A stretch of 64,000 bases of DNA from Streptomyces sp. R21 (GTDB lineage Bacteria; Actinomycetota; Actinomycetes; Streptomycetales; Streptomycetaceae): NCBI RefSeq assembly GCF_041051975.1, contig NZ_CP163435.1, positions 1,736,001 through 1,800,000 of the forward strand, in the 5' to 3' direction. Made by a program: the position numbers and the translations under genes. Shown in pieces: positions 1-64,000 of this stretch. The notes under the pieces were generated by a model, which saw only the letters and a list, made by a program, of their open reading frames with translations, made no database searches and was not told where the DNA came from. Within the stretch, counting starts at the first letter, position 1, and every line of letters starts with the position of its first letter.

Positions 1-1191
1 CCGGGTCACGAAGAAGTCCTTCACCTCGGCGCCGCGCGCGCCGGGCAGCAGCCGCTCCAGCTCGGGCAGATAGCGCTCGCGCAGTACGGCGACGGGCTCG
101 TCGATCTCGTCCTGGGCGGCCGACTGCGACAGCGCCAGGTACTGGCCCTGGCGCAGCCCGGAGGCCTCGGTGCGGTCGAAGACCCACTGCACCGGGGAGC
201 CGAGCGCCGCGAAGAACGGCCGCGCGAGCACCTTGCGGTCGTAGACCACGTGGATGTTGAGGATCGGCGCGGTGCCGATCTCCAGCAGCCGCTCAGGGGC
301 GTCGAGCGCGCCCTCGGGCAGCAGATCGTGGGTCTCGCGCTGGGGTACGGCGAGGACGACCGCGTCGGCGTCGATGCGCTCGCCGGGAACCTGAACGCTC
401 CAACGCCCGTTTCCGTTAGGGGAGATGGAGGTGACGCGTGTACGGACTTCGGTACGGACGCCCGCGGAGTCGAGCGCCTTGCGGGCCAGAGTGTCGTGCA
501 GTTCGCCCAGCGGGACGCGCGCCCAGCCGATGTCGGCCGCGCCCGGGTCGGACAGCAGACCGGTCTTGAACACCATCGCGGCGAGCGCGAGCGAGGAATC
601 GCCGGCCACCGCGTTGAGGGTGGCGACCCCCACCAGGTCCCACAGTGCCTCGATGGCACGCTCCGACTGACCGTGCTCGGCCAGCCAGGTGCCGAAGTTC
701 TGCGCGTCGAGCGCGGGATCGGCGAGGTCCAGGCCCTTGAGCGCCAGTGCGGCACGGCCGACCTTGGCGCGCGCGGCGAGCGACAGATGGGGATACGTCG
801 CGAGGCTTTTCGCCAGATGCAGTGGTACGGGCAGTGCCGTGCGGCCGATTCTGCCGAGCCGTCGCCCGGGCCTGCCCTCCGCGTCGAGAACGGGCACGTC
901 GAGACGATCCTGCAGCGGCGCCAGCGGGGCTCCGTCGATGCGGTCGAGGAACCACCGGTAGGCGGTGCAGCAGCGCAGGTACACATGCTGCCCGTTGTCC
1001 ACGGTGAGATCGCCGCGCTGGAAGGAGAAGGCGAGTCCGCCGAGCCGCGGCCGCCCCTCCAGCAGGGTCACCCGCACCCCGGCGTCGGCGAGCGCGAGCG
1101 CGGCGGTGATCCCGGCGAGCCCTCCGCCGACCACCACGGCGGACGCCCGCTCGGACGCGCTGGGCGCCTCCGCCTCCGTACCCTCACTCAT
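1..1191 (-). CDS. hpnE: Hydroxysqualene dehydroxylase HpnE (FAD-dependent), C-terminus off the left edge
   Basis: HpnE reduces hydroxysqualene to squalene, the last step of the HpnCDE route that feeds squalene-hopene cyclase. The visible 397 codons begin at ATG 1191. An FAD/NAD-binding GGGLAG loop lies at residues 22-27 after a short hydrophilic leader, followed by the LEGRPRLGG stretch typical of phytoene-desaturase-like amine oxidases. The reading frame is open to base 1, so the 3' end is missing. It follows hpnD with a 136-nt gap, in the order hpnC-hpnD-hpnE usual for hopanoid clusters. The family is also annotated as squalene-associated FAD-dependent desaturase. Confidence 0.93.
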   Translation of the reverse strand, partial: MSEGTEAEAPSASERASAVVVGGGLAGITAALALADAGVRVTLLEGRPRLGGLAFSFQRGDLTVDNGQHVYLRCCTAYRWFLDRIDGAPLAPLQDRLDVPVLDAEGRPGRRLGRIGRTALPVPLHLAKSLATYPHLSLAARAKVGRAALALKGLDLADPALDAQNFGTWLAEHGQSERAIEALWDLVGVATLNAVAGDSSLALAAMVFKTGLLSDPGAADIGWARVPLGELHDTLARKALDSAGVRTEVRTRVTSISPNGNGRWSVQVPGERIDADAVVLAVPQRETHDLLPEGALDAPERLLEIGTAPILNIHVVYDRKVLARPFFAALGSPVQWVFDRTEASGLRQGQYLALSQSAAQDEIDEPVAVLRERYLPELERLLPGARGAEVKDFFVTR

Positions 1192-1327
1192 CGCATGCCC
1201 TCCCCGTCGACCGTGCCGCAGTGATTGAACGATGCACGGCAGGTCGCTGCAGTCAGGGACGCCACGCGGCGACGGAGGGTTGCGTGCCGCTTTTTTCCGC
1301 TGGAATCACCTTGGCCCATTTTGTCCA

Positions 1328-2278
1328 TCAGGCGCGCCTCCTGATCGCCTGGCGCGACACATGCCGGGCATCGAGGCCGGACAGGCCGCGCACGGCGACG
1401 TAGGCCTTCTCCCGTCCGGGCAGCGAGACCCGGCCGCGCAGCACGGCCTCCGGCTCGCGCTCGATGCGGTCCAGGAGGCGGCGGTAGATGCCGGCCATGG
1501 CCGCGACACAGGCGCCGCTGCGCCGGTCCAGCATCGGAAGCAGCCGGTAGCCCTCGGCGAAAAGAGCGCGGGCCCGACGCACTTCGAAGTGCACGAGGCC
1601 CGCGAAGTCGGAGCCCTCCGGTGGATTCGGACCGTTGAACCCGGCCGAGCAGCCGAACTTGGCCAGGTCGTCGGCGGGCAGATAGGTGCGCCCGCCCTCG
1701 GCGTCCTCGCGCACGTCCCGCAGGATGTTGGTGAGCTGGAGCGCGAGCCCGAGCGTGTCGGCATACTCCGGCGCGCGCTCGGCTCCGCGCGCCCCCCGTT
1801 CCGTGCCGAACACGCCGAGCGAGAGCCGCCCGATCGCCCCGGCCACGCAGCGGCAGTAGACCTTCAGGTCGTCCCAGGTCTCGTAGGTCTCGCCGCGTAC
1901 GTCCATCACGACGCCGTCGATGAGCTCGTCGAGCCCTTCGAGCGGGATCGGGAAGTGCGTCCCGGCGTGAGCGAGGGCGACCGCGACCGGGTCGGTGTCG
2001 TCCTCGTCGACGCGGCCCTCACGGACCCGCGTGAGCAGCGCTCTCGTCTCCTCCAGACGCGTCGTCTTGACGTCCGACGCCAGCGTGCCGTCACCGATGT
2101 CGTCGACGCGCCGCGAGAACGCGTAGAGCGCCGACATCGCACGGCGCTTGGGCGTCGGCAGCAGTCTGATGCCGTACGCGAAATTCCTGGCCTGCTGCCC
2201 GGTCACTGCCTCGCAGTAGCTGTACGCGGCGAGTACCGGTGCTGACACGTGCTGTTCCGACTCCACGGTCCGGATCAC
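1328..2278 (-). CDS. hpnD: Presqualene diphosphate synthase HpnD
   Basis: A 316-aa trans-isoprenyl diphosphate synthase (head-to-head, squalene/phytoene synthase family) that condenses two farnesyl diphosphates to presqualene diphosphate. The first Asp-rich motif DDIGD is at residues 59-63 and the second, NILRDVREDAE, at about 184-194. The length is typical of HpnD. The ATG start overlaps the hpnC stop by four bases (ATGA), so the two are probably translationally coupled. The downstream gap to hpnE contains a short T-run but no clear hairpin. Confidence 0.93.
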   Translation of the reverse strand: MIRTVESEQHVSAPVLAAYSYCEAVTGQQARNFAYGIRLLPTPKRRAMSALYAFSRRVDDIGDGTLASDVKTTRLEETRALLTRVREGRVDEDDTDPVAVALAHAGTHFPIPLEGLDELIDGVVMDVRGETYETWDDLKVYCRCVAGAIGRLSLGVFGTERGARGAERAPEYADTLGLALQLTNILRDVREDAEGGRTYLPADDLAKFGCSAGFNGPNPPEGSDFAGLVHFEVRRARALFAEGYRLLPMLDRRSGACVAAMAGIYRRLLDRIEREPEAVLRGRVSLPGREKAYVAVRGLSGLDARHVSRQAIRRRA

Positions 2279-3177
2279 CCCTCTCCTCGCAGAGTCACGC
2301 CCGCCTCACGCAGCAGCCGGAGCTTGCCGGGCTTGGGCGGGCCGGGAAGTACGTCGAATTCAGCGGCGGCGATCGCGTGGATCGCCGCCCTTCCCCCCGC
2401 CACGAACCCTGCGAGCAGCAGCTTCAGCCTGCCGTGGACGCTACCCACGAGGGGGGTGCCTTCATTCAGGAGGTTCAGGGCGCGTTCCGCTTCGTATGCA
2501 ACCAGTGCGCGCACTGATGCGCCCGCGGTGGTCGTGGCGAGATCCGCCTCCTGGACGTGAAAGCGCTTCATGTCCTGGGCGGGAAGATAGATCCGGTCGC
2601 GGCCGAGGTCCTCGGCGACGTCCTGGAGGTGTTCGACGATCTGCAGCGCGGTGCAGATCTCGTCGGAGCGGCGGACGCGCTCGGGCGTCGAGGTGCCGGT
2701 GACGGCGAGGACGAGGCGGCCGACGGGGTTGGCGGAGAGCTCGCAGTAGGCGAGCAGGTCGTCGTAGGTCTCGTACCGCTTGACCAGCTGGTCCTGGCGG
2801 TTGGCTGCGATCAGGCCGAGGAAGGGCTCGGGGGCGAGGCGGGCACGCCGCACGGTGGGCTGGAGCCTGCGCAGCAGAGGGTGGCGCGGAGTCGAGTCGA
2901 ACACCCGGTGAAGATCGTCTTCGAAGGCGTCGAGGAGCACCAGCCTGTCGTCGGCCTCCCGCGGGGAGACGCCGAGCAGTCGGGCGTCCGCGCCGCCGGG
3001 GGCCAGGTCGCCGTCGCCGATGTCGTCCACCAGGCGGGCGAAGCCGTACACGGCCATCAGGTCCTCGCGCCAGGCCTTGGGCAGGAAGAACGGCGCCACG
3101 GGGAAGTTCTCGTCCGCGGCCTTGTCGAGCGTGCCGCGCTCGGGGCCCCCGGCGCGCTCCGTCCCTGCTCCTGTCAC
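2275..3177 (-). CDS. hpnC: Hydroxysqualene synthase HpnC
   Basis: A 300-aa squalene/phytoene-synthase-fold protein that converts presqualene diphosphate to hydroxysqualene. It carries DDIGDG at residues 51-56 and the second Asp motif (HLQDVAEDLGRDR) near residue 190. The GTG start at 3177 gives the usual N-terminus with DENFPVAPFFLP. The start codon overlaps the stop of a possible 21-codon upstream frame (GTGA). It is the first substantial gene of the hopanoid run. Confidence 0.92.
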   Translation of the reverse strand: MTGAGTERAGGPERGTLDKAADENFPVAPFFLPKAWREDLMAVYGFARLVDDIGDGDLAPGGADARLLGVSPREADDRLVLLDAFEDDLHRVFDSTPRHPLLRRLQPTVRRARLAPEPFLGLIAANRQDQLVKRYETYDDLLAYCELSANPVGRLVLAVTGTSTPERVRRSDEICTALQIVEHLQDVAEDLGRDRIYLPAQDMKRFHVQEADLATTTAGASVRALVAYEAERALNLLNEGTPLVGSVHGRLKLLLAGFVAGGRAAIHAIAAAEFDVLPGPPKPGKLRLLREAGVTLRGEG

Positions 3178-3239
3178 CGCTCACTTCCCGCTACGGGGAC
3201 GGCACACGCATCGCGCAGCTGGAGAGTTTCCGTAGCCAT
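3174..3239 (-). CDS. Possible 21-aa leader peptide upstream of hpnC
   Basis: An ATG at 3239 opens a 21-codon frame (MATETLQLRDACAVPVAGSE, then R) whose TGA lies inside the GTGA that starts hpnC. A GGGAG stretch lies about 11 nt before the ATG. The exact stop/start overlap is the arrangement used for translational coupling elsewhere in this window. There is no recognisable domain, and the frame may be chance. I cannot test conservation here. Confidence 0.33.
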   Translation of the reverse strand: MATETLQLRDACAVPVAGSER

Positions 3240-3490
3240 AGCCGTCACATCTCCCGTTCTACACTGCCGACCCAATACTGCCCATTTCGGACACGCCGCC
3301 CGGAGGTCCGCGCAGCGCGGCCGATGCCGGTGTCGCGCATTATCGCCCTACTTGACGCGATTCAGCACCGGTACAGCTTACGTTGTACAACGCGCTGCGC
3401 TCCGTCGGGGTGTCCTGCACATCACAAGAACACACCGATTGACGTCAAGATTCCTAAGGGTGGCCGGAGTTGGCGTTTCCTTTGCAGACG
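3240..3490. other. Intergenic region upstream of the hopanoid genes
   Basis: No gene is apparent. On the minus strand a GATAAT hexamer (3339-3344) could be a -10 element for hpnC, but I see no good -35 at 17-18 nt. The palindromes TTGTACAA (about 3382-3389) and TGACGTCA (about 3440-3447) also lie here and may be regulatory. The promoter position is a guess. Confidence 0.3.
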
Positions 3491-3524
3491 CAGGGCCCCG
3501 CCGGGCAGTTCCGGCGGGGCCCTG
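3491..3524 (-). terminator. Rho-independent-type hairpin after the exporter ATPase gene
   Basis: A perfect 14-bp GC-rich inverted repeat (arms 3491-3504 and 3511-3524) has a 6-nt loop, just beyond the stop of the minus-strand ABC ATPase gene. There is no clear T-run, as is common for Streptomyces terminators. Confidence 0.7.
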
Positions 3525-3535
3525 GGCAAAACGGT

Positions 3536-4315
3536 TTACTTCCCCGTGAACTTCTCGTACTCCTTGAGGACCTCTTCGGTCGGGCCGTCCATGCGCAGTT
3601 CGCCGCGCTCCAGCCACAGCACGCGGTCGCAGGTGTCGCGGATCGACTTGTTGTTGTGGCTGACCAGGAACACCGTGCCGGCTTCCTTGCGCAGCTCGCG
3701 GATGCGGGCCTCGGAGCGCTTCTGGAACTTGCGGTCGCCGGTGGCGAGGGCCTCGTCGATCATCAGGACGTCGTGGTCCTTGGCCGCCGCGATGGAGAAG
3801 CGCAGCCGGGCCGCCATGCCGGAGGAGTACGTCCGCATCGGCAGCGTGATGAAGTCGCCCTTCTCGTTGATGCCGGAGAAGTCGACGATCTCCTCGTAGC
3901 GCTCCTTGATCTGCTCGCGGGACATGCCCATGGCGAGCCCGCCCAATATGACGTTCCGCTCGCCCGTCAGGTCGTTCATCAGGGCCGCGTTGACGCCCAG
4001 CAGCGAGGGCTGACCGTCGGTGTAGACGTGGCCCTTCTCGGCGGGGAGCAGCCCGGCGATCGCGCGCAGCAGGGTGGACTTGCCGGAGCCGTTGGAGCCG
4101 ATCAGGCCGATGGCCTCGCCGCGGTAGGCGGTGAAGGAGACGCCCCTGACGGCATGCACCTTGCGCACGCCGCGCTCCTCGCCGCGCTTGAGGATGCGGC
4201 TGAGGGCGGAGGTCGCGCTGCCCTTGCCGGTCTTGGCTCCGTTGACGCGGTAGACGATGTGCAGTTCGTCCGCGATGACGGTGGGAACGTGGGATCGCTG
4301 CGGGGTCTCAGCCAC
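3536..4315 (-). CDS. ABC transporter ATPase, TagH/Wzt-like polysaccharide exporter
   Basis: A 259-aa nucleotide-binding subunit with Walker A GSNGSGKST at residues 73-81, signature YSSGM near 165 and Walker B VLMIDEAL near 185. The N-terminal layout, HAVRGVSF following a long leader, is that of teichoic-acid/O-antigen exporters (TagH, Wzt without a C-terminal carbohydrate-binding domain). I chose GTG 4315 because AGAGAGG precedes it and it overlaps the permease stop by 8 nt; an upstream ATG at 4402 would lie deep in the permease gene. It pairs with the permease encoded just upstream to export an undecaprenyl- or lipid-linked glycan. Confidence 0.9.
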   Translation of the reverse strand: MAETPQRSHVPTVIADELHIVYRVNGAKTGKGSATSALSRILKRGEERGVRKVHAVRGVSFTAYRGEAIGLIGSNGSGKSTLLRAIAGLLPAEKGHVYTDGQPSLLGVNAALMNDLTGERNVILGGLAMGMSREQIKERYEEIVDFSGINEKGDFITLPMRTYSSGMAARLRFSIAAAKDHDVLMIDEALATGDRKFQKRSEARIRELRKEAGTVFLVSHNNKSIRDTCDRVLWLERGELRMDGPTEEVLKEYEKFTGK

Positions 4316-5237
4316 GGCCGTACCTCTCTTCAGCCTTCCAGAAGTACACGAATCCGCCGACGGCGATCGCCACGGCCCAGAACAGCGCGATGAGCCAGAC
4401 ATGCGGCGGCAGGTTGCCCGAGCCGTAGCCGTCGATGAGCGCGAAGCGCATCAGGTCCATGTACACGGCGGCCGGGTTCACCTCGAGGATGCGGGCGATC
4501 CACGGCGGGCGGCCCTCCAGCATGTGCGAGATGGAGAACATCACGCCCGACGCGTACATCCAGGTGCGCAGCAGGAAGGGCATCAGCTGCGCGAGGTCGG
4601 GGGTCTTGGCCCCCGCCCGGGCCACGATCAGCGCGAGGCCGGTGTTGAAGAGGAACTGCAGGGCGAGCACCGGGACGATCAACAGCCACGACAGGCCCGG
4701 GTAGCTGCCGAACGCCATCGCCACGGCGAACAGCACGATCATCGAGAACAGCAGCTGCTGGAGCTGCTGGAGCGCGAACGAGATCGGCAGCGAGGCGCGT
4801 GGGAAGTGCAGGGCGCGGACCAGGCCGAGGTTGCCGGAGATCGCGCGGACACCCGCCATGATCGAGCTCTGCGTGAAGGTGAAGACGAACACACCCGTCA
4901 CCAGGAAGGGGATGTACACGTCGTGCGGCATGCCCCGGCTGGCCTTGAGGATGAAGCCGAAGATGAAGTAGTACACGGCCGCGTTCAGCAGCGGGGTGGC
5001 CACCTGCCACAACTGGCCGAGCTTGGCCTGGCTGTACTGCGCGGTGAGCTTCGCCTGCGAGAAGGCCAGGATGAAGTGACGCCGTCCCCAGAGCTGACGG
5101 ACGTACTCGACGAGTCCGGGCCGGGCGCCGCTCACGGCCAGCCCGTACTTGGCAGCCACCTCGGCCGCTGTCAGCCCTTCATCGGGCGACGGTCGGTCGC
5201 TCACCGCGACTCCGCCGTCATGCGTTGTCTCACTCAC
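4308..5237 (-). CDS. ABC-2 type permease, TagG/Wzm-like
   Basis: A 309-aa membrane protein with a roughly 70-residue cytoplasmic N-terminus, then about six hydrophobic segments. The stretch QAKLGQLWQVATPLLNAAVYY is characteristic of ABC-2 polysaccharide exporter permeases. It overlaps the ATPase gene by 8 nt, so the two form one exporter. A GTG nine codons in (VAVSDRP) is an alternative start. It is encoded last-but-one in the CDP-alcohol operon, implying that the operon's product is moved across the membrane. Confidence 0.9.
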   Translation of the reverse strand: MSETTHDGGVAVSDRPSPDEGLTAAEVAAKYGLAVSGARPGLVEYVRQLWGRRHFILAFSQAKLTAQYSQAKLGQLWQVATPLLNAAVYYFIFGFILKASRGMPHDVYIPFLVTGVFVFTFTQSSIMAGVRAISGNLGLVRALHFPRASLPISFALQQLQQLLFSMIVLFAVAMAFGSYPGLSWLLIVPVLALQFLFNTGLALIVARAGAKTPDLAQLMPFLLRTWMYASGVMFSISHMLEGRPPWIARILEVNPAAVYMDLMRFALIDGYGSGNLPPHVWLIALFWAVAIAVGGFVYFWKAEERYGRG

Positions 5238-5334
5238 AAGTGGAAACTTTCGTCCTCTAAGTACGCGGCCAGATCGGGCCTGGGCAGACGCCAGGGACCG
5301 GGGTACGGCCGAATGCTCTCAGATATCGAGCTTG

Positions 5335-6234
5335 TCAGATGACCGGCGGCCGGCCCAGTCGGGTCAGCCGCCACACCGTACGCCACTTCATCGGGCGCCG
5401 GGGTCCGCACGGGCTGGTCCAGCCCTCCTTGAAGCCGCCGAACCACGCCTTCAGGGCGGGGCGCGAGGGCCTGCGGGCCAGCGTCAGGAGCATCCAGACG
5501 CCGAGGTAGACCGGGACCAGCGGGGCGGGCAGGTTGCGGCGCGCGAGCCAGACGCGGTTGCGGGCCACCATGCGGTGGTAGACCGCGTGCCGCGACGGAG
5601 CGGTCGTCGGGTGGTACAGCACCATGTCGGACCGGTAGTCGATCATCCAGCCCGCGTCGAGGGCCCGCCATGCCAGGTCGGTTTCCTCGTGCGCGTAGAA
5701 GAACGCGTCCGGGAGTCCGCCGACCTCGGCCAGCACCTTCGTACGGACGGCGTTGGCGCCGCCGAGGAAGGTGGTGACCCGGGAGTTGCGCATCGGGTCG
5801 GAGGCGCGCAGCCGCGGCACATGGCGGCGCTGCGTGACGCCGGTCTCGGGGTCGGCGATGCGGAAGCTGACGATGCCGAGCTCGGGGTCGGCCTCGAAGG
5901 CGGCGCGGCACAGCTCGGCGGTGTCGTGCTGGGCGAGGAGGCCGTCGTCGTCCAGGAAGAGCAGGATGTCGACGTCGGTGCCACCGGGGCCGAAGGCCTC
6001 GATGCCGACGTTGCGGCCGCCGGGGATGCCGAGGTTCTCGGGCAGCTCGACCGTGCGGACGCCGGCGGGGACCTCCGGGACGGGCGAGCCGTTGCCGACC
6101 ACGACGACCTGGACCGGGCTGCCGTCCTGCTTGGCGACGGAGTCGAGGAGGGCACGCAGTTCCTCGGGGCGGTTGCCCATGGTGATGATGACCGCGCCGA
6201 CCTTGAGGGCCTCGGTGTTCATGGCCGTACTCAT
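5335..6234 (-). CDS. Family 2 glycosyltransferase
   Basis: A 299-aa GT-A enzyme. The N-terminus has VGAVIITMGNRPEEL, the nucleotide-sugar DDD motif is at residues 95-97 (LFLDDDG), the acceptor-side HEETDLAWR lies near 200, and a C-terminal hydrophobic stretch suggests membrane association. This is the rhamnosyl-/galactofuranosyl-transferase type of GT2. The start ATG 6234 shares ATGA with the stop of the upstream CDP-alcohol transferase. It probably adds a sugar to the polyol-phosphate lipid made by the preceding genes; the donor is unknown. Confidence 0.88.
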   Translation of the reverse strand: MSTAMNTEALKVGAVIITMGNRPEELRALLDSVAKQDGSPVQVVVVGNGSPVPEVPAGVRTVELPENLGIPGGRNVGIEAFGPGGTDVDILLFLDDDGLLAQHDTAELCRAAFEADPELGIVSFRIADPETGVTQRRHVPRLRASDPMRNSRVTTFLGGANAVRTKVLAEVGGLPDAFFYAHEETDLAWRALDAGWMIDYRSDMVLYHPTTAPSRHAVYHRMVARNRVWLARRNLPAPLVPVYLGVWMLLTLARRPSRPALKAWFGGFKEGWTSPCGPRRPMKWRTVWRLTRLGRPPVI

Positions 6235-7010
6235 TTCAGCCTGCTGGAGGCGAGGATGGACACAAGGTGCAGCAGGGTCTGCAAGAGGGCGATCCCGGCG
6301 AGTACGGCGGTGCCGAGACGGGTGAAGAACAGGTCGCCGCGGTTCGCGTCCGCGATCGCGAGGACCAGGATCAGCAGGGATGCCTCGATGCCGAGGATCA
6401 GCCGGTGGAACTTGAGTGCGCCCGCGGCCCTGCGGGCCAGTGCCATGCCGGACGAGCGCGGCTCGGACGCGGCCTCCTTCACCGGCGGCAGCCCACCCTG
6501 GTGGCGGGCGACGCCGACGAGGTCGGTCTCGGCCTTGACCAGGATCGCGCCGAGGGCGGCCAGGGTGCCGAGGAAGGCCCACAGCCAGTCGATGCGCCCG
6601 GGGCCCCACAGATCGGCGGCGCGCAGGCCGAGTCCGACCAGTACCGCGGCATCGGTGAGATAGGCCCCGACGCGGTCCAGGTAGACCCCGCCGAGCGAGA
6701 ACTGCTTGTTCCAGCGCGCGACTTCGCCGTCGACGCAGTCAAGCAGCAGGTACAGCTGGACCATCACCACGCCGAGCACGGCGCCCGCGATCCCCGGCAC
6801 CAGAAGTGCCGGGGCCGCGAGTACACCGCAGACAGTCATCAAGTACGTGAGCTGGTTCGGGGTAACCCTGGTGTCCACCAGGTAGCGGTCGACCCGTAGG
6901 GACACCTCACGCATGTAGAGGCGTCCCATCCAGTGCTCACCGCTGCGCCGGTCCTTCACCCCCACGGGGTGAACGACGGGGCGGAGTTCAGCTACTGATG
7001 GCCTTGGCAT
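6231..7010 (-). CDS. CDP-alcohol phosphatidyltransferase family membrane protein with an altered catalytic motif
   Basis: A 259-aa integral membrane enzyme of the CDP-OH_P_transf family, which transfers a phospho-alcohol from CDP-alcohol to a second alcohol. The motif is readable as D91-x2-D94-G95-x2-A98-R99-x8-G108-x3-D112-x3-A116: the fourth Asp, the presumed general base, is Ala. The larger paralogue encoded at 8786-10588 keeps all four. The gene overlaps the dehydrogenase gene by 23 nt and the GT2 gene by 4 nt. It may use a different base, act on a different acceptor, or be a partner subunit. Confidence 0.85.
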   Translation of the reverse strand: MPRPSVAELRPVVHPVGVKDRRSGEHWMGRLYMREVSLRVDRYLVDTRVTPNQLTYLMTVCGVLAAPALLVPGIAGAVLGVVMVQLYLLLDCVDGEVARWNKQFSLGGVYLDRVGAYLTDAAVLVGLGLRAADLWGPGRIDWLWAFLGTLAALGAILVKAETDLVGVARHQGGLPPVKEAASEPRSSGMALARRAAGALKFHRLILGIEASLLILVLAIADANRGDLFFTRLGTAVLAGIALLQTLLHLVSILASSRLK

Positions 7011-8049
7011 AGTCGGTGTAGATGTCCTTGATCTGGTTGGTCTTCAGGTCGAGGTGCTCGAGGATCGTGTAGCGGCCGGGCCGGGTCTGCGGAGCGAACT
7101 CCACGACCTGCACGAACTCGTCCACGGTGAAGCCGATCTCCTCGGGCAGCACCGGCAGTCCGTGCCGGCGCAGCACCTCGGCCATGTACGCCGACTCCTC
7201 GTGCGCTCCGCGCAGGTACATCGCGAAGGCCGCGCCCAGGCCGCACTGCTCGCCGTGGCTCGCCGCGCGCTTGGGGAAGAGAAGGTCGAAGGCGTGGTTG
7301 ATCTCGTGGCAGGACCCCGACGCCGGGCGCGAGTCACCCGAGATCGACATCGCGACGCCGGTGAGCACCAGCGCCTCGGCGAGCACTTGGAGGAAGTCGT
7401 TGTCGCCGATGCCGCCGGGGTGCCGCAGCACGGCCTCACCGGCCTGGCGGGCCATCGCGGCCGCGAGGCCGTCGACCTTCTCGCCCGTGATCCGGTGGGA
7501 CAGCTCCCAGTCCGCGATCGCGTTGATGTTGGAGACGGCGTCCCCGATGCCGGCCCGCACGAACCGCACCGGAGCCTCGCGGATCACGTCGAGGTCGATG
7601 ACCACCGCGATCGGGTTCGGTACACCGTAGGAGCCGCGGCCCGCGTCGTTGTCGAGGGTCGCGACGGGCGAGCACAGGCCGTCGTGCGCGAGGTTCGTGG
7701 GCACGGCGACCAGGGGGAGCCCGACGCGCGCCGCAGCGTACTTGGCGCAGTCGATGATCTTGCCACCGCCCAGGCCCACCACCGCGTCGTAGTGGCCGGA
7801 CTTTATGGCGTCGGCCAGCCGGACCGCGTCGTCGAGGGTGCCGCCGCCGACCTCGTACCAGGTCGCGCCGGGCAGCGAGGGCTCCAGCCGCTCGCGCAGC
7901 CGGGCGCCCGAGCCGTTGCTGACCGCGATGGCCAGCTTGCCGGAGTGCGAGATCCGCTGGTCGGAGAGCACGCTCGCCAGGTCGTCCAGGGCACCCGGGC
8001 GGATGTCCACGACGACCGGCGAGGGGATGAGCCGGGTCAGTACTGGCAC
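6988..8049 (-). CDS. Iron-containing alcohol dehydrogenase family, glycerol-1-phosphate dehydrogenase-like
   Basis: A 353-aa enzyme of the Fe-ADH_2/AraM-EgsA group. It has the NAD-binding GGGKIID at 94-100, PTNLAHDG near 117-124, and metal-ligand regions GSCHEINHAFD and ASHGEQCG in the C-terminal half. Homologues reduce dihydroxyacetone phosphate to sn-glycerol-1-phosphate. GTG 8049 is chosen because GGGAG lies 6 nt upstream; it overlaps the nucleotidyltransferase stop by 13 nt. In this operon it could supply the polyol phosphate that is cytidylylated by the next enzyme; another polyol is possible. Confidence 0.85.
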   Translation of the reverse strand: MPVLTRLIPSPVVVDIRPGALDDLASVLSDQRISHSGKLAIAVSNGSGARLRERLEPSLPGATWYEVGGGTLDDAVRLADAIKSGHYDAVVGLGGGKIIDCAKYAAARVGLPLVAVPTNLAHDGLCSPVATLDNDAGRGSYGVPNPIAVVIDLDVIREAPVRFVRAGIGDAVSNINAIADWELSHRITGEKVDGLAAAMARQAGEAVLRHPGGIGDNDFLQVLAEALVLTGVAMSISGDSRPASGSCHEINHAFDLLFPKRAASHGEQCGLGAAFAMYLRGAHEESAYMAEVLRRHGLPVLPEEIGFTVDEFVQVVEFAPQTRPGRYTILEHLDLKTNQIKDIYTDYAKAISS

Positions 8050-8789
8050 GCGATCTCCCGTCCCTTGGCGAGGTCGTCGTGGTTGTCGATCTCGACCCAC
8101 TTGACGTCACCGATCGGAGCCACGTCGATCTTGAAGCCGCGGTTCACGAGTTCCTGGTAGCCGTGCTCGTAGAACTGCTGCGGGTCCGTCTCCCACACCG
8201 TCTTCAGGGCGTCGGCCAGCTCGGCGGCGGCCTCGCCCTCGATGAGGGTGACACCGATGTACTCACCGGTGGCCTCGGACGGGTCCATCAGCTTGGTGAT
8301 CTTCTGGACGCCCTTGGCGGGGTCCACGACGACCTTCATCTCCTCGTCGGCGAGGGACTTCACCGTGTCGAGGGCGAGAATGATCTTCTTGCCGTCGCCG
8401 CGGGCGGCGAGCAGCGTCTTCTCGACGGAGACCGGGTGCACGGTGTCGCCGTTGGCGAGGATCACACCGTCCTTGAGGGCGTCACGCCCGCACCACAGGG
8501 AGTAGGCGTTGTTCCACTCCTCGGCCTTGTCGTTGTCGATCAGCGTGATCTTGACGCCGTACTTCGCCTCGAGGGCCGCCTGACGCTCGTACACGGCCTC
8601 CTTGCGGTAGCCGACGATGATGCCGACCTCGGTCAGACCGATCTCCGCGAAGTTGCCCAGGGTCAGGTCGAGAACCGTGATGCTGTCCTCTATGCCCGCG
8701 GGTCCCACCGGAACGAGAGCCTTGGGGAGGCTGTCGGTGTAGGGACGCAGACGCCGTCCGGCGCCGGCCGCCAGCACGAGGCCGATCAT
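8037..8789 (-). CDS. NTP-transferase (CTP:polyol-phosphate cytidylyltransferase-like)
   Basis: A 250-aa GT-A-fold nucleotidyltransferase. The N-terminus has LAAGAGRRLRPYT followed by LPKALVPVG, then NNAYSLWCGR and LANGDTVHP near residue 114. This is the pattern of inositol-1-phosphate or phosphocholine cytidylyltransferases rather than hexose-1-phosphate thymidylyltransferases. It overlaps the DUF5941-type gene by four bases. I infer that it makes the CDP-activated polyol used by the two CDP-alcohol transferases of the operon; the true substrate cannot be read from sequence. Confidence 0.83.
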   Translation of the reverse strand: MIGLVLAAGAGRRLRPYTDSLPKALVPVGPAGIEDSITVLDLTLGNFAEIGLTEVGIIVGYRKEAVYERQAALEAKYGVKITLIDNDKAEEWNNAYSLWCGRDALKDGVILANGDTVHPVSVEKTLLAARGDGKKIILALDTVKSLADEEMKVVVDPAKGVQKITKLMDPSEATGEYIGVTLIEGEAAAELADALKTVWETDPQQFYEHGYQELVNRGFKIDVAPIGDVKWVEIDNHDDLAKGREIACQY

Positions 8790-10588
8790 GCGGGTTCTCC
8801 TTCATCGTGTACGGCGGGTGCCCCGGAGGACACCCAGAAGCGGATGCTCTCGACGAGCACCAGCAGGGCCACGGCCACGGCGATCACCGTGAGCGCGACC
8901 GTGAACTGTGCGGCGGTGAGCAGCGCGGCCAGGACGGTGACCAGCAGCGTCCTGCCTTCGTGCCCGCCGATCGCCCGCACCAGCCAGTGCGGGGACGCGC
9001 CGGCGTTGCCGCGAATGCGATACACCGTGTCGTAGTGATGGTAGGCGACCGCGGACACCAGGCCGAAAGCCGCAGGAAGGGCTCCGTTCACGTCCGCCTT
9101 GGCCGCCAGGACGAGCACGGTGCAGTACTCGGCCGCCCGGAAGAGCGGCGGGACCAGCCAGTCGAGGGCGCCCTTGAGGGGGCGCTCGACGGCTTCCGCC
9201 GACAACAGGACGTACAGGCCGGCCACGAGGACGACCTGCCAGGCCGGGCCCCAGACCCAGGCGGCGGTCACGATGGCCACGGCTCCGAAGGCCGCGCTGA
9301 GCAGCGCCGTCTTTCGCGGCTTGCCTCGCAGGAGCGATGACAGCGCTTCGGCGAGCGGACCGCTGTCCGCGAGGTCCGCCAGCGCCTGCGCCGCGCGGTC
9401 GGTGCGCTTGGCCTTGCGGGTCAGCGAGCGCAGCACGCGGCCCGCCGTGGTGTAGGTGGCGGCGAAGGCACAGCCGATGAGCAGCGCGTAGAAGGTGATG
9501 CGCGGGGTGGTGAACGCGGTGAGGACGGCGATCATCGCCCAGCGCTCGCCGATGGGCAGCACGATCATGCGCCGCACCCAGACCGTCCAGCCGACGCTGT
9601 CGAGCTTGTCGGAGAGGGCGGCGGTGGGGCTGGTGTTGGCGGTGGCGTCGTGGTTCGCCTCGTTGAAGGAGAAGTCGACGACGTGCCGGCAGGTCTGCAG
9701 GATCATCGCGCCGAGGGCGAGGGCCCATACGTCGTCGCCGCCGCGGGCGGCGCCGAGGGCGAGGCCCGCGTAGTAGGCGTACTCCTTGGCGCGGTCGAAG
9801 GTCGCGTCCAGCCAGGCGCCGAGCGTGGAGTACTGCAGCGAGTAGCGGGCGAGCTGACCGTCGGTGCAGTCCAGGACGAAGGAGAACAGCAGGAGCAGGC
9901 CCGCCGCGACGAAGCCGGCGCGGGTGCCGGTGGCGGCGCAGCCGGCCGCGATCAGCGCGGTGATCAGCGAGGCGGTGGTGACCTGGTTCGGGGTCAGGCC
10001 GCGGCGCGCGCACCAGCGGGCGATGTAGCGGGAGTACGGGCTGATGCAGTACGTCGTGAAGAAGCCGTCGCGGGCCTTCACCGCGGAGCGCAGCCGTATG
10101 GCCTCGTCGTCCACGGCGGACACGGCCTGGCGGACTTCGTTGCGCTCCTGCGGGTCGGTGGGGACCGCGGCGACGAGCGTGCCGAGTTCCGGGCGGTGCA
10201 CGTCGACGCCGTCCGCGCTGAGGGCGGCGGCGATGCGGTCGGCGAGGTTGTCCGTGGCGACGGCGACGCCGCCGGTGGCGGAGCTCTCGCGGGCCAGGGC
10301 CCGGGTCAGCGCGCGGCGGGCCTCGGGCTGCGCGGAGACGGCGCCGGGCAGTCCGGCGGCGGCGAACCGCGGGTCGGTGAGGCCGAGGCGCAGCGCGTGG
10401 ACGTGTCCTACGAAGCGCGCGTCGACGAGGGCGACCCGCTGGCCCGCCGGGACCTCGGCGAGGAGCGTCTCGGCGTCACCGGCGTCGGAGGCGACCCGCA
10501 CGTCGAAGCCGAGCGACCGCAGATCGCCCTCGAGCGACGATCCGGGGACCGACTGGCCGGTGAGGATGGCGGTCGACAGCGAACTCAC
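8786..10588 (-). CDS. Large CDP-alcohol phosphatidyltransferase with DUF5941-type C-terminus
   Basis: About 600 aa. Residues 1-175 form a soluble N-terminal domain of unknown function (ILTGQSVPGSSLEGDLRSLG onward). Residues 180-440 hold a CDP-alcohol transferase with the complete motif D240-x2-D243-G-x2-AR-x8-G257-x3-D261-x3-D265. Residues 450-600 are several membrane segments resembling the actinobacterial DUF5941 region. GTG 10588 is taken as start (GGGA almost adjacent); ATG 10711 is the alternative. It is the first gene of the operon and reads away from galE. It resembles the di-myo-inositol-phosphate synthase architecture with the cytidylyltransferase split off as the next gene. Confidence 0.85.
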   Translation of the reverse strand: MSSLSTAILTGQSVPGSSLEGDLRSLGFDVRVASDAGDAETLLAEVPAGQRVALVDARFVGHVHALRLGLTDPRFAAAGLPGAVSAQPEARRALTRALARESSATGGVAVATDNLADRIAAALSADGVDVHRPELGTLVAAVPTDPQERNEVRQAVSAVDDEAIRLRSAVKARDGFFTTYCISPYSRYIARWCARRGLTPNQVTTASLITALIAAGCAATGTRAGFVAAGLLLLFSFVLDCTDGQLARYSLQYSTLGAWLDATFDRAKEYAYYAGLALGAARGGDDVWALALGAMILQTCRHVVDFSFNEANHDATANTSPTAALSDKLDSVGWTVWVRRMIVLPIGERWAMIAVLTAFTTPRITFYALLIGCAFAATYTTAGRVLRSLTRKAKRTDRAAQALADLADSGPLAEALSSLLRGKPRKTALLSAAFGAVAIVTAAWVWGPAWQVVLVAGLYVLLSAEAVERPLKGALDWLVPPLFRAAEYCTVLVLAAKADVNGALPAAFGLVSAVAYHHYDTVYRIRGNAGASPHWLVRAIGGHEGRTLLVTVLAALLTAAQFTVALTVIAVAVALLVLVESIRFWVSSGAPAVHDEGEPA

Positions 10589-10892
10589 TCCCTGGGTGCC
10601 GACGCGGCCTCGCGCCGGGCGTGTGCGTGATGGAGGGCGCCCTGGCGCCGTGAACAGCGGCCGGGCGGCGTGTCGGCAGAGGCTATCGGATGAACGGAAG
10701 CGGCCGTTCACCGCCCGTTCACGGCCCGATCAACCGGGTCTGCTCGGTCGCCTCCGCCGCGATCATCATCGGGGATCCGGGGCCCGCGCCACAAACCGCT
10801 GTTCCAGACCTGAACATTCACGGCATTGCGCACGAAAGACGAAGGGCGGGCGCAGGTCGGGCGGGCGGGGCACCGGCATAGGGTGGGCGTCC
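10589..10892. other. Divergent intergenic region between the CDP-alcohol operon and galE
   Basis: About 300 nt holding the promoters of two divergent units. No gene is visible. Open frames running through it in either direction look like GC-bias artefacts. I see no convincing -35/-10 pair. GGGTGG lies about 6 nt before the galE ATG. Confidence 0.45.
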
Positions 10893-11876
10893 ATGACATG
10901 GCTGATCACCGGCGGGGCCGGATACATCGGGGCACACGTGACGCGGGCGATGGCCGGGGCCGGTGAGCACGTCGTCGTGCTCGACGATCTGTCGGCCGGG
11001 GTGCCGGCCCGCCTTCCGGCGGACATCGAGCTGGTGCAGGGCTCCTCGCTGGACGGGGAGTTGCTGAAGCGGGTTCTCGCCGAGCACGCGGTGACCGGTG
11101 TGGTGCACCTCGCGGCACGCAAGCAGGTCGGCGAGTCGGTGGACCGGCCGACGCGCTATTACCAGGAGAACGTAGGCGGTCTCGCGACCCTTCTGGAGGC
11201 GGCGGCCGGGGCGGGAGTGCGGCGGTTCCTGTTCTCCTCGTCCGCGGCCGTCTACGGCAACCCGGATGTGGACCTCATCACGGAGGACACCCCCTGTGCC
11301 CCGGTGAACCCCTACGGCGAGACGAAGCTGGCCGGGGAGTGGCTGGTGCGGGCGGCGGGCCGGGCGCACGGGATGGCGACCGTGTGTCTGCGCTACTTCA
11401 ACGTGGCGGGCTCGGCCGCGCCGGAGCTGGCCGACACCGGTGTCTTCAACGTGGTCCCGATGGTCTTCGACCGGCTCACGCGCGACGAGTCCCCGAGGAT
11501 CTTCGGCGACGACTACCCGACACCGGACGGCACCTGCATCCGCGACTACATCCATGTCTCCGACCTCGCCGAGGCGCATCTCGCGGCGGCCCGGCGGCTG
11601 GCCACGGACACCGCCGGGGGCGATCTGACGGTGAACATCGGCCGCGGCGAAGGCGTGTCGGTGCGCGAACTCATCACGCTGATCGGCGAGGTGAGCGGTG
11701 ACACCCGGCTGCCGCTGGTCGAGCCGCGGCGCCCCGGCGACGCCCCGCGTGCGGTCGCCTCGGCCGCACGAGCCGCTGCCGAGCTGGGCTGGAGCGCCCG
11801 GCGAGGGGTACGCGAGATGGTCGAGTCGGCATGGGAGGGCTGGCTGCTGCACCATCCCGAGACATCCGCCAGGTGA
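10893..11876 (+). CDS. galE: UDP-glucose 4-epimerase
   Basis: A 327-aa extended short-chain dehydrogenase that interconverts UDP-glucose and UDP-galactose. It has the NAD-binding TGGAGYIG at residues 6-13, the catalytic Ser in FSSSAAVYG and the YxxxK in NPYGETK, then RYFNVAG and the CIRDYIHVSDLA signature typical of GalE. The start is the ATG in ATGACATGG; the length is normal. It is transcribed away from the CDP-alcohol/exporter operon, so UDP-galactose may be a donor for the GT2 enzyme (inference). Confidence 0.92.
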   Translation: MTWLITGGAGYIGAHVTRAMAGAGEHVVVLDDLSAGVPARLPADIELVQGSSLDGELLKRVLAEHAVTGVVHLAARKQVGESVDRPTRYYQENVGGLATLLEAAAGAGVRRFLFSSSAAVYGNPDVDLITEDTPCAPVNPYGETKLAGEWLVRAAGRAHGMATVCLRYFNVAGSAAPELADTGVFNVVPMVFDRLTRDESPRIFGDDYPTPDGTCIRDYIHVSDLAEAHLAAARRLATDTAGGDLTVNIGRGEGVSVRELITLIGEVSGDTRLPLVEPRRPGDAPRAVASAARAAAELGWSARRGVREMVESAWEGWLLHHPETSAR

Positions 11877-11907
11877 TCTTCCGAACGTCCGCCAGGTGAT
11901 CTTCCGA
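11865..11907. repeat. 20-bp direct repeat across the galE stop codon
   Basis: TCCGCCAGGTGATCTTCCGA occurs twice, at 11865-11884 and 11888-11907 (period 23). The galE TGA stop lies inside the first copy. It may be a small tandem duplication of the gene end; there is no hairpin in the unit itself. Confidence 0.8.
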
Positions 11908-12033
11908 CGCTCTGACCAGCGGATCGTTTCCGCAGGTCAGGGCACATGACAACGGTGTTCAGTGCCGCGTTGCCCGGTACCCCCCGCCCGTAGTTCACTG
12001 TGATCCCGAGCAGAGCACAGGGAGGCGGCTTCC

Positions 12034-12972
12034 ATGGGGGCTGGGCACGATCACGGACACACGCACGCCGCGCCCACCACGGGCACGGTGACCGCGGCGT
12101 ACCGGGGACGGCTGCGCGTGGCGATGTCGATCACGCTCGCCGTGATGGTGGTCGAGATCATCGGCGGTGTCCTCGCCGACTCGCTCGCGCTCATCGCGGA
12201 CTCGGCGCACATGGCCACGGACGCGCTGGGCCTGGGCATGGCGCTGCTCGCGATCCACTTCGCCAACCGGCCGGCGAGCACCAACCGCACGTTCGGGTAC
12301 GCGCGCGCCGAGATCCTCGCCGCGCTGGCCAACTGTCTGCTGCTGCTCGGGGTCGGCGGTTACGTCCTGTACGAGGCGATCCAGCGCTTCATGACACCCG
12401 CCGACACCGAGGGCGGCCTGACCGTCGTGTTCGGCCTGATCGGCCTGGTCGCGAACATGATCTCGCTCACGCTGCTGATGCGGGGCCAGAAGGACAGCCT
12501 GAACGTGCGCGGCGCCTTCCTGGAGGTGGCGGCGGACGCGCTGGGGTCGCTGGCGGTGCTGATCTCCGCTGTCGTCATCATGACCACCGGCTGGCAGGCC
12601 GCCGACCCCATCGCCTCGCTCGTGATCGGCCTCATGATCGTGCCGCGGACCTGGAAGCTGCTGCACGAGACGCTCGACGTGCTCCTGGAGGCGGCTCCCA
12701 AGAACGTCGACATGGCGGAGGTACGGGCGCACATCGTCGCGCTGCCCGGCGTCGTGGACGTCCACGACCTGCACGCCTGGACCATCACCTCGGGCATGCC
12801 GGTCCTCTCCGCCCACGTGGTCGTCGGCTCCGACACCCTCAACGCCATCGGCCACGAGAAGATGCTCCACGAGCTCCAGGGCTGCCTGGGCGACCACTTC
12901 GACGTGGAGCACTGCACGTTCCAGCTGGAGCCGAGCGGACACGCGGAGCACGAGGCGAAGCTCTGCCACTGA
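12034..12972 (+). CDS. Cation diffusion facilitator (CzcD/ZitB-like metal efflux)
   Basis: A 312-aa inner-membrane antiporter, likely Zn2+/Co2+ out against protons. A His-rich N-terminus (HDHGHTH) precedes six transmembrane segments. The TM2 metal site is DSAHMATD; the equivalent TM5 region is FLEVAADALGS. A cytoplasmic C-terminal domain (GVVDVHDLHAWTI) is present and normal. No metal regulator lies next to it. It stands between galE and a methyltransferase and is probably its own transcript. Confidence 0.92.
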   Translation: MGAGHDHGHTHAAPTTGTVTAAYRGRLRVAMSITLAVMVVEIIGGVLADSLALIADSAHMATDALGLGMALLAIHFANRPASTNRTFGYARAEILAALANCLLLLGVGGYVLYEAIQRFMTPADTEGGLTVVFGLIGLVANMISLTLLMRGQKDSLNVRGAFLEVAADALGSLAVLISAVVIMTTGWQAADPIASLVIGLMIVPRTWKLLHETLDVLLEAAPKNVDMAEVRAHIVALPGVVDVHDLHAWTITSGMPVLSAHVVVGSDTLNAIGHEKMLHELQGCLGDHFDVEHCTFQLEPSGHAEHEAKLCH

Positions 12973-12976
12973 AAAT

Positions 12977-12992
12977 CCGGGGCACGCCCCGG
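12977..12992 (+). terminator. Short GC hairpin after the CDF gene
   Basis: CCGGGGC and GCCCCGG arms lie almost back to back 4 nt after the CDF stop. The stem is short and no T-run follows, so this is only a candidate terminator. Confidence 0.4.
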
Positions 12993-13171
12993 GGTCCGCT
13001 GCTAGCGTGGCCGTTGAGCTTCGAGTGCCTGAAGGAGGTGGGTTGATGACCGTCGTGTGGAGCGCTGCCCTGCGCAGCGACAGGTGCATCCCCATCCTCC
13101 GGGTCCACGGCTGACCGACGCCGAGCGGCGTGCGCGGCGGCCCGGGCCCTCGCATCCGAAGGTTGCTCACC

Positions 13172-13942
13172 TTGTCCCACCACGATTCTTTGTACGAGGC
13201 TTTTTTCGCCCTGCACCACGGACTGCCGCGGCAGGGCCCCGGCTCCGACGCCACCACCCGTCATCTGCTGTCCCTCGCGGGGCCGCTGCCCGCCCGTCCC
13301 CGCGTCCTCGACCTGGGCTGCGGCCCCGGCCGCTCCGCACTGCTGCTGGCCGCAGAGGCCGCCGCGGAGGTGACGGCCGTCGATCTGCACGAGCCGTTCC
13401 TGGAGGAGCTCCGGACGGCCGCCGCGTCCCGCGGTCTCACCGCGTCGATCCGCGCGGTCCACGGAGACATGGGTGAACTCCCGTACGCGGACGGCTCGTT
13501 CGATCTCGTGTGGGCCGAGAGCTCGGCCTACTCCATCGGATTCGACACCGCTCTGCGCACCTGGCGCAGGCTGCTCGCCCCCGGTGGTGCGCTCGTGCTC
13601 ACCGAGTGCGAGTGGACGACCGAGGCACCCTCGCCGGTGGCCCGCGCCTTCTGGGCGGAGCACGGCCGGCTGCGGATGACCGGGGAGAACATCCGGGCCG
13701 CCGACGCCGCCGGGTACGCCGTGATCGGCGTGTACCCGCAGCCGGAGTCCGACTGGGACGAGTACTACGGGCCGCTCGGCGCGCGCACCGAGGCGGCCGA
13801 CGTCTCGGTGCCCGGCATGGCCGAGGCGGTGGCGGGCTCCCGCGCGGAGCTCGCGATGCGCCGCGAGCACGGCACGGAGTACGGCTACACCGGCTACGTG
13901 CTGCGTCCGTTCCCGAACCGCACTCGGCGCACCCGGCCGTAG
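13172..13942 (+). CDS. Class I SAM-dependent methyltransferase
   Basis: About 256 aa with SAM motif I VLDLGCGPGRS, an acidic VDLHEPF end of strand 2, and FDLVWAESSAYSIGF at the motif II/III position. The family contains many small-molecule methyltransferases, and the substrate is not predictable. I prefer TTG 13172 (GAAGGT 8 nt upstream); an in-frame ATG at 13130 is the alternative. The 200 nt between it and the CDF gene holds no recognisable gene. It is separated from idi by a long inverted repeat. Confidence 0.83.
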   Translation: MSHHDSLYEAFFALHHGLPRQGPGSDATTRHLLSLAGPLPARPRVLDLGCGPGRSALLLAAEAAAEVTAVDLHEPFLEELRTAAASRGLTASIRAVHGDMGELPYADGSFDLVWAESSAYSIGFDTALRTWRRLLAPGGALVLTECEWTTEAPSPVARAFWAEHGRLRMTGENIRAADAAGYAVIGVYPQPESDWDEYYGPLGARTEAADVSVPGMAEAVAGSRAELAMRREHGTEYGYTGYVLRPFPNRTRRTRP

Positions 13943-14123
13943 CCGGAGGTCCGGCGGCAGGTCCCCTGGAAGACGCAGGGCGCCCCCGCTTCGGCGTACG
14001 ACGTCCGGCTGTGCGCCCACGTTCCGGACGCCGCGGCAGCCGCCCTGGTCGGGGCGGTTCCTCGTCCCCGGCACCGGGCACGATCAGGTATCCGGGCGCT
14101 TTCGGCGACTGACGCACGTCGGG

Positions 14124-14161
14124 CGCATGTCCCGCTCCGGAGTCGCGGGGCGGGACATGCG
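14124..14161. promoter_or_regulatory. 12-bp inverted repeat upstream of idi
   Basis: Arms CGCATGTCCCGC (14124-14135) and GCGGGACATGCG (14150-14161) are separated by 14 nt, 75 nt before the idi start and 180 nt after the methyltransferase stop. It could be the methyltransferase terminator or an operator for idi. No T-run is present. Confidence 0.5.
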
Positions 14162-14235
14162 GGAGCCGCGAAGTGTCGGGAGTGCCGGTTTCGTACGGCA
14201 GACTTGAGGTTCGAAGACCGAGGCGAAGGATGGGT

Positions 14236-14829
14236 ATGCCGATCACACCTGCCACCGCGACGCACAGTTCGTCGAACGGCACCGCTGAAGCGATCCTGCT
14301 GGAACTGGTCGACGAGGACGGCAACACGATCGGCACGGCGGAGAAGCTCGCCGCCCACCAGGCGCCCGGGCAGCTGCACCGCGCGTTCTCCGTGTTCCTC
14401 TTCGACGAGCGCGGCCGGCTGCTGCTCCAGCAGCGGGCCCTCGGCAAGTACCACTCCCCCGGTGTGTGGTCCAACACCTGCTGCGGCCACCCCTACCCCG
14501 GTGAGGCGCCCTTCGCGGCGGCTGCCCGGCGGACGTACGAGGAGCTCGGGGTCTCCCCGTCGCTGATGGCCGAGGCGGGCACGGTCCGCTACAACCACCC
14601 GGACCCGGACTCGGGCCTGGTGGAGCAGGAGTACAACCACCTCTTCGTCGGAATGGTGCAGTCGGCGCTGCACCCCGACCCGGACGAGGTCGGCTCGACG
14701 GCCTTCGTGACCGCCGCCGAGCTGGCCGAGCGGCACGCGAAGGACACCTTCTCGTCGTGGTTCATGACGGTGCTGGACGCGGCCCGTCCGGCGGTCCGGG
14801 AGCTGACCGGGCCCGCCGCGGGCTGGTAG
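14236..14829 (+). CDS. idi: Isopentenyl-diphosphate delta-isomerase (type I)
   Basis: A 197-aa Nudix-fold isomerase that interconverts IPP and DMAPP. The catalytic Cys is C83 in NTCCGHPYPGE and the catalytic Glu is E132 in EQEYNHLF, with the same spacing as in the E. coli enzyme (C67/E116). The Nudix-like helix is AAARRTYEELGV. The start at ATG 14236 is preceded by GAAGGA at 5 nt; ATG 14230 is in frame two codons earlier. The protein looks nearly the same as S. coelicolor Idi as I remember it. With hpnCDE nearby, it supplies isoprenoid precursors. Confidence 0.95.
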   Translation: MPITPATATHSSSNGTAEAILLELVDEDGNTIGTAEKLAAHQAPGQLHRAFSVFLFDERGRLLLQQRALGKYHSPGVWSNTCCGHPYPGEAPFAAAARRTYEELGVSPSLMAEAGTVRYNHPDPDSGLVEQEYNHLFVGMVQSALHPDPDEVGSTAFVTAAELAERHAKDTFSSWFMTVLDAARPAVRELTGPAAGW

Positions 14830-14847
14830 TCCCGGCACCCGGGCTCG

Positions 14848-15354
14848 CTAGATCAGTTCGGCGGGCTTGAGCGGCAGGGCGGCCCAGATCACCTTGCCGC
14901 CGCTCGCCGTGTGCTCGACGTCGCACACCCCGCCCGACTCCCTGGTGACCTCCCGCACGAGCAGCAGACCCCGGCCGCCGGTCTGCCCGTGGTCGGCCTC
15001 CAGGGCTGTCGGGCGGTAGGGGTGGTTGTCCTCCACGGAGACCCGCACCCACTCGGCCCCGACGGCGATCTCGACCGCGAGCATCGGCGACAGCAGCGCC
15101 GCGTGCCGGACGGCGTTCGTCACCAGCTCGGAGACGATCAGCAGGAGTCCGTGGACGAGGTCGGCCGAGACGGGCACCCCCTGGCGGGCGAGCAGATCAC
15201 GGACGGCGTGCCGCGCCTGCGGTACCGAGGCGTCGACGGCGGGAGCGGTGAACCGCCACACCCCCTCGTACGGCAGCGGGCCCGGCGGTCCTTCCAGGGG
15301 CGCCCCTTCGTCGCCTGCTGGGCGTGGGTCGGCCCCCCGCCCACGGTTCTCCAT
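14848..15354 (-). CDS. ATP-binding RsbW-like (HATPase_c) regulatory protein
   Basis: About 168 aa. The GHKL ATPase fold of anti-sigma-factor kinases is recognised from LLIVSELVTNAVRHA (N-box), VSVEDNHPYRP (G1-like) and GQTGGRGLLLVREV (G2). Streptomyces has many such orphan proteins acting as sigma-factor or anti-anti-sigma switches. The start is uncertain: ATG 15354 is used, while an open frame continues upstream to 15558. It converges with idi with only an 18-nt gap. Confidence 0.85.
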   Translation of the reverse strand: MENRGRGADPRPAGDEGAPLEGPPGPLPYEGVWRFTAPAVDASVPQARHAVRDLLARQGVPVSADLVHGLLLIVSELVTNAVRHAALLSPMLAVEIAVGAEWVRVSVEDNHPYRPTALEADHGQTGGRGLLLVREVTRESGGVCDVEHTASGGKVIWAALPLKPAELI

Positions 15355-15529
15355 CGTCCGGTCGCCACCCTCGCGCTCGATTGTCACCACACGTCGAGTG
15401 TCAGTAACGCGGCGGTCCGGACCCGAGAACTGAACAGAAGTCAGCGAGTATCGACGGCTTTTGATCGTCGACATATACCTCAGTCGCCTGATGGGATCGA
15501 TCCTGTCCGGGTTGTTCCGACTAACGGAA

Positions 15530-15877
15530 CTATTCGGGTTGTACGGGTTTGCCGCCACGCTCGACCGATTCGTCCCGCTCGGTCACGTCCGCCGCGAGCC
15601 GGTCGGAGACCAGGCCGACGATGCGGCGCCCGCCGTACCCGGTCGCGATCAGGCCCAGACCGTCGAAGAGCAGCGCCAGCGCGATGAAGGCGCCGATGAC
15701 GTACTTGCTGCTGCTCGGCCAGGAGACCAGCACCAGGATGCCGAGGAGCAGGTCGAAGGCGCCCAGCAGAAGCGTCCAGCCGAACTGGGGGCCGCGCACC
15801 ACCAGGCTGCCGAACAGGAGCATCGACGTCAGACTGGCGACCCCGGTGTAGACGAGTCCCGCGAGCACGAGGATCAC
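15530..15877 (-). CDS. Small membrane protein, DUF308/HdeD-like
   Basis: About 115 aa with roughly four hydrophobic segments (ILVLAGLVYTG, MLLFGSLVV, LLLGILVLVSW, FIALALLFDGLGLIATG) and a charged C-terminus. The layout resembles half of an HdeD/DUF308 protein. GTG 15877 is chosen because AGGAGG lies 10 nt upstream; the frame stays open further upstream but is there antisense to the enoyl-CoA hydratase. The function is unknown. Confidence 0.65.
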   Translation of the reverse strand: MILVLAGLVYTGVASLTSMLLFGSLVVRGPQFGWTLLLGAFDLLLGILVLVSWPSSSKYVIGAFIALALLFDGLGLIATGYGGRRIVGLVSDRLAADVTERDESVERGGKPVQPE

Positions 15878-15946
15878 GCCGAGAACGCCTCCTCGCGCAC
15901 CCCCGTCTTGATCGTACGTTCGACATGTGCGGATAACATCCGGCTC

Positions 15947-16696
15947 ATGGAGCCGCAGCTGCTGCACAGCGTCACGGACGGGGTCGCCACCGTCGTCATC
16001 CACCATCCGGCCAAGCGCAACGCCATGACGGCCGGGATGTGGCGGGCGCTGCCGCCTCTTCTCGACGAGTTGACCGCTGACGCCGATGTACACGCGCTGG
16101 TTCTGACCGGTGAGGGTGAGACGTTCTGCGCCGGGGCCGACATCTCGACGCTGCGCGGCTCCCCGGACGAGGCGCAGGGCCTGGCCGTGGCCGCCGAGGA
16201 GGCGCTCGCCGCGTTCCCGAAGCCGACGCTCGCGGCGGTTCGCGGGTACTGCGTGGGCGGCGGCTCGCAGCTGGCGGCGGCCTGTGATCTGCGGTTCGCG
16301 GAGGAGGGGTCACTCTTCGGGGTGACTCCGGCGAAGCTCGGGATCGTCTACCCGGCCTCCTCCACCCGGCGGCTGGCGTCGCTGGTGGGTCCGGCCACCG
16401 CCAAGTACCTGCTGTTCTCGGGCGAGTTGATCGAGACCGAGCGAGCGCTGCGCACCGGACTGGTGGACGAGGTGCTGCCCGCGGGCGAACTCGACAAGCG
16501 GGTCGGCGAGTTCACCCGGGTGCTGGTCTCGCGCTCGCAGCTGACGCAGGCCGCCGCCAAGGAGTTCGCGGACGGCCGCACGGACCGGGACGCCCACTGG
16601 GCCGAGCAGGCGCGCGGCAGCGGTGACACCGAGGAGGGAGTCACCGCCTTCCTGGAGCGCAGGCAACCGCGCTTCACCTGGACCGCGTCCGGATGA
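15947..16696 (+). CDS. Enoyl-CoA hydratase/isomerase family protein
   Basis: A 249-aa crotonase-fold enzyme. The first oxyanion-hole strand is FCAGADISTLRG and the second YCVGGGSQLAAACDLRFA. The second catalytic Glu position (normally E in the hydratase motif) reads KLGIVYPASS, as in isomerase or hydrolase subtypes, so the exact reaction is uncertain. It is divergent from the DUF308-like gene and ends 16 nt before a 21-bp tandem repeat shared with the next gene's 3' end. Confidence 0.88.
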   Translation: MEPQLLHSVTDGVATVVIHHPAKRNAMTAGMWRALPPLLDELTADADVHALVLTGEGETFCAGADISTLRGSPDEAQGLAVAAEEALAAFPKPTLAAVRGYCVGGGSQLAAACDLRFAEEGSLFGVTPAKLGIVYPASSTRRLASLVGPATAKYLLFSGELIETERALRTGLVDEVLPAGELDKRVGEFTRVLVSRSQLTQAAAKEFADGRTDRDAHWAEQARGSGDTEEGVTAFLERRQPRFTWTASG

Positions 16697-16712
16697 AGCG
16701 GCCGCGCATCGC

Positions 16713-16754
16713 GTCGTGACTACGACAGGATGAGTCGTGACTACGACAGGATGA
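16713..16754. repeat. Perfect 21-bp tandem duplication between convergent genes
   Basis: GTCGTGACTACGACAGGATGA is repeated back to back (16713-16733, 16734-16754). Each unit contains GTCGT-GACT-ACGAC, a small inverted repeat. The second copy covers the stop codon of the DJ-1/PfpI gene, so one copy is its C-terminal coding end and the other a duplication outside it. Confidence 0.85.
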
Positions 16755-17376
16755 ACCGGCTCTTCGAACGGAACTCCTCGACGAGGTGCGCGGGCGCCTT
16801 CTGCGGGGATCCGGCGTCGTAGGGCGGCTGCGGGTCGTACTCCGTCAACAGCTGTACGGCCTGGGCGTGTTCGTCGCCCGCGATCCGGCCCAACAGCGTC
16901 AGGCCCATGTCGATGCCGGAGGAGACGCCGGCGGCTGTGACGTACTTGCCGTCGAACACCACCCGCTCCCCCGTCGGCTCGGCGCCGTACTCCCTGAGGA
17001 AGTCGAGAGCCAGCCAGTGCGAGGTGGCGCGGCGTCCGTCGAGGAGCCCGGCGGCGGCCAGCAGCAGCGAGCCGGTGCACACGGACGTCGTCCAGGTGCT
17101 CGTGGCGTCGGCGGCGCGCAGCCAGTCCAGCAGGGCCGCGTTCTCCATCTGCGGCGTCTGGCCGGGGCCCCCGGGGACGATCACGATGTCCGGGTGCGGC
17201 ACCTCGGCGAGGGTCCTGTCGGCGGTGAGCGCGAGGTTTCCGGTGTCGGCGCGGACCGGGCCGGTGTGCTCGGCCACGAAGACGGTCTCCGCGTCGGGCA
17301 GGCGGCCCAGGGTCTCGTAGGGGCCCACGGCGTCCAGGGCGGTGAAACGGTCGTAGAGGACGATCGCGATCTGCAT
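16741..17376 (-). CDS. DJ-1/PfpI family protein
   Basis: A 211-aa class I glutamine-amidotransferase-like protein. The nucleophile elbow is TSVCTGSLLLAAAGLL and the preceding strand IVIVPGGPGQTP, as in isonitrile hydratases and the N-terminal half of GlxA regulators. The start is ATG 17376 with GAGAGA upstream. It is encoded right after the GlxA-type regulator on the same strand (72-nt gap), and the two proteins share the same fold. Its enzymatic role is unknown. Confidence 0.87.
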   Translation of the reverse strand: MQIAIVLYDRFTALDAVGPYETLGRLPDAETVFVAEHTGPVRADTGNLALTADRTLAEVPHPDIVIVPGGPGQTPQMENAALLDWLRAADATSTWTTSVCTGSLLLAAAGLLDGRRATSHWLALDFLREYGAEPTGERVVFDGKYVTAAGVSSGIDMGLTLLGRIAGDEHAQAVQLLTEYDPQPPYDAGSPQKAPAHLVEEFRSKSRFILS

Positions 17377-17448
17377 GGGGTTCTCTCTCAGTAGACGAGC
17401 ACTAGACGGGCATCGGACGGGCACTGGGCGGGTTTCACTGAGTGGATC

Positions 17449-18402
17449 TCAGGGCGTGAGCGACGGGCGGAAGCGGCGCCGGTACTCCGCGGGGGCCGTG
17501 CCGAGGACTTTCACGAAGGCGCGGCGCATCGCCTCCGGTGTGCCGTAGCCGCTCGCCCGGGAGATCTCCTCGACGCCGTCGGCGGTGTCCTCCAGGAGGC
17601 GCCGGGCGTGTTCCAGGCGGACCCGGTCGACGTACCGGCCGGGCGTCGTACCGGTCTCGGCCTGGAAGGCGCGGGCGAAGTGGCGGGGCGAGAACCCGGC
17701 GCGGGCGGCGAGCGCCTCGACCGACAGGTCACCGGCGGGGTGTTCGGTGATCCACTGCTGGACCTCGCGCAGCGGTTCACGCTGTGCCGTCTGTGCGGCG
17801 AGTTGGACGCTGAACTGCGCCTGGCTGCCCGGGCGGCGCAGGAAGACCACCAGGTGGCGCGCGATGGTGAGGGCGGTGTCGCGGCCGAGGTCCTCCTCGA
17901 CCAGTGCGAGGGAGAGGTCGATGCCCGCGGTGACGCCGGCCGAGGTCGCCACGCGCCCGTCGCGGACGTAGATCGGATCCGGGTCGACCTCGACGTCCGG
18001 GTGGTCCCGGGCGAGCTTGGCGCAGTACGCCCAGTGGGTCGTCACCCGGCGGCCGTCGAGCAGGCCCGCCTCGGCGAGCGGGATCGCGCCGGTGCAGACG
18101 GAGACCAGGCGTTCGGCGCGCGGGCCGTGCGTGCGCAGCCAGGCGATCAGGCGGGGGTCGGGGCGCCGGGTTCCCTCGCCTCCCGGGACGAGCAGGGTGT
18201 GCGGCGCGGGTGCGTCGGCGAGGGCGCGGTCCGGGACGAGGGTGAGGCCGCTGGACGTGCGCACCGCGGCGCCGTCCAGGGAGGCGGTGAGGATGCGGTA
18301 CGAGCCGTCCTGGCAGGCCTCGGCGCCCGCGAAGACCTCGGCGGGGCCGGTGACGTCGAGACTCTGCACGCCGTCGAAGAGGACGATCAGGACCGTTCGC
18401 AT
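17449..18402 (-). CDS. GlxA family transcriptional regulator (DJ-1/PfpI domain + AraC HTH)
   Basis: A 317-aa protein. Residues 1-180 form a DJ-1/PfpI domain (LLVPGGEGTRRP, VSVCTGAIPLAEAGLL). Residues about 210-310 carry an AraC-type double helix-turn-helix (LAARAGFSPRHFARAFQAETG, then EISRASGYGTPEAMRRAFVKVLG). GlxA proteins regulate amino-acid/nitrogen-related genes in Streptomyces. The start is ATG 18402. It probably controls the adjacent DJ-1 gene or the divergent SCO6745-like gene. Confidence 0.92.
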   Translation of the reverse strand: MRTVLIVLFDGVQSLDVTGPAEVFAGAEACQDGSYRILTASLDGAAVRTSSGLTLVPDRALADAPAPHTLLVPGGEGTRRPDPRLIAWLRTHGPRAERLVSVCTGAIPLAEAGLLDGRRVTTHWAYCAKLARDHPDVEVDPDPIYVRDGRVATSAGVTAGIDLSLALVEEDLGRDTALTIARHLVVFLRRPGSQAQFSVQLAAQTAQREPLREVQQWITEHPAGDLSVEALAARAGFSPRHFARAFQAETGTTPGRYVDRVRLEHARRLLEDTADGVEEISRASGYGTPEAMRRAFVKVLGTAPAEYRRRFRPSLTP

Positions 18403-18521
18403 GTCCTCGATTCTTCGCGGGCGGGGTGATGTCCGCAATGACGAGCACCCCACCTTTCCTGCCATGGCGGGTCGTGCGATCCGGCCGAAGTCCTGGCTTT
18501 CGGCGTCCGGCATTCCCTGCG

Positions 18522-18537
18522 TACCGACCAGTCGGTA
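18522..18537. promoter_or_regulatory. Near-perfect 16-bp palindrome, TetR-operator-like
   Basis: TACCGAC-CA-GTCGGTA lies 11 nt before the ATG of the SCO6745-like gene, in the divergent region with the GlxA regulator. ACCGACnnGTCGGT has the form of TetR-family operators. Its position next to the start codon suggests repression or autoregulation; the binding protein is unknown. Confidence 0.55.
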
Positions 18538-18548
18538 ACGTGCGGGGC

Positions 18549-19415
18549 ATGACCTCTCCCCTGCCGGAGCACGCCGGACGGCGCTGCCACAACGTCCTCA
18601 ATCCGCTCCACTCGACGCACTACTTCTCCCCCGATCTGGGTCGGGAGCTGGCCGCGGCCGGGATCGAGGACCGCAGTGCCGCGTACTTCGCCGTGCGCGC
18701 GGCGGCCATGGGGCCGGTGGGCGCCGGCGTGGTGACGGCGACGTTCTACAACTTCAGCCACGACCTCGTGGCACGGCACGTGCCCGCGGTGTGGGCGACG
18801 GCGTCCCCGGAGACGGTTCTCGCGGCACGCGCGCGTGCCGTGGACGCGACGCTTCGGCGGCTGCTCGGCGAGGACGTCGCCACCGCCAAGGAGGTGACCG
18901 AGGCGGCGGAGCTCGCGCTGCGCGCGGCCGAGGCCTGCGGCAGGACCGCGCGACCGCTGTACGCCGCCCATGCCGACCTGCCCGTTCCCGACGCGCCGCA
19001 CCTCGCGCTCTGGCACGCGGCCACTCTGCTGCGCGAGCACCGCGGCGACGGCCACCTCGCGGTGCTGCTGGAGGCGGAACTCGACCCGGTCGAGGCCCTG
19101 GTGAGCCACACCGCGACCGGCAAGGGCATGGCCCCGAAGTGGGCGCTGCGCACGCGCGGCTGGTCGCGGGCGGACTGGGAGGCGGCGGTCGGACGGCTGC
19201 GGGCGCGCGGACTGCTGGACGCCGAGGGCGAGTTGACGCCGGCGGGTGTCGCGCTGCGCCAGGGGATCGAGGCGGAGACGGACCGGCTGGACCGCGCGCC
19301 GTACGAGCATCTGGGCGCCGCCGGCGTGGAGCGGCTCACGGAGTTGTCCCGGGGGCTGCTGAGCACGGCGCTGGAGGCGGGCGCGTTCCCCGACGACATG
19401 ACCGGCAAGGCATGA
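18549..19415 (+). CDS. SCO6745 family protein
   Basis: A 288-aa soluble, Ala/Arg/Leu-rich all-helical protein of the actinobacterial SCO6745 family. The start HNVLNPLHSTHYFSP with FYNFSHDLV around 65 is typical of it. The C-terminal part (LRTRGWSRADWEAAVGRLRARGLLDAEGELTP) looks like a MarR/winged-helix unit, so a DNA- or ligand-binding role is possible, but no function is established to my knowledge. It ends in a strong hairpin terminator. Confidence 0.85.
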   Translation: MTSPLPEHAGRRCHNVLNPLHSTHYFSPDLGRELAAAGIEDRSAAYFAVRAAAMGPVGAGVVTATFYNFSHDLVARHVPAVWATASPETVLAARARAVDATLRRLLGEDVATAKEVTEAAELALRAAEACGRTARPLYAAHADLPVPDAPHLALWHAATLLREHRGDGHLAVLLEAELDPVEALVSHTATGKGMAPKWALRTRGWSRADWEAAVGRLRARGLLDAEGELTPAGVALRQGIEAETDRLDRAPYEHLGAAGVERLTELSRGLLSTALEAGAFPDDMTGKA

Positions 19416-19461
19416 CCCACGAAGCATGAGCAGCAAGGCGTGATCGGCATGGGCTGAGGTA

Positions 19462-19502
19462 CCCGTATGTCTCCCGGCACATTTCGCCGGGAGACATACG
19501 GG
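19462..19502 (+). terminator. Perfect 17-bp hairpin terminator
   Basis: Arms 19462-19478 and 19486-19502 pair perfectly with a 7-nt loop, 47 nt after the SCO6745-like stop and upstream of the Tex gene on the same strand. It isolates the two transcripts. Confidence 0.85.
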
Positions 19503-19626
19503 GAGACTCGGAACGGCAGCGTGACGCGGCGGTCCGGGCGCGCTGAGGTCCCGCCCTGATCCCCCGTTGTCGGCGCCACCTGCCACAATTGCCGCGCAAC
19601 CCCAGTGGAGAAGGCGGTACGGGATC

Positions 19627-22020
19627 GTGACGACACCCCTCGTAGGGTCCATCGAAGGCAGGATCGCCGAGGAACTCGGCGTACGGGAGCGGCAGGTCAA
19701 GGCGGCCGTCGACTTGCTCGACGGCGGATCGACGGTGCCCTTCATCGCCCGCTACCGCAAGGAAGCGACGGAGATGCTCGACGATGCGCAGCTGCGCACC
19801 CTCGAGGAGCGGCTGCGCTATCTGCGGGAGCTGGAGGAGCGGCGTACGGCGATCCTCGAATCGGTGCGCGAGCAGGGCAAGCTCACCGAGGAGCTGGAGG
19901 CGCAGATCCGGGGTGCCGAGACGAAGGCGCGCCTGGAGGACATCTATCTGCCGTTCAAGCCGAAGCGGCGGACGAAGGCGCAGATCGCGCGCGAGGCGGG
20001 CCTGGAGCCGCTGGCCGAGGGCCTGCTCGGCGACCCGTCGGTCGATCCGCTCGCGGCGGCCACGGCCTTCGTGGACGCCGACAGGGGCGTGGCCGATCCG
20101 CAGGCCGCCCTCGACGGCGCCCGGGCGATCCTCACCGAGCGGTTCTCGGAGGACGCCGACCTGATCGGCGAGCTGCGTGAGCGCATGTGGGTGCGTGGCC
20201 GGCTGGCCGCCAAGGTGCGGGACGGCAAGGAGGAGGCGGGCGCCAAGTTCGCCGACTACTTCGACTTCGCCGAGCCGTTCACGGAGCTGCCCTCGCACCG
20301 CGTCCTCGCGATGCTGCGCGGCGAGAAGGAGGAGGTCCTCGACCTCGTCCTGGAGCCGGAGGAGCCCTCCGAGCAGCCCGGTCCCTCCTCGTACGAGGGA
20401 ATCGTCGCGCACCGCTTCGGGATCGCCGAGCGCGGCCGACCCGGCGACAAATGGCTGACGGACACGGTCCGTTGGGCCTGGCGGACCCGCCTGCTGGTGC
20501 ACCTCGGGATCGACATGCGGCTACGGCTGCGGACGGCCGCCGAGGACGAGGCGGTCAACGTGTTCGCGGCGAACCTGCGCGACCTGCTGCTCGCGGCCCC
20601 GGCGGGCACGCGCGCGACGCTGGGACTCGACCCCGGGTTCCGTACGGGCGTGAAGGTGGCCGTGGTCGACGCGACGGGCAAGGTTGTCGCGACCGACGTC
20701 ATCTACCCGCACGTCCCGGCCAACAAGTGGGACGAGGCCATCGCGAAGCTCGCACGGCTCGCCAAGGAGCACGCGGTCGAGCTGATCGCCATCGGCAACG
20801 GCACGGCGTCCCGCGAGACCGACAAACTCGCCGGTGAACTCATCACCAGGCACCCGGAGTTGAACGTCACCAAGGTGATGGTCTCCGAGGCGGGCGCGTC
20901 CGTGTACTCGGCGTCCGCGTTCGCCTCGCAGGAGCTGCCGGACATGGACGTGTCGCTGCGCGGCGCCGTGTCCATCGCGCGCCGCCTTCAGGACCCGCTG
21001 GCCGAGCTGGTGAAGATCGACCCGAAGTCCATCGGTGTCGGGCAGTACCAGCACGACCTGTCCGAGGTGAAGCTGTCGCGGTCGCTGGACGCCGTGGTCG
21101 AGGACTGTGTGAACGGCGTGGGGGTGGACGTGAACACCGCGTCCGCGCCGCTGCTGTCCCGCGTCTCCGGCATCACCTCCGGGCTCGCCGAGAACATCGT
21201 GGCGCACCGCGACGCCAACGGGCCGTTCGCCTCCCGCACCGCGCTCAAGAAGGTCGCCCGGCTCGGGCCCAAGGCGTACGAGCAGTGCGCGGGCTTCCTG
21301 CGGATCCAGGGCGGGGACGACCCGCTGGACGCGTCCAGCGTGCACCCCGAGGCGTACCCCGTGGTCCGGCGCATGGTGAAGACCGCCGGGAACGAGGTCG
21401 CCTCGCTGATCGGCAACACGGGGGTGCTGCGCTCGCTGCGGGCGGACGACTTCGTGGACGAGACGTTCGGTCTGCCGACCGTGACCGACATCCTGAAGGA
21501 GCTGGAGAAGCCCGGGCGCGACCCCCGGCCCGCCTTCAAGACCGCCACCTTCAAGGAAGGCGTCGAGAAGCTCTCCGACCTCGCCTCCGGGATGGTGCTG
21601 GAGGGCGTCGTCACCAACGTGGCCGCCTTCGGCGCCTTCGTGGACATCGGCGTCCACCAGGACGGCCTTGTCCACGTCTCCGCCATGTCCAAGACCTTCG
21701 TCAAGGATCCGCGGGACGTGGTGAAGCCGGGTGACATCGTGAAGGTGAAGGTGCTCGACGTCGACATTCCGCGCAAGCGGGTGTCGCTGACGCTGCGGCT
21801 GGACGACGAAGCCGCGCCGAAGGCTGAACAGGGCGGCGGGGGGCGGCCCCAGCGCGGGGGGCGGCCGCCGCAGCAGCGGGGGCAGCAGGCTCAGTCCCAG
21901 CGGCAGGGGCGTGGGGGTGGCGGCGGCGGTTCGCGTCAGGCGCCCGCGCCCGCCAACAGTGCGATGGCCGATGCGCTGCGGCGCGCGGGGCTGGCCGACC
22001 CCAAGCGGGGCCGGGGCTGA
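19627..22020 (+). CDS. Tex family RNA-binding transcription accessory protein
   Basis: A 797-aa homologue of Tex (Spt6-like). A helical N-terminal domain occupies residues 1-320 with [17 protein letters not shown] YqgF/RuvC-like domain lies near 330-460 ([17 protein letters not shown]), helix-hairpin-helix segments near 500-570, and an S1 RNA-binding domain at about 655-725 ([20 protein letters not shown]). The C-terminal 70 residues are Gly/Arg/Gln-rich low complexity, common in actinobacterial Tex. The GTG start is at 19627 with GGAGAAGG upstream. Confidence 0.94.
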
Positions 22021-22035
22021 CGCCTCGGTCCTCGC

Positions 22036-22065
22036 CCCGGGTGCCCTGTCCGCAGGGCACCCGGG
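22036..22065. terminator. Bidirectional hairpin terminator between Tex and the ankyrin gene
   Basis: A perfect 13-bp stem (22036-22048 with 22053-22065) and 4-nt loop TCCG lies between two convergent genes: 16 nt after the Tex stop and 28 nt beyond the end of the minus-strand gene. Confidence 0.8.
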
Positions 22066-22092
22066 GGTGGTGCCGAGCGGCCCGCCCGGTGT

Positions 22093-23328
22093 CTAGCCCG
22101 TCGGGCGGTCGTGGTGCCACGCCTCGTACAGCCGCCAGTAGTGCGGGGAGTCTTCGGCGGTCCCGACGTACGCTCCCAGCAGCTCGTCGCCGCGCGGGTC
22201 GTCGCGCAGTACCAGGCGGGTGGCTGCCGTGACACGTACGGCCTCGTCCTCGTCCTCGAGCCGGGCGGCGAGGGCGTCCGACGGGGCCGGGAGATTCGTG
22301 GGGGCTTCGCACAGGGTGAGGCAGGCGGCGCGGCGGACGTCGGCGACGGCGTCCCTGGTGCGGGCCAGCACGACGGCCAGGGAAGGCGCGTCTGCGGAGG
22401 CGACCGGTTCGGCCAGGCCGTACACAGCGCGTTCGCGGACCCTGCCGTCGTCGTGACCGGCGAGCGTGACGAGTGTGTCGACGCGTCGGGGGTCGATCGT
22501 GTCGGACAGTCCGGCAGTGAGTACCCGCATGACTCGCGGGTCGCGCTCCTCCGCCGCCCGGTCGAGGAACAGGTCCACGAGCGGGCCCTCGAAGGGGTCG
22601 TCCTCGCTCTCGTCGAAGAGGTGGATCGCCCGGAGCACCTCCGCGCCGAAGCACCGCTCCCGGGGATCGGCACGCGCGCACAGGGCGGCCGACGCCTGCC
22701 ACACCAGGGGATCGTGACGCTGCTGGAGGATCCCGGTCGTGGTCCACCACACCTCGTGGTCGACGTCCGGTTCGGCCAGGGCGCGGGCCAGCAGTTCCTC
22801 GAAGGGCGGTCGTATCCCGTACTTCGGCTCCAGGTACGTGAGGATGGCGGCGTGCCCGGTACGGATCGTGAGCGCGCCGAGGGCGAGCTCCTCGCGGATA
22901 CAGCCGTCCTCGTCCCTGAGTGACGTACGTCGGACCGGTTCCGTCAGCCCCGTTCTGCGGCGGAGCTCGGTCACCGCGCCCGTCTCGTGCCAGTACCGGG
23001 CCAGTGCGAGGGCGTCACGGCCCTCGGCATCCTTGATCCACAGGTGCGCGCCCTTGGCGACCAGGACGGCCATGATGTCGAAGGCTCCGCGGTCGACGGC
23101 GCGCAGCAGTGGTGTGCGGCCGTCGGGGTCGGCGCCGTCGATCCGGGCGCACCATGCCAGCTCCTCGACGACCGCGGGGTCGAGGGTGTCCACGGCCAGG
23201 CAGAGCACGGGCGTGCCGTGCTCGTCGACGGCGTCCGGATCGGCGTCCGCGTCCACGGCGGCCTTCACCCGGGCCGCGTTCCCGCTCCGTACCGCTGCCA
23301 CGAGCTCCGCGTCCGACGTCACCCGCAC
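22093..23328 (-). CDS. Ankyrin-repeat / HEAT-like repeat protein
   Basis: A 411-aa soluble protein. The N-terminal 120 residues hold about three ankyrin repeats (DADPDAVDEHGTPVLCLAV; DPDGRTPLLRAVDRG; DAEGRDALALARYW). The C-terminal 230 residues hold HEAT-like helical pairs (DDGRVRERAVYGLAEPVAS; VADVRRAACLTLCEAP; EDEAVRVTAATRLVLRDD). There is no signal peptide or membrane segment. It is presumably a protein-protein scaffold. It lies 18 nt upstream of the ABC-F gene's end on the same strand; the partner is unknown. Confidence 0.85.
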   Translation of the reverse strand: MRVTSDAELVAAVRSGNAARVKAAVDADADPDAVDEHGTPVLCLAVDTLDPAVVEELAWCARIDGADPDGRTPLLRAVDRGAFDIMAVLVAKGAHLWIKDAEGRDALALARYWHETGAVTELRRRTGLTEPVRRTSLRDEDGCIREELALGALTIRTGHAAILTYLEPKYGIRPPFEELLARALAEPDVDHEVWWTTTGILQQRHDPLVWQASAALCARADPRERCFGAEVLRAIHLFDESEDDPFEGPLVDLFLDRAAEERDPRVMRVLTAGLSDTIDPRRVDTLVTLAGHDDGRVRERAVYGLAEPVASADAPSLAVVLARTRDAVADVRRAACLTLCEAPTNLPAPSDALAARLEDEDEAVRVTAATRLVLRDDPRGDELLGAYVGTAEDSPHYWRLYEAWHHDRPTG

Positions 23329-23346
23329 CTCCCCCGATCCGCTCCC

Positions 23347-24990
23347 CTAGACCGTCTCCGTCACCTTGCCGTCCGCGACCTCCAGGCGGCGGGTCGTGTG
23401 GACCGCGTCGAGCATGCGGCGGTCGTGGGTGACCAGGAGCAGCGTGCCCTCGTAGGAGTCGAGGGCCGACTCCAGCTGTTCGATGGCGGGGAGGTCGAGG
23501 TGGTTGGTCGGCTCGTCGAGGACCAGGAGGTTCACGCCTCGGCCCTGGAGCAGGGCCAGTGCGGCGCGGGTGCGCTCGCCCGGGGAGAGCGTTACCGCGG
23601 AGCGCAGGACGTGGTCCGCCTTGAGGCCGAACTTGGCCAGGAGCGTGCGGACCTCGGCGGGCTCGGTGTCGGGCACCGCCGCGCAGAACGCCTCGAGCAG
23701 CGACTCCGAGCCGTGGAAGAGCTTGCGGGCCTGGTCGACCTCGCCGACCACGACGCCGGAGCCCAGCGTCGCGTGCCCGGCGTCCAGCGGGATACGGCCG
23801 AGCAGTGCGCCCAGCAGTGTCGACTTGCCCGCACCGTTGGCGCCGGTGACCGCGACCCGGTCCGCCCAGTCGATCTGCAGCGTCGCCGGACCGAAGGAGA
23901 AGTCGCCGCGCCGTACCTCGGCGTCCCGCAGGGTGGCGACGACCGCGCCCGAGCGCGGCGCCGCCGCGATCTCCATGCGCAGCTCCCACTCCTTGCGGGG
24001 CTCGTCCACCACGTCGAGGCGCTCGATCATGCGCTGGGTCTGCCGGGCCTTCGCGGCCTGCTTCTCGCTGGCCTCGCTGCGGAACTTGCGCCCGATCTTG
24101 TCGTTGTCGTTGTTCGCCTTGCGCCGGGCGTTCTTGACGCCCTTGTCCATCCAGGAGCGCTGCATCTGGGCGCGGCCCTCGAGGGCGGAGCGCTTGTCGG
24201 CGTACTCCTCGAAGTCCTCGCGGGCATGCCGGCGGGCCACGTCCCGCTCCTCCAGGTAGGCCTCGTACCCTCCGCCGTACAGGGTGATCTCCTGCTGCGC
24301 CAGGTCGAGTTCGAGGACCTTGGTGACCGTGCGGGTGAGGAACTCGCGGTCGTGGCTGACGACGACCGTGCCCGCGCGCAGGCCGCTGACGAAGCGCTCC
24401 AGGCGTTCCAGGCCGTCCAGGTCCAGGTCGTTCGTCGGCTCGTCGAGCAGGAAGACGTCGTAGCGGGACAGCAGGAGGGAGGCGAGGCCCGCGCGGGCGG
24501 CCTGGCCACCGGAGAGGGCGGTCATCGGCTGGTCCAGGTCCACCGCCAGACCGAGGGAGTCGGCGACCTCCTCGGCTCGCTCGTCGAGGTCGGCGCCGCC
24601 GAGGTCGAGCCACCGCTCCAGGCTCGTCGCGTACGCGTCGTCGGCGCCCGGCGCCCCGTCGACGAGCCCCTGCGTGGCCTCGTCCATGACGCGCTGGGCC
24701 TCGGCCACGCCGGTACGGCGGGCCAGGAAGTCCCGTACCGTCTCGCCCTCCCGGCGCTCCGGCTCCTGCGGCAGATGCCCCACGGTCGCGCTCGGCGGGG
24801 AGAGCCGCAGCTCCCCCTCTTCCGGGGTGAGAAGCCCGGCGAGCAGGCGCAGCAGGGTGGACTTGCCCGCGCCGTTGGCACCGACGAGCCCGATCACGTC
24901 CCCGGGCGCGACGACGAGGTCGAGCCCGGAGAAGAGCGAGCGGTCGCCGTGTCCGGCGGCGAGGTTCTTGGCGACGAGAGTGGCAGTCAT
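23347..24990 (-). CDS. ABC-F family ATPase
   Basis: A 547-aa soluble protein with two fused ABC domains and no membrane segments. Each has Walker A GANGAGKSTLL, and the signatures are ALSGGQAARAGLA and TLSPGERTRAALA. A charged linker between domains (RRKANNDNDKIGRKFRSEAS) is the P-site tRNA-interaction motif region. ABC-F proteins act on ribosomes as translation factors or antibiotic-target protectors (EttA/Uup/ARE types). Whether it confers resistance cannot be told. The spacing suggests co-transcription with the ankyrin/HEAT gene downstream. Confidence 0.92.
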   Translation of the reverse strand: MTATLVAKNLAAGHGDRSLFSGLDLVVAPGDVIGLVGANGAGKSTLLRLLAGLLTPEEGELRLSPPSATVGHLPQEPERREGETVRDFLARRTGVAEAQRVMDEATQGLVDGAPGADDAYATSLERWLDLGGADLDERAEEVADSLGLAVDLDQPMTALSGGQAARAGLASLLLSRYDVFLLDEPTNDLDLDGLERLERFVSGLRAGTVVVSHDREFLTRTVTKVLELDLAQQEITLYGGGYEAYLEERDVARRHAREDFEEYADKRSALEGRAQMQRSWMDKGVKNARRKANNDNDKIGRKFRSEASEKQAAKARQTQRMIERLDVVDEPRKEWELRMEIAAAPRSGAVVATLRDAEVRRGDFSFGPATLQIDWADRVAVTGANGAGKSTLLGALLGRIPLDAGHATLGSGVVVGEVDQARKLFHGSESLLEAFCAAVPDTEPAEVRTLLAKFGLKADHVLRSAVTLSPGERTRAALALLQGRGVNLLVLDEPTNHLDLPAIEQLESALDSYEGTLLLVTHDRRMLDAVHTTRRLEVADGKVTETV

Positions 24991-25062
24991 CAGGAGGCCG
25001 ATCCTAACGGGCCGCCCGCCGCGGTCGCGCCCGGCTTTTTCCCGGACCCGCGTCTCCTCCGC

Positions 25063-26082
25063 TCAGCGCGCCATCGCCTCCACCAGCACACTCCCTGACG
25101 TGCGGGCGACCAGGAAGGACTCCCCCTTCACCGATTTGGGGTCCAGTGGGACACTGTGCCGGCCCGCCTCCAGGATCCCGTCGAAGACCTCGTGCGCGTG
25201 CGTGCGGTAGAGCCGGTCCAGCCGGTAGGCGGTCACCCGGACCCGGCAGGTGGAGGTCACCTCTATGCCGGCCTCGCCGTCGGCGGCGACCAGGCGGGTG
25301 AGACGGCGCTGCTCCTGCGCTCTGCGGTCCAGGGCGTGCTCTATCTGCGCGACCAGCAGCGGAATGATCGGCGCGAGGCCGTCGACGTAGGCGACCTCGA
25401 CACCCGCGCGCTCGAAGGACTGGCGTACGGCGGCACGTTCCTGCTCGCCGACCGCGCGGCCGAAGGCGACGGCGCCGTACGTCCGCAGCTCGTCGGCGGG
25501 CACTCCGGACGCGTCCTGGGTGATGTCGGCGCCGATGCCGATGGTGCGCAGCGCGGCGGCGAGCTTGGCGAGGACGGCGACACGTGCGCCGATCAGGAGG
25601 ACGCGGCGCCGCGCCCCGGAGTCGGCGTCGAGCAGGGAGCCGAGCGCGCCGCGGTATTCGGCGCCGTGGAAGCGGAACGGCCCTATCCCGTGGTAGCCGT
25701 TGAGCTCCAGGTCGGCGTGCTCGTCGGTCTGCCAGGCGAAGTCGCGCCACACGTAGTCGTCGCCGTCCTTCTCGATGACGGCGGTGACGGCCCCGCATTC
25801 GAGGCTCTGGCATTCGGGGCAGCCGTAGATGACGTACCGTCCGCCGTCGAGCGGTGCCTCGGCCTCCAGGAGGAGGCTCTGCACCTGGGCGGTGAAGATG
25901 GCGGGTGGTACGTCGGAGGCGAGCGGGGACACCGCGTCGAGGTCGGAGAGCTGGAACAGCAGCGGGCGGCCGTCGACGATGAAGTCCACGAAATCCCGGT
26001 GCACTTGGTAGTCACCGTTGGCGAGGACTCCACCGGCCCGCATCGCCGGTGCCAGGCCGAAGGTCGCGTACTCGGCAGACAT
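25063..26082 (-). CDS. Conserved hypothetical protein, possible oxidoreductase-like domain
   Basis: A 339-aa soluble protein. Residues 1-160 are an acidic domain with a CPECQSLECG cysteine group near 107-117. Residues 165-270 contain a Rossmann-like RVLLIGARVAVLAKLAAALR stretch. The C-terminus is short beta-like segments ending GSVLVEAMAR. I do not recognise the family with confidence; similar Streptomyces proteins are annotated as hypothetical or oxidoreductase. The start ATG 26082 has no strong Shine-Dalgarno. It is divergent from the D-amino-acid oxidase gene with a 66-nt shared promoter region. Confidence 0.72.
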   Translation of the reverse strand: MSAEYATFGLAPAMRAGGVLANGDYQVHRDFVDFIVDGRPLLFQLSDLDAVSPLASDVPPAIFTAQVQSLLLEAEAPLDGGRYVIYGCPECQSLECGAVTAVIEKDGDDYVWRDFAWQTDEHADLELNGYHGIGPFRFHGAEYRGALGSLLDADSGARRRVLLIGARVAVLAKLAAALRTIGIGADITQDASGVPADELRTYGAVAFGRAVGEQERAAVRQSFERAGVEVAYVDGLAPIIPLLVAQIEHALDRRAQEQRRLTRLVAADGEAGIEVTSTCRVRVTAYRLDRLYRTHAHEVFDGILEAGRHSVPLDPKSVKGESFLVARTSGSVLVEAMAR

Positions 26083-26148
26083 GTTGTGAGTATCCCCACG
26101 CGGGGAGTGATATGAGCACGGCATGACATATTCCGCTAACGTCCCGGC

Positions 26149-27114
26149 GTGGACAGAACGCGGAGCGGTGACGTGATCGTGGTCGGCGGCGGTGTCATGG
26201 GCCTGACGACGGCCGTCGTCCTGGCCGAGGACGGCAGGCGCGTACGGGTGTGGGCGCGGGACCCCATCGAGCGGACCACCTCGGCCGTTGCGGGTGGACT
26301 GTGGTGGCCGTACCGCATCGAGCCGGAGGCGCTCGCCGGCGCCTGGTCGCTGCGCTCGTTCGCCGTGTACGAGGAGTTGGCGGCGCGGCCCGACGAGACG
26401 GGCGTACGCATGGTCGAGGGCGTACAGGGCGAGACGCGGCTGGACGACCTGGGGCCGTGGGCGGCTCGGGTGCCGGGGCTGCGGGCGGCGACGGCGGACG
26501 AGTACGCCGGGACCGGGTTGTGGGCGCGGCTGCCGCTGATCGACATGCCGGTGTACCTGCGGTGGCTGCGGGAACGGCTGATCGCGGCGGGCGGGACGGT
26601 CGAGGAGCGGGTCGTGCGCGATCTCGGCGAGGCGGCGGCCGAGGCGCCGGTGGTGGTCAACTGCACGGGGCTGGGCGCCCGTGATCTCGTACCGGACCCG
26701 GCGGTGCGGCCGGTGCGCGGGCAGCTCGTCGTGGTGGAGAACCCGGGCATCGAAACCTGGCTGACGTCCGTCGACCACACCTCGGCGAAGAGCACCTACT
26801 TCATGCCGCAGCCCGGCGGACTGATCCTGGGCGGAACGGCCGACGAGGACGACTGGTCGCTCACGCCCGACCCGGGGGTGGCCGAGGAGATCGTCAAGCG
26901 GTGCGCGGCGGTGCGGCCCGAGATCGAGGGAGCCCGTGTGCTCGACCACCGGGTGGGACTGCGCCCGGCACGCACCGCGGTCCGCCTGGAACGTGAAGTG
27001 CTGCCCGGTGGGCGGGTGTTGGTGCACAACTACGGGCACGGTGGCGCGGGCGTCACGGTGGCGTGGGGCTGCGCGCACGAGGCGGCCGAGCTGGTGGGCC
27101 CGGCCGCCTCCTGA
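26149..27114 (+). CDS. FAD-dependent oxidoreductase, D-amino-acid oxidase family
   Basis: A 321-aa DAO-fold enzyme. The dinucleotide-binding VIVVGGGVMGL is at residues 9-19. AVAGGLWWPYRIEP, the NCTGLGARDLVPDP segment and the C-terminal HNYGHGGAGVTVAWGCA are the conserved D-amino-acid oxidase signatures, giving oxidative deamination of D-amino acids with FAD and O2. GTG start at 26149. It ends 5 nt from a convergent carboxypeptidase gene. Confidence 0.9.
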   Translation: MDRTRSGDVIVVGGGVMGLTTAVVLAEDGRRVRVWARDPIERTTSAVAGGLWWPYRIEPEALAGAWSLRSFAVYEELAARPDETGVRMVEGVQGETRLDDLGPWAARVPGLRAATADEYAGTGLWARLPLIDMPVYLRWLRERLIAAGGTVEERVVRDLGEAAAEAPVVVNCTGLGARDLVPDPAVRPVRGQLVVVENPGIETWLTSVDHTSAKSTYFMPQPGGLILGGTADEDDWSLTPDPGVAEEIVKRCAAVRPEIEGARVLDHRVGLRPARTAVRLEREVLPGGRVLVHNYGHGGAGVTVAWGCAHEAAELVGPAAS

Positions 27115-27119
27115 GAGCC

Positions 27120-28403
27120 TCAGCAGTCGGCGTCGGGCTCCCCGGCCGCGAGGTGGTACGGCGCGCGCCCGTCGAGGAGCAGCGGCACGAGGGCGCGCGA
27201 CGACTGCCTCAGTGGTACGAGGACGCCGTCGCCGTCGCGTCTCATGTGCACGCCGTGCAGGGCGAGTTCGTCGCGTACGTCCGCGTACTGGTCCGCGGTG
27301 AGCCGGTAGCCGCAGGGCGGGTCCTGGATCACCTCGGAGGGTTCGGCGGGGTCGTTGTCGGCGCCGCCGAGGTAGACCGGGCCACGGTCCCGGTAGCCCG
27401 CGAGCCGGGCCGCCGAGGTCGTCGCCGCGAGTTGCCTGCCGTGCGCCCCTGTGAAGGTGAACAGGCCGCCGAGTGCGGCGAGTTGGGAGTGGACGCGGCG
27501 CCGGTGGTTCAGTGCGGGGTCCGCCTTCTCGGCGTCCGTGAGGGCGTCGACGCGGCTCTCGATGAGCAGCCCTGCGGCGTGCTTGATGCCGGACATGTTG
27601 CGCAGGATGCGCTCCTGCCCGTCCCCGGCGGTCTGCTTGATGGGGTCGCCGGTGACGGGGTCGGTCCAGATGCCGTACGTGCCGGTCGAGTACCCGGCGT
27701 CGTGGGCGGCGGGCCGCACATAGTCCTGCGACAGGGTCTCCGCTTCGTCGTGCACGGCCTGGTCGGTGTTGAGGTTGCGGGGCCAGAGGTCGAAGAGGTC
27801 CTTGTCGTAGTACGGGGGTGTGGCGCCGTACTCGTGCAGGTCGTAGACGACGTCGGGCTTGCGGTCGCGCAGGACGGTGGCCATGGCGCGGGCCTCGGCC
27901 GTCCTCAGCGCGAGGTGGTCGCGGTTGATGTCCACGCCGTCGCTGTTCTCGCGGGTGTCGGCGGCCCGGCCGTCGGGGTTGGCGGTGGGCACGACGAGCA
28001 GAGTGGTGCCCGCGAGGAGCTTCCGGGTCCGTTCGTCCTTGCCGAAGGCCAGGTCGCGGATGGTGGTGAGGCAGGCCTCGCGGCCGGACGGCTCGTCGCC
28101 GTGCTGGCTGCACACGAGGAGCACGGTGGTCCTCGTGCGGTGGCCTGCGTTGATGCGGGCGAGTCGGAGCGGGCGGCCCTGCTCGGTGGTGCCGATGCGG
28201 GACACCGAGACCCGGTCGCTCGCCCGGTCGACGGCGGCGAGGAAGTCCTGCTCCTCGGCCTGGCTGGTCCACCGCGCGCCGTCGCTCTGCTCGAATCCGG
28301 TACGCGGCGGGGTCTGTGTCGCGTACGCGGGCGCCGTCAGCAGGGGCGCGGCCAGGGCCGTGGCGGTGACCGCCACGGCCAGGGCGCGGATGCGTCGGGG
28401 CAT
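27120..28403 (-). CDS. Secreted zinc carboxypeptidase, M14 family
   Basis: A 427-aa protein with a Sec signal peptide (RR start, hydrophobic [20 protein letters not shown], cleavage near residue 28). The peptidase M14 domain has zinc ligands HGDEPSGRE (HxxE) and the later His in VYDLHEYG, plus NPDGR and [11 protein letters not shown]. It removes C-terminal residues from extracellular peptides. Its ATG overlaps the stop of the S15 gene (TGATG), so they are co-translated. Confidence 0.92.
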
Positions 28404-30364
28404 CAGAGGCGGTCCCCCGGGACGCGGTGGACGGTGCGCGGCTCGCCGACGCCGTCGAGGACGGTGGTGCTCGGCGCGGCGGTGGCCCCGTCGGTCGCCT
28501 TCTCGAAGGCCTTGCTGCCGCCTACCAGCGGGACGCGGGCCGAGGTGCGGGAGAGGTCGAGCGTGAGGGTGGGCTTGGTGGACGGCGGGTCGATGAGGTC
28601 CTTGTCGGTGCCCGCGACGATCAGTGCCAGCCGGTGGCCCTTCGGGACGACATGGTCGCTGGCGGCCAGGTCGAGCGTGATCGTGTACGGCTTGCCCGGG
28701 GTGAGCGGGACGCCCTTCCAGTCGGAGGCGTAGTTGCCGAGGTCGGCCCAGCCGCGGCTGAAGACGGTGTAGTCGACGGCGGTGGTGTTCGCCTTTGTCA
28801 CCTTGAAGCAGGAGCTGTCGCCGGTGGTGCTCGGGCCCCAGCAGGTGCGGTCGGTGAGCGTGGTGATGCCCTCGCCGGCGGCGTTGTAGTCACGGATGGT
28901 GTCGGGGCCGAGGTCGACGAGGACCGCGGAGAGGTGGGCGGTCGCGGTGGTGGGCGTCGCGGTGACGGTCACCTTGGAGGAGCCGGACAGCCGGAGGTCG
29001 TGGGCGAGCGGTCCGGTGGTGAACCCCGCCTTGTCCGGGGTGGGTTGGTCGATGTGCGCGGCCCAGTCGGTCTCGCTCAGCTGCGGATCGTCGGTGAAGG
29101 TCTCGGTTCCGGAGCCGGTGGTCAGGCCGAGGGTGCCGACGCCCGCCCGGGTGCCCTGGCCGGGGCGGAGCTTCACGGTGTCCGTGCTGCTCGGCGGCCA
29201 GACGCGGGAGGTGACCCACTGGTCGGGGTGGCGCTCGATGTCGGCCATGGGCGCTTTGTCGATGCCGTTGTCGTAGCCGAGGAGTTCGTGGTCGAACCAG
29301 CGGTGCAGGGTGTCGACCCAGGCTCCGCGGCGGTAGTCGAAGGGGTCGACGTGGCCGGTCTGGGAGAGCCAGATCTTGCGCTCGACGCCGTTCTTGGCGA
29401 GGGCGTTCCACCACTGGCCGAGGTGCTTGGTGCGGACGTTGAGGTCCTGCATGCCGTGGACCGCGAAGACGCTGGCCTTCACCTTGCCCGCGTCCTTGAC
29501 GTAGTCGCGCTCGGTCCAGAACCGTGTCCAGTCGCCGGTGCGCGGGGCCCCGTCGACGATCTTCTGCTGGACGGCGGCGCACTTGGCCTGGGCGTCCGGG
29601 CTGTCGACGTAGTTCGAGAGCCAGTCGGGGCCGGAGTCGTAGAGCGGGGCGCCCTTGGCGAAGTAGTAGTCGTACCAGGAGGAGATGCCGCTGATCGGGA
29701 CGATCGTCTTGAGGCCCTCGACGCCGGTGGCGGCCACGCCGTTGGCGATCGTGCCGTCCCAGCTCTTGCCGATCATGCCCGTCCTGCCGTTGGTCCAGCT
29801 CGCCTTGGCGGTCGCGCTGCCCGTGCGGGAGGTGTAGGCCTTGGCGCGGCCGTTCAGCCAGTCGACGACGGCCTTCGCGGACTGGATGTCGGAGCGGCCG
29901 CCGACGTCCACGCAGCCGTCGGAGCGGTTGGTGCCGGCCAGATCGACGCCGACGAAGGCGTAGCCGCGCGGCACGAAGTAGTTGTCGTAGAACAGCGGCA
30001 TCTGGACGACGTTGCCGTTCGCGTCGTACGTCTTCAGCTGGCTCTCGTTGCCGCGGCCGCAGCAGGAGTAGTAGGGGCTGGCATCCATGATCACGGGTAT
30101 CTTGCGGCCCTGCTGGGCGGGTTCGCGGGGGCGGACGATGTCGACGGCGACGCGGTCCTTCTTCCCGTCGCTGTCGCCGTCGAGTCCGGTGTCCACCCAG
30201 ACGGCCTCGCGGATGGCGTGCTCGTAGGAGTAGACCGGCGTGCTCTCCCGGGGCGCGGCGCCTGCGGCGGCCGGGGTCAGGAAGGTGGCCATCAGGGCGG
30301 CGGTGGCGGCCGTCGCGAGCGATCTCCAGGTCGTGAAGCGCATGCGGCGCGCAGGTATCGGCAT
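28403..30364 (-). CDS. Secreted Xaa-Pro dipeptidyl-peptidase, S15 family
   Basis: A 653-aa alpha/beta hydrolase with a signal peptide (twin Arg then [21 protein letters not shown]). The nucleophile elbow is [13 protein letters not shown], the catalytic His lies in [11 protein letters not shown], and the C-terminal 220 residues form the jelly-roll domain ([26 protein letters not shown]). It cleaves X-Pro dipeptides from N-termini outside the cell. A second in-frame ATG eight codons in is an alternative start. It is first in a two-gene unit with the M14 carboxypeptidase. Confidence 0.92.
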
Positions 30365-30558
30365 GCGCGGACGGTACTCCGGTCAACTCCTGTGCAAAAG
30401 GGGGCACATGAAGTCCGGGCGAGAAAGATCCATGAGACGGAATCACTCATGTCGGCCGAATGGCGATCGTGTGACAGGTGCGGCCATGGACACGACCGGG
30501 GCCACAGGGACTGAATAGGCTGCGAACAGACTTCGTGCCCCAACGACTTGGAGATTCC

Positions 30559-32052
30559 GTGCACCGCAGACTCATCGCCCCGGGCGCACTCGCGGCCTCC
30601 CTGCTGCTGGCGATCCCGGCATCGGCCGCGAGTTACTCCCCCGGGGCGCCGGGCATCGGCGACCCCTACTACCCGGCCTACGGCAACGGCGGATACGACG
30701 TCTCGCACTACGACCTGCGGCTGAAGTACCAGCCGCGGACGGACGAGCTGGAGGGCACGGCCACCCTCCTGGCCACGACCACGCAGGACCTGTCCCGCTT
30801 CGATCTGGACTTCCTGCTCGATGTCAGCGAAGTGCGGGTCAACGGCGCGAAGGCGTCGTTCACGGCCTCGGGCGAGCACGAGCTGGAGATCACCCCGGCG
30901 TCGCCGCTGGCCAAGGGCACGCCGATCACGGTCGTCGTCCGCTACAGCGGGGTGCCGTCGACAAAGAGCGCGTACGGCTTCAACACCTGGCACCGCACTC
31001 CGGACGGGGCCATCGCGGCGGACGAGCCCGAGGCGGCGTGGTGGTGGTACCCGAGCAACGACCACCCCAGCGACAAGGCCACCTACGACGTCTCGATCGC
31101 CGTACCGGACGGCACCCAGGCGATCTCCAACGGCCTTCTCCAGTCGACGAGTTCGAAGCTCGGCTGGACCCGCTACAACTGGCGCTCCAACAAGCCGCAG
31201 GCCACGTATCTGACCACGCTCGCGGTCGGAAAGTTCGACATCACCACCGGGAAGTCCGACAGCGGCATCCCCGTCATCAACGCCTACAGCAAGGACCTCG
31301 GCGACAACGACGGGGCGGCGCGGGCGAGCGTCGAGCGCACCGGGGAGCTGGTCGACTGGCTGAGCGGGTACTTCGGCCCGTACCCCTTCAACTCGGTGGG
31401 CGGGTACGTCCCGAACACGACCACCGGGTACGCGCTGGAGACCCAGACCCGCGTGTACTACAGCCCGAAGCAGTTCGCGAACGGCTCCAACACCTCTGTG
31501 GTCGTGCACGAGTTGGCGCACCAGTGGTACGGCGACGACGTGTCGCTGAAGGGCTGGAAGGACATCTGGATCAACGAGGGCTTCGCGCGCTACGCCCAGT
31601 GGCTGTGGTCGGAGCACGAGGACGAGGGCACGACGCAGGAACTGGCGGACTACGTGTACGCCTCGCACCCGGCCGACGACGCGTTCTGGACGGTGAAGCC
31701 CGGCGACCCGGGGCCGGACAACCAGTTCGACATCGCCGTGTACGACCGGGGCGCGCTCGCCGTCCAGGCGCTTCGGGGCGAGGTCGGCGACGACGCGTTC
31801 TTCGCCATCCTGAAGGGGTGGCCGCAGGAGCACGCGTACGGCAACGCGTCGGTCGGCGATTTCCAGGCGTATGCCGAGAAGGTGTCCGGCAAGCCGCTCG
31901 GCGCGCTCTTCGACACCTGGCTCTTCCAGCCGTCGAAGCCGGCGGCGCCCGCGGCGCAGGGGGCGTCCATCGCGCGCACGAAGTCGGTGCCCGCGCAGCC
32001 CCGGTCGTGGAAGAAGATCGCCGCGACGAACGACGCGCACGCGGCGCGGTAG
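30559..32052 (+). CDS. Secreted M1 family aminopeptidase
   Basis: A 497-aa protein with a short signal peptide (IAPGALAASLLLAIPASAA). The gluzincin motif is H317-E-L-A-H321 with the third ligand E340 (NEGFA), 18 residues after the second His as in M1 enzymes. The aminopeptidase exopeptidase motif normally GAMEN is not obvious; the corresponding region reads GGYVPNTTTGYALETQ, so specificity may differ. GTG start 30559 with GGAGA 5 nt upstream. It is divergent from the S15/M14 pair. Confidence 0.9.
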   Translation: MHRRLIAPGALAASLLLAIPASAASYSPGAPGIGDPYYPAYGNGGYDVSHYDLRLKYQPRTDELEGTATLLATTTQDLSRFDLDFLLDVSEVRVNGAKASFTASGEHELEITPASPLAKGTPITVVVRYSGVPSTKSAYGFNTWHRTPDGAIAADEPEAAWWWYPSNDHPSDKATYDVSIAVPDGTQAISNGLLQSTSSKLGWTRYNWRSNKPQATYLTTLAVGKFDITTGKSDSGIPVINAYSKDLGDNDGAARASVERTGELVDWLSGYFGPYPFNSVGGYVPNTTTGYALETQTRVYYSPKQFANGSNTSVVVHELAHQWYGDDVSLKGWKDIWINEGFARYAQWLWSEHEDEGTTQELADYVYASHPADDAFWTVKPGDPGPDNQFDIAVYDRGALAVQALRGEVGDDAFFAILKGWPQEHAYGNASVGDFQAYAEKVSGKPLGALFDTWLFQPSKPAAPAAQGASIARTKSVPAQPRSWKKIAATNDAHAAR

Positions 32053-32073
32053 TCGGCAGCGGGTGGTGACCGG

Positions 32074-32105
32074 GTGGCCCAGGGGCGTCGCGCTCCCTGG
32101 GCCAC
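32074..32105. terminator. Hairpin between the M1 gene and the radical SAM gene
   Basis: An 11-bp perfect stem (32074-32084 with 32095-32105) with a 10-nt loop lies between convergent genes. It marks the downstream limit of the cyclitol-type cluster. Confidence 0.7.
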
Positions 32106-32117
32106 TCGGCGCATGGG

Positions 32118-34196
32118 TCAGGAGGTCGTCCTCCTGTTGTCGTGGCGGAGCCGGAGTTCCGCGCCGCGTCGACGGACGAGGTGCGGGGTGGCGAGTTCGT
32201 GGGCGATCAGCCGGGCGGCGAGTTCGCCGCCGTCGCGGTCGCCCCCGGCGACGAGGGCGCGCATCGAGTCGACGAGCTTTTCGGCGGTCGGCTGGTCCAA
32301 CGCGTCCTCGTGCTGCAGGAGTTGGGCCACCTCCGGGTCGAGCGGTCGATGCTCCGCCGGCTCGTGGGCCTCGGGGTCCTCAAGGACTCGGCGCAGCGGC
32401 TCGGCGGCCTCGTCCGGGAGCAGCTCGGCGTAGGCGGACAGGTCGGCGTCGGCGGCCGTCAGCAGCAGGTGCTTGGCGATCAACGCGGCTTCCGGGAACG
32501 GGGTACGGACGGCCAGCGGTGCGAGCAGCCGTGGCGGCAGGCCGAACACGCACCCGGCGTGCAGCAGCACCTGGCGGACGCGCTCGGTGTGCGGGGAGTC
32601 GGGCAGTACGGCGGCGGTCCGCTCCAGGAATCGGGTGAGGACTGCGTCGGGACCGGCCGTGCCGAGCGCCTCACCCCGGCGGAAGTACCGCGCCATGTAC
32701 CCCTTCCACCAGGCGAGTTGCACCTCGTACAGGCTGGCCACGGCCTCTTCGTACGCCCGCTCGGCGAGCAGCCCCTCCTCGGTGAGAGCGCGCAGCGCGG
32801 GCACCAGGTCGCGGTAGATGAGCCGCATCCAGGTGTGCGGGGAGCGCTGGATGCCCCAGCAGTCCTCGTTCGCGTGGTCGCCGAGGAGTTCGGCGAGGCC
32901 GAGTTCACCGGCGACGAACTCGGAGCGGATGCCCGAGGCGCCGGCCTCGAAGCGGTAGAGGTGCTCGGAGGACAACGGTGGCAGCGGGACGGGGAGTTCG
33001 TGGTCGAGGAATCGTTCCAGCTCTGCGTAGCTGCGGTCCAGTCCCTCGTGGTCGAGGGTGAGCCGGGGGTGGAGGGGGTTGGCGAAGCGGGTCTTGATCT
33101 TGGCGATCTCCTCCGACAGGGCCTGGTAGAGGAAGATCTTGTCGAAGCGGTAGCTGAATGACAGGCCGATGTAGGGGAAGACCGTGCAGCTGCGGCACTC
33201 CGATCGGTGCCCGACCTCCTCGTCGCGGACCCGGACGAACTCCTCGTCCTGGACCAGCTCGGTGAGACTGCGGTCCCATTCCAGCGAGTTGTCGAAAGCG
33301 TGGTAGCAGGGCAGCACCAGGCGCCCGTCCGGGCCGATCGTGAGGATCCGCTTGTTCGCGAAGCAGTCGGTCGGGGCGGTGGGGTCGATGCCCTCCATGT
33401 ACTTGCGGAAGTGCAGGTTGATCAGCGCGAACGGCTGGTAGACGAGAGCGCGCAGCTCGGCCGCCACGGCGCCGCCGGTCGCATCCGACTCGTCCAGCCG
33501 GTGGGCGCGTTCGGCCCCACCGCCGGTGACCGGTGTGCCGTTGTGCTCGATCAGCTTGAGTTTGCGGGCCGTCCGGTTGACGTCCCGGACGGTGTCCTGC
33601 TCGTCGAAGTACTCGAACATGCCGGAGAAGTAGATGGTGATCCGGTTCTCGTGCGCGAAGCGCAGCAGATCCGGCACCTCGTCCACGTTCTCCCGGGTGA
33701 CCACGCAGATGAGCTTGAGGTTGCCGGATCCGGTAGCGGCGATACGGCGGATGACGTCCAGGGCCCGGTCCAGCGTGGGGACTCCGCGGATCTCCCGGTA
33801 GCGGTCGGGCCTGAGGGTGTCCAGGGACACGTTCATGGTGTCGACGTACGGCACGATCGCGTCGATGTGCTTGGCGAACCGGATGCCGTTGCTGGTGATC
33901 TCCACGGCCATGCCGAGGGACTTGGCGTACTGGACTATCCCGTCGATGTGCGGGTGCAGGACCGGTTCGCCGCCGGTGAAGTCCACGTAGCGCACACCGA
34001 GGGTGTACATCTCGTCCAGGATCTGGCGGGCCCGCTCCAGGGTGAGTTCCTCGTAGCCCTTGAACTTGTCGTCCTGCCAGACGTTGCAGTAGCCGCAGAG
34101 CGAATTGCAGCGGAAGGTGATGTAGAACCGGGCCGACCGCAGGAGGCCCTGTGCGGTCGCCGTCGTGCTGGTGGTGAGTGTGGTGCTCGCTGTCAC
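32118..34196 (-). CDS. Radical SAM protein with SPASM/twitch-like cysteines and a long C-terminal domain
   Basis: About 692 aa. The [4Fe-4S]-SAM site is C30-x3-C34-x2-C37, followed by FTGGEP at 73-78. A second cysteine set (C278, C297, C334, C337) lies where SPASM/twitch auxiliary clusters are found. Residues 360-692 are a helical domain I do not recognise. GTG 34196 is preferred (GGAGAGGGA 4 nt upstream); ATG 34211 is five codons earlier. It is last in the cyclitol-type operon. Twitch/SPASM radical SAM enzymes act on aminocyclitols (BtrN dehydrogenase, NeoN epimerase), so a redox or epimerase step on a cyclitol or sugar is plausible but unproven. Confidence 0.85.
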   Translation of the reverse strand: MTASTTLTTSTTATAQGLLRSARFYITFRCNSLCGYCNVWQDDKFKGYEELTLERARQILDEMYTLGVRYVDFTGGEPVLHPHIDGIVQYAKSLGMAVEITSNGIRFAKHIDAIVPYVDTMNVSLDTLRPDRYREIRGVPTLDRALDVIRRIAATGSGNLKLICVVTRENVDEVPDLLRFAHENRITIYFSGMFEYFDEQDTVRDVNRTARKLKLIEHNGTPVTGGGAERAHRLDESDATGGAVAAELRALVYQPFALINLHFRKYMEGIDPTAPTDCFANKRILTIGPDGRLVLPCYHAFDNSLEWDRSLTELVQDEEFVRVRDEEVGHRSECRSCTVFPYIGLSFSYRFDKIFLYQALSEEIAKIKTRFANPLHPRLTLDHEGLDRSYAELERFLDHELPVPLPPLSSEHLYRFEAGASGIRSEFVAGELGLAELLGDHANEDCWGIQRSPHTWMRLIYRDLVPALRALTEEGLLAERAYEEAVASLYEVQLAWWKGYMARYFRRGEALGTAGPDAVLTRFLERTAAVLPDSPHTERVRQVLLHAGCVFGLPPRLLAPLAVRTPFPEAALIAKHLLLTAADADLSAYAELLPDEAAEPLRRVLEDPEAHEPAEHRPLDPEVAQLLQHEDALDQPTAEKLVDSMRALVAGGDRDGGELAARLIAHELATPHLVRRRGAELRLRHDNRRTTS

Positions 34197-34228
34197 TCTG
34201 TCCCTCTCCATCCGGATGGCATGGTGGA

Positions 34229-34235
34229 CTGCAAG
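34229..34235. promoter_or_regulatory. Single CTTGCAG half-site upstream of the radical SAM gene
   Basis: CTGCAAG (CTTGCAG on the minus strand) lies in the 93-nt gap between the aldo/keto reductase and radical SAM genes, the same heptamer as in the two larger palindromes of this cluster. A single 7-mer is weak evidence, since several are expected by chance in 64 kb. Confidence 0.25.
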
Positions 34236-34289
34236 TTCTCTGATTTCAGGTTTTCTTGATGAATCGTCAGGAGACGTGGGGGTGAGGGA

Positions 34290-35234
34290 TCAGGGCAGCG
34301 GGGTGCCACGTGCGGTGATCCACAGCTCGTACCACTCCTCGTGGGAGAGGCCGACGTCGCGCGCCACGGCGTCGCGGCAGGCACGGATCCGCTCGGGACG
34401 GCCGGTGCCGATGACGGGGACGATGCCGGCGGGGTGCCGCTGGAGCCACCACAGCAGGATCGTCTCCGGCGTCGTCCCCTTGCGCTCCGCGAGATCCTTG
34501 ACCAGTTGCCCGGTCGGGGACGGTTCGGCCCCGGTGTAGCGGCCGCGGGCCAGCGGCCCCCACGCCTGCAGTTCGATGCCGTTCGTCGTGCAGTACTCGA
34601 GCGTCCCGTGCGGGAAGCCATGGGCAGCCGCGGCCGGGGTGTTGACCACGACAGCGGACTCGACCCAGTCGCGTGAACCCAGGCTCATCTCCAGCTGGTT
34701 GGCGACCAGCGGGAAATCCAGACCGTCTTGCAGGTGGGCGATCTGCGCCGCGCTCATGTTGGACACCCCGAACCGTCGCACCAGCCCCTGGCCGTGCAAC
34801 GAGGTGAGGGCTTTGGCGATCTCCTCCGGGGCGGCCAGCGGGTCCGGACGGTGCAGCAGCAGCACGTCGATGACGTCCGTGCGCAGTCGGGTCAGGCTCT
34901 CCTCGACGCGCCGGGTGACGGTCGACGCCCGCAGGTCGTACAGGCCGATCCGGTCGCCGTCCGGGAGCCGGATGCCGCACTTGGTCTGCAGGACGATCCG
35001 CTCCCGCAGCTCCGGTGCCCTGGCCAGCACCTCGCCGAAGACCGCCTCGGACTTGCCGTGCCGGTAGATGTCGCCGTGGTCGAAGGCCGTGATGCCGACG
35101 GCCAGCACGGCGTCGATCGCGGCCTCGGCGTGGTCGATGTCCGCGGCTGTGTACGGTGTGCGGTCCCAGTTTCCGCCGAGTGCCATGCAGCCGTACATCA
35201 CGCGACCGCTGCCGGTGGCGAGATCTCGCCCCAT
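34290..35234 (-). CDS. Aldo/keto reductase
   Basis: A 314-aa (beta/alpha)8 NADPH-dependent reductase. The catalytic tetrad region has FDHGDIYRHGKSE (Asp/Tyr), LQTKCGI (Lys) and LLLHRPDPL (His), and NQLEMSLGSRD matches the nicotinamide-stacking region. Its nearest look is the YdhF subgroup. Start ATG 35234 with GGAGG upstream. It lies between the GMC oxidoreductase and radical SAM genes and probably reduces a keto intermediate of the same pathway. Confidence 0.9.
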   Translation of the reverse strand: MGRDLATGSGRVMYGCMALGGNWDRTPYTAADIDHAEAAIDAVLAVGITAFDHGDIYRHGKSEAVFGEVLARAPELRERIVLQTKCGIRLPDGDRIGLYDLRASTVTRRVEESLTRLRTDVIDVLLLHRPDPLAAPEEIAKALTSLHGQGLVRRFGVSNMSAAQIAHLQDGLDFPLVANQLEMSLGSRDWVESAVVVNTPAAAAHGFPHGTLEYCTTNGIELQAWGPLARGRYTGAEPSPTGQLVKDLAERKGTTPETILLWWLQRHPAGIVPVIGTGRPERIRACRDAVARDVGLSHEEWYELWITARGTPLP

Positions 35235-35287
35235 GCCGCTCCCCCTCCTTCGGTTCTTCTGGATGCTCACTGCTTCTGGATGGCCGA

Positions 35288-36781
35288 TCAGTCCCGCAAC
35301 GCCTCCGCAAGGAGTTCGGCGGCGGCGAGGACCGGCAGCTGGGTGTTCGCCGCCGGAACGGTGGGCAGCACGGAGGCGTCGACGACCCGCAGGTTCGCCA
35401 CCCCCCGTACCCGGGCCTCCCCGTCGACGACGGCGAGGGGGTCGTCGTCCGGCCCCATGGCGCAGGTGCCCACGGGATGCCAGTACGTGCCCAGGCGGGA
35501 GCGGAGTTCCTCGTCCGACAGCTCGTGCGCGGCACGCCCCGGCCCATGAGCGGCCAGCGACTTCAGCGCGGCCGACGAAGCGAGCCGTTCGACGATCTCC
35601 AGACCTGACCGCAGTACGGCGATGTCGCGGCCGCCCGGGTCGGACAGGAACCCGGGGTCGATCTCCGGCGCCTCGGCGGGGTCGGCGGAACGCAGCCGGA
35701 CCCGGCCGCGCGAGGCGGGTTTCATGAGGAAGGCGGAGATGCCCGCCTCGTACTCCCCCGGCGGCAGCGAGCCGAACAGCGGATCTCCCGCCGAGGGCAG
35801 GATGTGCAGGTCCCAGGAGCCTTCGGGGCACAGCTCGCTGGCGGCCCTGATCAGCATCCGGCTGACGTAGAGCTCGCCCGACGCCTCCTGGGCGGCCAGC
35901 GCCGCGTTCAGTTCCGCCGTCGGCGCGAGGGGGACGAAGACGCCCGGCTGGTCGGTGAGGTTCGCGCCGACGCCGGGCAGGTCGACCTCGGGCCGGATGC
36001 CGGTCTTCTGGAGCTGGTCCGCCGGTCCGATGCCGCTGCGCAGGAGCAGGGCGGGTGAGCCGAAGGCGCCGCAGGCCACCAGGTAGGTGTCGGCGGTGAG
36101 AACCTCGCGCCGTGCGTCGACCTGGACGTCGACGCTCTGGACACGCCCGGCACGGACCGTCAGCCGGTCGACCGAAGTACCGCTGAGAATCGTCAGGTTG
36201 GGGCGCGAACGCGCTGCGTCGAGGTAGGCGAAGGCGGCGTTCCAGCGGACGCCGTCGAGGGCGTTGATCAGCGGGGTGCCGTATCCGGGTGCGCCCGGGG
36301 CGGCCATGTCCGCTTCCTCGTAACCGAGTTCCCGTGCCGCTGTCAGGGCAGCTCGGCTCCAGGGCGAGAACTCGCGCTCCGGCACCGTGCGCAGCCGCAT
36401 CTGTTCGACCGCCCTCAGCCGGTGGCGCTCCATGGCCGCGGCCGACCAGCGCGGCCCGCCCGCGCGCACCCATTCCTCGTGGTCGGCCTCCGAACCCCAG
36501 GTGTTCCAGCAGCCGTTGATACAGGAGGAACCGCCGAGGACGCGGGCGCGGATGCGGTGCATGGGGGCGTGACGCTCCCACACGTCGTCGCGCGGCAGGG
36601 CATGGGCGTCGCGCACCTTCGCGGGCCACTCCTGCCACCGCGCCCCGTAGTCGGGCCCGGCCTCCACCAGGCACACGGACCGTCCGGGGTCCTCGCTCAG
36701 GCGGGCGGCCAGTACACAGCCGGCCACGCCGCCGCCGAGGACGACGACGTCGTAACCGGCCGCTTGGGCGGGGGACTTCAC
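35288..36781 (-). CDS. GMC family FAD oxidoreductase (choline dehydrogenase-like)
   Basis: A 497-aa flavoenzyme with the dinucleotide motif VVVLGGGVAG at about 11-20. GMC signatures are RVLGGSSCINGCWNTWGS and GAFGSPALLLRSGIGP. The active-site His lies in YWHPVGTCAMG and the second in ANTQLPVLAAAE, where the usual His/Asn is replaced by Gln/Leu context. The GTG start overlaps the PfkB stop (GTGA). It oxidises an alcohol to aldehyde or ketone. It may make the keto group that the class III aminotransferase or aldo/keto reductase then acts on (inference). Confidence 0.9.
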   Translation of the reverse strand: MKSPAQAAGYDVVVLGGGVAGCVLAARLSEDPGRSVCLVEAGPDYGARWQEWPAKVRDAHALPRDDVWERHAPMHRIRARVLGGSSCINGCWNTWGSEADHEEWVRAGGPRWSAAAMERHRLRAVEQMRLRTVPEREFSPWSRAALTAARELGYEEADMAAPGAPGYGTPLINALDGVRWNAAFAYLDAARSRPNLTILSGTSVDRLTVRAGRVQSVDVQVDARREVLTADTYLVACGAFGSPALLLRSGIGPADQLQKTGIRPEVDLPGVGANLTDQPGVFVPLAPTAELNAALAAQEASGELYVSRMLIRAASELCPEGSWDLHILPSAGDPLFGSLPPGEYEAGISAFLMKPASRGRVRLRSADPAEAPEIDPGFLSDPGGRDIAVLRSGLEIVERLASSAALKSLAAHGPGRAAHELSDEELRSRLGTYWHPVGTCAMGPDDDPLAVVDGEARVRGVANLRVVDASVLPTVPAANTQLPVLAAAELLAEALRD

Positions 36782-37725
36782 CCGGCCTCCTTGGCCGCCG
36801 CGATGGACGCAGGTTCCGCGGAGTCCAACTCGGCCACCCGGGCGAGGAGTTCGGTGCGGCTGATGGCGTCGGCCCGTGTCGACGGCACCGTGCAGGCATG
36901 GGCGCCGGCTACTGCGCCGTACAGGGCGCACCGGTGCGGCGGCTCGCCGTTCAGTCGGCCGAAGAGGAAGCCGGCGGCGAAGGCGTCCCCGGCGCCGTTG
37001 GAGTCCACCACCGGCGCGTGCGGCACGACAGCCGGAATGTGGGTCACCTCGTCGTCCACGAGCAGATACGCGCCGTCGGCTCCCGCCGTGGCGACGACCA
37101 CCTCGGCGCGCCCCCGCTCGGTAATCCGGCGCATGGTGCGCTCCGGGTCGGCCAGGGCGGTGGTGGACACGAAGACGAGGTCCGCCTCGTAGGCGAACGC
37201 CTCGTGGTACGGGTTGCTGCCGTCCCAGTTGTGCAGGTCGGTCGAGACGGTGACCCCGGCCGCGCGCAGGATGGGCAGGGCGAAGGCGCACGGGTAGGTG
37301 ATGGAGACGTGGGCGTGGCGGGTCGCCTCCGCCAGGGCCCGGACCGTGGCCTCGGGCAGCCGGTCCGTCTCCTGGAAGCGACTGTCGTCGTACAGGGACA
37401 GCCGCCGTCCCTCGGGGTCGACGAGGTTGACCGCGCGCTTGGTGCCGCCGGGCAGCGGGATGTCGGTGAGGGGGATGCCCCGGGCGCGGTGCAGTTCCCG
37501 GATCAGATCGCCCTCGTGGTCGTCGCCGATCATGTCGAGGTGATGGGTGCGCAGACCGAGCTCGCTCACGCCGAGCGCGACGAAGTCTCCCGTCTGCCCC
37601 GCCCGCATCTCGATCCCGGGCCGGATCATGTAGCTGTCGGCGTACGGAAGGGGCAGCTCGGGGACGTACACGATGGTGTCGACGCCCGCGCCTCCCAGGA
37701 CGAGGACATCGGTCTCGGTACTCAT
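36778..37725 (-). CDS. PfkB family carbohydrate kinase (AcbK-like candidate)
   Basis: A 315-aa ribokinase-fold enzyme. The N-terminal substrate-binding GGAGVDTIVYVPELP and the C-terminal anion-hole/catalytic motif SNGAGDAFAAGFLFG are intact. Start ATG 37725 with GGAGGA 6 nt upstream. In the acarbose cluster the PfkB enzyme AcbK phosphorylates acarbose at O-7 for self-protection and re-import; an equivalent role is my inference from context. It heads a four-gene sub-operon (PfkB, GMC, aldo/keto reductase, radical SAM) behind the inverted repeat at 37924-37958. Confidence 0.9.
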   Translation of the reverse strand: MSTETDVLVLGGAGVDTIVYVPELPLPYADSYMIRPGIEMRAGQTGDFVALGVSELGLRTHHLDMIGDDHEGDLIRELHRARGIPLTDIPLPGGTKRAVNLVDPEGRRLSLYDDSRFQETDRLPEATVRALAEATRHAHVSITYPCAFALPILRAAGVTVSTDLHNWDGSNPYHEAFAYEADLVFVSTTALADPERTMRRITERGRAEVVVATAGADGAYLLVDDEVTHIPAVVPHAPVVDSNGAGDAFAAGFLFGRLNGEPPHRCALYGAVAGAHACTVPSTRADAISRTELLARVAELDSAEPASIAAAKEAG

Positions 37726-37875
37726 GGGTGTTCCTCCCGGGCTCAAGGGGTCGGCCTCACCGCGGGGCCCCCGTTGCCTGATGGGTGACGGCTCTCGCGG
37801 CTACGACGGCTGCTGCGGCTCATGGGCGGGTGATTGCTGCTCGTCGCGGATGACTGCGGCTCATCCGGATCGTCG

Positions 37876-40056
37876 TCAACTTCGCCTGTCGGAAGGTGAG
37901 TCAAGCAGGCCACTCCCATGGTGGCAAGGTCTTGCAGAATCTTCCTGCAAGACCTTGCGAACGCTTGATCGGGAGGACAACTCGCGGTAGACCTCGGCGA
38001 CGGCCCGGGGCCCCGGATGGGTGCCAAGGTCCTCCAGCGTGACCGTCCGGCCGGCCGGGTCGGCCACCGGCAGCTGCCAGTTGGGGTATTCGTCGGCCGT
38101 ACCGGGGAGGTTCTGCGGGCGCAGGTCCCCCACGGTGTCGGGAAGCCAGACGCCGAGCAGTTTCGCCGGGGTGCGGGCGAGGAAGCGGTGCAGCGCCAAG
38201 GTGTCGTGGGTCGGCGCCGCAAGGGGTTCTCCCCGGCCCTCGGGGTCCGGACCGAGCACCCCGACCCGGCTCAACTCGGCCTTCCAGCCCGCGACTTCGG
38301 CCGCGGCCGAGGTCACGGCGTCCCCCAACGGCTCGGCCAGCAGACCCAACCGGTCGTGCAGGCGGACGTGCGCGCCATCCCACCAGGCCGCCGTACTGGG
38401 CAGATCGTGGGTGGTGAGGGTGGCCAGGCAGTCACCGCGCCACCCTTCCGGGGGCAGCGGGCCCGAGCGCTGCTCCGACCCGCCGAGGTACTCGAAACGG
38501 AGCACGGAGGTGCCGAGGATGCCGCGGTCCGCCAACTCCTCGCGGACGCCGGGCTCGACGGTGCCGAGGTCCTCGCCGATCACCATGCTGCCGGCCCGGT
38601 GCGCCTCCAGGGCGAGCACGCCGAGCAGCGCCTCGTGGTCGTAGCGCACGTATGCTCCCTCGCCGGGCGGGGCTCCCGCGGGCACCCACCAGAGGCGGAA
38701 GAGACCCGCGATGTGGTCGAGCCGCAGCGCCCCCGAGCGGCGCAGGGTGCCGCGCAGCACCTCCGCGAAGGGGGCGTACCCGGCCTCGGCGAGGGTGTCC
38801 GGGCGCCAGGGCGGCAACCCCCAGTCCTGTCCGTGCGGGTTGAAATCGTCGGGCGGGCAGCCGACCGTCACGTCCTCGGCGAGGAACCGCTGGAAACTCC
38901 AGGCGTCCGCGCCCTCCGGGTCGACGCCGACGGCGAGGTCGTGCATCAGGCCGATCGCCATGCCCGCGTCGGTCGCGGCGCGTTGCGCCCCGGCGAGCTG
39001 CTCGTCGGACAGCCAGGCGAGGCGGCGGTGGAACTCGATCCGGTCCGCCCGCTCGGCCCGTGCGGCGGCGATTCCGCTCCCCTCCGGGCTGCGCAGGGCG
39101 GCGGGCCAGGAACGCCAGTGGGAGCCGTGGACCTCGGCGAGCGCGCACCACAGCGCGTAGTCGGCGAGGCCCGGACCCTCGGCGTCGACGTATCGCTGAT
39201 AGTCCGCCCGCCGTGCCGGGTTCAGCGGTACACGGTGCACCAACTCCAGGGCGCGCAGCTTGAGTTCTCGTACGGCCCTGCGGTCGATCAGCCCGCCCGC
39301 GAGGACGCCGTCGCGCAGTCCGCGGGCCTCGGCGGCCAGCCGTGCGGCGGTGTCCCGGTCGGCCGGGGTCAGCGCGGCGAACTCGGGGATCGCCTCGACT
39401 CGCAGGTTCATCGGGTCGGGGTGGCGGCGGCTGCTCGGCCGGTACGGCGACGGGTCGGTCAGTGGCCCGGGGACGTACGCGTGCAACGGGTTGAGCTGGA
39501 GGAAGTCGGCCCCGAGGCCACCGGCCCAGCCCGCCAGGTCGGCGAGGTCCCCGAGATCCCCCATCCCCCAGGAGCGGCCGGAGAGCACCGAGTAGAGCTG
39601 GACGAGGAAGCCCCAGCTCCGGTGCGCGGGACCGGCCAGCCGCTCGGGAGCGATCAGCAGCGGAACGTTCTCGGCGTGTGTGCCGCGTGCGGCGTGCAGG
39701 GTGTGACGGCCGACGGGGAAATCGGCCAGTTCCTTGCCGAGCGAGCCGACGCGGTGGGAGCGGCCGTCCTCGGTCTCGACCCACAGCTCGGCGCCGGACG
39801 GAGCAGCCAGGTGCGCGGGGGGACGTCCGGCGCGCAGCACCACGCTCGGCGGCAGCAGGCGCGTGGCGAGTCGCTGCCGACGCTCGGCCAGCGCGGCCCG
39901 GACGCCGCCGGGCGTGCCCGCGTCGACGCCGAGCGCGCCGAGCACCGCCCGCAGGGTCTCCGGCGAGGCCTCGATCCGGCGGCCGAGGTCGGTGGTGTAG
40001 TGCGTGGCGACACCGTGCAGGCGTGCCAGTTCCTGGAGTTCGCGGGTGGATGGCAT
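37876..40056 (-). CDS. malQ: 4-alpha-glucanotransferase (amylomaltase, GH77)
   Basis: A 726-aa GH77 enzyme that transfers maltodextrin units. The catalytic nucleophile is Asp in RLDHIAGLFRLWWVP, the acid/base Glu in IGEDLGTVEPGV, and the transition-state Asp in TTHDLPSTAAWW. An N-terminal 130-residue extension of the actinobacterial type is present. The conserved part ends near EVYRELSS, and the last 30 codons overlap the inverted repeat at 37924-37958, so the C-terminus may be recent. Its place inside the cluster mirrors AcbQ of the acarbose cluster and suggests maltooligosaccharide acceptors or recycling. Confidence 0.92.
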   Translation of the reverse strand: MPSTRELQELARLHGVATHYTTDLGRRIEASPETLRAVLGALGVDAGTPGGVRAALAERRQRLATRLLPPSVVLRAGRPPAHLAAPSGAELWVETEDGRSHRVGSLGKELADFPVGRHTLHAARGTHAENVPLLIAPERLAGPAHRSWGFLVQLYSVLSGRSWGMGDLGDLADLAGWAGGLGADFLQLNPLHAYVPGPLTDPSPYRPSSRRHPDPMNLRVEAIPEFAALTPADRDTAARLAAEARGLRDGVLAGGLIDRRAVRELKLRALELVHRVPLNPARRADYQRYVDAEGPGLADYALWCALAEVHGSHWRSWPAALRSPEGSGIAAARAERADRIEFHRRLAWLSDEQLAGAQRAATDAGMAIGLMHDLAVGVDPEGADAWSFQRFLAEDVTVGCPPDDFNPHGQDWGLPPWRPDTLAEAGYAPFAEVLRGTLRRSGALRLDHIAGLFRLWWVPAGAPPGEGAYVRYDHEALLGVLALEAHRAGSMVIGEDLGTVEPGVREELADRGILGTSVLRFEYLGGSEQRSGPLPPEGWRGDCLATLTTHDLPSTAAWWDGAHVRLHDRLGLLAEPLGDAVTSAAAEVAGWKAELSRVGVLGPDPEGRGEPLAAPTHDTLALHRFLARTPAKLLGVWLPDTVGDLRPQNLPGTADEYPNWQLPVADPAGRTVTLEDLGTHPGPRAVAEVYRELSSRSSVRKVLQEDSARPCHHGSGLLDSPSDRRS
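37924..37958. promoter_or_regulatory. 14-bp inverted repeat with TCTTGCAGAA core, candidate MalR-type operator
   Basis: Arms GCAAGGTCTTGCAG (37924-37937) and CTGCAAGACCTTGC (37945-37958) pair perfectly around AATCTTC, about 200 nt before the PfkB start. The 10-mer TCTTGCAGAA recurs in inverted orientation before the cyclase gene (54097-54106). CTTGCAG/CTTGCAA half-sites resemble, from memory, the sites of MalR/Reg1-like LacI regulators at Streptomyces amylase and malE promoters. A terminator is the alternative, though it overlaps the malQ coding end and no T-run follows. Confidence 0.6.
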
Positions 40057-40163
40057 CGGTGCGGCTCTCCGGTGGATGAGGGGCCCGGTCGGGTGGACGG
40101 GGCCAGGGGGAGGGGAGGGGGACGACCGGTGAGGCGGTGGCGGACGGTCAGGGGGGCGGACGT

Positions 40164-40988
40164 TCAGGGGGTGGCGGACGGGGCCGGAAAGAGGCGTTCG
40201 AGTACGGCCGCGACGCCGTCGTCCTCGTTGGTCGGGGCGATCTCGTCGGCGTGACGGCGCAGTTCGGGGTGGGCGTTGCCCATGGCGACGCCGTGGGCGG
40301 CCCAGGCGAGCATCGGGATGTCGTTGGGCATGTCGCCGAAGGCGAGGGTGTCGGCGGCGGTGAAGCCGAGCAGGCGGGCGGCAGCGGCGAGTCCGCCCGC
40401 CTTGCTGACGCCGGGCGGCAGCAGTTCGACCATGCCCTCGCCGGAGTGGGTCACGGCGAGCGCGTCCGCGCAGAGGCGGTGGGCCAGCGCGGCAAGACCG
40501 TCGTCGTCCAGGCGCCTGCTGCGGATCAGCACCTTCTCCACGGGCAGCGCCCACAGTTCGGTGTGGTCCTCGACGAGATGCCAGCCGTGCCGGACCCGTG
40601 CGCCGAAATCCCGGGTGACCCGGAACTGGCCGGACAGGCCGGCGGTGACGACGCCGAGTTCCAGCGGCCCCGACTGCTCGGCGATCCGCGCGACCAGCCC
40701 CCGTACGGTGGGCCGGTCGAGGGTCGTCGAGGAGATCAGCCGGTCGGCGCCGACGTCGTACAACTGCGCGCCCTGGCCGCAGACCGCGATGCCCTTGTAG
40801 CCGAGCGGCTCAAGGAGGCCCCGGCAGCCCGCCGCCGGGCGCCCGGTGACCACCAGATGCCGGGCGCCGCACAGCACGGCGCGGTCCAGGGCGGCCCGAG
40901 TACGGGCGGAGACACTGAGGTCGCCGCGCAGCAGCGTGCCGTCCAGGTCGGTGGCGACGACGGCGAAGGGCGGCGGGGGTGTGGTCAT
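40164..40988 (-). CDS. HAD superfamily Cof-type phosphatase
   Basis: A 274-aa class IIB HAD hydrolase. The nucleophile motif DLDGTLL is at 14-20, motif II VVTGRP near 47, Lys of motif III near KAGG and the metal-binding FGDMPNDIPML near 228. It dephosphorylates sugar or cyclitol phosphates. The ATG overlaps the Nudix stop (ATGA). AcbJ in the acarbose pathway is also a HAD phosphatase; the parallel role is inference. About 107 nt separates it from malQ. Confidence 0.9.
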   Translation of the reverse strand: MTTPPPPFAVVATDLDGTLLRGDLSVSARTRAALDRAVLCGARHLVVTGRPAAGCRGLLEPLGYKGIAVCGQGAQLYDVGADRLISSTTLDRPTVRGLVARIAEQSGPLELGVVTAGLSGQFRVTRDFGARVRHGWHLVEDHTELWALPVEKVLIRSRRLDDDGLAALAHRLCADALAVTHSGEGMVELLPPGVSKAGGLAAAARLLGFTAADTLAFGDMPNDIPMLAWAAHGVAMGNAHPELRRHADEIAPTNEDDGVAAVLERLFPAPSATP

Positions 40989-41560
40989 GGCCCAGCCTCC
41001 GCAGTCCGGTCCCGCACGACTGTGGGCGTCTCGCTGTGCAGGCCGAGCAGCGCGTACGCGGCCAGCGTCGCGGCGTCCGTGACCCGCCCGGCCCGGACGA
41101 GGGCGCGCCACTCCCCCGCGTCGGCCCAGCGCTGCCGCATGTCCGCCTCGGTGGCCTCGCGCTCCGGCTCACCCTGCGTCAACTCCTCGGCGAGGAAGAC
41201 ATGGCAGCCCTGGCTGGCGTAGCCGTAGGCGACGTGCAGTCGTCCCAGGTACGTCATCCGGTCGGCCCGCAGCCCGGTCTCCTCGCGGAGTTCGGCGCGG
41301 GCGAGGTCGAGCGGGGCCTCGCCGTGGTGGCCCTCGGGCCAGGAGCCCTGTGGGAACTCCCAGTAGCGGCCGCGCACCGGGTAGCGGTACTGCTCGACCA
41401 GGTGGAGCCTGCCCTCGTGCAGCGGGATCACCAGCGCGTAGTCGGGCTTGTCGACCACGCCGTACAGGCCGGGGCTGCCGTCGGGGCGCCGGATCTCGTC
41501 CTCGCGGACGGTCATCCACGGATTGCGGTAGACCTCGCGGGAGCGGACGGTGCGGATCAC
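40985..41560 (-). CDS. Nudix hydrolase
   Basis: A 191-aa protein with a Nudix helix close to consensus (AELREETGL following a GEAPLD segment; the Arg of REU is Ala and there is a 3-residue insertion after the first Gly). The fold of ADP-ribose/ADP-sugar pyrophosphatases is seen in YALVIPLHEGRLHLVEQYRYP and WEFPQGSW. GTG start overlaps the reductase stop (GTGA). A Nudix protein (AcbP) is also found in acarbose clusters. It may remove NDP-cyclitol by-products or trim an NDP-sugar. Confidence 0.88.
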   Translation of the reverse strand: MIRTVRSREVYRNPWMTVREDEIRRPDGSPGLYGVVDKPDYALVIPLHEGRLHLVEQYRYPVRGRYWEFPQGSWPEGHHGEAPLDLARAELREETGLRADRMTYLGRLHVAYGYASQGCHVFLAEELTQGEPEREATEADMRQRWADAGEWRALVRAGRVTDAATLAAYALLGLHSETPTVVRDRTAEAGP

Positions 41561-42447
41561 GGGGCGGCCTCCAGCAGGGTGCGTACGCCCTCGGTGACAC
41601 CGCGGACCCGCAGGCCGCGCTCGGCGAGGAAGCCGTCCAGGCGGTGGCTGGTCAGGCAGGTGTTGGTGGGGCGGCTGGCGTACCGGCCGGCCGCCTTCGG
41701 TACCCGGACCACCCGGGAGCGTGGCACGCCGAGGCCGTCGGCGACGGCCTCGGCCCAGGCGGCGCGGGAGATCCGGTCGGGCCCTCCGAGGTGGAGCAGG
41801 TCCGGCGCCCCCGAGGGCAGCGCGGCGGCGGTCACGGCGGCGACGTCCTCGACCAGGACCGGGGTGGTCCACTGGTCGTCCGGCGCCTCCACGGCCCCGC
41901 CGAGGCGGAGTTGATGGGCGCAGGCGGAGAAGAAGTTGAGCCACTTGCCGGACTCCGGCGGTTCCCAGCCGTAGATCAGGCTGACCCGCAGCACGGTGCC
42001 GTCGGCGCTCTCGCGGACGATCCGTTCGGCGCGCAGTTTGGCTCGGCCATAGGCGTTGGCGGGGGCCGTGGCGGTGGACTCGTCGTTGGCCCCGCTTGCG
42101 CCGTCGAAGACGTTGTCGGTGGAGATGAGCACCGTACGGCAACCGGGCGCGGCGGCGGTGAGGTTGGCCGCCGCGGCGGTGTGCAGGGCGACGGCGCGCT
42201 CGGGGTGGGCCTCGCACCACGTCACGTCGGAGGGGCCGTGCACCAGGACGAGCCGGTCGGGCCGGACCTCGTCGACCACGCGGGCGCACGCCGTCGCGTC
42301 GGCCGCGTCCAGGGCGACCCAGGGGGCGGCTCCCTCGGCGGCGGGCGGGCGGCGCGAGGCCAGGACGGCGCTCTCACCGGCGGTGGTCAGCCGGGCGGCC
42401 AGGGCCCGGCCGACAAAGCCGCTGCCGACGATCAGGGTGCGGGTCAT
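41557..42447 (-). CDS. NAD(P)-dependent sugar reductase, RmlD (dTDP-4-dehydrorhamnose reductase)-like
   Basis: A 296-aa extended SDR. GSGFVGR is the cofactor loop at residues 8-14, VLISTDNVFDG replaces the usual STDYVFDG, and NAYGRAKLRAE holds the Tyr-x3-Lys pair. RmlD relatives reduce 4-keto sugars, but with no dTDP-sugar genes next to it the substrate is more likely a cyclitol ketone, such as the valienone-type reduction done by AcbN/ValK-like enzymes (inference). It overlaps the ROK kinase gene by 4 nt. Confidence 0.85.
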   Translation of the reverse strand: MTRTLIVGSGFVGRALAARLTTAGESAVLASRRPPAAEGAAPWVALDAADATACARVVDEVRPDRLVLVHGPSDVTWCEAHPERAVALHTAAAANLTAAAPGCRTVLISTDNVFDGASGANDESTATAPANAYGRAKLRAERIVRESADGTVLRVSLIYGWEPPESGKWLNFFSACAHQLRLGGAVEAPDDQWTTPVLVEDVAAVTAAALPSGAPDLLHLGGPDRISRAAWAEAVADGLGVPRSRVVRVPKAAGRYASRPTNTCLTSHRLDGFLAERGLRVRGVTEGVRTLLEAAP

Positions 42448-43472
42448 GACACCGTCACCGCCTGCCGGGGCGCCCGGCGGGCGGCGAGCAGCCGGCCGGC
42501 GCCGACGAGTCCGTGGTCGTCGTCCGGTGCGCCGAGGACCACCATGCGGCGGACCTCCTCCGTGTCGAGGCCGAAACAGCCCAGGCGTTCCAACTCCTCG
42601 GTGAGCAGCCGGACATAGAGCGGGCCGACGGCCTGCGCGAAGCCGCCCATCAGCACGAAGCGGCGTACGCCGATCGAGGTGAACACCGACGTGATGGCCG
42701 AGGCCAGGTGCCGCAGACCACCGCGCAGCACGGCGGTCGCGAAGGCGTCCTGGGCCCGTACGGCGGCGACGAGCATCCGGTTGTCCAGGTGCTCGGGGTC
42801 GGGCGCGCTTCGCGCGAGGGCGGAGCGGGCGTAGCGGGCCGGATCGGCGAGGGCGGCGCGGCGGGCCGCGGCCAGGGTGCCGCGGCCGGAGGCGATGCCG
42901 CCGAGGTGGCCGCGGCCCCCGCAGTCGCAGACGAGTGCCTGCGGGGAGGGGTCGCAGGTCCAGTGGCCGAGTTCGCCGCCGTGGCCCTCGGCGTCGAGAA
43001 GCACCTCGCCCGCGCGATAGACCTTGCTGCCGATGCCGGAGCTGACCGTGATCAGGCAGAACGGCCGCTCGTCCGGGGTGTTCACATACCGCCAGACGGC
43101 CGCCGTCAGGTCGTTGACGACGACCACCGGGATGCCGAGACGCTCCTCCAGCAGGAGGCGCAGTGGCAGGATTTCGCCGCGTTCGCCCCAGACGGTGGGT
43201 GCGGTCACGATGCGGCCGTCGGCGGTGACCGGGCCCGCGAAGGCGACGGCCAGGGCGGAGCTGCGGTGCCGCGCGACGGCCTCGGCGGCGAGGGCGCCGA
43301 GCTGTTCGCTCACTCTGGTCTGCAGTTCGGGCACGGGTGCGCCGGGGTGGCGGTCCATGCCGTCCGTGGGGGTTCGCCGGATGTCGGTGACGGCGCCTGT
43401 CGCCGCGTCGTAGCGGGCGATCCGCAGGGTGGTGCCGCCGAGATCGACGACGGTGAAGGCTGTTTCAGGCAC
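42444..43472 (-). CDS. ROK family kinase (AcbM/ValC-like cyclitol kinase candidate)
   Basis: A 342-aa glucokinase-like protein. The phosphate-binding [10 protein letters not shown] is at 10-19, the catalytic Asp in [10 protein letters not shown], and the ROK zinc region reads [13 protein letters not shown] then [18 protein letters not shown] start 43472 with AAGGAGG at 5 nt; it overlaps the nucleotidyltransferase by 8 nt. ValC and AcbM, C7-cyclitol 7-kinases, belong to this family, and with the cyclase in the same operon such a role is the best guess. Glucokinase is the alternative. Confidence 0.88.
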
Positions 43473-44571
43473 TGGGCCCTCCTTGAGCGTACGAGGACTC
43501 CGGCTGCTGCACGAATCCGTCCTCCAGGACGATCGCCCCGTCGATCTCGGCGCCCGCGGGGACGCTCGCGCCGGGCAGCAGGACGCTGCGGCGCACGCGC
43601 GCTCCGGCACCGATCCGTACGCCGGGGAAGGCGACGCTCCGCTCGATCCGGCCTTCGTTGTGCAGATCGGCGGGGACGACGCTGTGTGTGATGCCGGGGG
43701 CGGCGGTGACCAGCCGACGGGGCACATCGGGCCTTACCGTGCGCGGAAGTTGAGGGAGCGTCAGGGACGGGTTGTCGTCCACCAGGGCCAGGTGCGCCCG
43801 GTGGTAACGGTCGACGGTCCCGATGTCCTCCCAGTGGCCGGGGACCTCGTGGCCGAGGATGCGCTCCCCGCCGGCCAGCATGGCGGGGATGACGTCCCGG
43901 CTGATGTCGTGCTGCCAGTCGGTGCCGTCCAGCTTCTCCAGGTAGCGGTGGAGGGTCGCCGCGTCGAAGACGCAGAACGCGGCGAAGACCAGGTCGCTGG
44001 TCGGCTCGGCGGGCTTCTCCACGAACCCGGTGAGCTGTCCTGCGGGGTCGAACTCGACCATGCCGAACAGGTGGACGTAGCGTCGCTCGATCCGCTGGTA
44101 GGCGAGGGTGAGCGCGGCGCCGGAGCGGCGGTGCCGCTCGATCAGCGGGCCGTAGTCGAAGCGGTAGACGTGGTCGGCGTGCAGCACCAGCACCTCGGAG
44201 GCGCCCACGCCGAAGACGTACGGGGCCTTGCGGATCAGGGCGTCGGCGGTGCCCCGTTCGGGCGGGCCGTCCGCACGTACCGGCCGGTGTCCGGCGCCCT
44301 CGCGGTATCCACGGTCGTACGGGCCGAAGTGCACCCGGAAGTCCCGCCGCCACCAGGTCTCGTGGAGGTCGTCCATCAACTGCCGTTCCTCGTACTGGGA
44401 GAGCAGCAGCACCTCGCCCAGGCCGGAGGCGGCGGCGTTGGCGAGCGAGAAGTCGATCAGCCGGCAGCTGCCGCCGAACGGCACCAGCGGCTTGAGTCTG
44501 CCGTGGCCGAGCCTGCCCATGCGGCGGCCCTCACCACCGGCCAGCAGTACGGCGCGCACTCCGTCAGCCAT
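43465..44571 (-). CDS. Glucose-1-phosphate adenylyltransferase-like nucleotidyltransferase (AcbR/ValB-like)
   Basis: A 368-aa GlgC-type protein. The pyrophosphorylase signature [13 protein letters not shown] is at 9-21, followed by [20 protein letters not shown], the Asp-containing [19 protein letters not shown], and a C-terminal left-handed beta-helix segment ([20 protein letters not shown]). It is shorter than GlgC (about 400 aa). In the validamycin and acarbose pathways a GlgC homologue activates valienol-1-phosphate as an NDP-cyclitol; that role is inferred. It overlaps the glycosyltransferase by 8 nt. Confidence 0.88.
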
Positions 44572-46687
44572 GACGCACCACGTCCCAGGCACAGCGGCCG
44601 GAGGCCAGGGTCAGCAGCAGGTGCAACTCCTCTTCCCCCGGCGGGAGTTCACCGGTGAACACGGCTCCGTCCCGTTCGAGGCGGCGTACGGTCACGTCGC
44701 GCCGTCCGGAGCCCTCCGGGGCGAGCCGGACGAGTTCCACGCGTTCGGCATGGGGCAGTCGGTACACGATCCGGTCCTCCTCGACCGTGCAGCGGCCGTC
44801 GAGTCGGGCGCGCAGGGCCGGGTCGCTGTCGGCGGTCTGTGCGCAGCGGGCGAAGTCGGCGCGGGCCCAGGCGGCTTCGAAGAGGGCGCGGGCGGCGGGT
44901 CCGTCCGGCTCGCGGCACCGCCGGTAGGTGGTGGCGTCGCCGAGCCGGGCAGCGGCCTCGGCGATCTGCTCGCGGTGGGTCGCGTACGCCTCGTCGGGCA
45001 GCAGGTCGAACCAGCCGTGCCGGAGCATCGCGTCGATGCCGAGCTCGGGCCGCCGCCCCTCCCAGAGCGCGGTGAAGGCGTCGAGATGCAGCCGTGCGGC
45101 CCGTTCCCAGGTGAACTGCCGTGCGTTGCTACGGGCGTTGGCGCGCAGTCGGCGGTACTGCTCGGGTTGTTCGCGCAGCAGGGCGGCGGCTTCGCGGATA
45201 CGGCGGGCGAGGGCGTCGACCAGCAGGGGGTCGTCCTCCGTGAAGGAGCGGTTGACCGCGAATCCGGTGGCCTGCTCGGCGCCTGGGCCGCTCAGCGGGT
45301 CGGCGACGTGCCCGAAGTGCGCCATGCCGAGCTGGGCGGTGGCGATCGGCACGGCGCCCACGGCCATCGCCTCGCCCTGGGCGATCAGGAAGGTGTCCAT
45401 CTCGAACTTGGACGGGAAGAGGCAGAAGTCCGCCGAGGCCGCGTACTCGACGATGCACTTCTCCTCGACGCGCTCCCACTCCAGGTGGACGCGTCCCTTG
45501 TGCCGGTCGACGACACCCTGGACGTACGGGTCGTCGATCCCGCCGTCGCTGATGCAGCGCAGCACGAAGTTGGCGGCGAGACCTTCGGTGAGGACCCGGT
45601 CGACGGCGCGGAAGAGTTCGGTCTGGCCCTTGTGGTTCACGGCGTAGCGGGCGTTGTGGAAGAAGGTCGGCAGTGCGGGGTCCAGACCGAGGCCGCTCAG
45701 TACGGTGGCCCGGTCGACGGCGGGCGGCTCGCCGGTGGTCCAGGTGTCGCCGACGGCGCAGCCGCCCACGAAGCTCTTGTGGGCGTTGCGGCGCACCGTG
45801 TCGTGGACGGGCAGCCGGGTGAAGAGCTGCTCGAACGGGGTGTCCGCGAAGTCGGTGTAGAACTCCAGATGGCCGGGCGAGAGGAAGTCGACCAGGTCGG
45901 CGTGTTCGGCCACCAGGTCGTAGACGCCGATGTGCTGGGGGCCGTACTCGTAGTGCAGGTGGGTGCGTTGCTGGTAGCCGCTCATCACCGCCTCGTGCGC
46001 GGTGAGCGGCGGGCCGGTGTGCTCGGGGGGCAGGGTGATCCCGGCGTCGAGGAAGTCCAGCAGCCGTTCGATCTTGGGGCGGTAGACCATCTTGGTGATC
46101 GGCATGTTGCTCTGCACGGTGGCGACCACCAGCTTGGCCGGGTCGTTCCGGAAGGCCGCGGGGAGCAGGTAGTGGTAGTACGGCTCATGGGCGTGCACCA
46201 GGGCCTTTTCGTCGCCGAAGCGGTGGCGGACGAAGCGGATGCTGTCGACCTGGGCGGCCAGCGGCTTGAAGAAGACCAGGTCCTCGCCCTTGCTGCCGTA
46301 CGGCGGATAGAAGCGGTCCGGGAGTTCGTCGAGCAGTTCGTTGGAGAGGAAGTAGAGGTCGATGCCGTCCAGCCGCAGCCGGTGGGCGGTGGTGGTCAGC
46401 GGGATGCGGACCTCGGCCGGGAAGCGCTCGCCCCAGATCCGCGGGTCGAGGACGAGGGGCAGCTCGTAGGTGTCCTGGTAGTCGAGTGTCTCGACGTCGT
46501 AGGAGCGTCGCAGGTCGTCGAGCCGGCCGTGCGCGGGGGTGACGACGGAGACGCGATGCCCCTGCTCCACAAGGGACTTGGAGAGGTTCCACAGGTAGAC
46601 GGAGATGCCGCCCTGGAGGAAGCGGTGGTCGAAGCCGCCGCATTCGAAGTAGGTCTCGATGATGTGCAAGGGGTGTCCGTCCTTCAC
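44564..46687 (-). CDS. Starch/glycogen-synthase-like glycosyltransferase (possible pseudoglycosyltransferase)
   Basis: A 707-aa GT-B protein. The N-terminal loop [17 protein letters not shown] corresponds to the KxGGL loop of GT5 synthases; [12 protein letters not shown] matches the HDW region, and the donor-site [21 protein letters not shown] matches the SRFEPCGL...EAM region. The last 130 residues are a small beta-rich tail. The start GTG 46687 shares GTGA with the kinase stop. AcbS, which joins the cyclitol to the amino sugar in acarbose, is also starch-synthase-like, so this is the candidate coupling enzyme. Confidence 0.85.
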
Positions 46688-48141
46688 CGGGTGGCCGAGG
46701 CGCCGCCGGCCTCCACGGCGTGCCGCAGGTTGATCGCCGCGTGATAGGCGCGGTCGTGGGCGTACGCGTAGTCGAGTTCGTGGACGAGCCGGCGCAGCCG
46801 GAAGAGCCGCCAGGCGGGGTGATCGGACAGCAACTGGTCCGCGTCCACGAGCAGTTCGCCGACGCGGGCCGCCCACAGGCCGGCGGCGGCGCGCAGCCGG
46901 TTCAGCTCGGCGAGGCGCCCGGGCGTCCAGCCGGGGGTGTCGGGCGCCGCGCCCGCGGCCAGCAGGAGCGCCGTCCTGCAGGTGTCGTCGGGATCCATGC
47001 CCAGGTGCTCCGCGGCCTGGTCGGAGAACTCGTCGGCGGTGAAGATCTCCAGACCGCGGCGGAGCGCGGCCAGGTCCTGCCAGGGGGACTGGGCGGTGGC
47101 CGGGTCGGCCGGGTCCGCGAGCGGAGTGGACAGGTCGATGACGCACAACTCCCAGGCGCCGTCGGCCCGTTCATGACGCAGCAGATGGGAGAGGTGCAGG
47201 TCCCCGTGGCAGGGTCCGGTGGGCCAGGGGCGGGGCGGCAGTGCGGCGATCAGTGCCCGTTCGCGTTCGATCCCGGCGAGCGCGGCCTGCCGTACGGGGG
47301 TGGGGAAGCGGGAGTCGGCGAGGATGAGCGGACGCAGCTGCGCGATGCGTTCGGCGGCCTCGGCGAGGAAGCCCTCGGCGGGGAACTCCGGGTGCGGGCC
47401 GAGCCGTTCGGCCAGGTCCTGGTGGAAGCCGTGCAGGAAGCGGCCGGTCTCGCGCAGGGGTGCGGTCAGCTCGCGCTGGGATTCCTTGACGGCGGCCTCG
47501 GGGTCGGCGCCCGCGTGCAGCAGCGGCCACAGGGCCCGGATGCCCGCGCGCAGCGGGACGTTGAGGCCCTCGCCGTCGGCGTAGCGGTAGAGGACGCCGA
47601 GCGGTTCGCGCTGTCCGGTGGTGGTGTCCACGTAGGTGTAGTCGCCGACCGGCTGCTGGGTCCGGCCGCCGTCCGCCATCAGCCGCAGCAGTTCGGGTTC
47701 GCGGGTGCCGACGCCGATCCGCCGGTAGGTCTTGTGTGCGTGCGGGGTGCCCCCGAGGTCCAGCAGGGACAGGGAGTTGGAGCACCAGCCGGGGTCGAAG
47801 GGCAGCGGGCCCCGGTACTCGGCGGGATCGCCGCGGAACTCGATGAGGTGGCCGCGCCGGGTGGGTAGGCGCAGTCCCTCGCGCAGGGCCTCGACGATCA
47901 GCTGGTCGTACGCGGAGCTGCCGTCGGCGCCCCGGCCCGGGTCGGCGTCCGGTACCGGCACGAACCAGCGTACGGAGGTGTCCTCGGCCGAGGCGACGAT
48001 CAGCAGCCGGACGGAACCGAGAGCGGCCTCGTCGAGAAGTTCGAAGCGTCCGGTGCGGCGGCCGGTCTCGTCCATCCAGGGGGCCTCGCGCAGGAAGGCG
48101 GCCGTGGCGGACGGCGGGCTGCCGAGCAGCAGGGTGTCCAA
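46684..48141 (-). CDS. Maltokinase/aminoglycoside-phosphotransferase-like kinase (AcbU-like candidate)
   Basis: A 485-aa protein with the kinase-like Brenner motif GPCHGDLHLSHLL near 315-327 and VIDLSTPLADP as the DFG-like metal site. HGDLHL followed by His/Gln in place of Asn is typical of Mak1 maltokinases. An N-terminal alpha/beta cap domain precedes it. The size fits AcbU, the 1-kinase of the acarbose pathway (recalled, not checked). It lies 2 nt after the permease gene's start region, within the operon. It could supply a 1-phosphate for the GlgC-like enzyme. Confidence 0.82.
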   Translation of the reverse strand: MDTLLLGSPPSATAAFLREAPWMDETGRRTGRFELLDEAALGSVRLLIVASAEDTSVRWFVPVPDADPGRGADGSSAYDQLIVEALREGLRLPTRRGHLIEFRGDPAEYRGPLPFDPGWCSNSLSLLDLGGTPHAHKTYRRIGVGTREPELLRLMADGGRTQQPVGDYTYVDTTTGQREPLGVLYRYADGEGLNVPLRAGIRALWPLLHAGADPEAAVKESQRELTAPLRETGRFLHGFHQDLAERLGPHPEFPAEGFLAEAAERIAQLRPLILADSRFPTPVRQAALAGIERERALIAALPPRPWPTGPCHGDLHLSHLLRHERADGAWELCVIDLSTPLADPADPATAQSPWQDLAALRRGLEIFTADEFSDQAAEHLGMDPDDTCRTALLLAAGAAPDTPGWTPGRLAELNRLRAAAGLWAARVGELLVDADQLLSDHPAWRLFRLRRLVHELDYAYAHDRAYHAAINLRHAVEAGGASATR

Positions 48142-48143
48142 GT

Positions 48144-48950
48144 TCAGCTCCCGGTCATTTCATAGCGGTCGACGCCCCGGTGCCAGACGACGAGGGCCAG
48201 CGTCACCAGGGCGACGGTCACCACGAACAGCCACGGGAGCATGCCGGTGTGTCCGAAGAGCAGGTAGGACGCGGGGACGTAGGCCGTGAAGGCGTACGGC
48301 AGCAGCCAGGTCAGCAGCCACCGCAGGGACGGGTGGTACAGGTCGAGGGGGTAGCCGGAGAAGTCGCCGAGCTGGTTGGCCGCGTACAGGGCCGGGAAGC
48401 TGCTGGTGGTCCAGAAGGCCAGCGCGGCGAAGACGGTCTTGATCGAGGCGAGGACGAGCGTGCCGCACAGGACCAGCACGGGGACGAGCAGGAGTTGGCC
48501 GATGCTCAGGTCCAGTGCCAGATGCGCGGCGGCGTACCAGGTGAGGGCCACTCCGGTGAGCAGTTCGCCGAAGCCGTCCGGGTAGAGGAAGCGCTCGGAG
48601 AGCAGGGAGAACAGCGGGTGGACCGGCCGGATGAGGTAGCGGAAGAACTCGCCGTTGTGCACCAGCTTCCGGGCGAGGATCCACAACTGGTCGGTGAACA
48701 GCCGGTCCAGGCCGCGCGGGAGCAGCGAGAATCCGAGCAGGAAGAGCACCTGGTGGTAGTTCCAGCCCGCGATCACGGGCACCTGCCGGAAGACCATGTC
48801 GATCACGGCGACCTGGCAGACGACCCGCAGCAGCAGTCCGCCGGCGCCGAGCAGGAAATCCATCCGGTACTCGGTCAGCCGGTGCAGGCTGACGCCGCTC
48901 AGGAACCAGGTGAGCCTGGCGTAACGGGCCGCGGTGGCAAGGAAGTTCAT
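48144..48950 (-). CDS. ABC-2 family permease (exporter subunit 2)
   Basis: A 268-aa membrane protein with about six hydrophobic segments (DFLLGAGGLLLRVVCQVAV; YHQVLFLLGFSLLPRG; LLLVPVLVLCGTLVLAS). The FFRYLIRPVHPLFSLLSERF stretch is typical of the ABC-2 family (PF06182-like) permeases encoded in pairs with an ATPase. It overlaps the sister permease by 4 nt. With its partners it resembles AcbWXY, the presumed acarbose exporter. Confidence 0.88.
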   Translation of the reverse strand: MNFLATAARYARLTWFLSGVSLHRLTEYRMDFLLGAGGLLLRVVCQVAVIDMVFRQVPVIAGWNYHQVLFLLGFSLLPRGLDRLFTDQLWILARKLVHNGEFFRYLIRPVHPLFSLLSERFLYPDGFGELLTGVALTWYAAAHLALDLSIGQLLLVPVLVLCGTLVLASIKTVFAALAFWTTSSFPALYAANQLGDFSGYPLDLYHPSLRWLLTWLLPYAFTAYVPASYLLFGHTGMLPWLFVVTVALVTLALVVWHRGVDRYEMTGS

Positions 48951-49762
48951 CCGCCGAGCACCTCCACCCGTCGGACGGCACCACGCCAGGCGAGCGCGGC
49001 GAGCCCGGTCAGGACTGCGGCCCACAGGGCCTGCACGGCCAGGATTCCGGCGGCGCCGGCCGCTCCGTCGTACCGGCCGAGCAGCAGCCGCAACGGGCCG
49101 TCGACCATGCCCTGGAAGGGCAGGACGTGGGCGACGGCGGCCAGCGGGCCCGGCATCAGGGCGAGCGGGACGACCTGCCCGGCGAAGAACGCGACGACGC
49201 TGTCCTTGACGATCCGGACACCCCAGATGTTGGTCGTCACGAAGCCCGCCAGGCCGACCAGCAGGTTCACGCCGAAGCCGATCACCAGCGACAGCCCGGC
49301 CGACAGCACGAACAGGACGCAGCCCGTCCAGGAAGGTGCGGTCAGCGGCAGCAGCAGCGCGTATAGGAGCACCACCGGTACGGCGACCAGTCCGGCGTTG
49401 CAGAGCGAGACCGGCAGACCCGCGGCGAACCGGGCGAGCGGATAGCTGACCGGCCGCAGCAGCGAGACGGCGATGTCCCCGCGCTGCACCTCCCCGGCCA
49501 CCTCCTCGTCCACCCGGCTGGCCTGCAGCAGACCGAGGACCTGGGCGAGCAGGACGTACGTGGTCAGCCCGGGCAGGTCGTAGCCGCCGGGCAAGCCGCC
49601 CGCACGGCCCGCGTACACGGCGCGCCAGAGGAACACCTGCACCCCCACCGCGGTCGTCGCGGTGACGGCGTTGATCAGGAACGTCGACCGGGACTGGAGC
49701 AGGCTCTGCAGGCTGGAGGCCGCGAACGGGGTGTAGCGGCGCAGAGTGGCAGCGCCCGTCAT
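48947..49762 (-). CDS. ABC-2 family permease (exporter subunit 1)
   Basis: A 271-aa six-helix permease with QRGDIAVSLLRPVSYPLARFAAG, the RP-x-S loop of this family, and hydrophobic segments through the C-terminus. The ATG overlaps the ATPase stop (ATGA). Membrane export component acting as a heterodimer with the product of the following gene. Confidence 0.88.
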   Translation of the reverse strand: MTGAATLRRYTPFAASSLQSLLQSRSTFLINAVTATTAVGVQVFLWRAVYAGRAGGLPGGYDLPGLTTYVLLAQVLGLLQASRVDEEVAGEVQRGDIAVSLLRPVSYPLARFAAGLPVSLCNAGLVAVPVVLLYALLLPLTAPSWTGCVLFVLSAGLSLVIGFGVNLLVGLAGFVTTNIWGVRIVKDSVVAFFAGQVVPLALMPGPLAAVAHVLPFQGMVDGPLRLLLGRYDGAAGAAGILAVQALWAAVLTGLAALAWRGAVRRVEVLGG

Positions 49763-50796
49763 ACGGCGGACTCCTGGCTCTCGGGCTCGGTGCGTGCCGT
49801 GGGGGTCGCGGCGGTGTAGATCCGGCGGAGCACCATCTCGAGGTCCGGCTCCGGGGCGACGCAGTCGACGAGGTCGAAGTGGTCGAGCAGCAGGCTCATC
49901 ACCTGTCGGGCGGACCAACGGCGCACCGGGTACTCGACCTTGATCCGGCCGCCTTCGACCAGGGTCGCTGACGCTCCGTCAAGTCGCGCTTCCACCAAGG
50001 CGATCGCCTGTTCGACAGGTGGCCCGTCCTGGTACTCGAAGACCACGGCCCGGGTGTCGGCGGTGCGCAGCAGCTCGTGCATGGTGCTCTGGTGCACCAC
50101 CTCACCGCGGTTGACCACCAGCACCTGGTCGCAGATGGCGGTGATGTCGCCGATGTCATGGCTGGTGAGCAGCACGGTCGTGCCGAGCTCGGCGTTGACG
50201 TGGTTGACGAGCCCCCGGACGGCCTCCTTCAGTACCAGGTCCAGGCCGACGGTGGGCTCGTCCAGGAACACCACCGCCGGGTCGTGCAGCAGGCTCGCGG
50301 CGACCTCGGCGCGCATCCGCTGGCCGAGGCTCAACTGCCGTACGGGGGTGTTTCCGAGGGCGTCGAGGTCGAGCAGGTCGCGGTAGAGCGCCATGTTGCG
50401 GCGGTAGACCGCGTCGGGGATGTCGTGGATACGGCGCAGGATGCGGAAGGAGTCCGGCACCGGCAGGTCCCACCACAGCTGGCTGCGCTGGCCGAAGACG
50501 ACACCGATGTTGGCGGCGTTGCGCCGCCGCTCCCGGTACGGCTCCAGGCCGTTGACCAGACAGCGCCCGGAGGTCGGGCTCATGATGCCGGTGAGCAGCT
50601 TGACGGTGGTGGACTTCCCGGCGCCGTTCGCGCCGATGTAGGCGGCCTTCGTGCCCGCCGGGATCTCGAAGGAGACCCCGGACACCGCACGCACCACGCG
50701 GTACTCCCGGTTGAACAGCGTGCGCAGGCTGCCGAGCAGGCCGGGCCCGCGCTCGTAGACCTTGAACTCCTTGATCAGGTTCTCGGCGACGATCAC
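49759..50796 (-). CDS. ABC transporter ATPase of the cluster exporter (AcbW-like)
   Basis: A 345-aa ATPase. Walker A GANGAGKST lies in AAYIGANGAGKSTTVKLL, the Q-loop is GVVFGQRSQLWWDLP, the signature LSLGQRMRAEVA and Walker B VVFLDEPTVGLD. The C-terminal 90 residues are an extension usual for daunorubicin/lantibiotic-type exporters. GTG 50796 shares GTGA with the aminotransferase stop. Three consecutive exporter genes inside the operon indicate that the product is secreted. Confidence 0.9.
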   Translation of the reverse strand: MIVAENLIKEFKVYERGPGLLGSLRTLFNREYRVVRAVSGVSFEIPAGTKAAYIGANGAGKSTTVKLLTGIMSPTSGRCLVNGLEPYRERRRNAANIGVVFGQRSQLWWDLPVPDSFRILRRIHDIPDAVYRRNMALYRDLLDLDALGNTPVRQLSLGQRMRAEVAASLLHDPAVVFLDEPTVGLDLVLKEAVRGLVNHVNAELGTTVLLTSHDIGDITAICDQVLVVNRGEVVHQSTMHELLRTADTRAVVFEYQDGPPVEQAIALVEARLDGASATLVEGGRIKVEYPVRRWSARQVMSLLLDHFDLVDCVAPEPDLEMVLRRIYTAATPTARTEPESQESAV

Positions 50797-52115
50797 CGGA
50801 CGGCCTCCGTGACACCCTCGTCGGCCCCGGTGACACGCTCCAGGGCACGGCCGAGCAGGGTGAGGCCCTCCTCCAGAAGGGCCCGGTCGACGGTGAACGG
50901 CGGGGCCAGCCGGATGATGTGGCCGCCGATCGAAGTCCGCAGCCCGAGGTCGAGTGCGGCCAGATAGACCGCTCGGGCGATGTCGGGAGCGGGTTCGCGG
51001 GTCGTGCGGCTGCGGACGAACTCCAGCCCGTGCAGCAGACCGACACCGCGCACGTCGCCCAACACCTCGTAGCGGGCGTGCAGTTCGGCCAGCCGCTCGT
51101 CCATCAGCTCGCCCAGCCTTCGCACCTGCTCGATCAGGGTGTCCCGGGCCACCACTTCCAGCGTGGCCCGGGCCGCGGCGATACCCAGCGGGTTGTTGGA
51201 GTACGTGGAGGCGGTGGAGCCGGCGCGGGCCGCGTCCGGATGACGCAGCACCGAGGAGCGCCCGGCCAGCGCGGCGAACGGAAAGCCTGAGGCCATGCCC
51301 TTGGAGAGGGCCACCAGATCCGGTTCGATGCCGAACCGCTCGCTGGCGAGGAACTCTCCCGTGCGGCCGCCACCGGTGAGCACCTCGTCGGCGACCAGCA
51401 GCACACCGTTCTCGCGGCAGCTGTCGGAGATCTGTTCCCAGTACCCGGGCGGCGGCACGATGACTCCGGCCGCGCCCAGGACGGGTTCGAAGACCAGCGC
51501 CGACACCTGCGGCTTCTCGGTGATGTGCTTGCGGACCAGGGAGGCACAGCGCACCCCGCAGGAGGGGTACTGGAGTTCGAGCGGGCAGCGGTAGCAGTAC
51601 GGGGAGTAGCCGAGGATGCTGTTGCCGGCGAAGGCCTGGTTCCCGATGTCCCAGTGCACCAGCATCCTGGCGCCCTGGGTCTTGCCGTGGAAGCCGTGGC
51701 GCAGTGCGCCGATCCGGTTGCGGCCCGGCTCCGCGACGGCCTGTACAGCGCGCAGCGCGGCCTCGACGACCTCGGCGCCGGTGGAGAAGAAAGCGTAGGT
51801 GTCGAGCTGTTCGGGCAGCAGCGCGGCGAGTTGATCGCACAGCGCGGCGCGGTCCGCGGTGGCGAAGTCATGGACGTTCCACAGCCGTCCGGCCTGCTCG
51901 GTCAGCGCGGCGACGACCTCGGGGTGGCAGTGGCCGAGCGACTGGGTGAGGGTGCCGGCCGCGAGGTCGATGTACTGGTTGCCGTCGAGGTCGGTGAGCA
52001 CCGCTCCCCTGCCCTCGACGAAGACCCGACGCCCGAGCGCGGACTCCTCGGAGGCGCCCGGGGCCAGATGCGCGGACTCCTGCGCCAGGAGTTCGAGCTG
52101 ACGGGGGCCGGTCAT
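50793..52115 (-). CDS. Class III PLP-dependent aminotransferase
   Basis: A 440-aa aminotransferase. The PLP Lys is K272 (LVALSKGMASG) and the PLP-ring Asp is D243 (LVADEVLTGGGRTGEF), with FFSTGAEVVEAALRA as the phosphate-site helix. An insertion at 172-191 carries four Cys (C174, C177, C186, C190) that could bind a metal. In acarbose AcbV aminates a 4-keto sugar; in this cluster the acceptor may be a cyclitol ketone instead. ATGA overlap with the cupin gene. Confidence 0.9.
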   Translation of the reverse strand: MTGPRQLELLAQESAHLAPGASEESALGRRVFVEGRGAVLTDLDGNQYIDLAAGTLTQSLGHCHPEVVAALTEQAGRLWNVHDFATADRAALCDQLAALLPEQLDTYAFFSTGAEVVEAALRAVQAVAEPGRNRIGALRHGFHGKTQGARMLVHWDIGNQAFAGNSILGYSPYCYRCPLELQYPSCGVRCASLVRKHITEKPQVSALVFEPVLGAAGVIVPPPGYWEQISDSCRENGVLLVADEVLTGGGRTGEFLASERFGIEPDLVALSKGMASGFPFAALAGRSSVLRHPDAARAGSTASTYSNNPLGIAAARATLEVVARDTLIEQVRRLGELMDERLAELHARYEVLGDVRGVGLLHGLEFVRSRTTREPAPDIARAVYLAALDLGLRTSIGGHIIRLAPPFTVDRALLEEGLTLLGRALERVTGADEGVTEAVR

Positions 52116-52582
52116 CGGCTGCCGTCCAGGGGGCCCGGACCGGCGGCGAGGGGGCTGTCGCCGTCACCGTCGCCGAGTGGTCCCTCACCGAACGGGCCGA
52201 TCTCGAAGACGAGCAGCCTGAGTTCGGCGTCCGAGTCGTTGACGAGGCCGTGCTCGCCGTACGGGCGGTTCGGTACGACGTCCCCGTCGCGGACCTCGAA
52301 CTCCTCGCCGTCCACGGTCATGCGGCCCCGGCCGGAGAGGATCACATAGGTCTCCTGGTCGTCGCCGTGCCGGTGCAGTCCGATGGAGGTGCACGGGGGC
52401 AGCACCACCAGGTCGATGAAGGCGATGCCGGCGGGGGCGTCCTCGCGACGGTAGGCCCGGTGGGCGAGGATCGTGCCTCTCCCGCCGTGGTCGGCGGTCA
52501 CCTCGCGCAGCAGCCCCTCGTGCAGATTGGTGATCCGGGTGCGGGTGGGGCCCTGAGGTGCGGGCGGTGGTACGGGGCTCAT
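52112..52582 (-). CDS. Cupin domain protein
   Basis: A 156-aa single-domain cupin. Motif 1 is IGLHRHGDDQETYVILSGRG (two His and the Glu of G(X)5HXH...E) and motif 2 PYGEHGLVNDSD. The C-terminal 20 residues are Asp/Gly-rich and disordered-looking. It may be a metal-dependent isomerase or epimerase in the cyclitol pathway, where AcbO/ValD do the 2-epimerisation. Start ATG 52582 with AGGAG at 10 nt. A 179-nt gap separates it from the cyclase gene, unusually long for this operon. Confidence 0.85.
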   Translation of the reverse strand: MSPVPPPAPQGPTRTRITNLHEGLLREVTADHGGRGTILAHRAYRREDAPAGIAFIDLVVLPPCTSIGLHRHGDDQETYVILSGRGRMTVDGEEFEVRDGDVVPNRPYGEHGLVNDSDAELRLLVFEIGPFGEGPLGDGDGDSPLAAGPGPLDGSR

Positions 52583-52761
52583 CAGGATGCGGCTCCTGTC
52601 GCGATGTGCGGGATCGGTCCGGGGCGGCGGCGGTTCGGGAAGGCGGCGGTTGGGCGCGCGGGCGACGGCACACCGGTGGCGGTGCCGGTGAACGCCGATG
52701 TCGGGCAACACCAGTTCTGTACAGGGCAGTTGGGTGTACGTGAGCCGGGCGGGCGGTCGGG

Positions 52762-53988
52762 TCAGCCCGCGGCCACCAGCGGGTCCGGGAATCCGGCGGC
52801 GTGGGCGGCCAGGGCCGCCAGGGCTTCTTCCAGGGCGGCGGTGGGGATGTCGTCCAGGTCGTCCAGGAAGACGGCGGAGCCGATCCCGTCGGGCACCACG
52901 AGATGCAGGCGGCGACCGCGCCGCTCCCAGGAGGCCTTGAGTGCCCGTTCCATCAGCGCCGGCGTGCAGGTGCGCGGGTCGTGGACCGGGAGGCCGAGCG
53001 CGGTGATCAGCTGAACGATGCGTGCGCAGTCCTCGGCACCGATCAGGCCGAGCACACGGGCGAGTTGGGTGGAGATCGCCATGTCGATGGCCACCGATTC
53101 GCCGTGCGCGATCCGGTACTCACTGGCCGTCTCGATCACCGGGCCGAAGGTGTGCCCGAAGTCCACCAGCCGGGCCAGGTCGTGTTCGCGGAGGTTCGGG
53201 CAGAGCTCCTCGAGCATCAGCTCCATGGCGGTGCGCAGTACGTAGTCCTCGACGCCGCGTCGCCCGGCGCCTGCGGCGAGCAGCCAGGAAGGGGTGGAGG
53301 TGGTGCGCTGGAAGACCTCGGGACACTCCTCCAACGCGCGGAAGAGCCGCGCGTCCTTGATGACGGCCATCTTGGCTATCTCACCGAGCCCGCACCGTAT
53401 CTGACGGGTCGGCAGGGTTCGCAGGAAGGCCGGGTCGTTGATCGAGGCAAAGGCGGGGTGGTACGCCCCGAGCATGTTCTTGGTACCGAGGGCGTTGACG
53501 CCGGTCTTCACGCCGACGCCGACGTCGACCTGGCCGACCAGTGTGGTGTTGACCTTGATGTAGCGCACGCCCCGGCAGTAGATCGCCGCGGCGAAGCCGA
53601 CCAGATCGCAGGTGACGCCGCCGCCGACGGCGAGCATCACCCCTCGCCGGTCCAGCCCCGAGAGCTTGGCCTGGGCGCAGATCTCCTCGACCGAGTCCAT
53701 GGTTTTGCGGTCCTCACCGCCGGCGAGGGTCACCACGCTCCAACTGCCCGGTGGGAGCCTGGTGTTCAGGTAGTGCCGCAGGCGTTCCCCGTGGAGCCGG
53801 TCGACGGTGGGGCCGAGGAAGGCGACGACACGGCGGCCCTCGCAGTACCCGGCGAGCAGGGGGTTGTCCGGTGCGAAGACGTCCTCAGTGATGTCGACGC
53901 GATACGAAGTCCCTTCCGGTGCTTGAAGCGTGAAGCCGCTGTCGTCGCCTCGAACTCCCGGATCGACAACAGATGTCTGCGCCGTCAC
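52762..53988 (-). CDS. Sugar phosphate cyclase, 2-epi-5-epi-valiolone synthase-like
   Basis: A 408-aa member of the dehydroquinate synthase superfamily. The NAD-binding GGGV is at 122-125. Probable zinc ligands are E203 (GLGEIAK), H279 and H295. EELCPNLREHDLARLVDFGHTFGP has the sedoheptulose-7-phosphate cyclase form: Pro283 stands where dehydroquinate synthases have the second His of HTFGH. KTGVN at 161-165 also fits. EEVS is most likely from context; EVS or DDGS cannot be excluded. GTG 53988 is chosen because GAGGAG lies 4 nt upstream. It is the first gene of the cluster and the committed step. Confidence 0.88.
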   Translation of the reverse strand: MTAQTSVVDPGVRGDDSGFTLQAPEGTSYRVDITEDVFAPDNPLLAGYCEGRRVVAFLGPTVDRLHGERLRHYLNTRLPPGSWSVVTLAGGEDRKTMDSVEEICAQAKLSGLDRRGVMLAVGGGVTCDLVGFAAAIYCRGVRYIKVNTTLVGQVDVGVGVKTGVNALGTKNMLGAYHPAFASINDPAFLRTLPTRQIRCGLGEIAKMAVIKDARLFRALEECPEVFQRTTSTPSWLLAAGAGRRGVEDYVLRTAMELMLEELCPNLREHDLARLVDFGHTFGPVIETASEYRIAHGESVAIDMAISTQLARVLGLIGAEDCARIVQLITALGLPVHDPRTCTPALMERALKASWERRGRRLHLVVPDGIGSAVFLDDLDDIPTAALEEALAALAAHAAGFPDPLVAAG

Positions 53989-54005
53989 GACACTCCTCGG
54001 ATCGG

Positions 54006-54021
54006 CCGGTTCTGCAACCGG
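54006..54021. promoter_or_regulatory. Palindrome with TTGCAGAA core just before the cyclase start
   Basis: CCGGTT-CTGC-AACCGG is a 6-bp-armed palindrome containing TTCTGCAA, the same octamer as in the operator at 54097-54106, 18 nt upstream of the cyclase GTG. It could be a second binding site near the transcript start. Confidence 0.4.
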
Positions 54022-54073
54022 ACTGGCCGTCAACTGCGATCACGAGCGCAGAGTCAAACAGTCGATCGACACC

Positions 54074-54106
54074 TCTTGCAAGGAGTTGAAGAAATTTTCT
54101 GCAAGA
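54074..54106. promoter_or_regulatory. TCTTGCA / TGCAAGA inverted repeat, candidate MalR-type operator of the cyclase operon
   Basis: TCTTGCA (54074-54080) and TGCAAGA (54100-54106) are 19 nt apart, 86-118 nt upstream of the cyclase start. CTTGCAAG at 54075-54082 is itself palindromic. The right arm extends to TTCTGCAAGA, the reverse complement of TCTTGCAGAA in the palindrome at 37924-37958. The interval is unusually AT-rich for this window (GAAATTTTCT), fitting a promoter region. Confidence 0.6.
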
Positions 54107-54186
54107 ATCCTCAACGGATGACCGTACGAGGCCGTGTTCCATGGGGAGTTGGCTGGATCTCGACGTGAACGCGCCGTCAGTCGCCG

Positions 54187-54666
54187 TCAATCGCCGTGGT
54201 CGTACACAGTCACGGGTATCCCGCGCAGCACGAGCCGTTCGTCGATGAGCGGCTCCACGCGCGACCACCTGCCGCCCGCCAGGCCGCAGCCGATGCGGGG
54301 CATATGGACAGAGGCGCCGAGTTCAGCCGCTCTGTCGGCGAGCACGACCAGCGCCGCGTCGATCGCTTCGTAGCGAACCGGGACACCCTTGCTGCCCGTC
54401 CGTATCCCGCGCTGCCCGACCATGTTGGCCACCCACACATACCGCTCGGCGCGCACGAGCTGGACCGCGCCCAGGCCGAAGTCGTTGGACGCGCGGCCTC
54501 GGTGCCAGGCGCGATACGCCGCCTCCGGCTCCGGCCAGCGGTGCGACAGGGCCAGCACGAAACCCTTCCCCCAGCCCCCGATGTCGTTGCAGACATGGGC
54601 GATCACCTTGACGCCCTTGCCCAACGGAACGGTGGCGTCACCCCGGACATACGTGATCTCCGACAT
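54187..54666 (-). CDS. Macro domain protein (ADP-ribose/ O-acetyl-ADP-ribose hydrolase-like)
   Basis: A 159-aa single macro domain. The start ITYVRGDATVPLGKGVKVIAHVCNDIGGWGKGF has the Asn/Asp ligand loop, and VHMPRIGCGLAGGRW is the phosphate-binding loop of the ALC1/TARG1-Poa1 subgroup. It binds or hydrolyses ADP-ribose derivatives. It lies just upstream of the cluster promoter on the same strand; it is not obviously part of the cluster. Confidence 0.88.
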   Translation of the reverse strand: MSEITYVRGDATVPLGKGVKVIAHVCNDIGGWGKGFVLALSHRWPEPEAAYRAWHRGRASNDFGLGAVQLVRAERYVWVANMVGQRGIRTGSKGVPVRYEAIDAALVVLADRAAELGASVHMPRIGCGLAGGRWSRVEPLIDERLVLRGIPVTVYDHGD

Positions 54667-54728
54667 GACGCCACCGTAGGCGTTGCCACTGACAGTGGCC
54701 GTTGGGTTTTCGCGGGGGCTGACCCGCG

Positions 54729-56195
54729 CTACTTCGTGAGGTTCGCCAGTTCTCGGTCCTCGTCGCGGGTGACGCGGCGGCGGACGGCGAACCAGCCGCC
54801 GACCAGCAGGGCCGCGATGACCGGGATGAGGAGGAGGGTCTTGCGGCCGACATCCGGGTCGTTGCCCATCAGGCCGAGCACGGCGAGCAGGAAGGCGATC
54901 GTGACGATCTCGGTGACCGGGCTGCCGGGGAGGCGGAAGGACGGGCGGGTCACCAGGCCCGCCTTGGCGCGGCGGACGAACACCAGGTGGCAGATCATGA
55001 TGATCACCCAGGTGCTGATGATGCCGAGGGACGCCACGTTCAGGACGATCTCGAACGCCTGGCTCGGCATCAGGTAGTTGAGACCGACCCCGAGCACGCA
55101 CACCGCGCAGGTGAGCAGGATGCCGCCGTAGGGCACCTGGTTGCGGTTCATCCTCGCGGTGAACCTCGGCGCGGAGCCCGCCATCGCCATGGAGCGCAGG
55201 ATGCGGCCGGTGGAGTACAGGCCGGAGTTCAGCGAGGACATGGCCGCGGTGAGCACGACCAGGTTCATGACGTCGCCGGCCGCCGGGATGCCGATCTTCG
55301 ACAGGACCGTGACGAACGGGCTCTGGTCGGCCGAGTAGACCGAGCCGGGCAGCAGCAGGGCCAGCAGGACGACCGAGCCGACGTAGAACAGGCCGACGCG
55401 CCACATGATGGAGTTCACCGCGCGCGGGACGACCTTCTCCGGCTCGGCGGTCTCGCCGGCCGCGACGCCGACCAGCTCCAGGGCGGCGTACGCGAAGATC
55501 ACGCCCTGCATGACGAGGACGACCGGCATCATGCCGTGCGGGAGGAATCCGCCGTGGTCCGTGATGACGCTCAGGCCGGGCGTGGTCCCGCCGACCTCGT
55601 ACTGCGTGGCCAGCAGGAAGATGCCGACGAGCATGAACGCGACGAGGGTGGCGACCTTGACGATCGCGAACCAGAACTCCATCTCGCCGAAGATCTTCAC
55701 CGAGATCAGGTTCACGGCCAGGACCACCGCGAGGGCGATCAGCGCCAGCACCCACTGCGGGATGTCGGTGAACAGGCTCCAGTAGTGCGTGTACAGCGCG
55801 ATCGCGGTGATGTCGGCGATACCGGTCGTCGACCAGTTGAGGAAGTACATCCAGCCGGCGACGTAGGCGCCCTTCTCGCCGAGGAACTCGCGCGCATACG
55901 ACACGAACGAGCCGGACGACGGGCGGTAGAGCACCAGCTCGCCCAGGGCGCGCACCACGAAGAACGCGAAGACGCCGCAGACGAGGTAGGCGAGAGCCAG
56001 TGCGGGGCCCGCGTTGTGGAGGCGGCCACCGGCTCCGAGGAAGAGTCCGGTGCCGATCGCGCCGCCGATCGCGATCATGTTGACGTGGCGGGCCTTGAGG
56101 TCCTTGCTGTAACCGGCGTCGCCCGCGTCCGCGGGCGTCGCGGCCGCATCGGTTCGGGATGCGGCCTTGGCCGTGTCTACGGCGTCCTTGCTCAC
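54729..56195 (-). CDS. Amino-acid permease, APC family (AnsP-like)
   Basis: A 488-aa permease with twelve hydrophobic segments. [19 protein letters not shown] in TM1 and [19 protein letters not shown] in TM6 are the amino-acid permease signatures, and [19 protein letters not shown] matches asparagine/proline-type permeases, so L-asparagine is the best guess. GTG start 56195. About 230 nt upstream is free of genes before the acyl-CoA synthetase. Confidence 0.9.
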
Positions 56196-56427
56196 GGGTG
56201 GATCCACTCTCTGGTGCGCCCGGCACACGGGGTGCGCGGGTGTCCGGCTGTGTCTTGGCCGGCGCGTCCCTGACGCGGCACAGACCAAGGCGCCACCTTC
56301 CCCCAGAGATCGCCCGGCATGCGGTGGCAGATGTCACATAGCGGTGCATCTCACATGATGATCAAGGGCTGTACAGCTCTCAACCAAAGGGTGTAGAGCT
56401 ATCCGGCCTTGGGGCGGAGAACGTCGG

Positions 56428-58176
56428 TCAAGGGGTGTAGAGGTCGTCGAGCACGCGCGCGTAGCGCTCGCGGATCGCCCTGCGGCGGAGCTTGAGCGAG
56501 GGGGTCAGCTCGCCGGTCTCCGGGCTCCATTCCTCGTCGAGAACGCGGTACCGCTTGATCTGCTCGGGGCGGCTCAGACGCCCGTTGGCCTGTTCCACGG
56601 CACGGGCGATCCCCTCCCGCAGCTCGGCCGGGCCGGCCCCCGCCGAGGTGTCCGGGACGAGCAGGGCCACCAGGTAGGAGCGGCCGTCGCCGTGCACATA
56701 GGCCTGCTCGACGAGCGGGTGCTCCTTCAGGGTGTTCTCGACGAGCGCGGGCGAGACGTTCTTGCCCGTCGAGGTCACGATCATCTCCTTCTTGCGGTCG
56801 GTGAGCCAAAGGAAGCCGTCCTCGTCGAGCCGGCCGATGTCACCGGTGGCGAACCAGCCGTCGGCGTCGCGGGCGTCCTCGACCGAGCCGTCCGCGCGCA
56901 GATAGCCGTCGAAGACGGTCGCGCCGCGCACGAGGATCTCGCCGTCGTCGGCGATGCGCAGTTCCAGGCCGTCGATCGGCCTGCCGACCGAGCCGAGGCG
57001 GAAGGCCGCGGGGCTGTTGGTGGTGGCGACGCCGATCGTCTCGGTCAGCCCCCAGGCGTCCATGATCGCGAACCCGAAACCGGCCCAGAACGCCACCACG
57101 TCCGGCGGCATGGGCGCCGACGCGCTCGCCGTCCACACCAGACGGTCGAACCCGGCTAACGCGAGGATCGGGTCGAGTACCTGCTCCTTGGCTGTGCGGT
57201 ACGCGGCCGCCAGCTCGGCGGACGGCTCCTCGCCGCGTTCGCGGCAGTCCACGTGGACGCGGGCCGTGTCCATCGCGGCCTCCACCTCGCGCCGCCCTTC
57301 CTCGGGGAGCGCGGCCAGTGCGGCCCGTACGGCGGATGCGAGCTTCTCCCACACCCGCGGGACCCCGAAGAACTGCGCGGGGCGCAGCTCGCGCGCGAGC
57401 GCGCCGACGGCCGTGGGGTCGGGGCACAGATACACGTGCGAGGCACGGAACACCGGCAGATAGATGCCGAGCATCCGTTCCGCGATGTGCGCGAAGGGCA
57501 GGTAGCAGAGGTGTTCGACGTGGTCGGGGAGTTCGACGAGCCGGTCGAGGGCGAGCGCGTCGAGGACGACGTTGCGGTGCGTGATCCGTACGCCCTTGGG
57601 GTCGCCGGTGGTGCCCGAGGTGTAGACGACGGTGAGCGGATCGGTGGAGCGGGTCTCGCGCCAGGCCTTGTCGTCCGGGTCCGCCGCGCCCTTCAAGGAG
57701 TCGTACGTCCGATGAGGTCCGGCCTGGGCCGGCTCGGCGACGACCAGACGTTCCAGGGGCATGTCCTCGGCCGCCAACAAGGGTTCCCACAGCGCCCGTT
57801 CGCGTTCGCCTTGGACGATCGCGAGGCGGGCGCGGCTGTGCCGGGCGATGTGGGCTATCTGCCGGGGCGCCGCGGTGCCGTAGACGGAGACCGGGACGGC
57901 GCCCAGGTGAGTCAGGGCCAGGTCGCTGAGCCAGTGCTCGGGGTGGTTGCCCATCATCATGAGCACGTGGTCGCCGCGCCCGACGCCGAGGGCCGCGTAT
58001 CCGGCGGCGAGGACGGCGGCCTCGCGGCGCACCTCGCCCCAGGTGAGCGTGGTCCAGTGGCCGCCGGTACGCCAGGAGAGCGCGGGGAGGTCAGCGTGGT
58101 CCTCGGCGTTGCGCAGCAGCAGCGCGGGGAGGGTGAGTTCGGCGGGGTCTCGGGGAAGTCGCAGGATCGTGGTCAT
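56428..58176 (-). CDS. Long-chain fatty acid--CoA ligase (AMP-binding)
   Basis: A 582-aa adenylate-forming enzyme. The P-loop is VYTSGTTGDPKGVRITH, A5 AWGLTETIGVATTN, A7 ATGDIGRLDEDGFLWLTDRKKE and the C-terminal Lys lies in TPSLKLRRRAI. This is the long-chain FadD15 layout. It activates fatty acids to acyl-CoA. It is divergent from the MerR regulator gene, which probably controls it. Confidence 0.92.
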   Translation of the reverse strand: MTTILRLPRDPAELTLPALLLRNAEDHADLPALSWRTGGHWTTLTWGEVRREAAVLAAGYAALGVGRGDHVLMMMGNHPEHWLSDLALTHLGAVPVSVYGTAAPRQIAHIARHSRARLAIVQGERERALWEPLLAAEDMPLERLVVAEPAQAGPHRTYDSLKGAADPDDKAWRETRSTDPLTVVYTSGTTGDPKGVRITHRNVVLDALALDRLVELPDHVEHLCYLPFAHIAERMLGIYLPVFRASHVYLCPDPTAVGALARELRPAQFFGVPRVWEKLASAVRAALAALPEEGRREVEAAMDTARVHVDCRERGEEPSAELAAAYRTAKEQVLDPILALAGFDRLVWTASASAPMPPDVVAFWAGFGFAIMDAWGLTETIGVATTNSPAAFRLGSVGRPIDGLELRIADDGEILVRGATVFDGYLRADGSVEDARDADGWFATGDIGRLDEDGFLWLTDRKKEMIVTSTGKNVSPALVENTLKEHPLVEQAYVHGDGRSYLVALLVPDTSAGAGPAELREGIARAVEQANGRLSRPEQIKRYRVLDEEWSPETGELTPSLKLRRRAIRERYARVLDDLYTP

Positions 58177-58360
58177 GACCGCCTCCTGGCGCCGTCGGCT
58201 GGGCGTTCCTACGGGCGTACCCGGGCCTGCCTCGGACGGACGCTTTCACAACACTGGTGAGACAGCAATACTGTTGCACCTGATCGCCGCGCCACCGATT
58301 GCTGTGCCGGCGATCGCCGCACAACCGATCACCGCACCACCGGGAGAGGCAGGACCCGCC

Positions 58361-59059
58361 ATGACGACGGACACCGAGGAGCCGACGCTCACGGTCGACG
58401 AACTGGCCGCGCGTGCGGGCGTCACGGTCCGTACCGTCCGCTTCTACAGCACCAAGGGCCTGCTGCCGCCGCCCGTGATCGGTCCCCGGCGCGTGGGCCA
58501 CTACGGGCAGGACCACCTGGCGCGTCTCGCGCTCATCGAGGAGTTGCAGCACCAGGGCATGACGCTGGCCGCGATCGAGCGCTATCTGCAGCAGCTGCCG
58601 CCCGACGTGAGCGCCCACGACCTGGCCATCCACCGTGCCGTCGTGGCCTCCTGGGCGCCCGACGCGGCGGAGGAGGTCACGCGCGACGAGCTGGAGCGGC
58701 GGGCGGGCCGGTCCCTGGGCACGGAGGATCTGGACCGGCTCGTCGCGATGAACGTGATCACGCGCGCCGGCGAGACGTTCCGCGTGGACCCCGCGCTGCT
58801 GCGGCTCGGCGTCCAGCTGCTCGACGTACCGATCGCGCACGAGACGATCCTCGCGGCGCGGGGCGTGCTGCTGGAGCATTCCCGTGCCGCGGCCCACGAG
58901 TTGTCCACGCTGTTTCGCGCGGAGGTCTCCGAGCGGGACTCGGTCGCGGCGGTGAAGTCGCTGTCGGCCCATATGCAGCCGCTGGTGGTGCAGGCGCTGC
59001 TGACCACGTTCCAGCGCTCGCTCAAGGAGGAGCTGCGGGAGTGGCTCACGGAGTCCTGA
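58361..59059 (+). CDS. MerR family transcriptional regulator
   Basis: A 232-aa regulator. The MerR winged helix is at 10-80 (TVDELAARAGVTVRTVRFYSTKGLLPPP; RVGHYGQDHLARLALIEELQHQGM). A helical C-terminal domain without metal-binding Cys suggests a small organic or acyl ligand. Start ATG 58361 with GGGAGAGG upstream. Just upstream (58280-58350) is an imperfect repeat of a GATCGCCGCnCCACCGAT-like unit, and CAACA/TGTTG arms at 58249-58253 and 58272-58276 may be an operator shared with the divergent ligase gene. Confidence 0.88.
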   Translation: MTTDTEEPTLTVDELAARAGVTVRTVRFYSTKGLLPPPVIGPRRVGHYGQDHLARLALIEELQHQGMTLAAIERYLQQLPPDVSAHDLAIHRAVVASWAPDAAEEVTRDELERRAGRSLGTEDLDRLVAMNVITRAGETFRVDPALLRLGVQLLDVPIAHETILAARGVLLEHSRAAAHELSTLFRAEVSERDSVAAVKSLSAHMQPLVVQALLTTFQRSLKEELREWLTES

Positions 59060-59076
59060 ACCGCTCCCCCGCCGGC

Positions 59077-59509
59077 TACGCGACATCTGGATCGTGCTGC
59101 CGCTGGTGCGGGCGTAGTTGCCCCAGGCCTTGAAGGCCTTGGTGGCGGCCCTCGCGTTGCGGTAGACGACGACATCGAAGCCGACGCCCTTGCTGCGGTC
59201 GGCGCTGCCGTACCCGGCGTCTCCGTATGCCACGGCGTTCCTGCACTTCGCCGAGGGCTGCTTGCAGTGGGTGGGTGCCTTGGCGCGGCTGGAGAGCTCG
59301 TCGGTGACCGTGCGCAGGGCCCCGGGCATGCTGGCGGCGCTCGGCAGTACGGCCGAGGCGTCCTGGGCGCCGGTCAGCGAGCCACCGCCGCCCGAGCCGC
59401 GGCCCGCGGAACCGCCGACGGTACGCCTGTGGGACGTGGACGAACTCCCGCGGTTCTTCCTCTTGTTCTTCTTGCCCTGGCATCCCGTGAGCGCGAGCGA
59501 ACCCCTCAC
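59077..59509 (-). pseudogene. Remnant of a lipoprotein gene, truncated at both ends
   Basis: From GTG 59509 the frame reads SLALTGC (a lipobox) then a Lys/Ser/Gly-rich linker and AKCRNAVAYGDAGYG and VVVYRNARAATKAFKAW, typical of small Streptomyces lipoproteins. The hydrophobic signal core upstream of the lipobox is missing. Coding-like sequence stops near 59077, after which the frame continues nearly 1 kb antisense through the MerR gene without a natural stop. Deletion of the 3' end and part of the 5' end is the simplest reading; I do not know the original function. Confidence 0.55.
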
Positions 59510-59562
59510 ACGTACGCCGAACCGCCCGCCACGTCGTCGGCGCCGCAGAGTGCGGCAAAGCG

Positions 59563-59778
59563 CTACGCGTCCGCGGCTTCCTCGGACTTGGGAAGGATCA
59601 GGACGCCACCGGCGATGCCCCAGCCGCCGTCGGCGACCTCTTCGACGAGGACCATGGTGTTGGGGCGGGCGTGGTCGCCGTAGATCTCGGCGTACAGGTC
59701 GGTGGTGCGGGTGACGATCAGCTCCTTCTGCTGCGGCGTCAACGAGCCTGCGGGGACCTTGAAGTTGGCGAACGGCAT
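59563..59778 (-). CDS. 4-oxalocrotonate tautomerase family protein
   Basis: A 71-aa protein with the catalytic amino-terminal proline directly after Met (MPFANF) and the tautomerase core QKELIVTRTTDLYAEIYGDH. Length fits the 60-75-aa family. Start ATG 59778 with AGGAGA 6 nt upstream. It is the last gene of a presumed operon with two SDR genes, so it may isomerise an enol/keto product of those dehydrogenases. Confidence 0.88.
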   Translation of the reverse strand: MPFANFKVPAGSLTPQQKELIVTRTTDLYAEIYGDHARPNTMVLVEEVADGGWGIAGGVLILPKSEEAADA

Positions 59779-59882
59779 GTCTGTCTCCTGAAGGTTGGGC
59801 GCGAAGGGTGGGACACTACGGCCGGTACGGCCGTGAACGGCACGGCGGTCTGGGACTCGATGTGCCATGAGCGGCACGGCGG

Positions 59883-60788
59883 TCAGAGACTGCTGCCGCT
59901 GGTCAAGAGGTCTTCCAGGCCGACACGGCGGAAGAATTCGCCCCGGACACGGTCGGCGACGGCTGAGACGACCTCGCTGCCGTCCCGGCTGGGATCCACG
60001 TGCACGCGCAACGGGCGCCGCCCGTGCGGCAGTTCGGCCACGCGCACGATCTCGCGGGCGACCTCGGTGACGTCCGCGTCCGCGGGGATGAGATCGGCGA
60101 GCCGCGCATTGACGTCGTCCATCAGGGACTTGTAGCGGACGTCGTAGTCCGCGGCCCTGCGGGTGTCGGCGGGCGCTCCGGCGTGGGCGAAGTGATTCGT
60201 GCCGGAGGTGAACGCGCCGGGCACGACGATGGAGGTGTCGATCCCGAACCGGATGAGCTCGGCGGCGTAGCTCACGGCGAGGGCGTCCATGGCGGACTTG
60301 GCCGCGAAGTAGGGGGCGAGGAAGGGCGGGCAGCCGCCGCGGGTGCTGGACGAGCCGACCCACACCAGCAGGCCCTCGCCCCGCTCGCGCAGCCGCGGCA
60401 GCGCGGCACGGTTGACGCGCTGGGTCCCCAGGACGTTGGTGTCGTAGACCCCGGCGAGCTGTTCGGGGGTGAACGCCTCGGCCGGGCCGAGCACCATGTG
60501 CCCGGCGTTGTGGACGACGACGTCCAGGCGTCCCTGCTCGGTGATGATCCGGTCGATCGCCGCGTCCGCGGACTCCTGCGACAGGACGTCCAGTTCGAGC
60601 GGGTGGGCCCGGACCTGATGCTCCTCTGCGAAGGAGGTCAGTTCGGCGGCGGCGGAGGCGTTGCGGGTCCCCAGGGCGCGCATACCGGCGTACACGGTGT
60701 GTCCGGCGCGGGCCAGTTCCCGCACGGTCAGTGCCCCGAACCCGCTGGCGGCCCCGGTGACGACGACGACCTTGCTCTGTGCGGTCAT
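59883..60788 (-). CDS. Short-chain dehydrogenase/reductase
   Basis: A 301-aa classical SDR with TGAASGFG at 11-18, NAG (VVHNAGHM) and YFAAK as Tyr-x3-Lys; the Ser is in VGSSSTRGG. It is somewhat longer than usual, with a C-terminal extension. It lies between the other SDR gene and the tautomerase gene. The substrate is unknown. Confidence 0.9.
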   Translation of the reverse strand: MTAQSKVVVVTGAASGFGALTVRELARAGHTVYAGMRALGTRNASAAAELTSFAEEHQVRAHPLELDVLSQESADAAIDRIITEQGRLDVVVHNAGHMVLGPAEAFTPEQLAGVYDTNVLGTQRVNRAALPRLRERGEGLLVWVGSSSTRGGCPPFLAPYFAAKSAMDALAVSYAAELIRFGIDTSIVVPGAFTSGTNHFAHAGAPADTRRAADYDVRYKSLMDDVNARLADLIPADADVTEVAREIVRVAELPHGRRPLRVHVDPSRDGSEVVSAVADRVRGEFFRRVGLEDLLTSGSSL

Positions 60789-60845
60789 GATGTCTTCTCT
60801 CCTCGGGCGCGCGAGCCCGGTCTCCCGTGGCGCGCGACGCCGGTG

Positions 60846-61592
60846 TCAGATGATGCCGCCGTTGGCGCGCAGGACCTGGCCGTTGACCCAGTGGCCCGCC
60901 GGTCCGGCGAGGAAGCCGACCACGGAGGCGATGTCCTCGGGAGTGCCGAGGCGCTCCAGCGGGGGCTGGGCGGCCAGCCGCGCGATGGTCTCCTCGTCCT
61001 TGCCCTCGAAGAACAGCGCGGTCGCCGTGGGGCCGGGGGCGACGGCGTTGACGGACACGTCCCGGCCACGCATCTCGCGGGCGAGGACCAGGGTGAGGGC
61101 CTCGACGGCCCCCTTGCTCGCCGTGTACGCGCCGTAGCCGGGGAAGGCCAGTCCGACCACGGACGTGGAGAAGTTGATGACGGCGCCGCCGCTGCGGATC
61201 CGGCGTGCGGCCTGCTGGGCGACGACGAACGTGCCGCGGATGTTGGTGCGGTACAAGGAGTCCAGCGCGTCCAGGTCGAGTTCCGCGATGGGCGCGAGGT
61301 GCATCCGGCCGGCGGCGTGCACCACGACGTCGACCCCTCCGAAGGTGCGCTCGGCGGCGTCGAACAGGACCGCCACCTGCTGCTCTTCCGCCACGTCGGC
61401 CTGGACGGCCAGCGCCTGCCCGCCGACCCGCCGAACTTCCTCGACGGCCTCGTCGGCCGCGTCCTTGCGCCCGGCGTAACCGACGACCACGGCGAAGCCG
61501 TCGCCGGCCAGCTGCTGGACGACCGCGCGTCCGATGCCGCGCGAACCGCCCGTGACGATCGCGACCCGAGGGGTGGGAGTTTCCGATGTCAT
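60846..61592 (-). CDS. Short-chain dehydrogenase/reductase, 3-oxoacyl-ACP-reductase-like
   Basis: A 248-aa SDR with TGGSRGIG at 14-21, VVHAAGRM, the catalytic Ser in NFSTSVVGLAF and YTASK, and the C-terminal VNGQVLRANGGI. It is the first gene of the SDR-SDR-tautomerase operon and divergent from a TetR gene, a common arrangement for TetR-controlled reductases. Confidence 0.91.
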   Translation of the reverse strand: MTSETPTPRVAIVTGGSRGIGRAVVQQLAGDGFAVVVGYAGRKDAADEAVEEVRRVGGQALAVQADVAEEQQVAVLFDAAERTFGGVDVVVHAAGRMHLAPIAELDLDALDSLYRTNIRGTFVVAQQAARRIRSGGAVINFSTSVVGLAFPGYGAYTASKGAVEALTLVLAREMRGRDVSVNAVAPGPTATALFFEGKDEETIARLAAQPPLERLGTPEDIASVVGFLAGPAGHWVNGQVLRANGGII

Positions 61593-61612
61593 GACGAGTC
61601 TCCGTAATCATC

Positions 61613-61632
61613 GCTTACCGCTTGACGTAAGC
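61613..61632. promoter_or_regulatory. GCTTAC-N8-GTAAGC inverted repeat in the SDR/TetR divergent region
   Basis: Arms 61613-61618 and 61627-61632 lie 21 nt upstream of the SDR ATG, within the 114-nt divergent region, which is AT-richer than its surroundings. Probably the operator of the divergent TetR protein. Confidence 0.55.
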
Positions 61633-61681
61633 AACGATAACACAGACTCGAACTACCGCTACCCCCGAATGCGTAACATCG

Positions 61682-61697
61682 CTACGGAACGACGTAG
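61682..61697. promoter_or_regulatory. CTACG-N6-CGTAG inverted repeat before the TetR gene
   Basis: A second short palindrome lies 10 nt before the TetR ATG, possibly for autoregulation. The arms differ from those of the first site, so both may not bind the same protein. Confidence 0.35.
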
Positions 61698-61706
61698 ACT
61701 GACCCC

Positions 61707-62408
61707 ATGGATCCACGGGAACGAATCCTCAAAGCAGCCACCGACCTGCTGGTCTCCTCGGCGGACGCGGACTTCTCGACCCGCGCCGTGTGCGAGGCCG
61801 CCGGCGTCGGGGCACCCGTGCTCTACCGGCACTTCGGCGACAAGGCCGGCCTGCTGTCGGCGGTCGTGGACCGGGGCTTCGAGGAGTACCTGGCGACCAA
61901 GCGCGCCGCACGGCCGAGCGCCGACCCCGTGCAGGACGTCAGGGACGGCTGGGACAACCACGTACGGTTCGCCCTTGCGCACCCCAACCACTACCGGCTG
62001 ATGTTCTCCCCGGGGCTGCCCGTTCCGCCGGACGCCGTCAACGAGGCCCATCAGCTGCTGCGCGAGACTCTGGACCGGTGTGCGGTCGCCGGACGCCTCA
62101 GGGTCTCGCTGGACGTGGCCACGCAGATGGTGATGTCCGCCAACACGGGTGTGGCCCTGTCCCTGGTGGCCCGCCCCGCGCACTACCCGGACGCGGAGTT
62201 CTCCACCCGCGTCCGTGACGCCGTCGTCGACGCCATCACGCAGCCCGCCGCGAACGAGAAGCGGCCGTCCGCACCCTCGGACGGTGTCCCGGCCGCCGCC
62301 GCGACGCTCTCAGCCCGGCTGCGTGCCACCCCTCCCGCCGCGCTCAGCGCGGCCGAGACCGGACTGCTCCAGGAGTGGCTGGACGCACTCACCGGCGGCG
62401 GCGCCTGA
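61707..62408 (+). CDS. TetR family transcriptional regulator
   Basis: A 233-aa repressor. The N-terminal helix-turn-helix is FSTRAVCEAAGVGAPVLYRHFGDKAGLL at about 20-47. The C-terminal ligand domain has a TetR_C-like DGWDNHVRFALAHPNHYRLMF. It is divergent from the SDR-SDR-tautomerase operon, which it very likely represses. A strong hairpin follows 42 nt after the stop. Confidence 0.91.
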   Translation: MDPRERILKAATDLLVSSADADFSTRAVCEAAGVGAPVLYRHFGDKAGLLSAVVDRGFEEYLATKRAARPSADPVQDVRDGWDNHVRFALAHPNHYRLMFSPGLPVPPDAVNEAHQLLRETLDRCAVAGRLRVSLDVATQMVMSANTGVALSLVARPAHYPDAEFSTRVRDAVVDAITQPAANEKRPSAPSDGVPAAAATLSARLRATPPAALSAAETGLLQEWLDALTGGGA

Positions 62409-62450
62409 CGCGCCGCGTCTTCGGCCCGATCCGCCGGACTGCCACGAAAT

Positions 62451-62483
62451 GAGGTGCCGTACCGCTGAGCGGTACGGCACCTC
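62451..62483. terminator. Perfect 16-bp bidirectional hairpin terminator
   Basis: Arms 62451-62466 and 62468-62483 are exact reverse complements around a tight GCTGAGC loop, between the convergent TetR and 3-hydroxyacyl-CoA dehydrogenase genes. Confidence 0.85.
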
Positions 62484-62503
62484 ACGTCAGACTCTCTACG
62501 CCA

Positions 62504-64000
62504 CTACTTCTTCGCGTCGCTGAACCGCTCCCCCTTCTCCGCCTTCTCGACCAGCAGCGCGGGCGGCGTGAACCGCTCGCCGTAGCGTTCGGCGAGTTCA
62601 CGCGCGCGTGCCACGAATCCGGGGAGCCCGCCTTCGTAGCCGTTGATGTACTGCAGGACGCCGCCGGTCCAGCCCGGGAAGCCGATGCCGAAGATGGAGC
62701 CGATGTTGGCGTCGGCGACCGAGGTGAGCACGCCTTCCTCGAGGAGGCGGACCGTGTCCAACGCCTCGGAGAAGAGCATGCGTTCCTGCATGTCCTCGAA
62801 GGGGATCTCGTGACCCGGCTTCGTGAAGTGCTCGCGCAGGCCCGGCCACAGCTTGGCGCGCTTGCCGTCCACGTAGTCGTAGAAGCCCGCGCCGCCGCTG
62901 CGTCCCGGGCGGGCGAACTCGTCGACCATGCGGTCGATGACGGCCTCGGCGGGGTGGGTCGCCCAGGTGCCACCGGCCTCCTCGACGGCTCGCTTGGACT
63001 CGGCCCGGATCTTGCGCGGCAGGGTCAGCGTCAGTTCGTCCATGAGGGAGAGGACCTTGGCCGGGTAGCCCGCCTGGGCGGCGGCCTGCTCGACGGACGC
63101 GGGCTCGATGCCCTCGCCGACCATCGCGACGCCCTCGTTGATGAAGTGCCCGATGACGCGGGAGGTGAAGAAGCCGCGCGAGTCGTTGACGACGATGGGG
63201 GTCTTCTTGATCTGGCGGACCAGGTCGAAGGCGCGGGCCAGCGCCTCGTCGCCGGTGTGCTCGCCCTTGATGATCTCGACGAGCGGCATCTTGTCGACGG
63301 GCGAGAAGAAGTGCAGGCCGATGAAGTCGCTCTGGCGCTCGACGCCTTCGGCGAGGGCGGTGATCGGCAGGGTCGAGGTGTTGGAGCACAGCAGTGCGTC
63401 CGGCTCGACGATGTGCTGGATCTCCTGGAACACCTTGTGCTTGAGAGAGGTGTCCTCGAAGACCGCCTCGATCACCGCGTCGCAGCCCGCCAGGTCGGCC
63501 GGGTCGGACGTGGGCGTGATGCGGGCCAGGAGCTCGTCCGCCTTCTCCTGCGTCGTACGGCCCCGGGAGACCGCCTTCGCGCAGAGCTTCTCGGAGTAGG
63601 CCTTGCCCTTGGCGGCGGCCTCCGCCGACACGTCCTTGAGGACGACCTCGATGCCCGCACGGGCGCACGAGTAGGCGATGCCCGCGCCCATCATCCCGGC
63701 GCCGAGGACGGCGGCCCTGCGCACCGGCCGCGGCTCGATGCCCTGGGGGCGGTTCGCTCCGGAGTTGACGGCCTGCAGGTCGAAGAAGAACGCCTGGATC
63801 ATGTTCTTCGCGGTCTGGCCGGTGACCAGCTCGGTGAAGTAGCGCGCCTCGATGATCAGCGCGGTCTCGAAGTCGACCTGCGAGCCCTCGACGGCCGCCG
63901 CGAGGATGTTGCGCGGAGCCGGGTAGGGGGCGCCGTTCAGCTGCTTCTTCAGGTTGGCCGGGAAGGCGGGCAGATTGGCGGCGAACTTCGGGTTCAACGG
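62504..64000 (-). CDS. 3-hydroxyacyl-CoA dehydrogenase part of a FadJ/FadB-type protein, N-terminus off the right edge
   Basis: About 499 codons are visible. The Rossmann motif VLGAGMMGAGIAY is near residues 96-108, the catalytic His lies in GLHFFSPVDKMPLVEII, and GFFTSRV follows. The C-terminal 3HCDH domains include SGGAGFYDYVDGKR. The frame is open to base 64000 and its first 90 residues look like the linker after an enoyl-CoA hydratase domain, so the full protein is probably the 700-residue bifunctional beta-oxidation subunit. The partner thiolase would be expected outside the window. Confidence 0.93.
   Translation of the reverse strand, partial: PLNPKFAANLPAFPANLKKQLNGAPYPAPRNILAAAVEGSQVDFETALIIEARYFTELVTGQTAKNMIQAFFFDLQAVNSGANRPQGIEPRPVRRAAVLGAGMMGAGIAYSCARAGIEVVLKDVSAEAAAKGKAYSEKLCAKAVSRGRTTQEKADELLARITPTSDPADLAGCDAVIEAVFEDTSLKHKVFQEIQHIVEPDALLCSNTSTLPITALAEGVERQSDFIGLHFFSPVDKMPLVEIIKGEHTGDEALARAFDLVRQIKKTPIVVNDSRGFFTSRVIGHFINEGVAMVGEGIEPASVEQAAAQAGYPAKVLSLMDELTLTLPRKIRAESKRAVEEAGGTWATHPAEAVIDRMVDEFARPGRSGGAGFYDYVDGKRAKLWPGLREHFTKPGHEIPFEDMQERMLFSEALDTVRLLEEGVLTSVADANIGSIFGIGFPGWTGGVLQYINGYEGGLPGFVARARELAERYGERFTPPALLVEKAEKGERFSDAKK

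Follow-up and report, generated by a model that had tools for sequence, protein, structure and literature searches.

Which product could be made by a gene block that holds the cyclitol genes of the acarbose family and lacks three of its amino-sugar genes, AcbA, AcbB and AcbI? Acarbose is a drug, and the natural variation of the amino-sugar part in its family is, to our knowledge, mostly unknown. We analysed a 64,000-nt window of the genome of Streptomyces sp. R21 (GCF_041051975.1, NZ_CP163435.1, 1,736,001-1,800,000), to which all coordinates refer.

The gene block and its conservation

Pfam domain calls and the choice of starts resolved 18 genes on the minus strand, spanning 32118-53988. The initial annotation had given the same strand and coordinates but counted 17 genes, and all of the domains that it named were found by Pfam. 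The genes are, from the cyclase onwards:

52762..53988, minus strand: sugar phosphate cyclase, 408 aa, sedoheptulose-7-phosphate-cyclase type, SctC-like (PF01761, 120 bits; PF24621)
52112..52711, minus strand: cupin, 199 aa (PF07883); adjoins the cyclase, hence the SctJ counterpart
50793..52115, minus strand: class III aminotransferase, 440 aa, AcbV/SctV-like (PF00202, 288 bits)
49759..50796, minus strand: ABC exporter ATPase, 345 aa, AcbW/SctW-like (PF00005; drrA-like 177 bits, below cut-off)
48947..49762, minus strand: ABC-2 permease 1, 271 aa, AcbX-like (PF06182, 53 bits)
48144..48950, minus strand: ABC-2 permease 2, 268 aa, AcbY-like (PF06182, 156 bits)
46684..48141, minus strand: APH-fold kinase, 485 aa (PF01636, 26 bits; 40-45% to the two-GT-type gene)
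44564..46687, minus strand: GT5-like glycosyltransferase (GT), 707 aa, sole AcbS-type GT of the block (PF08323, PF13692; tree)
43465..44571, minus strand: GlgC-like nucleotidyltransferase, 368 aa, AcbR-like (PF00483, 128 bits; glgC 202 bits, below cut-off)
42444..43472, minus strand: ROK kinase, 342 aa, AcbM/SctM-like (PF00480, 89 bits)
41557..42447, minus strand: RmlD-like SDR, 296 aa, SctO counterpart (PF04321, 117 bits)
40985..41560, minus strand: Nudix hydrolase, 191 aa (PF00293, 35 bits)
40164..40988, minus strand: HAD-IIB phosphatase, 274 aa, stand-alone gene (PF08282, 152 bits; TIGR00099, 141 bits, above cut-off)
37876..40056, minus strand: 4-alpha-glucanotransferase GH77, 726 aa, AcbQ-like, start uncertain (PF02446, 343 bits)
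36778..37725, minus strand: PfkB kinase, 315 aa (PF00294, 89 bits)
35288..36781, minus strand: GMC flavin oxidoreductase, 497 aa (PF05199, 123 bits; PF00732, 112 bits)
34290..35234, minus strand: aldo/keto reductase (AKR), 314 aa (PF00248, 165 bits)
32118..34211, minus strand: radical SAM protein, 697 aa, start possibly at 34196 (PF04055, 92 bits)

With these starts, neighbouring genes share exactly 4 or 8 nt at 11 of the 17 junctions, so that they are indeed mostly overlapping, as first described, while the other six are gaps of 2, 50, 53, 78, 107 and 150 nt. The exporter ATPase starts with GTG at 50796, which gives a 4-nt overlap.

Counting that of the window, nine genomes carry the block. 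S. sp. NBC_00287 (G159) carries all 18 genes in the same order at 72-90% identity, and S. hygroscopicus NBRC 3401 (G003) carries 17 in the same order, with GH77 missing. Five further genomes keep the gene set and order over the stretches read, and S. murinus (G201) keeps the block over the one 12-kb contig read, its radical SAM, GMC, GT and cyclase genes being matched genome-wide. In S. cupreus a split of about 10 kb affects the aminotransferase match, and the identity range of the cyclase takes in a 33% paralog from this species. Since the same genes recur in the same order in relatives, their grouping is beyond chance. Thirteen flanking genes of the window were tested and none shares this conservation, their matches in the relatives' regions being scattered, weak and no more than 37% identical; the edges are therefore set at the cyclase and radical SAM genes.

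Relationship to the acarbose and acarviostatin clusters

The cyclase tree comprised four solved chains, 21 loci and 22 listed proteins, one of them the window protein (as P0198). In this tree, the cyclase formed a clade with ValA and DDGS (support 98/96; long branches flagged) with the dehydroquinate synthases outside, and grouped with the acarviostatin/trestatin cyclases, adjoining ValA/DDGS. This clade branches as the sister of ValA plus DDGS, a position that does not single out one product such as 2-epi-5-epi-valiolone. The best solved relative was ValA (4p53, 243 bits), followed by 5tpr (169 bits) and the best dehydroquinate synthase (147 bits), and 2-deoxy-scyllo-inosose synthase scored 93 bits; the cyclase thus stands apart from the latter two enzyme types, as the initial annotation had supposed. 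The cupin is likely a cyclitol epimerase corresponding to SctJ, a proposed 2-epimerase of 138 aa (table of PMC8234114), and the cyclase-cupin fusions P0232 and P0234 span nearly the whole cyclase together with the cupin domain.

Besides the window protein, the GT tree contains 27 sequences taken from loci and 39 of the 120 relatives listed; P0124, the protein named AcbS by its source, is not among them. The window GT falls in the AcbS-type clade with P0111 of Actinoplanes SE50, which we infer to be AcbS and whose own record reads just glycosyl transferase. From this placement, the window enzyme is predicted to be a pseudoglycosyltransferase; the block encodes no VldE-type pseudoglycosyltransferase of family GT20, its sole GT being GT5-like.

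Fourteen of the 18 genes have counterparts in the published acb/sct clusters. With the sct cluster of S. coelicoflavus, the block shares the cyclase, cupin, aminotransferase, three ABC genes, APH-like kinase, AcbS-type GT, GlgC-like enzyme, PfkB, GH77, ROK and RmlD-like genes (the last 59% identical to the 324-aa S. coelicoflavus gene) and a HAD domain, which is fused to the second GT in sct but forms its own gene in the window. The ORF lengths of the sct locus used here (L048), namely 393, 350, 324 and 112, equal those of SctC, SctM, SctO and Scim in the published table (PMC8234114); this locus ends inside the APH-like gene, and SctV-SctY are known from the table alone. In contrast to the window, sct contains SctA, SctB and SctI and has a different gene order, whereas the window Nudix, GMC, AKR and radical SAM genes have no match in L048. 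With acb of Actinoplanes sp. SE50/110, compared by published gene roles (PMC8234114 and the available text of PMC9200736), the shared logic comprises a cyclitol donor, AcbS-type coupling, an AcbV-type aminotransferase, an AcbWXY-type exporter and AcbK- and AcbQ-type genes. However, the window holds no counterpart of AcbA, AcbB or AcbI and no gene assigned to AcbO, AcbL or AcbN, while its Nudix, GMC, AKR and radical SAM genes are extras.

The two trees and the fourteen counterparts bear out the original proposal of a C7-cyclitol cluster of the acarbose family that encodes an exporter, and the lack of a gene-for-gene match to the published acb or sct gene lists agrees with its description as an unfamiliar type. 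Among the first thirteen genes, all of which had been mapped onto acarbose/validamycin roles, the Nudix gene is without a counterpart in the sct table as published. The absence of AcbA, AcbB and AcbI, overlooked at that stage, is the more telling feature.

An AcbI-type second GT was absent genome-wide at 1e-60 from eight of the nine variant genomes, among them that of the window, where a single GT matched at E <= 1e-60. AcbA and AcbB serve to supply dTDP-4-keto-6-deoxyglucose. The window contains neither an AcbA ortholog (best match 44 bits, 32% over 106 residues) nor an AcbB ortholog, and the genome's lone AcbB match at 1e-50 (65%, C1:1985257) lies about 195 kb off. The cluster is thus shown to be a variant of the acarbose/acarviostatin family with a single AcbS-type GT and without AcbA, AcbB and AcbI orthologs. 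Clusters with AcbS and without AcbI have been in print since 2022 (PMC9200736, available text), where the section on them makes no reference to radical SAM, GMC, AKR or Nudix genes and gives no product name; the small AcbI-less sub-clade published there probably includes clusters of the window type. Relative to clusters with two GTs, identities are 76-79% for the aminotransferase, 60-72% for the exporter and 69-73% for the AcbR-type nucleotidyltransferase, ranges in which some strains with two loci are counted twice. The HAD domain is fused to the AcbI-type GT in all nine of the two-GT clusters.

The radical SAM protein and its neighbours

The radical SAM protein has a CxxxCxxC core, a twitch-type four-Cys domain and a long, mostly helical C-terminal part. 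In an alignment of 32 rows (P0001 and 31 of the 76 proteins found), C35, C39, C42, C283, C302 and C342 are invariant and C339 is conserved in at least 90%; the core and the four cysteines for one auxiliary cluster mark it as a predicted twitch-type enzyme. Cys451 is also conserved in at least 90% of the rows, which could suit an epimerase. The protein is about 350 C-terminal residues longer than BtrN, the twitch radical SAM dehydrogenase of butirosin, and its AF2 model (pLDDT 84.8), the one model used for the Foldseek and VIA structural searches, is fitted better by SuiB, SkfB, MoaA, BlsE, PqqE and DesII than by BtrN. These matches hardly reach past residue ~350-370, and fold likeness alone says nothing on the reaction. 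Both the conserved Cys451 and the better fit of enzymes other than BtrN count against the oxidation proposed below.

Among 394 genomes sampled class-wide, this family occurred in the window genome only. It was, however, also found within or adjacent to four two-GT clusters that contain AcbA and AcbB (G164, 48%; G294, G298 and G378, 66-68%; 47-67% by tblastn for the four), and its placement outside acarbose roles held only in part. In G294, G298 and G378, whose cyclitol genes were located by aminotransferase and cyclase searches of wider regions, the PfkB, GMC, AKR and radical SAM genes make up a cassette of their own, at a distance of 7-10 kb from AcbB; standing apart in this way, it appears more tailoring-like. 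The radical SAM tree omitted G120, P0002, P0035, P0046, P0056, P0076 and P0077, its G294 row was a faulty translation, and only its placement of G298/G378 was used.

The GMC oxidoreductase (267 bits against the MftG model, below cut-off) and AKR had likewise been set outside the family's roles, which proved wrong: both occur at 70-74% identity in seven two-GT, acarviostatin-type clusters (S. albofaciens JCM 4342 G036, S. lucensis G164, G077, G181, G294, G298 and G378), and we thus rejected them as variant markers. These clusters keep AcbA, AcbB and the AcbI-type GT-HAD fusion and have no Nudix gene, which was seen only in clusters of the single-GT variant. The variant is marked by the Nudix gene together with the 697-aa radical SAM gene, the latter with its four two-GT occurrences.

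Two further candidates were discarded. P0046 was considered as a GMC-radical SAM fusion implying joint function, but its parts are truncated (only residues 56-341 of the 697 in the radical SAM protein are covered, and GMC breaks off at residue 380 of 497) with no AKR between, and it is probably a deletion or an assembly join. SctT (464 aa) was considered as the radical SAM protein of sct, but a search of the S. coelicoflavus genome gave no hit at 1e-20; the nearest size-fitting ORF in L048, an open frame of 530 aa, is encoded on the other strand and matches none of the genes of the window.

Possible routes to the product

As three acarbose amino-sugar genes are absent and a radical SAM gene is present instead, we propose an unfamiliar exported inhibitor of starch enzymes. 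By analogy with characterised or proposed homologs, the cyclase, cupin, ROK kinase, RmlD-like SDR, APH-like kinase, HAD and GlgC-like enzymes would convert sedoheptulose 7-phosphate to an NDP-valienol-type donor; the APH-fold kinase would, by position, be the AcbU-like cyclitol 1-kinase, and the HAD-IIB phosphatase and PfkB kinase would take AcbJ and AcbK-like roles. The radical SAM enzyme would then act on the non-reducing glucose of a malto-oligosaccharide, oxidising its C4 hydroxyl to a ketone; transamination of this ketone by the aminotransferase would yield an amine, to which the AcbS-type enzyme would couple the cyclitol, with the C6 hydroxyl retained as in adiposin. PfkB would phosphorylate the intracellular product before the ABC exporter sends it out, GH77, where present, could vary the glucan tail, and GMC and AKR would tune either the cyclitol or the product in its oxidation state or stereochemistry. 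GMC and AKR are also common to clusters that do hold AcbA, AcbB and AcbI.

Judged from gene content, the radical SAM enzyme likely takes over the amino-sugar building-block role of AcbA/AcbB/AcbI, and we tentatively favour an acceptor made by radical SAM oxidation and AcbV-type transamination of an oligosaccharide, leading to an adiposin-like exported product. A stricter version, in which a radical SAM dehydrogenase and the inherited aminotransferase replaced AcbA, AcbB and AcbI, with direct amination of the end glucose and a C7-cyclitol cap in an adiposin-type pathway, is less probable. The radical SAM gene, which occurs likewise with four two-GT clusters that hold AcbA and AcbB, is no simple substitute, a point against both readings, and a clean replacement is weakened by the cassettes beside the full two-GT clusters of G294, G298 and G378.

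These cassettes rather suit a possible tailoring function, in which PfkB, GMC, AKR and the radical SAM enzyme modify the finished pseudo-oligosaccharide or cyclitol by oxidation, epimerisation or epoxide formation, PfkB being tuned to the modified product and the amine coming from another route. Indeed, the four genes are grouped there next to a full two-GT cluster, their PfkB shares 75-78% identity with that of the window versus 44-47% in six other two-GT clusters, and median GMC and AKR identities are nearly as high between cluster types (71-72%) as within the variant (74-76%). S. coelicoflavus, an acarviostatin species, has no GMC match at E <= 1e-100 and no radical SAM match at 1e-20, and the cassette is thus dispensable for the core; this also counts against such tailoring, which moreover leaves the amine source unexplained in clusters that lack AcbA, AcbB and AcbI and keep the aminotransferase and AcbS-type GT.

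The amine might come from housekeeping RmlA/RmlB feeding the aminotransferase, with a bifunctional GT replacing AcbI, to give an ordinary acarviosin-type product. The well-conserved aminotransferase, so close to the two-GT-type enzyme, could point to continued use of a dTDP-4-keto-6-deoxy sugar, and eight of the nine variant genomes carry 4,6-dehydratases outside the block (54-68%; in G203, at 61%, about 16 kb from the cyclase). However, this route is quite improbable, given that purified AcbS failed at the AcbI step, that eight of the nine genomes show no second GT at 1e-60, and that the fragmented S. murinus draft has no dehydratase above cut-off. A validoxylamine-like product is unlikely as well: here a cyclitol ketone would be aminated and the single AcbS-type enzyme would join two C7 cyclitols, making the sugar nucleotide unnecessary. 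In validamycin a single pseudoglycosyltransferase, VldE, uses an aminocyclitol phosphate as acceptor (PMC9200736, available text), and GH77 is missing in four of the eight variant genomes whose GH77 site was read. Yet the window GT is not of the VldE type, GH77 and PfkB are kept in the window, and the aminotransferase closely resembles the enzymes of AcbA/AcbB clusters.

That a variant holding a single AcbS-type enzyme is conserved, with AcbA, AcbB and AcbI orthologs all missing from the block, suggests an alternative acceptor route. Literature searches (search listings) found no paper on an adiposin gene cluster. If the radical SAM proposal is true, the block would provide a short route from plain malto-oligosaccharides to amino-oligosaccharides, and a first gene-level lead to adiposin-type compounds.

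Conservation of the gene block and its cyclitol genes

The window maps to positions 1736001-1800000 of contig C1 in its own genome (G000:C1:1736001-1800000; genome size 10.0 Mb). Pfam searches recovered all of the domains named in the initial annotation at 32118-53988 of the minus strand, in 18 genes rather than the 17 it had counted, and its description of the genes as mostly overlapping held, with 11 of 17 junctions overlapping by 4 or 8 nt, given the chosen starts. The block was found in nine genomes, including the window's own, G000.

Genomes carrying the block besides that of the window (S., Streptomyces; GH77, 4-alpha-glucanotransferase)
G159, S. sp. NBC_00287: 18 of 18 genes
G003, S. 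hygroscopicus NBRC 3401: 17 genes, no GH77
G199, S. griseofuscus: block present, no GH77 between HAD and PfkB
G200, Kitasatospora sp. GP82: block present with GH77
G201, S. murinus: block present, fragmented; cyclase to ROK kinase read on one contig
G202, S. malaysiense: block present, no GH77 between HAD and PfkB
G203, S. sp. NRRL S-118: block present, no GH77 between HAD and PfkB
G206, S. cupreus: block present with GH77; aminotransferase match split by about 10 kb

GH77 is carried by G000, G159, G200 and G206, and is absent between the HAD-IIB phosphatase (HAD) and PfkB kinase genes in G003, G199, G202 and G203. The GMC flavin oxidoreductase and radical SAM genes of S. murinus were located on another contig by a genome search. 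None of 13 tested window genes outside the block formed part of it in the relatives' regions, where their matches were scattered and weak (at most 37% identity). A run of window genes at 6231-10711 calls to mind genes for archaeal-type polar lipids or polymers: it encodes a CDP-alcohol phosphotransferase (PF01066), an Fe-ADH resembling glycerol-1-phosphate dehydrogenase (251 bits, below the cut-off), a nucleotidyltransferase and also a DUF5941/CDP-alcohol phosphotransferase protein, and it adjoins a GalE-type epimerase gene (10044-11876). In S. cupreus, the roughly 10 kb between the matching aminotransferase parts (locus L050, about 12300-21200; locus L088, about 1-5700) includes a second cyclase resembling dehydroquinate synthase (DHQS) (33-36%; L050 17306-18547).

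Among solved relatives, the window cyclase scored 243 bits against 4p53, which we take to be ValA (its PDB name is only 'Cyclase'), 169 against 5tpr, which serves here as DDGS (PDB name 3-dehydroquinate synthase), 147 against the next DHQS and 93 against 2-deoxy-scyllo-inosose synthase. In a 47-row tree, it clustered with its S. coelicoflavus and S. albofaciens counterparts and with that of the trestatin species S. dimorphogenes (100/99), and this clade was sister to ValA plus DDGS (98/96) with DHQS outside, long branches being flagged. The grouping with DHQS that would have counted against the initial annotation was not seen; the tree places the family but leaves the exact product unfixed. 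Within the genus sample, 25 of 199 genomes had a cyclase match at 1e-60, and nine of 199, the window's included, held a close copy (at least 63%), the remaining matches being at most 45%. The window cupin, ROK kinase and RmlD-like genes are counterparts of SctJ, SctM and SctO of the acarviostatin (sct) cluster; according to PMC8234114, these three have been put forward for an alternative pathway leading to valienol 7-phosphate. Two relatives of the window cyclase, P0232 and P0234 from S. europaeiscabiei and S. sp. NPDC047880, are 547-aa fusions of the cyclase with the cupin, which supports consecutive steps for the two.

Absence of the acceptor genes AcbA, AcbB and AcbI

In acarbose biosynthesis, AcbA, AcbB and AcbV lead to dTDP-4-amino-4,6-dideoxyglucose (roles as given in PMC8234114), AcbI transfers this sugar onto maltose, and AcbS then attaches valienol, as outlined in PMC9200736. 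The window-type clusters carry AcbV-like and AcbS-like genes, but only a single glycosyltransferase (GT). No second GT was found at 1e-60 in eight of the nine window-type genomes, and the extra match in G003 (47%) lies on a separate contig. There, this AcbS/AcbI-like GT and a dTDP-glucose 4,6-dehydratase gene (62%) are separated by about 3 kb (G003 C1:550425-556831).

With the G036 copy of AcbB (TIGR01181, 417 bits) as the query, copies of 74-100% turned up in all seven genomes searched that have a two-GT (acarviostatin-type) or partial sct-type cluster, those of G081 and G102 lying on other small contigs; G294, G298 and G378 had copies of 71-74%. Searches of the nine window-type genomes at 1e-50 found no AcbB in the block and copies of only 54-68% elsewhere, the one closest to a cyclase being about 16 kb away (G203); the fragmented S. 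murinus draft gave no match at 1e-50 and a best family score of 166 bits against a cut-off of 365. For AcbA, the window-type regions read gave weak matches of at most 44 bits. In the GT tree, the window clade (20 rows, support 100) sat among the AcbS-type GTs as part of a set that includes Actinoplanes SE50 (98), and the AcbI-type GTs formed a separate clade (99). AcbI has been published from Actinoplanes, and since both that genus and the sct-type lineages have it, loss in the window clade is the simplest reading.

The S. coelicoflavus locus L048 was taken as the sct cluster because four of its ORFs (393, 350, 324 and 112 aa) agree with the entries for SctC, SctM, SctO and Scim tabulated in PMC8234114. 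In all nine two-GT clusters checked (G036, G077, G081, G164, G181, G294, G298, G378 and L048), a single open frame of 1033-1300 residues encodes both the AcbI-type GT and a HAD domain, whereas HAD stands alone as its own gene in the window type, an arrangement that looks like loss of the GT portion. SctI, listed at 1027 aa in the same table, is probably such a fusion. Seven two-GT clusters carry GMC and aldo/keto reductase (AKR) genes, namely those of G036 (S. albofaciens), G077, G181, G164 (S. lucensis), G294, G298 and G378; at 1e-100, GMC was found in none of G081, G102 and S. coelicoflavus, three of the 21 genomes searched. Hamadaea tsunoensis (L047, L090) shows another layout: PfkB, GMC and AKR extend away from the block that holds the cyclase, and the second GT, which has a HAD gene and another APH-like kinase in its vicinity, is separated from the cyclase by about 15 kb; its genome gave no radical SAM match at 1e-20.

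Radical SAM gene and amino acceptor

According to PMC9200736, purified AcbS does not use dTDP-4-amino-4,6-dideoxyglucose, requires an oligosaccharide that bears an amino group, and does not perform the AcbI step. An AcbS-type GT without AcbI therefore needs another source of amino acceptor. The window type keeps the AcbV-type aminotransferase, which needs a ketone, and the radical SAM protein is the one window oxidoreductase not common to the plain GMC-AKR clusters (G036, G077, G181). On these grounds, we propose that the radical SAM enzyme would oxidise the end of a malto-oligosaccharide, a substrate that we infer, and that the oxidised end would be transaminated and then coupled to the cyclitol, with the steps from cyclase to donor presumed by carry-over from homologs. 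The product would retain its 6-hydroxyl, as adiposin is described to do (PMC8234114).

The occurrence of PfkB, GMC, AKR and radical SAM genes together in G294, G298 and G378, where a complete two-GT cluster has its AcbB 7-10 kb away, cuts against this simple story. The PfkB proteins of these genomes are 75-78% like that of the window, compared with 44-47% in six other two-GT clusters; by this pattern and their adjacency, the four genes behave as a cassette that includes the likely product kinase. A cassette that changes the product accounts for this at least as well as one that only makes the acceptor. The radical SAM tree resolves a G298/G378 group of 12 rows as the sister of the window's group of 32 rows. 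S. hainanensis (G120; L083, L102, L103), assembled in small pieces, carries a strongly diverged single-GT set (aminotransferase 56%, GT 48%, PfkB 51%, GMC 44%) with the radical SAM gene (44%) directly downstream of a different cyclase (34%), which suggests that the association of radical SAM, GMC and aminotransferase is old. Six further radical SAM relatives (P0071-P0076; 460-494 aa, 30-35%) are without the long C-terminal part.

Standing within the acarbose family

In listings of the acarbose, cyclitol, pseudo-oligosaccharide and valienol literature, we found no paper involving radical SAM, and listings that included the oligostatin, trestatin and S. calvus literature gave none on an adiposin gene cluster. 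That AcbI-less clusters exist is already in print: PMC9200736 notes a sub-clade of AcbS genes with no AcbI partner. A 2026 genus survey probably missed the window type, because gacA and gacI were required among its core genes (PMC13240717). The cluster is real and represents an acarbose-family variant that is conserved and widely shared. Its place in the family and the genes it lacks are firmly established, any chemistry assigned to the added genes is putative, and the link to adiposin is a testable proposal.
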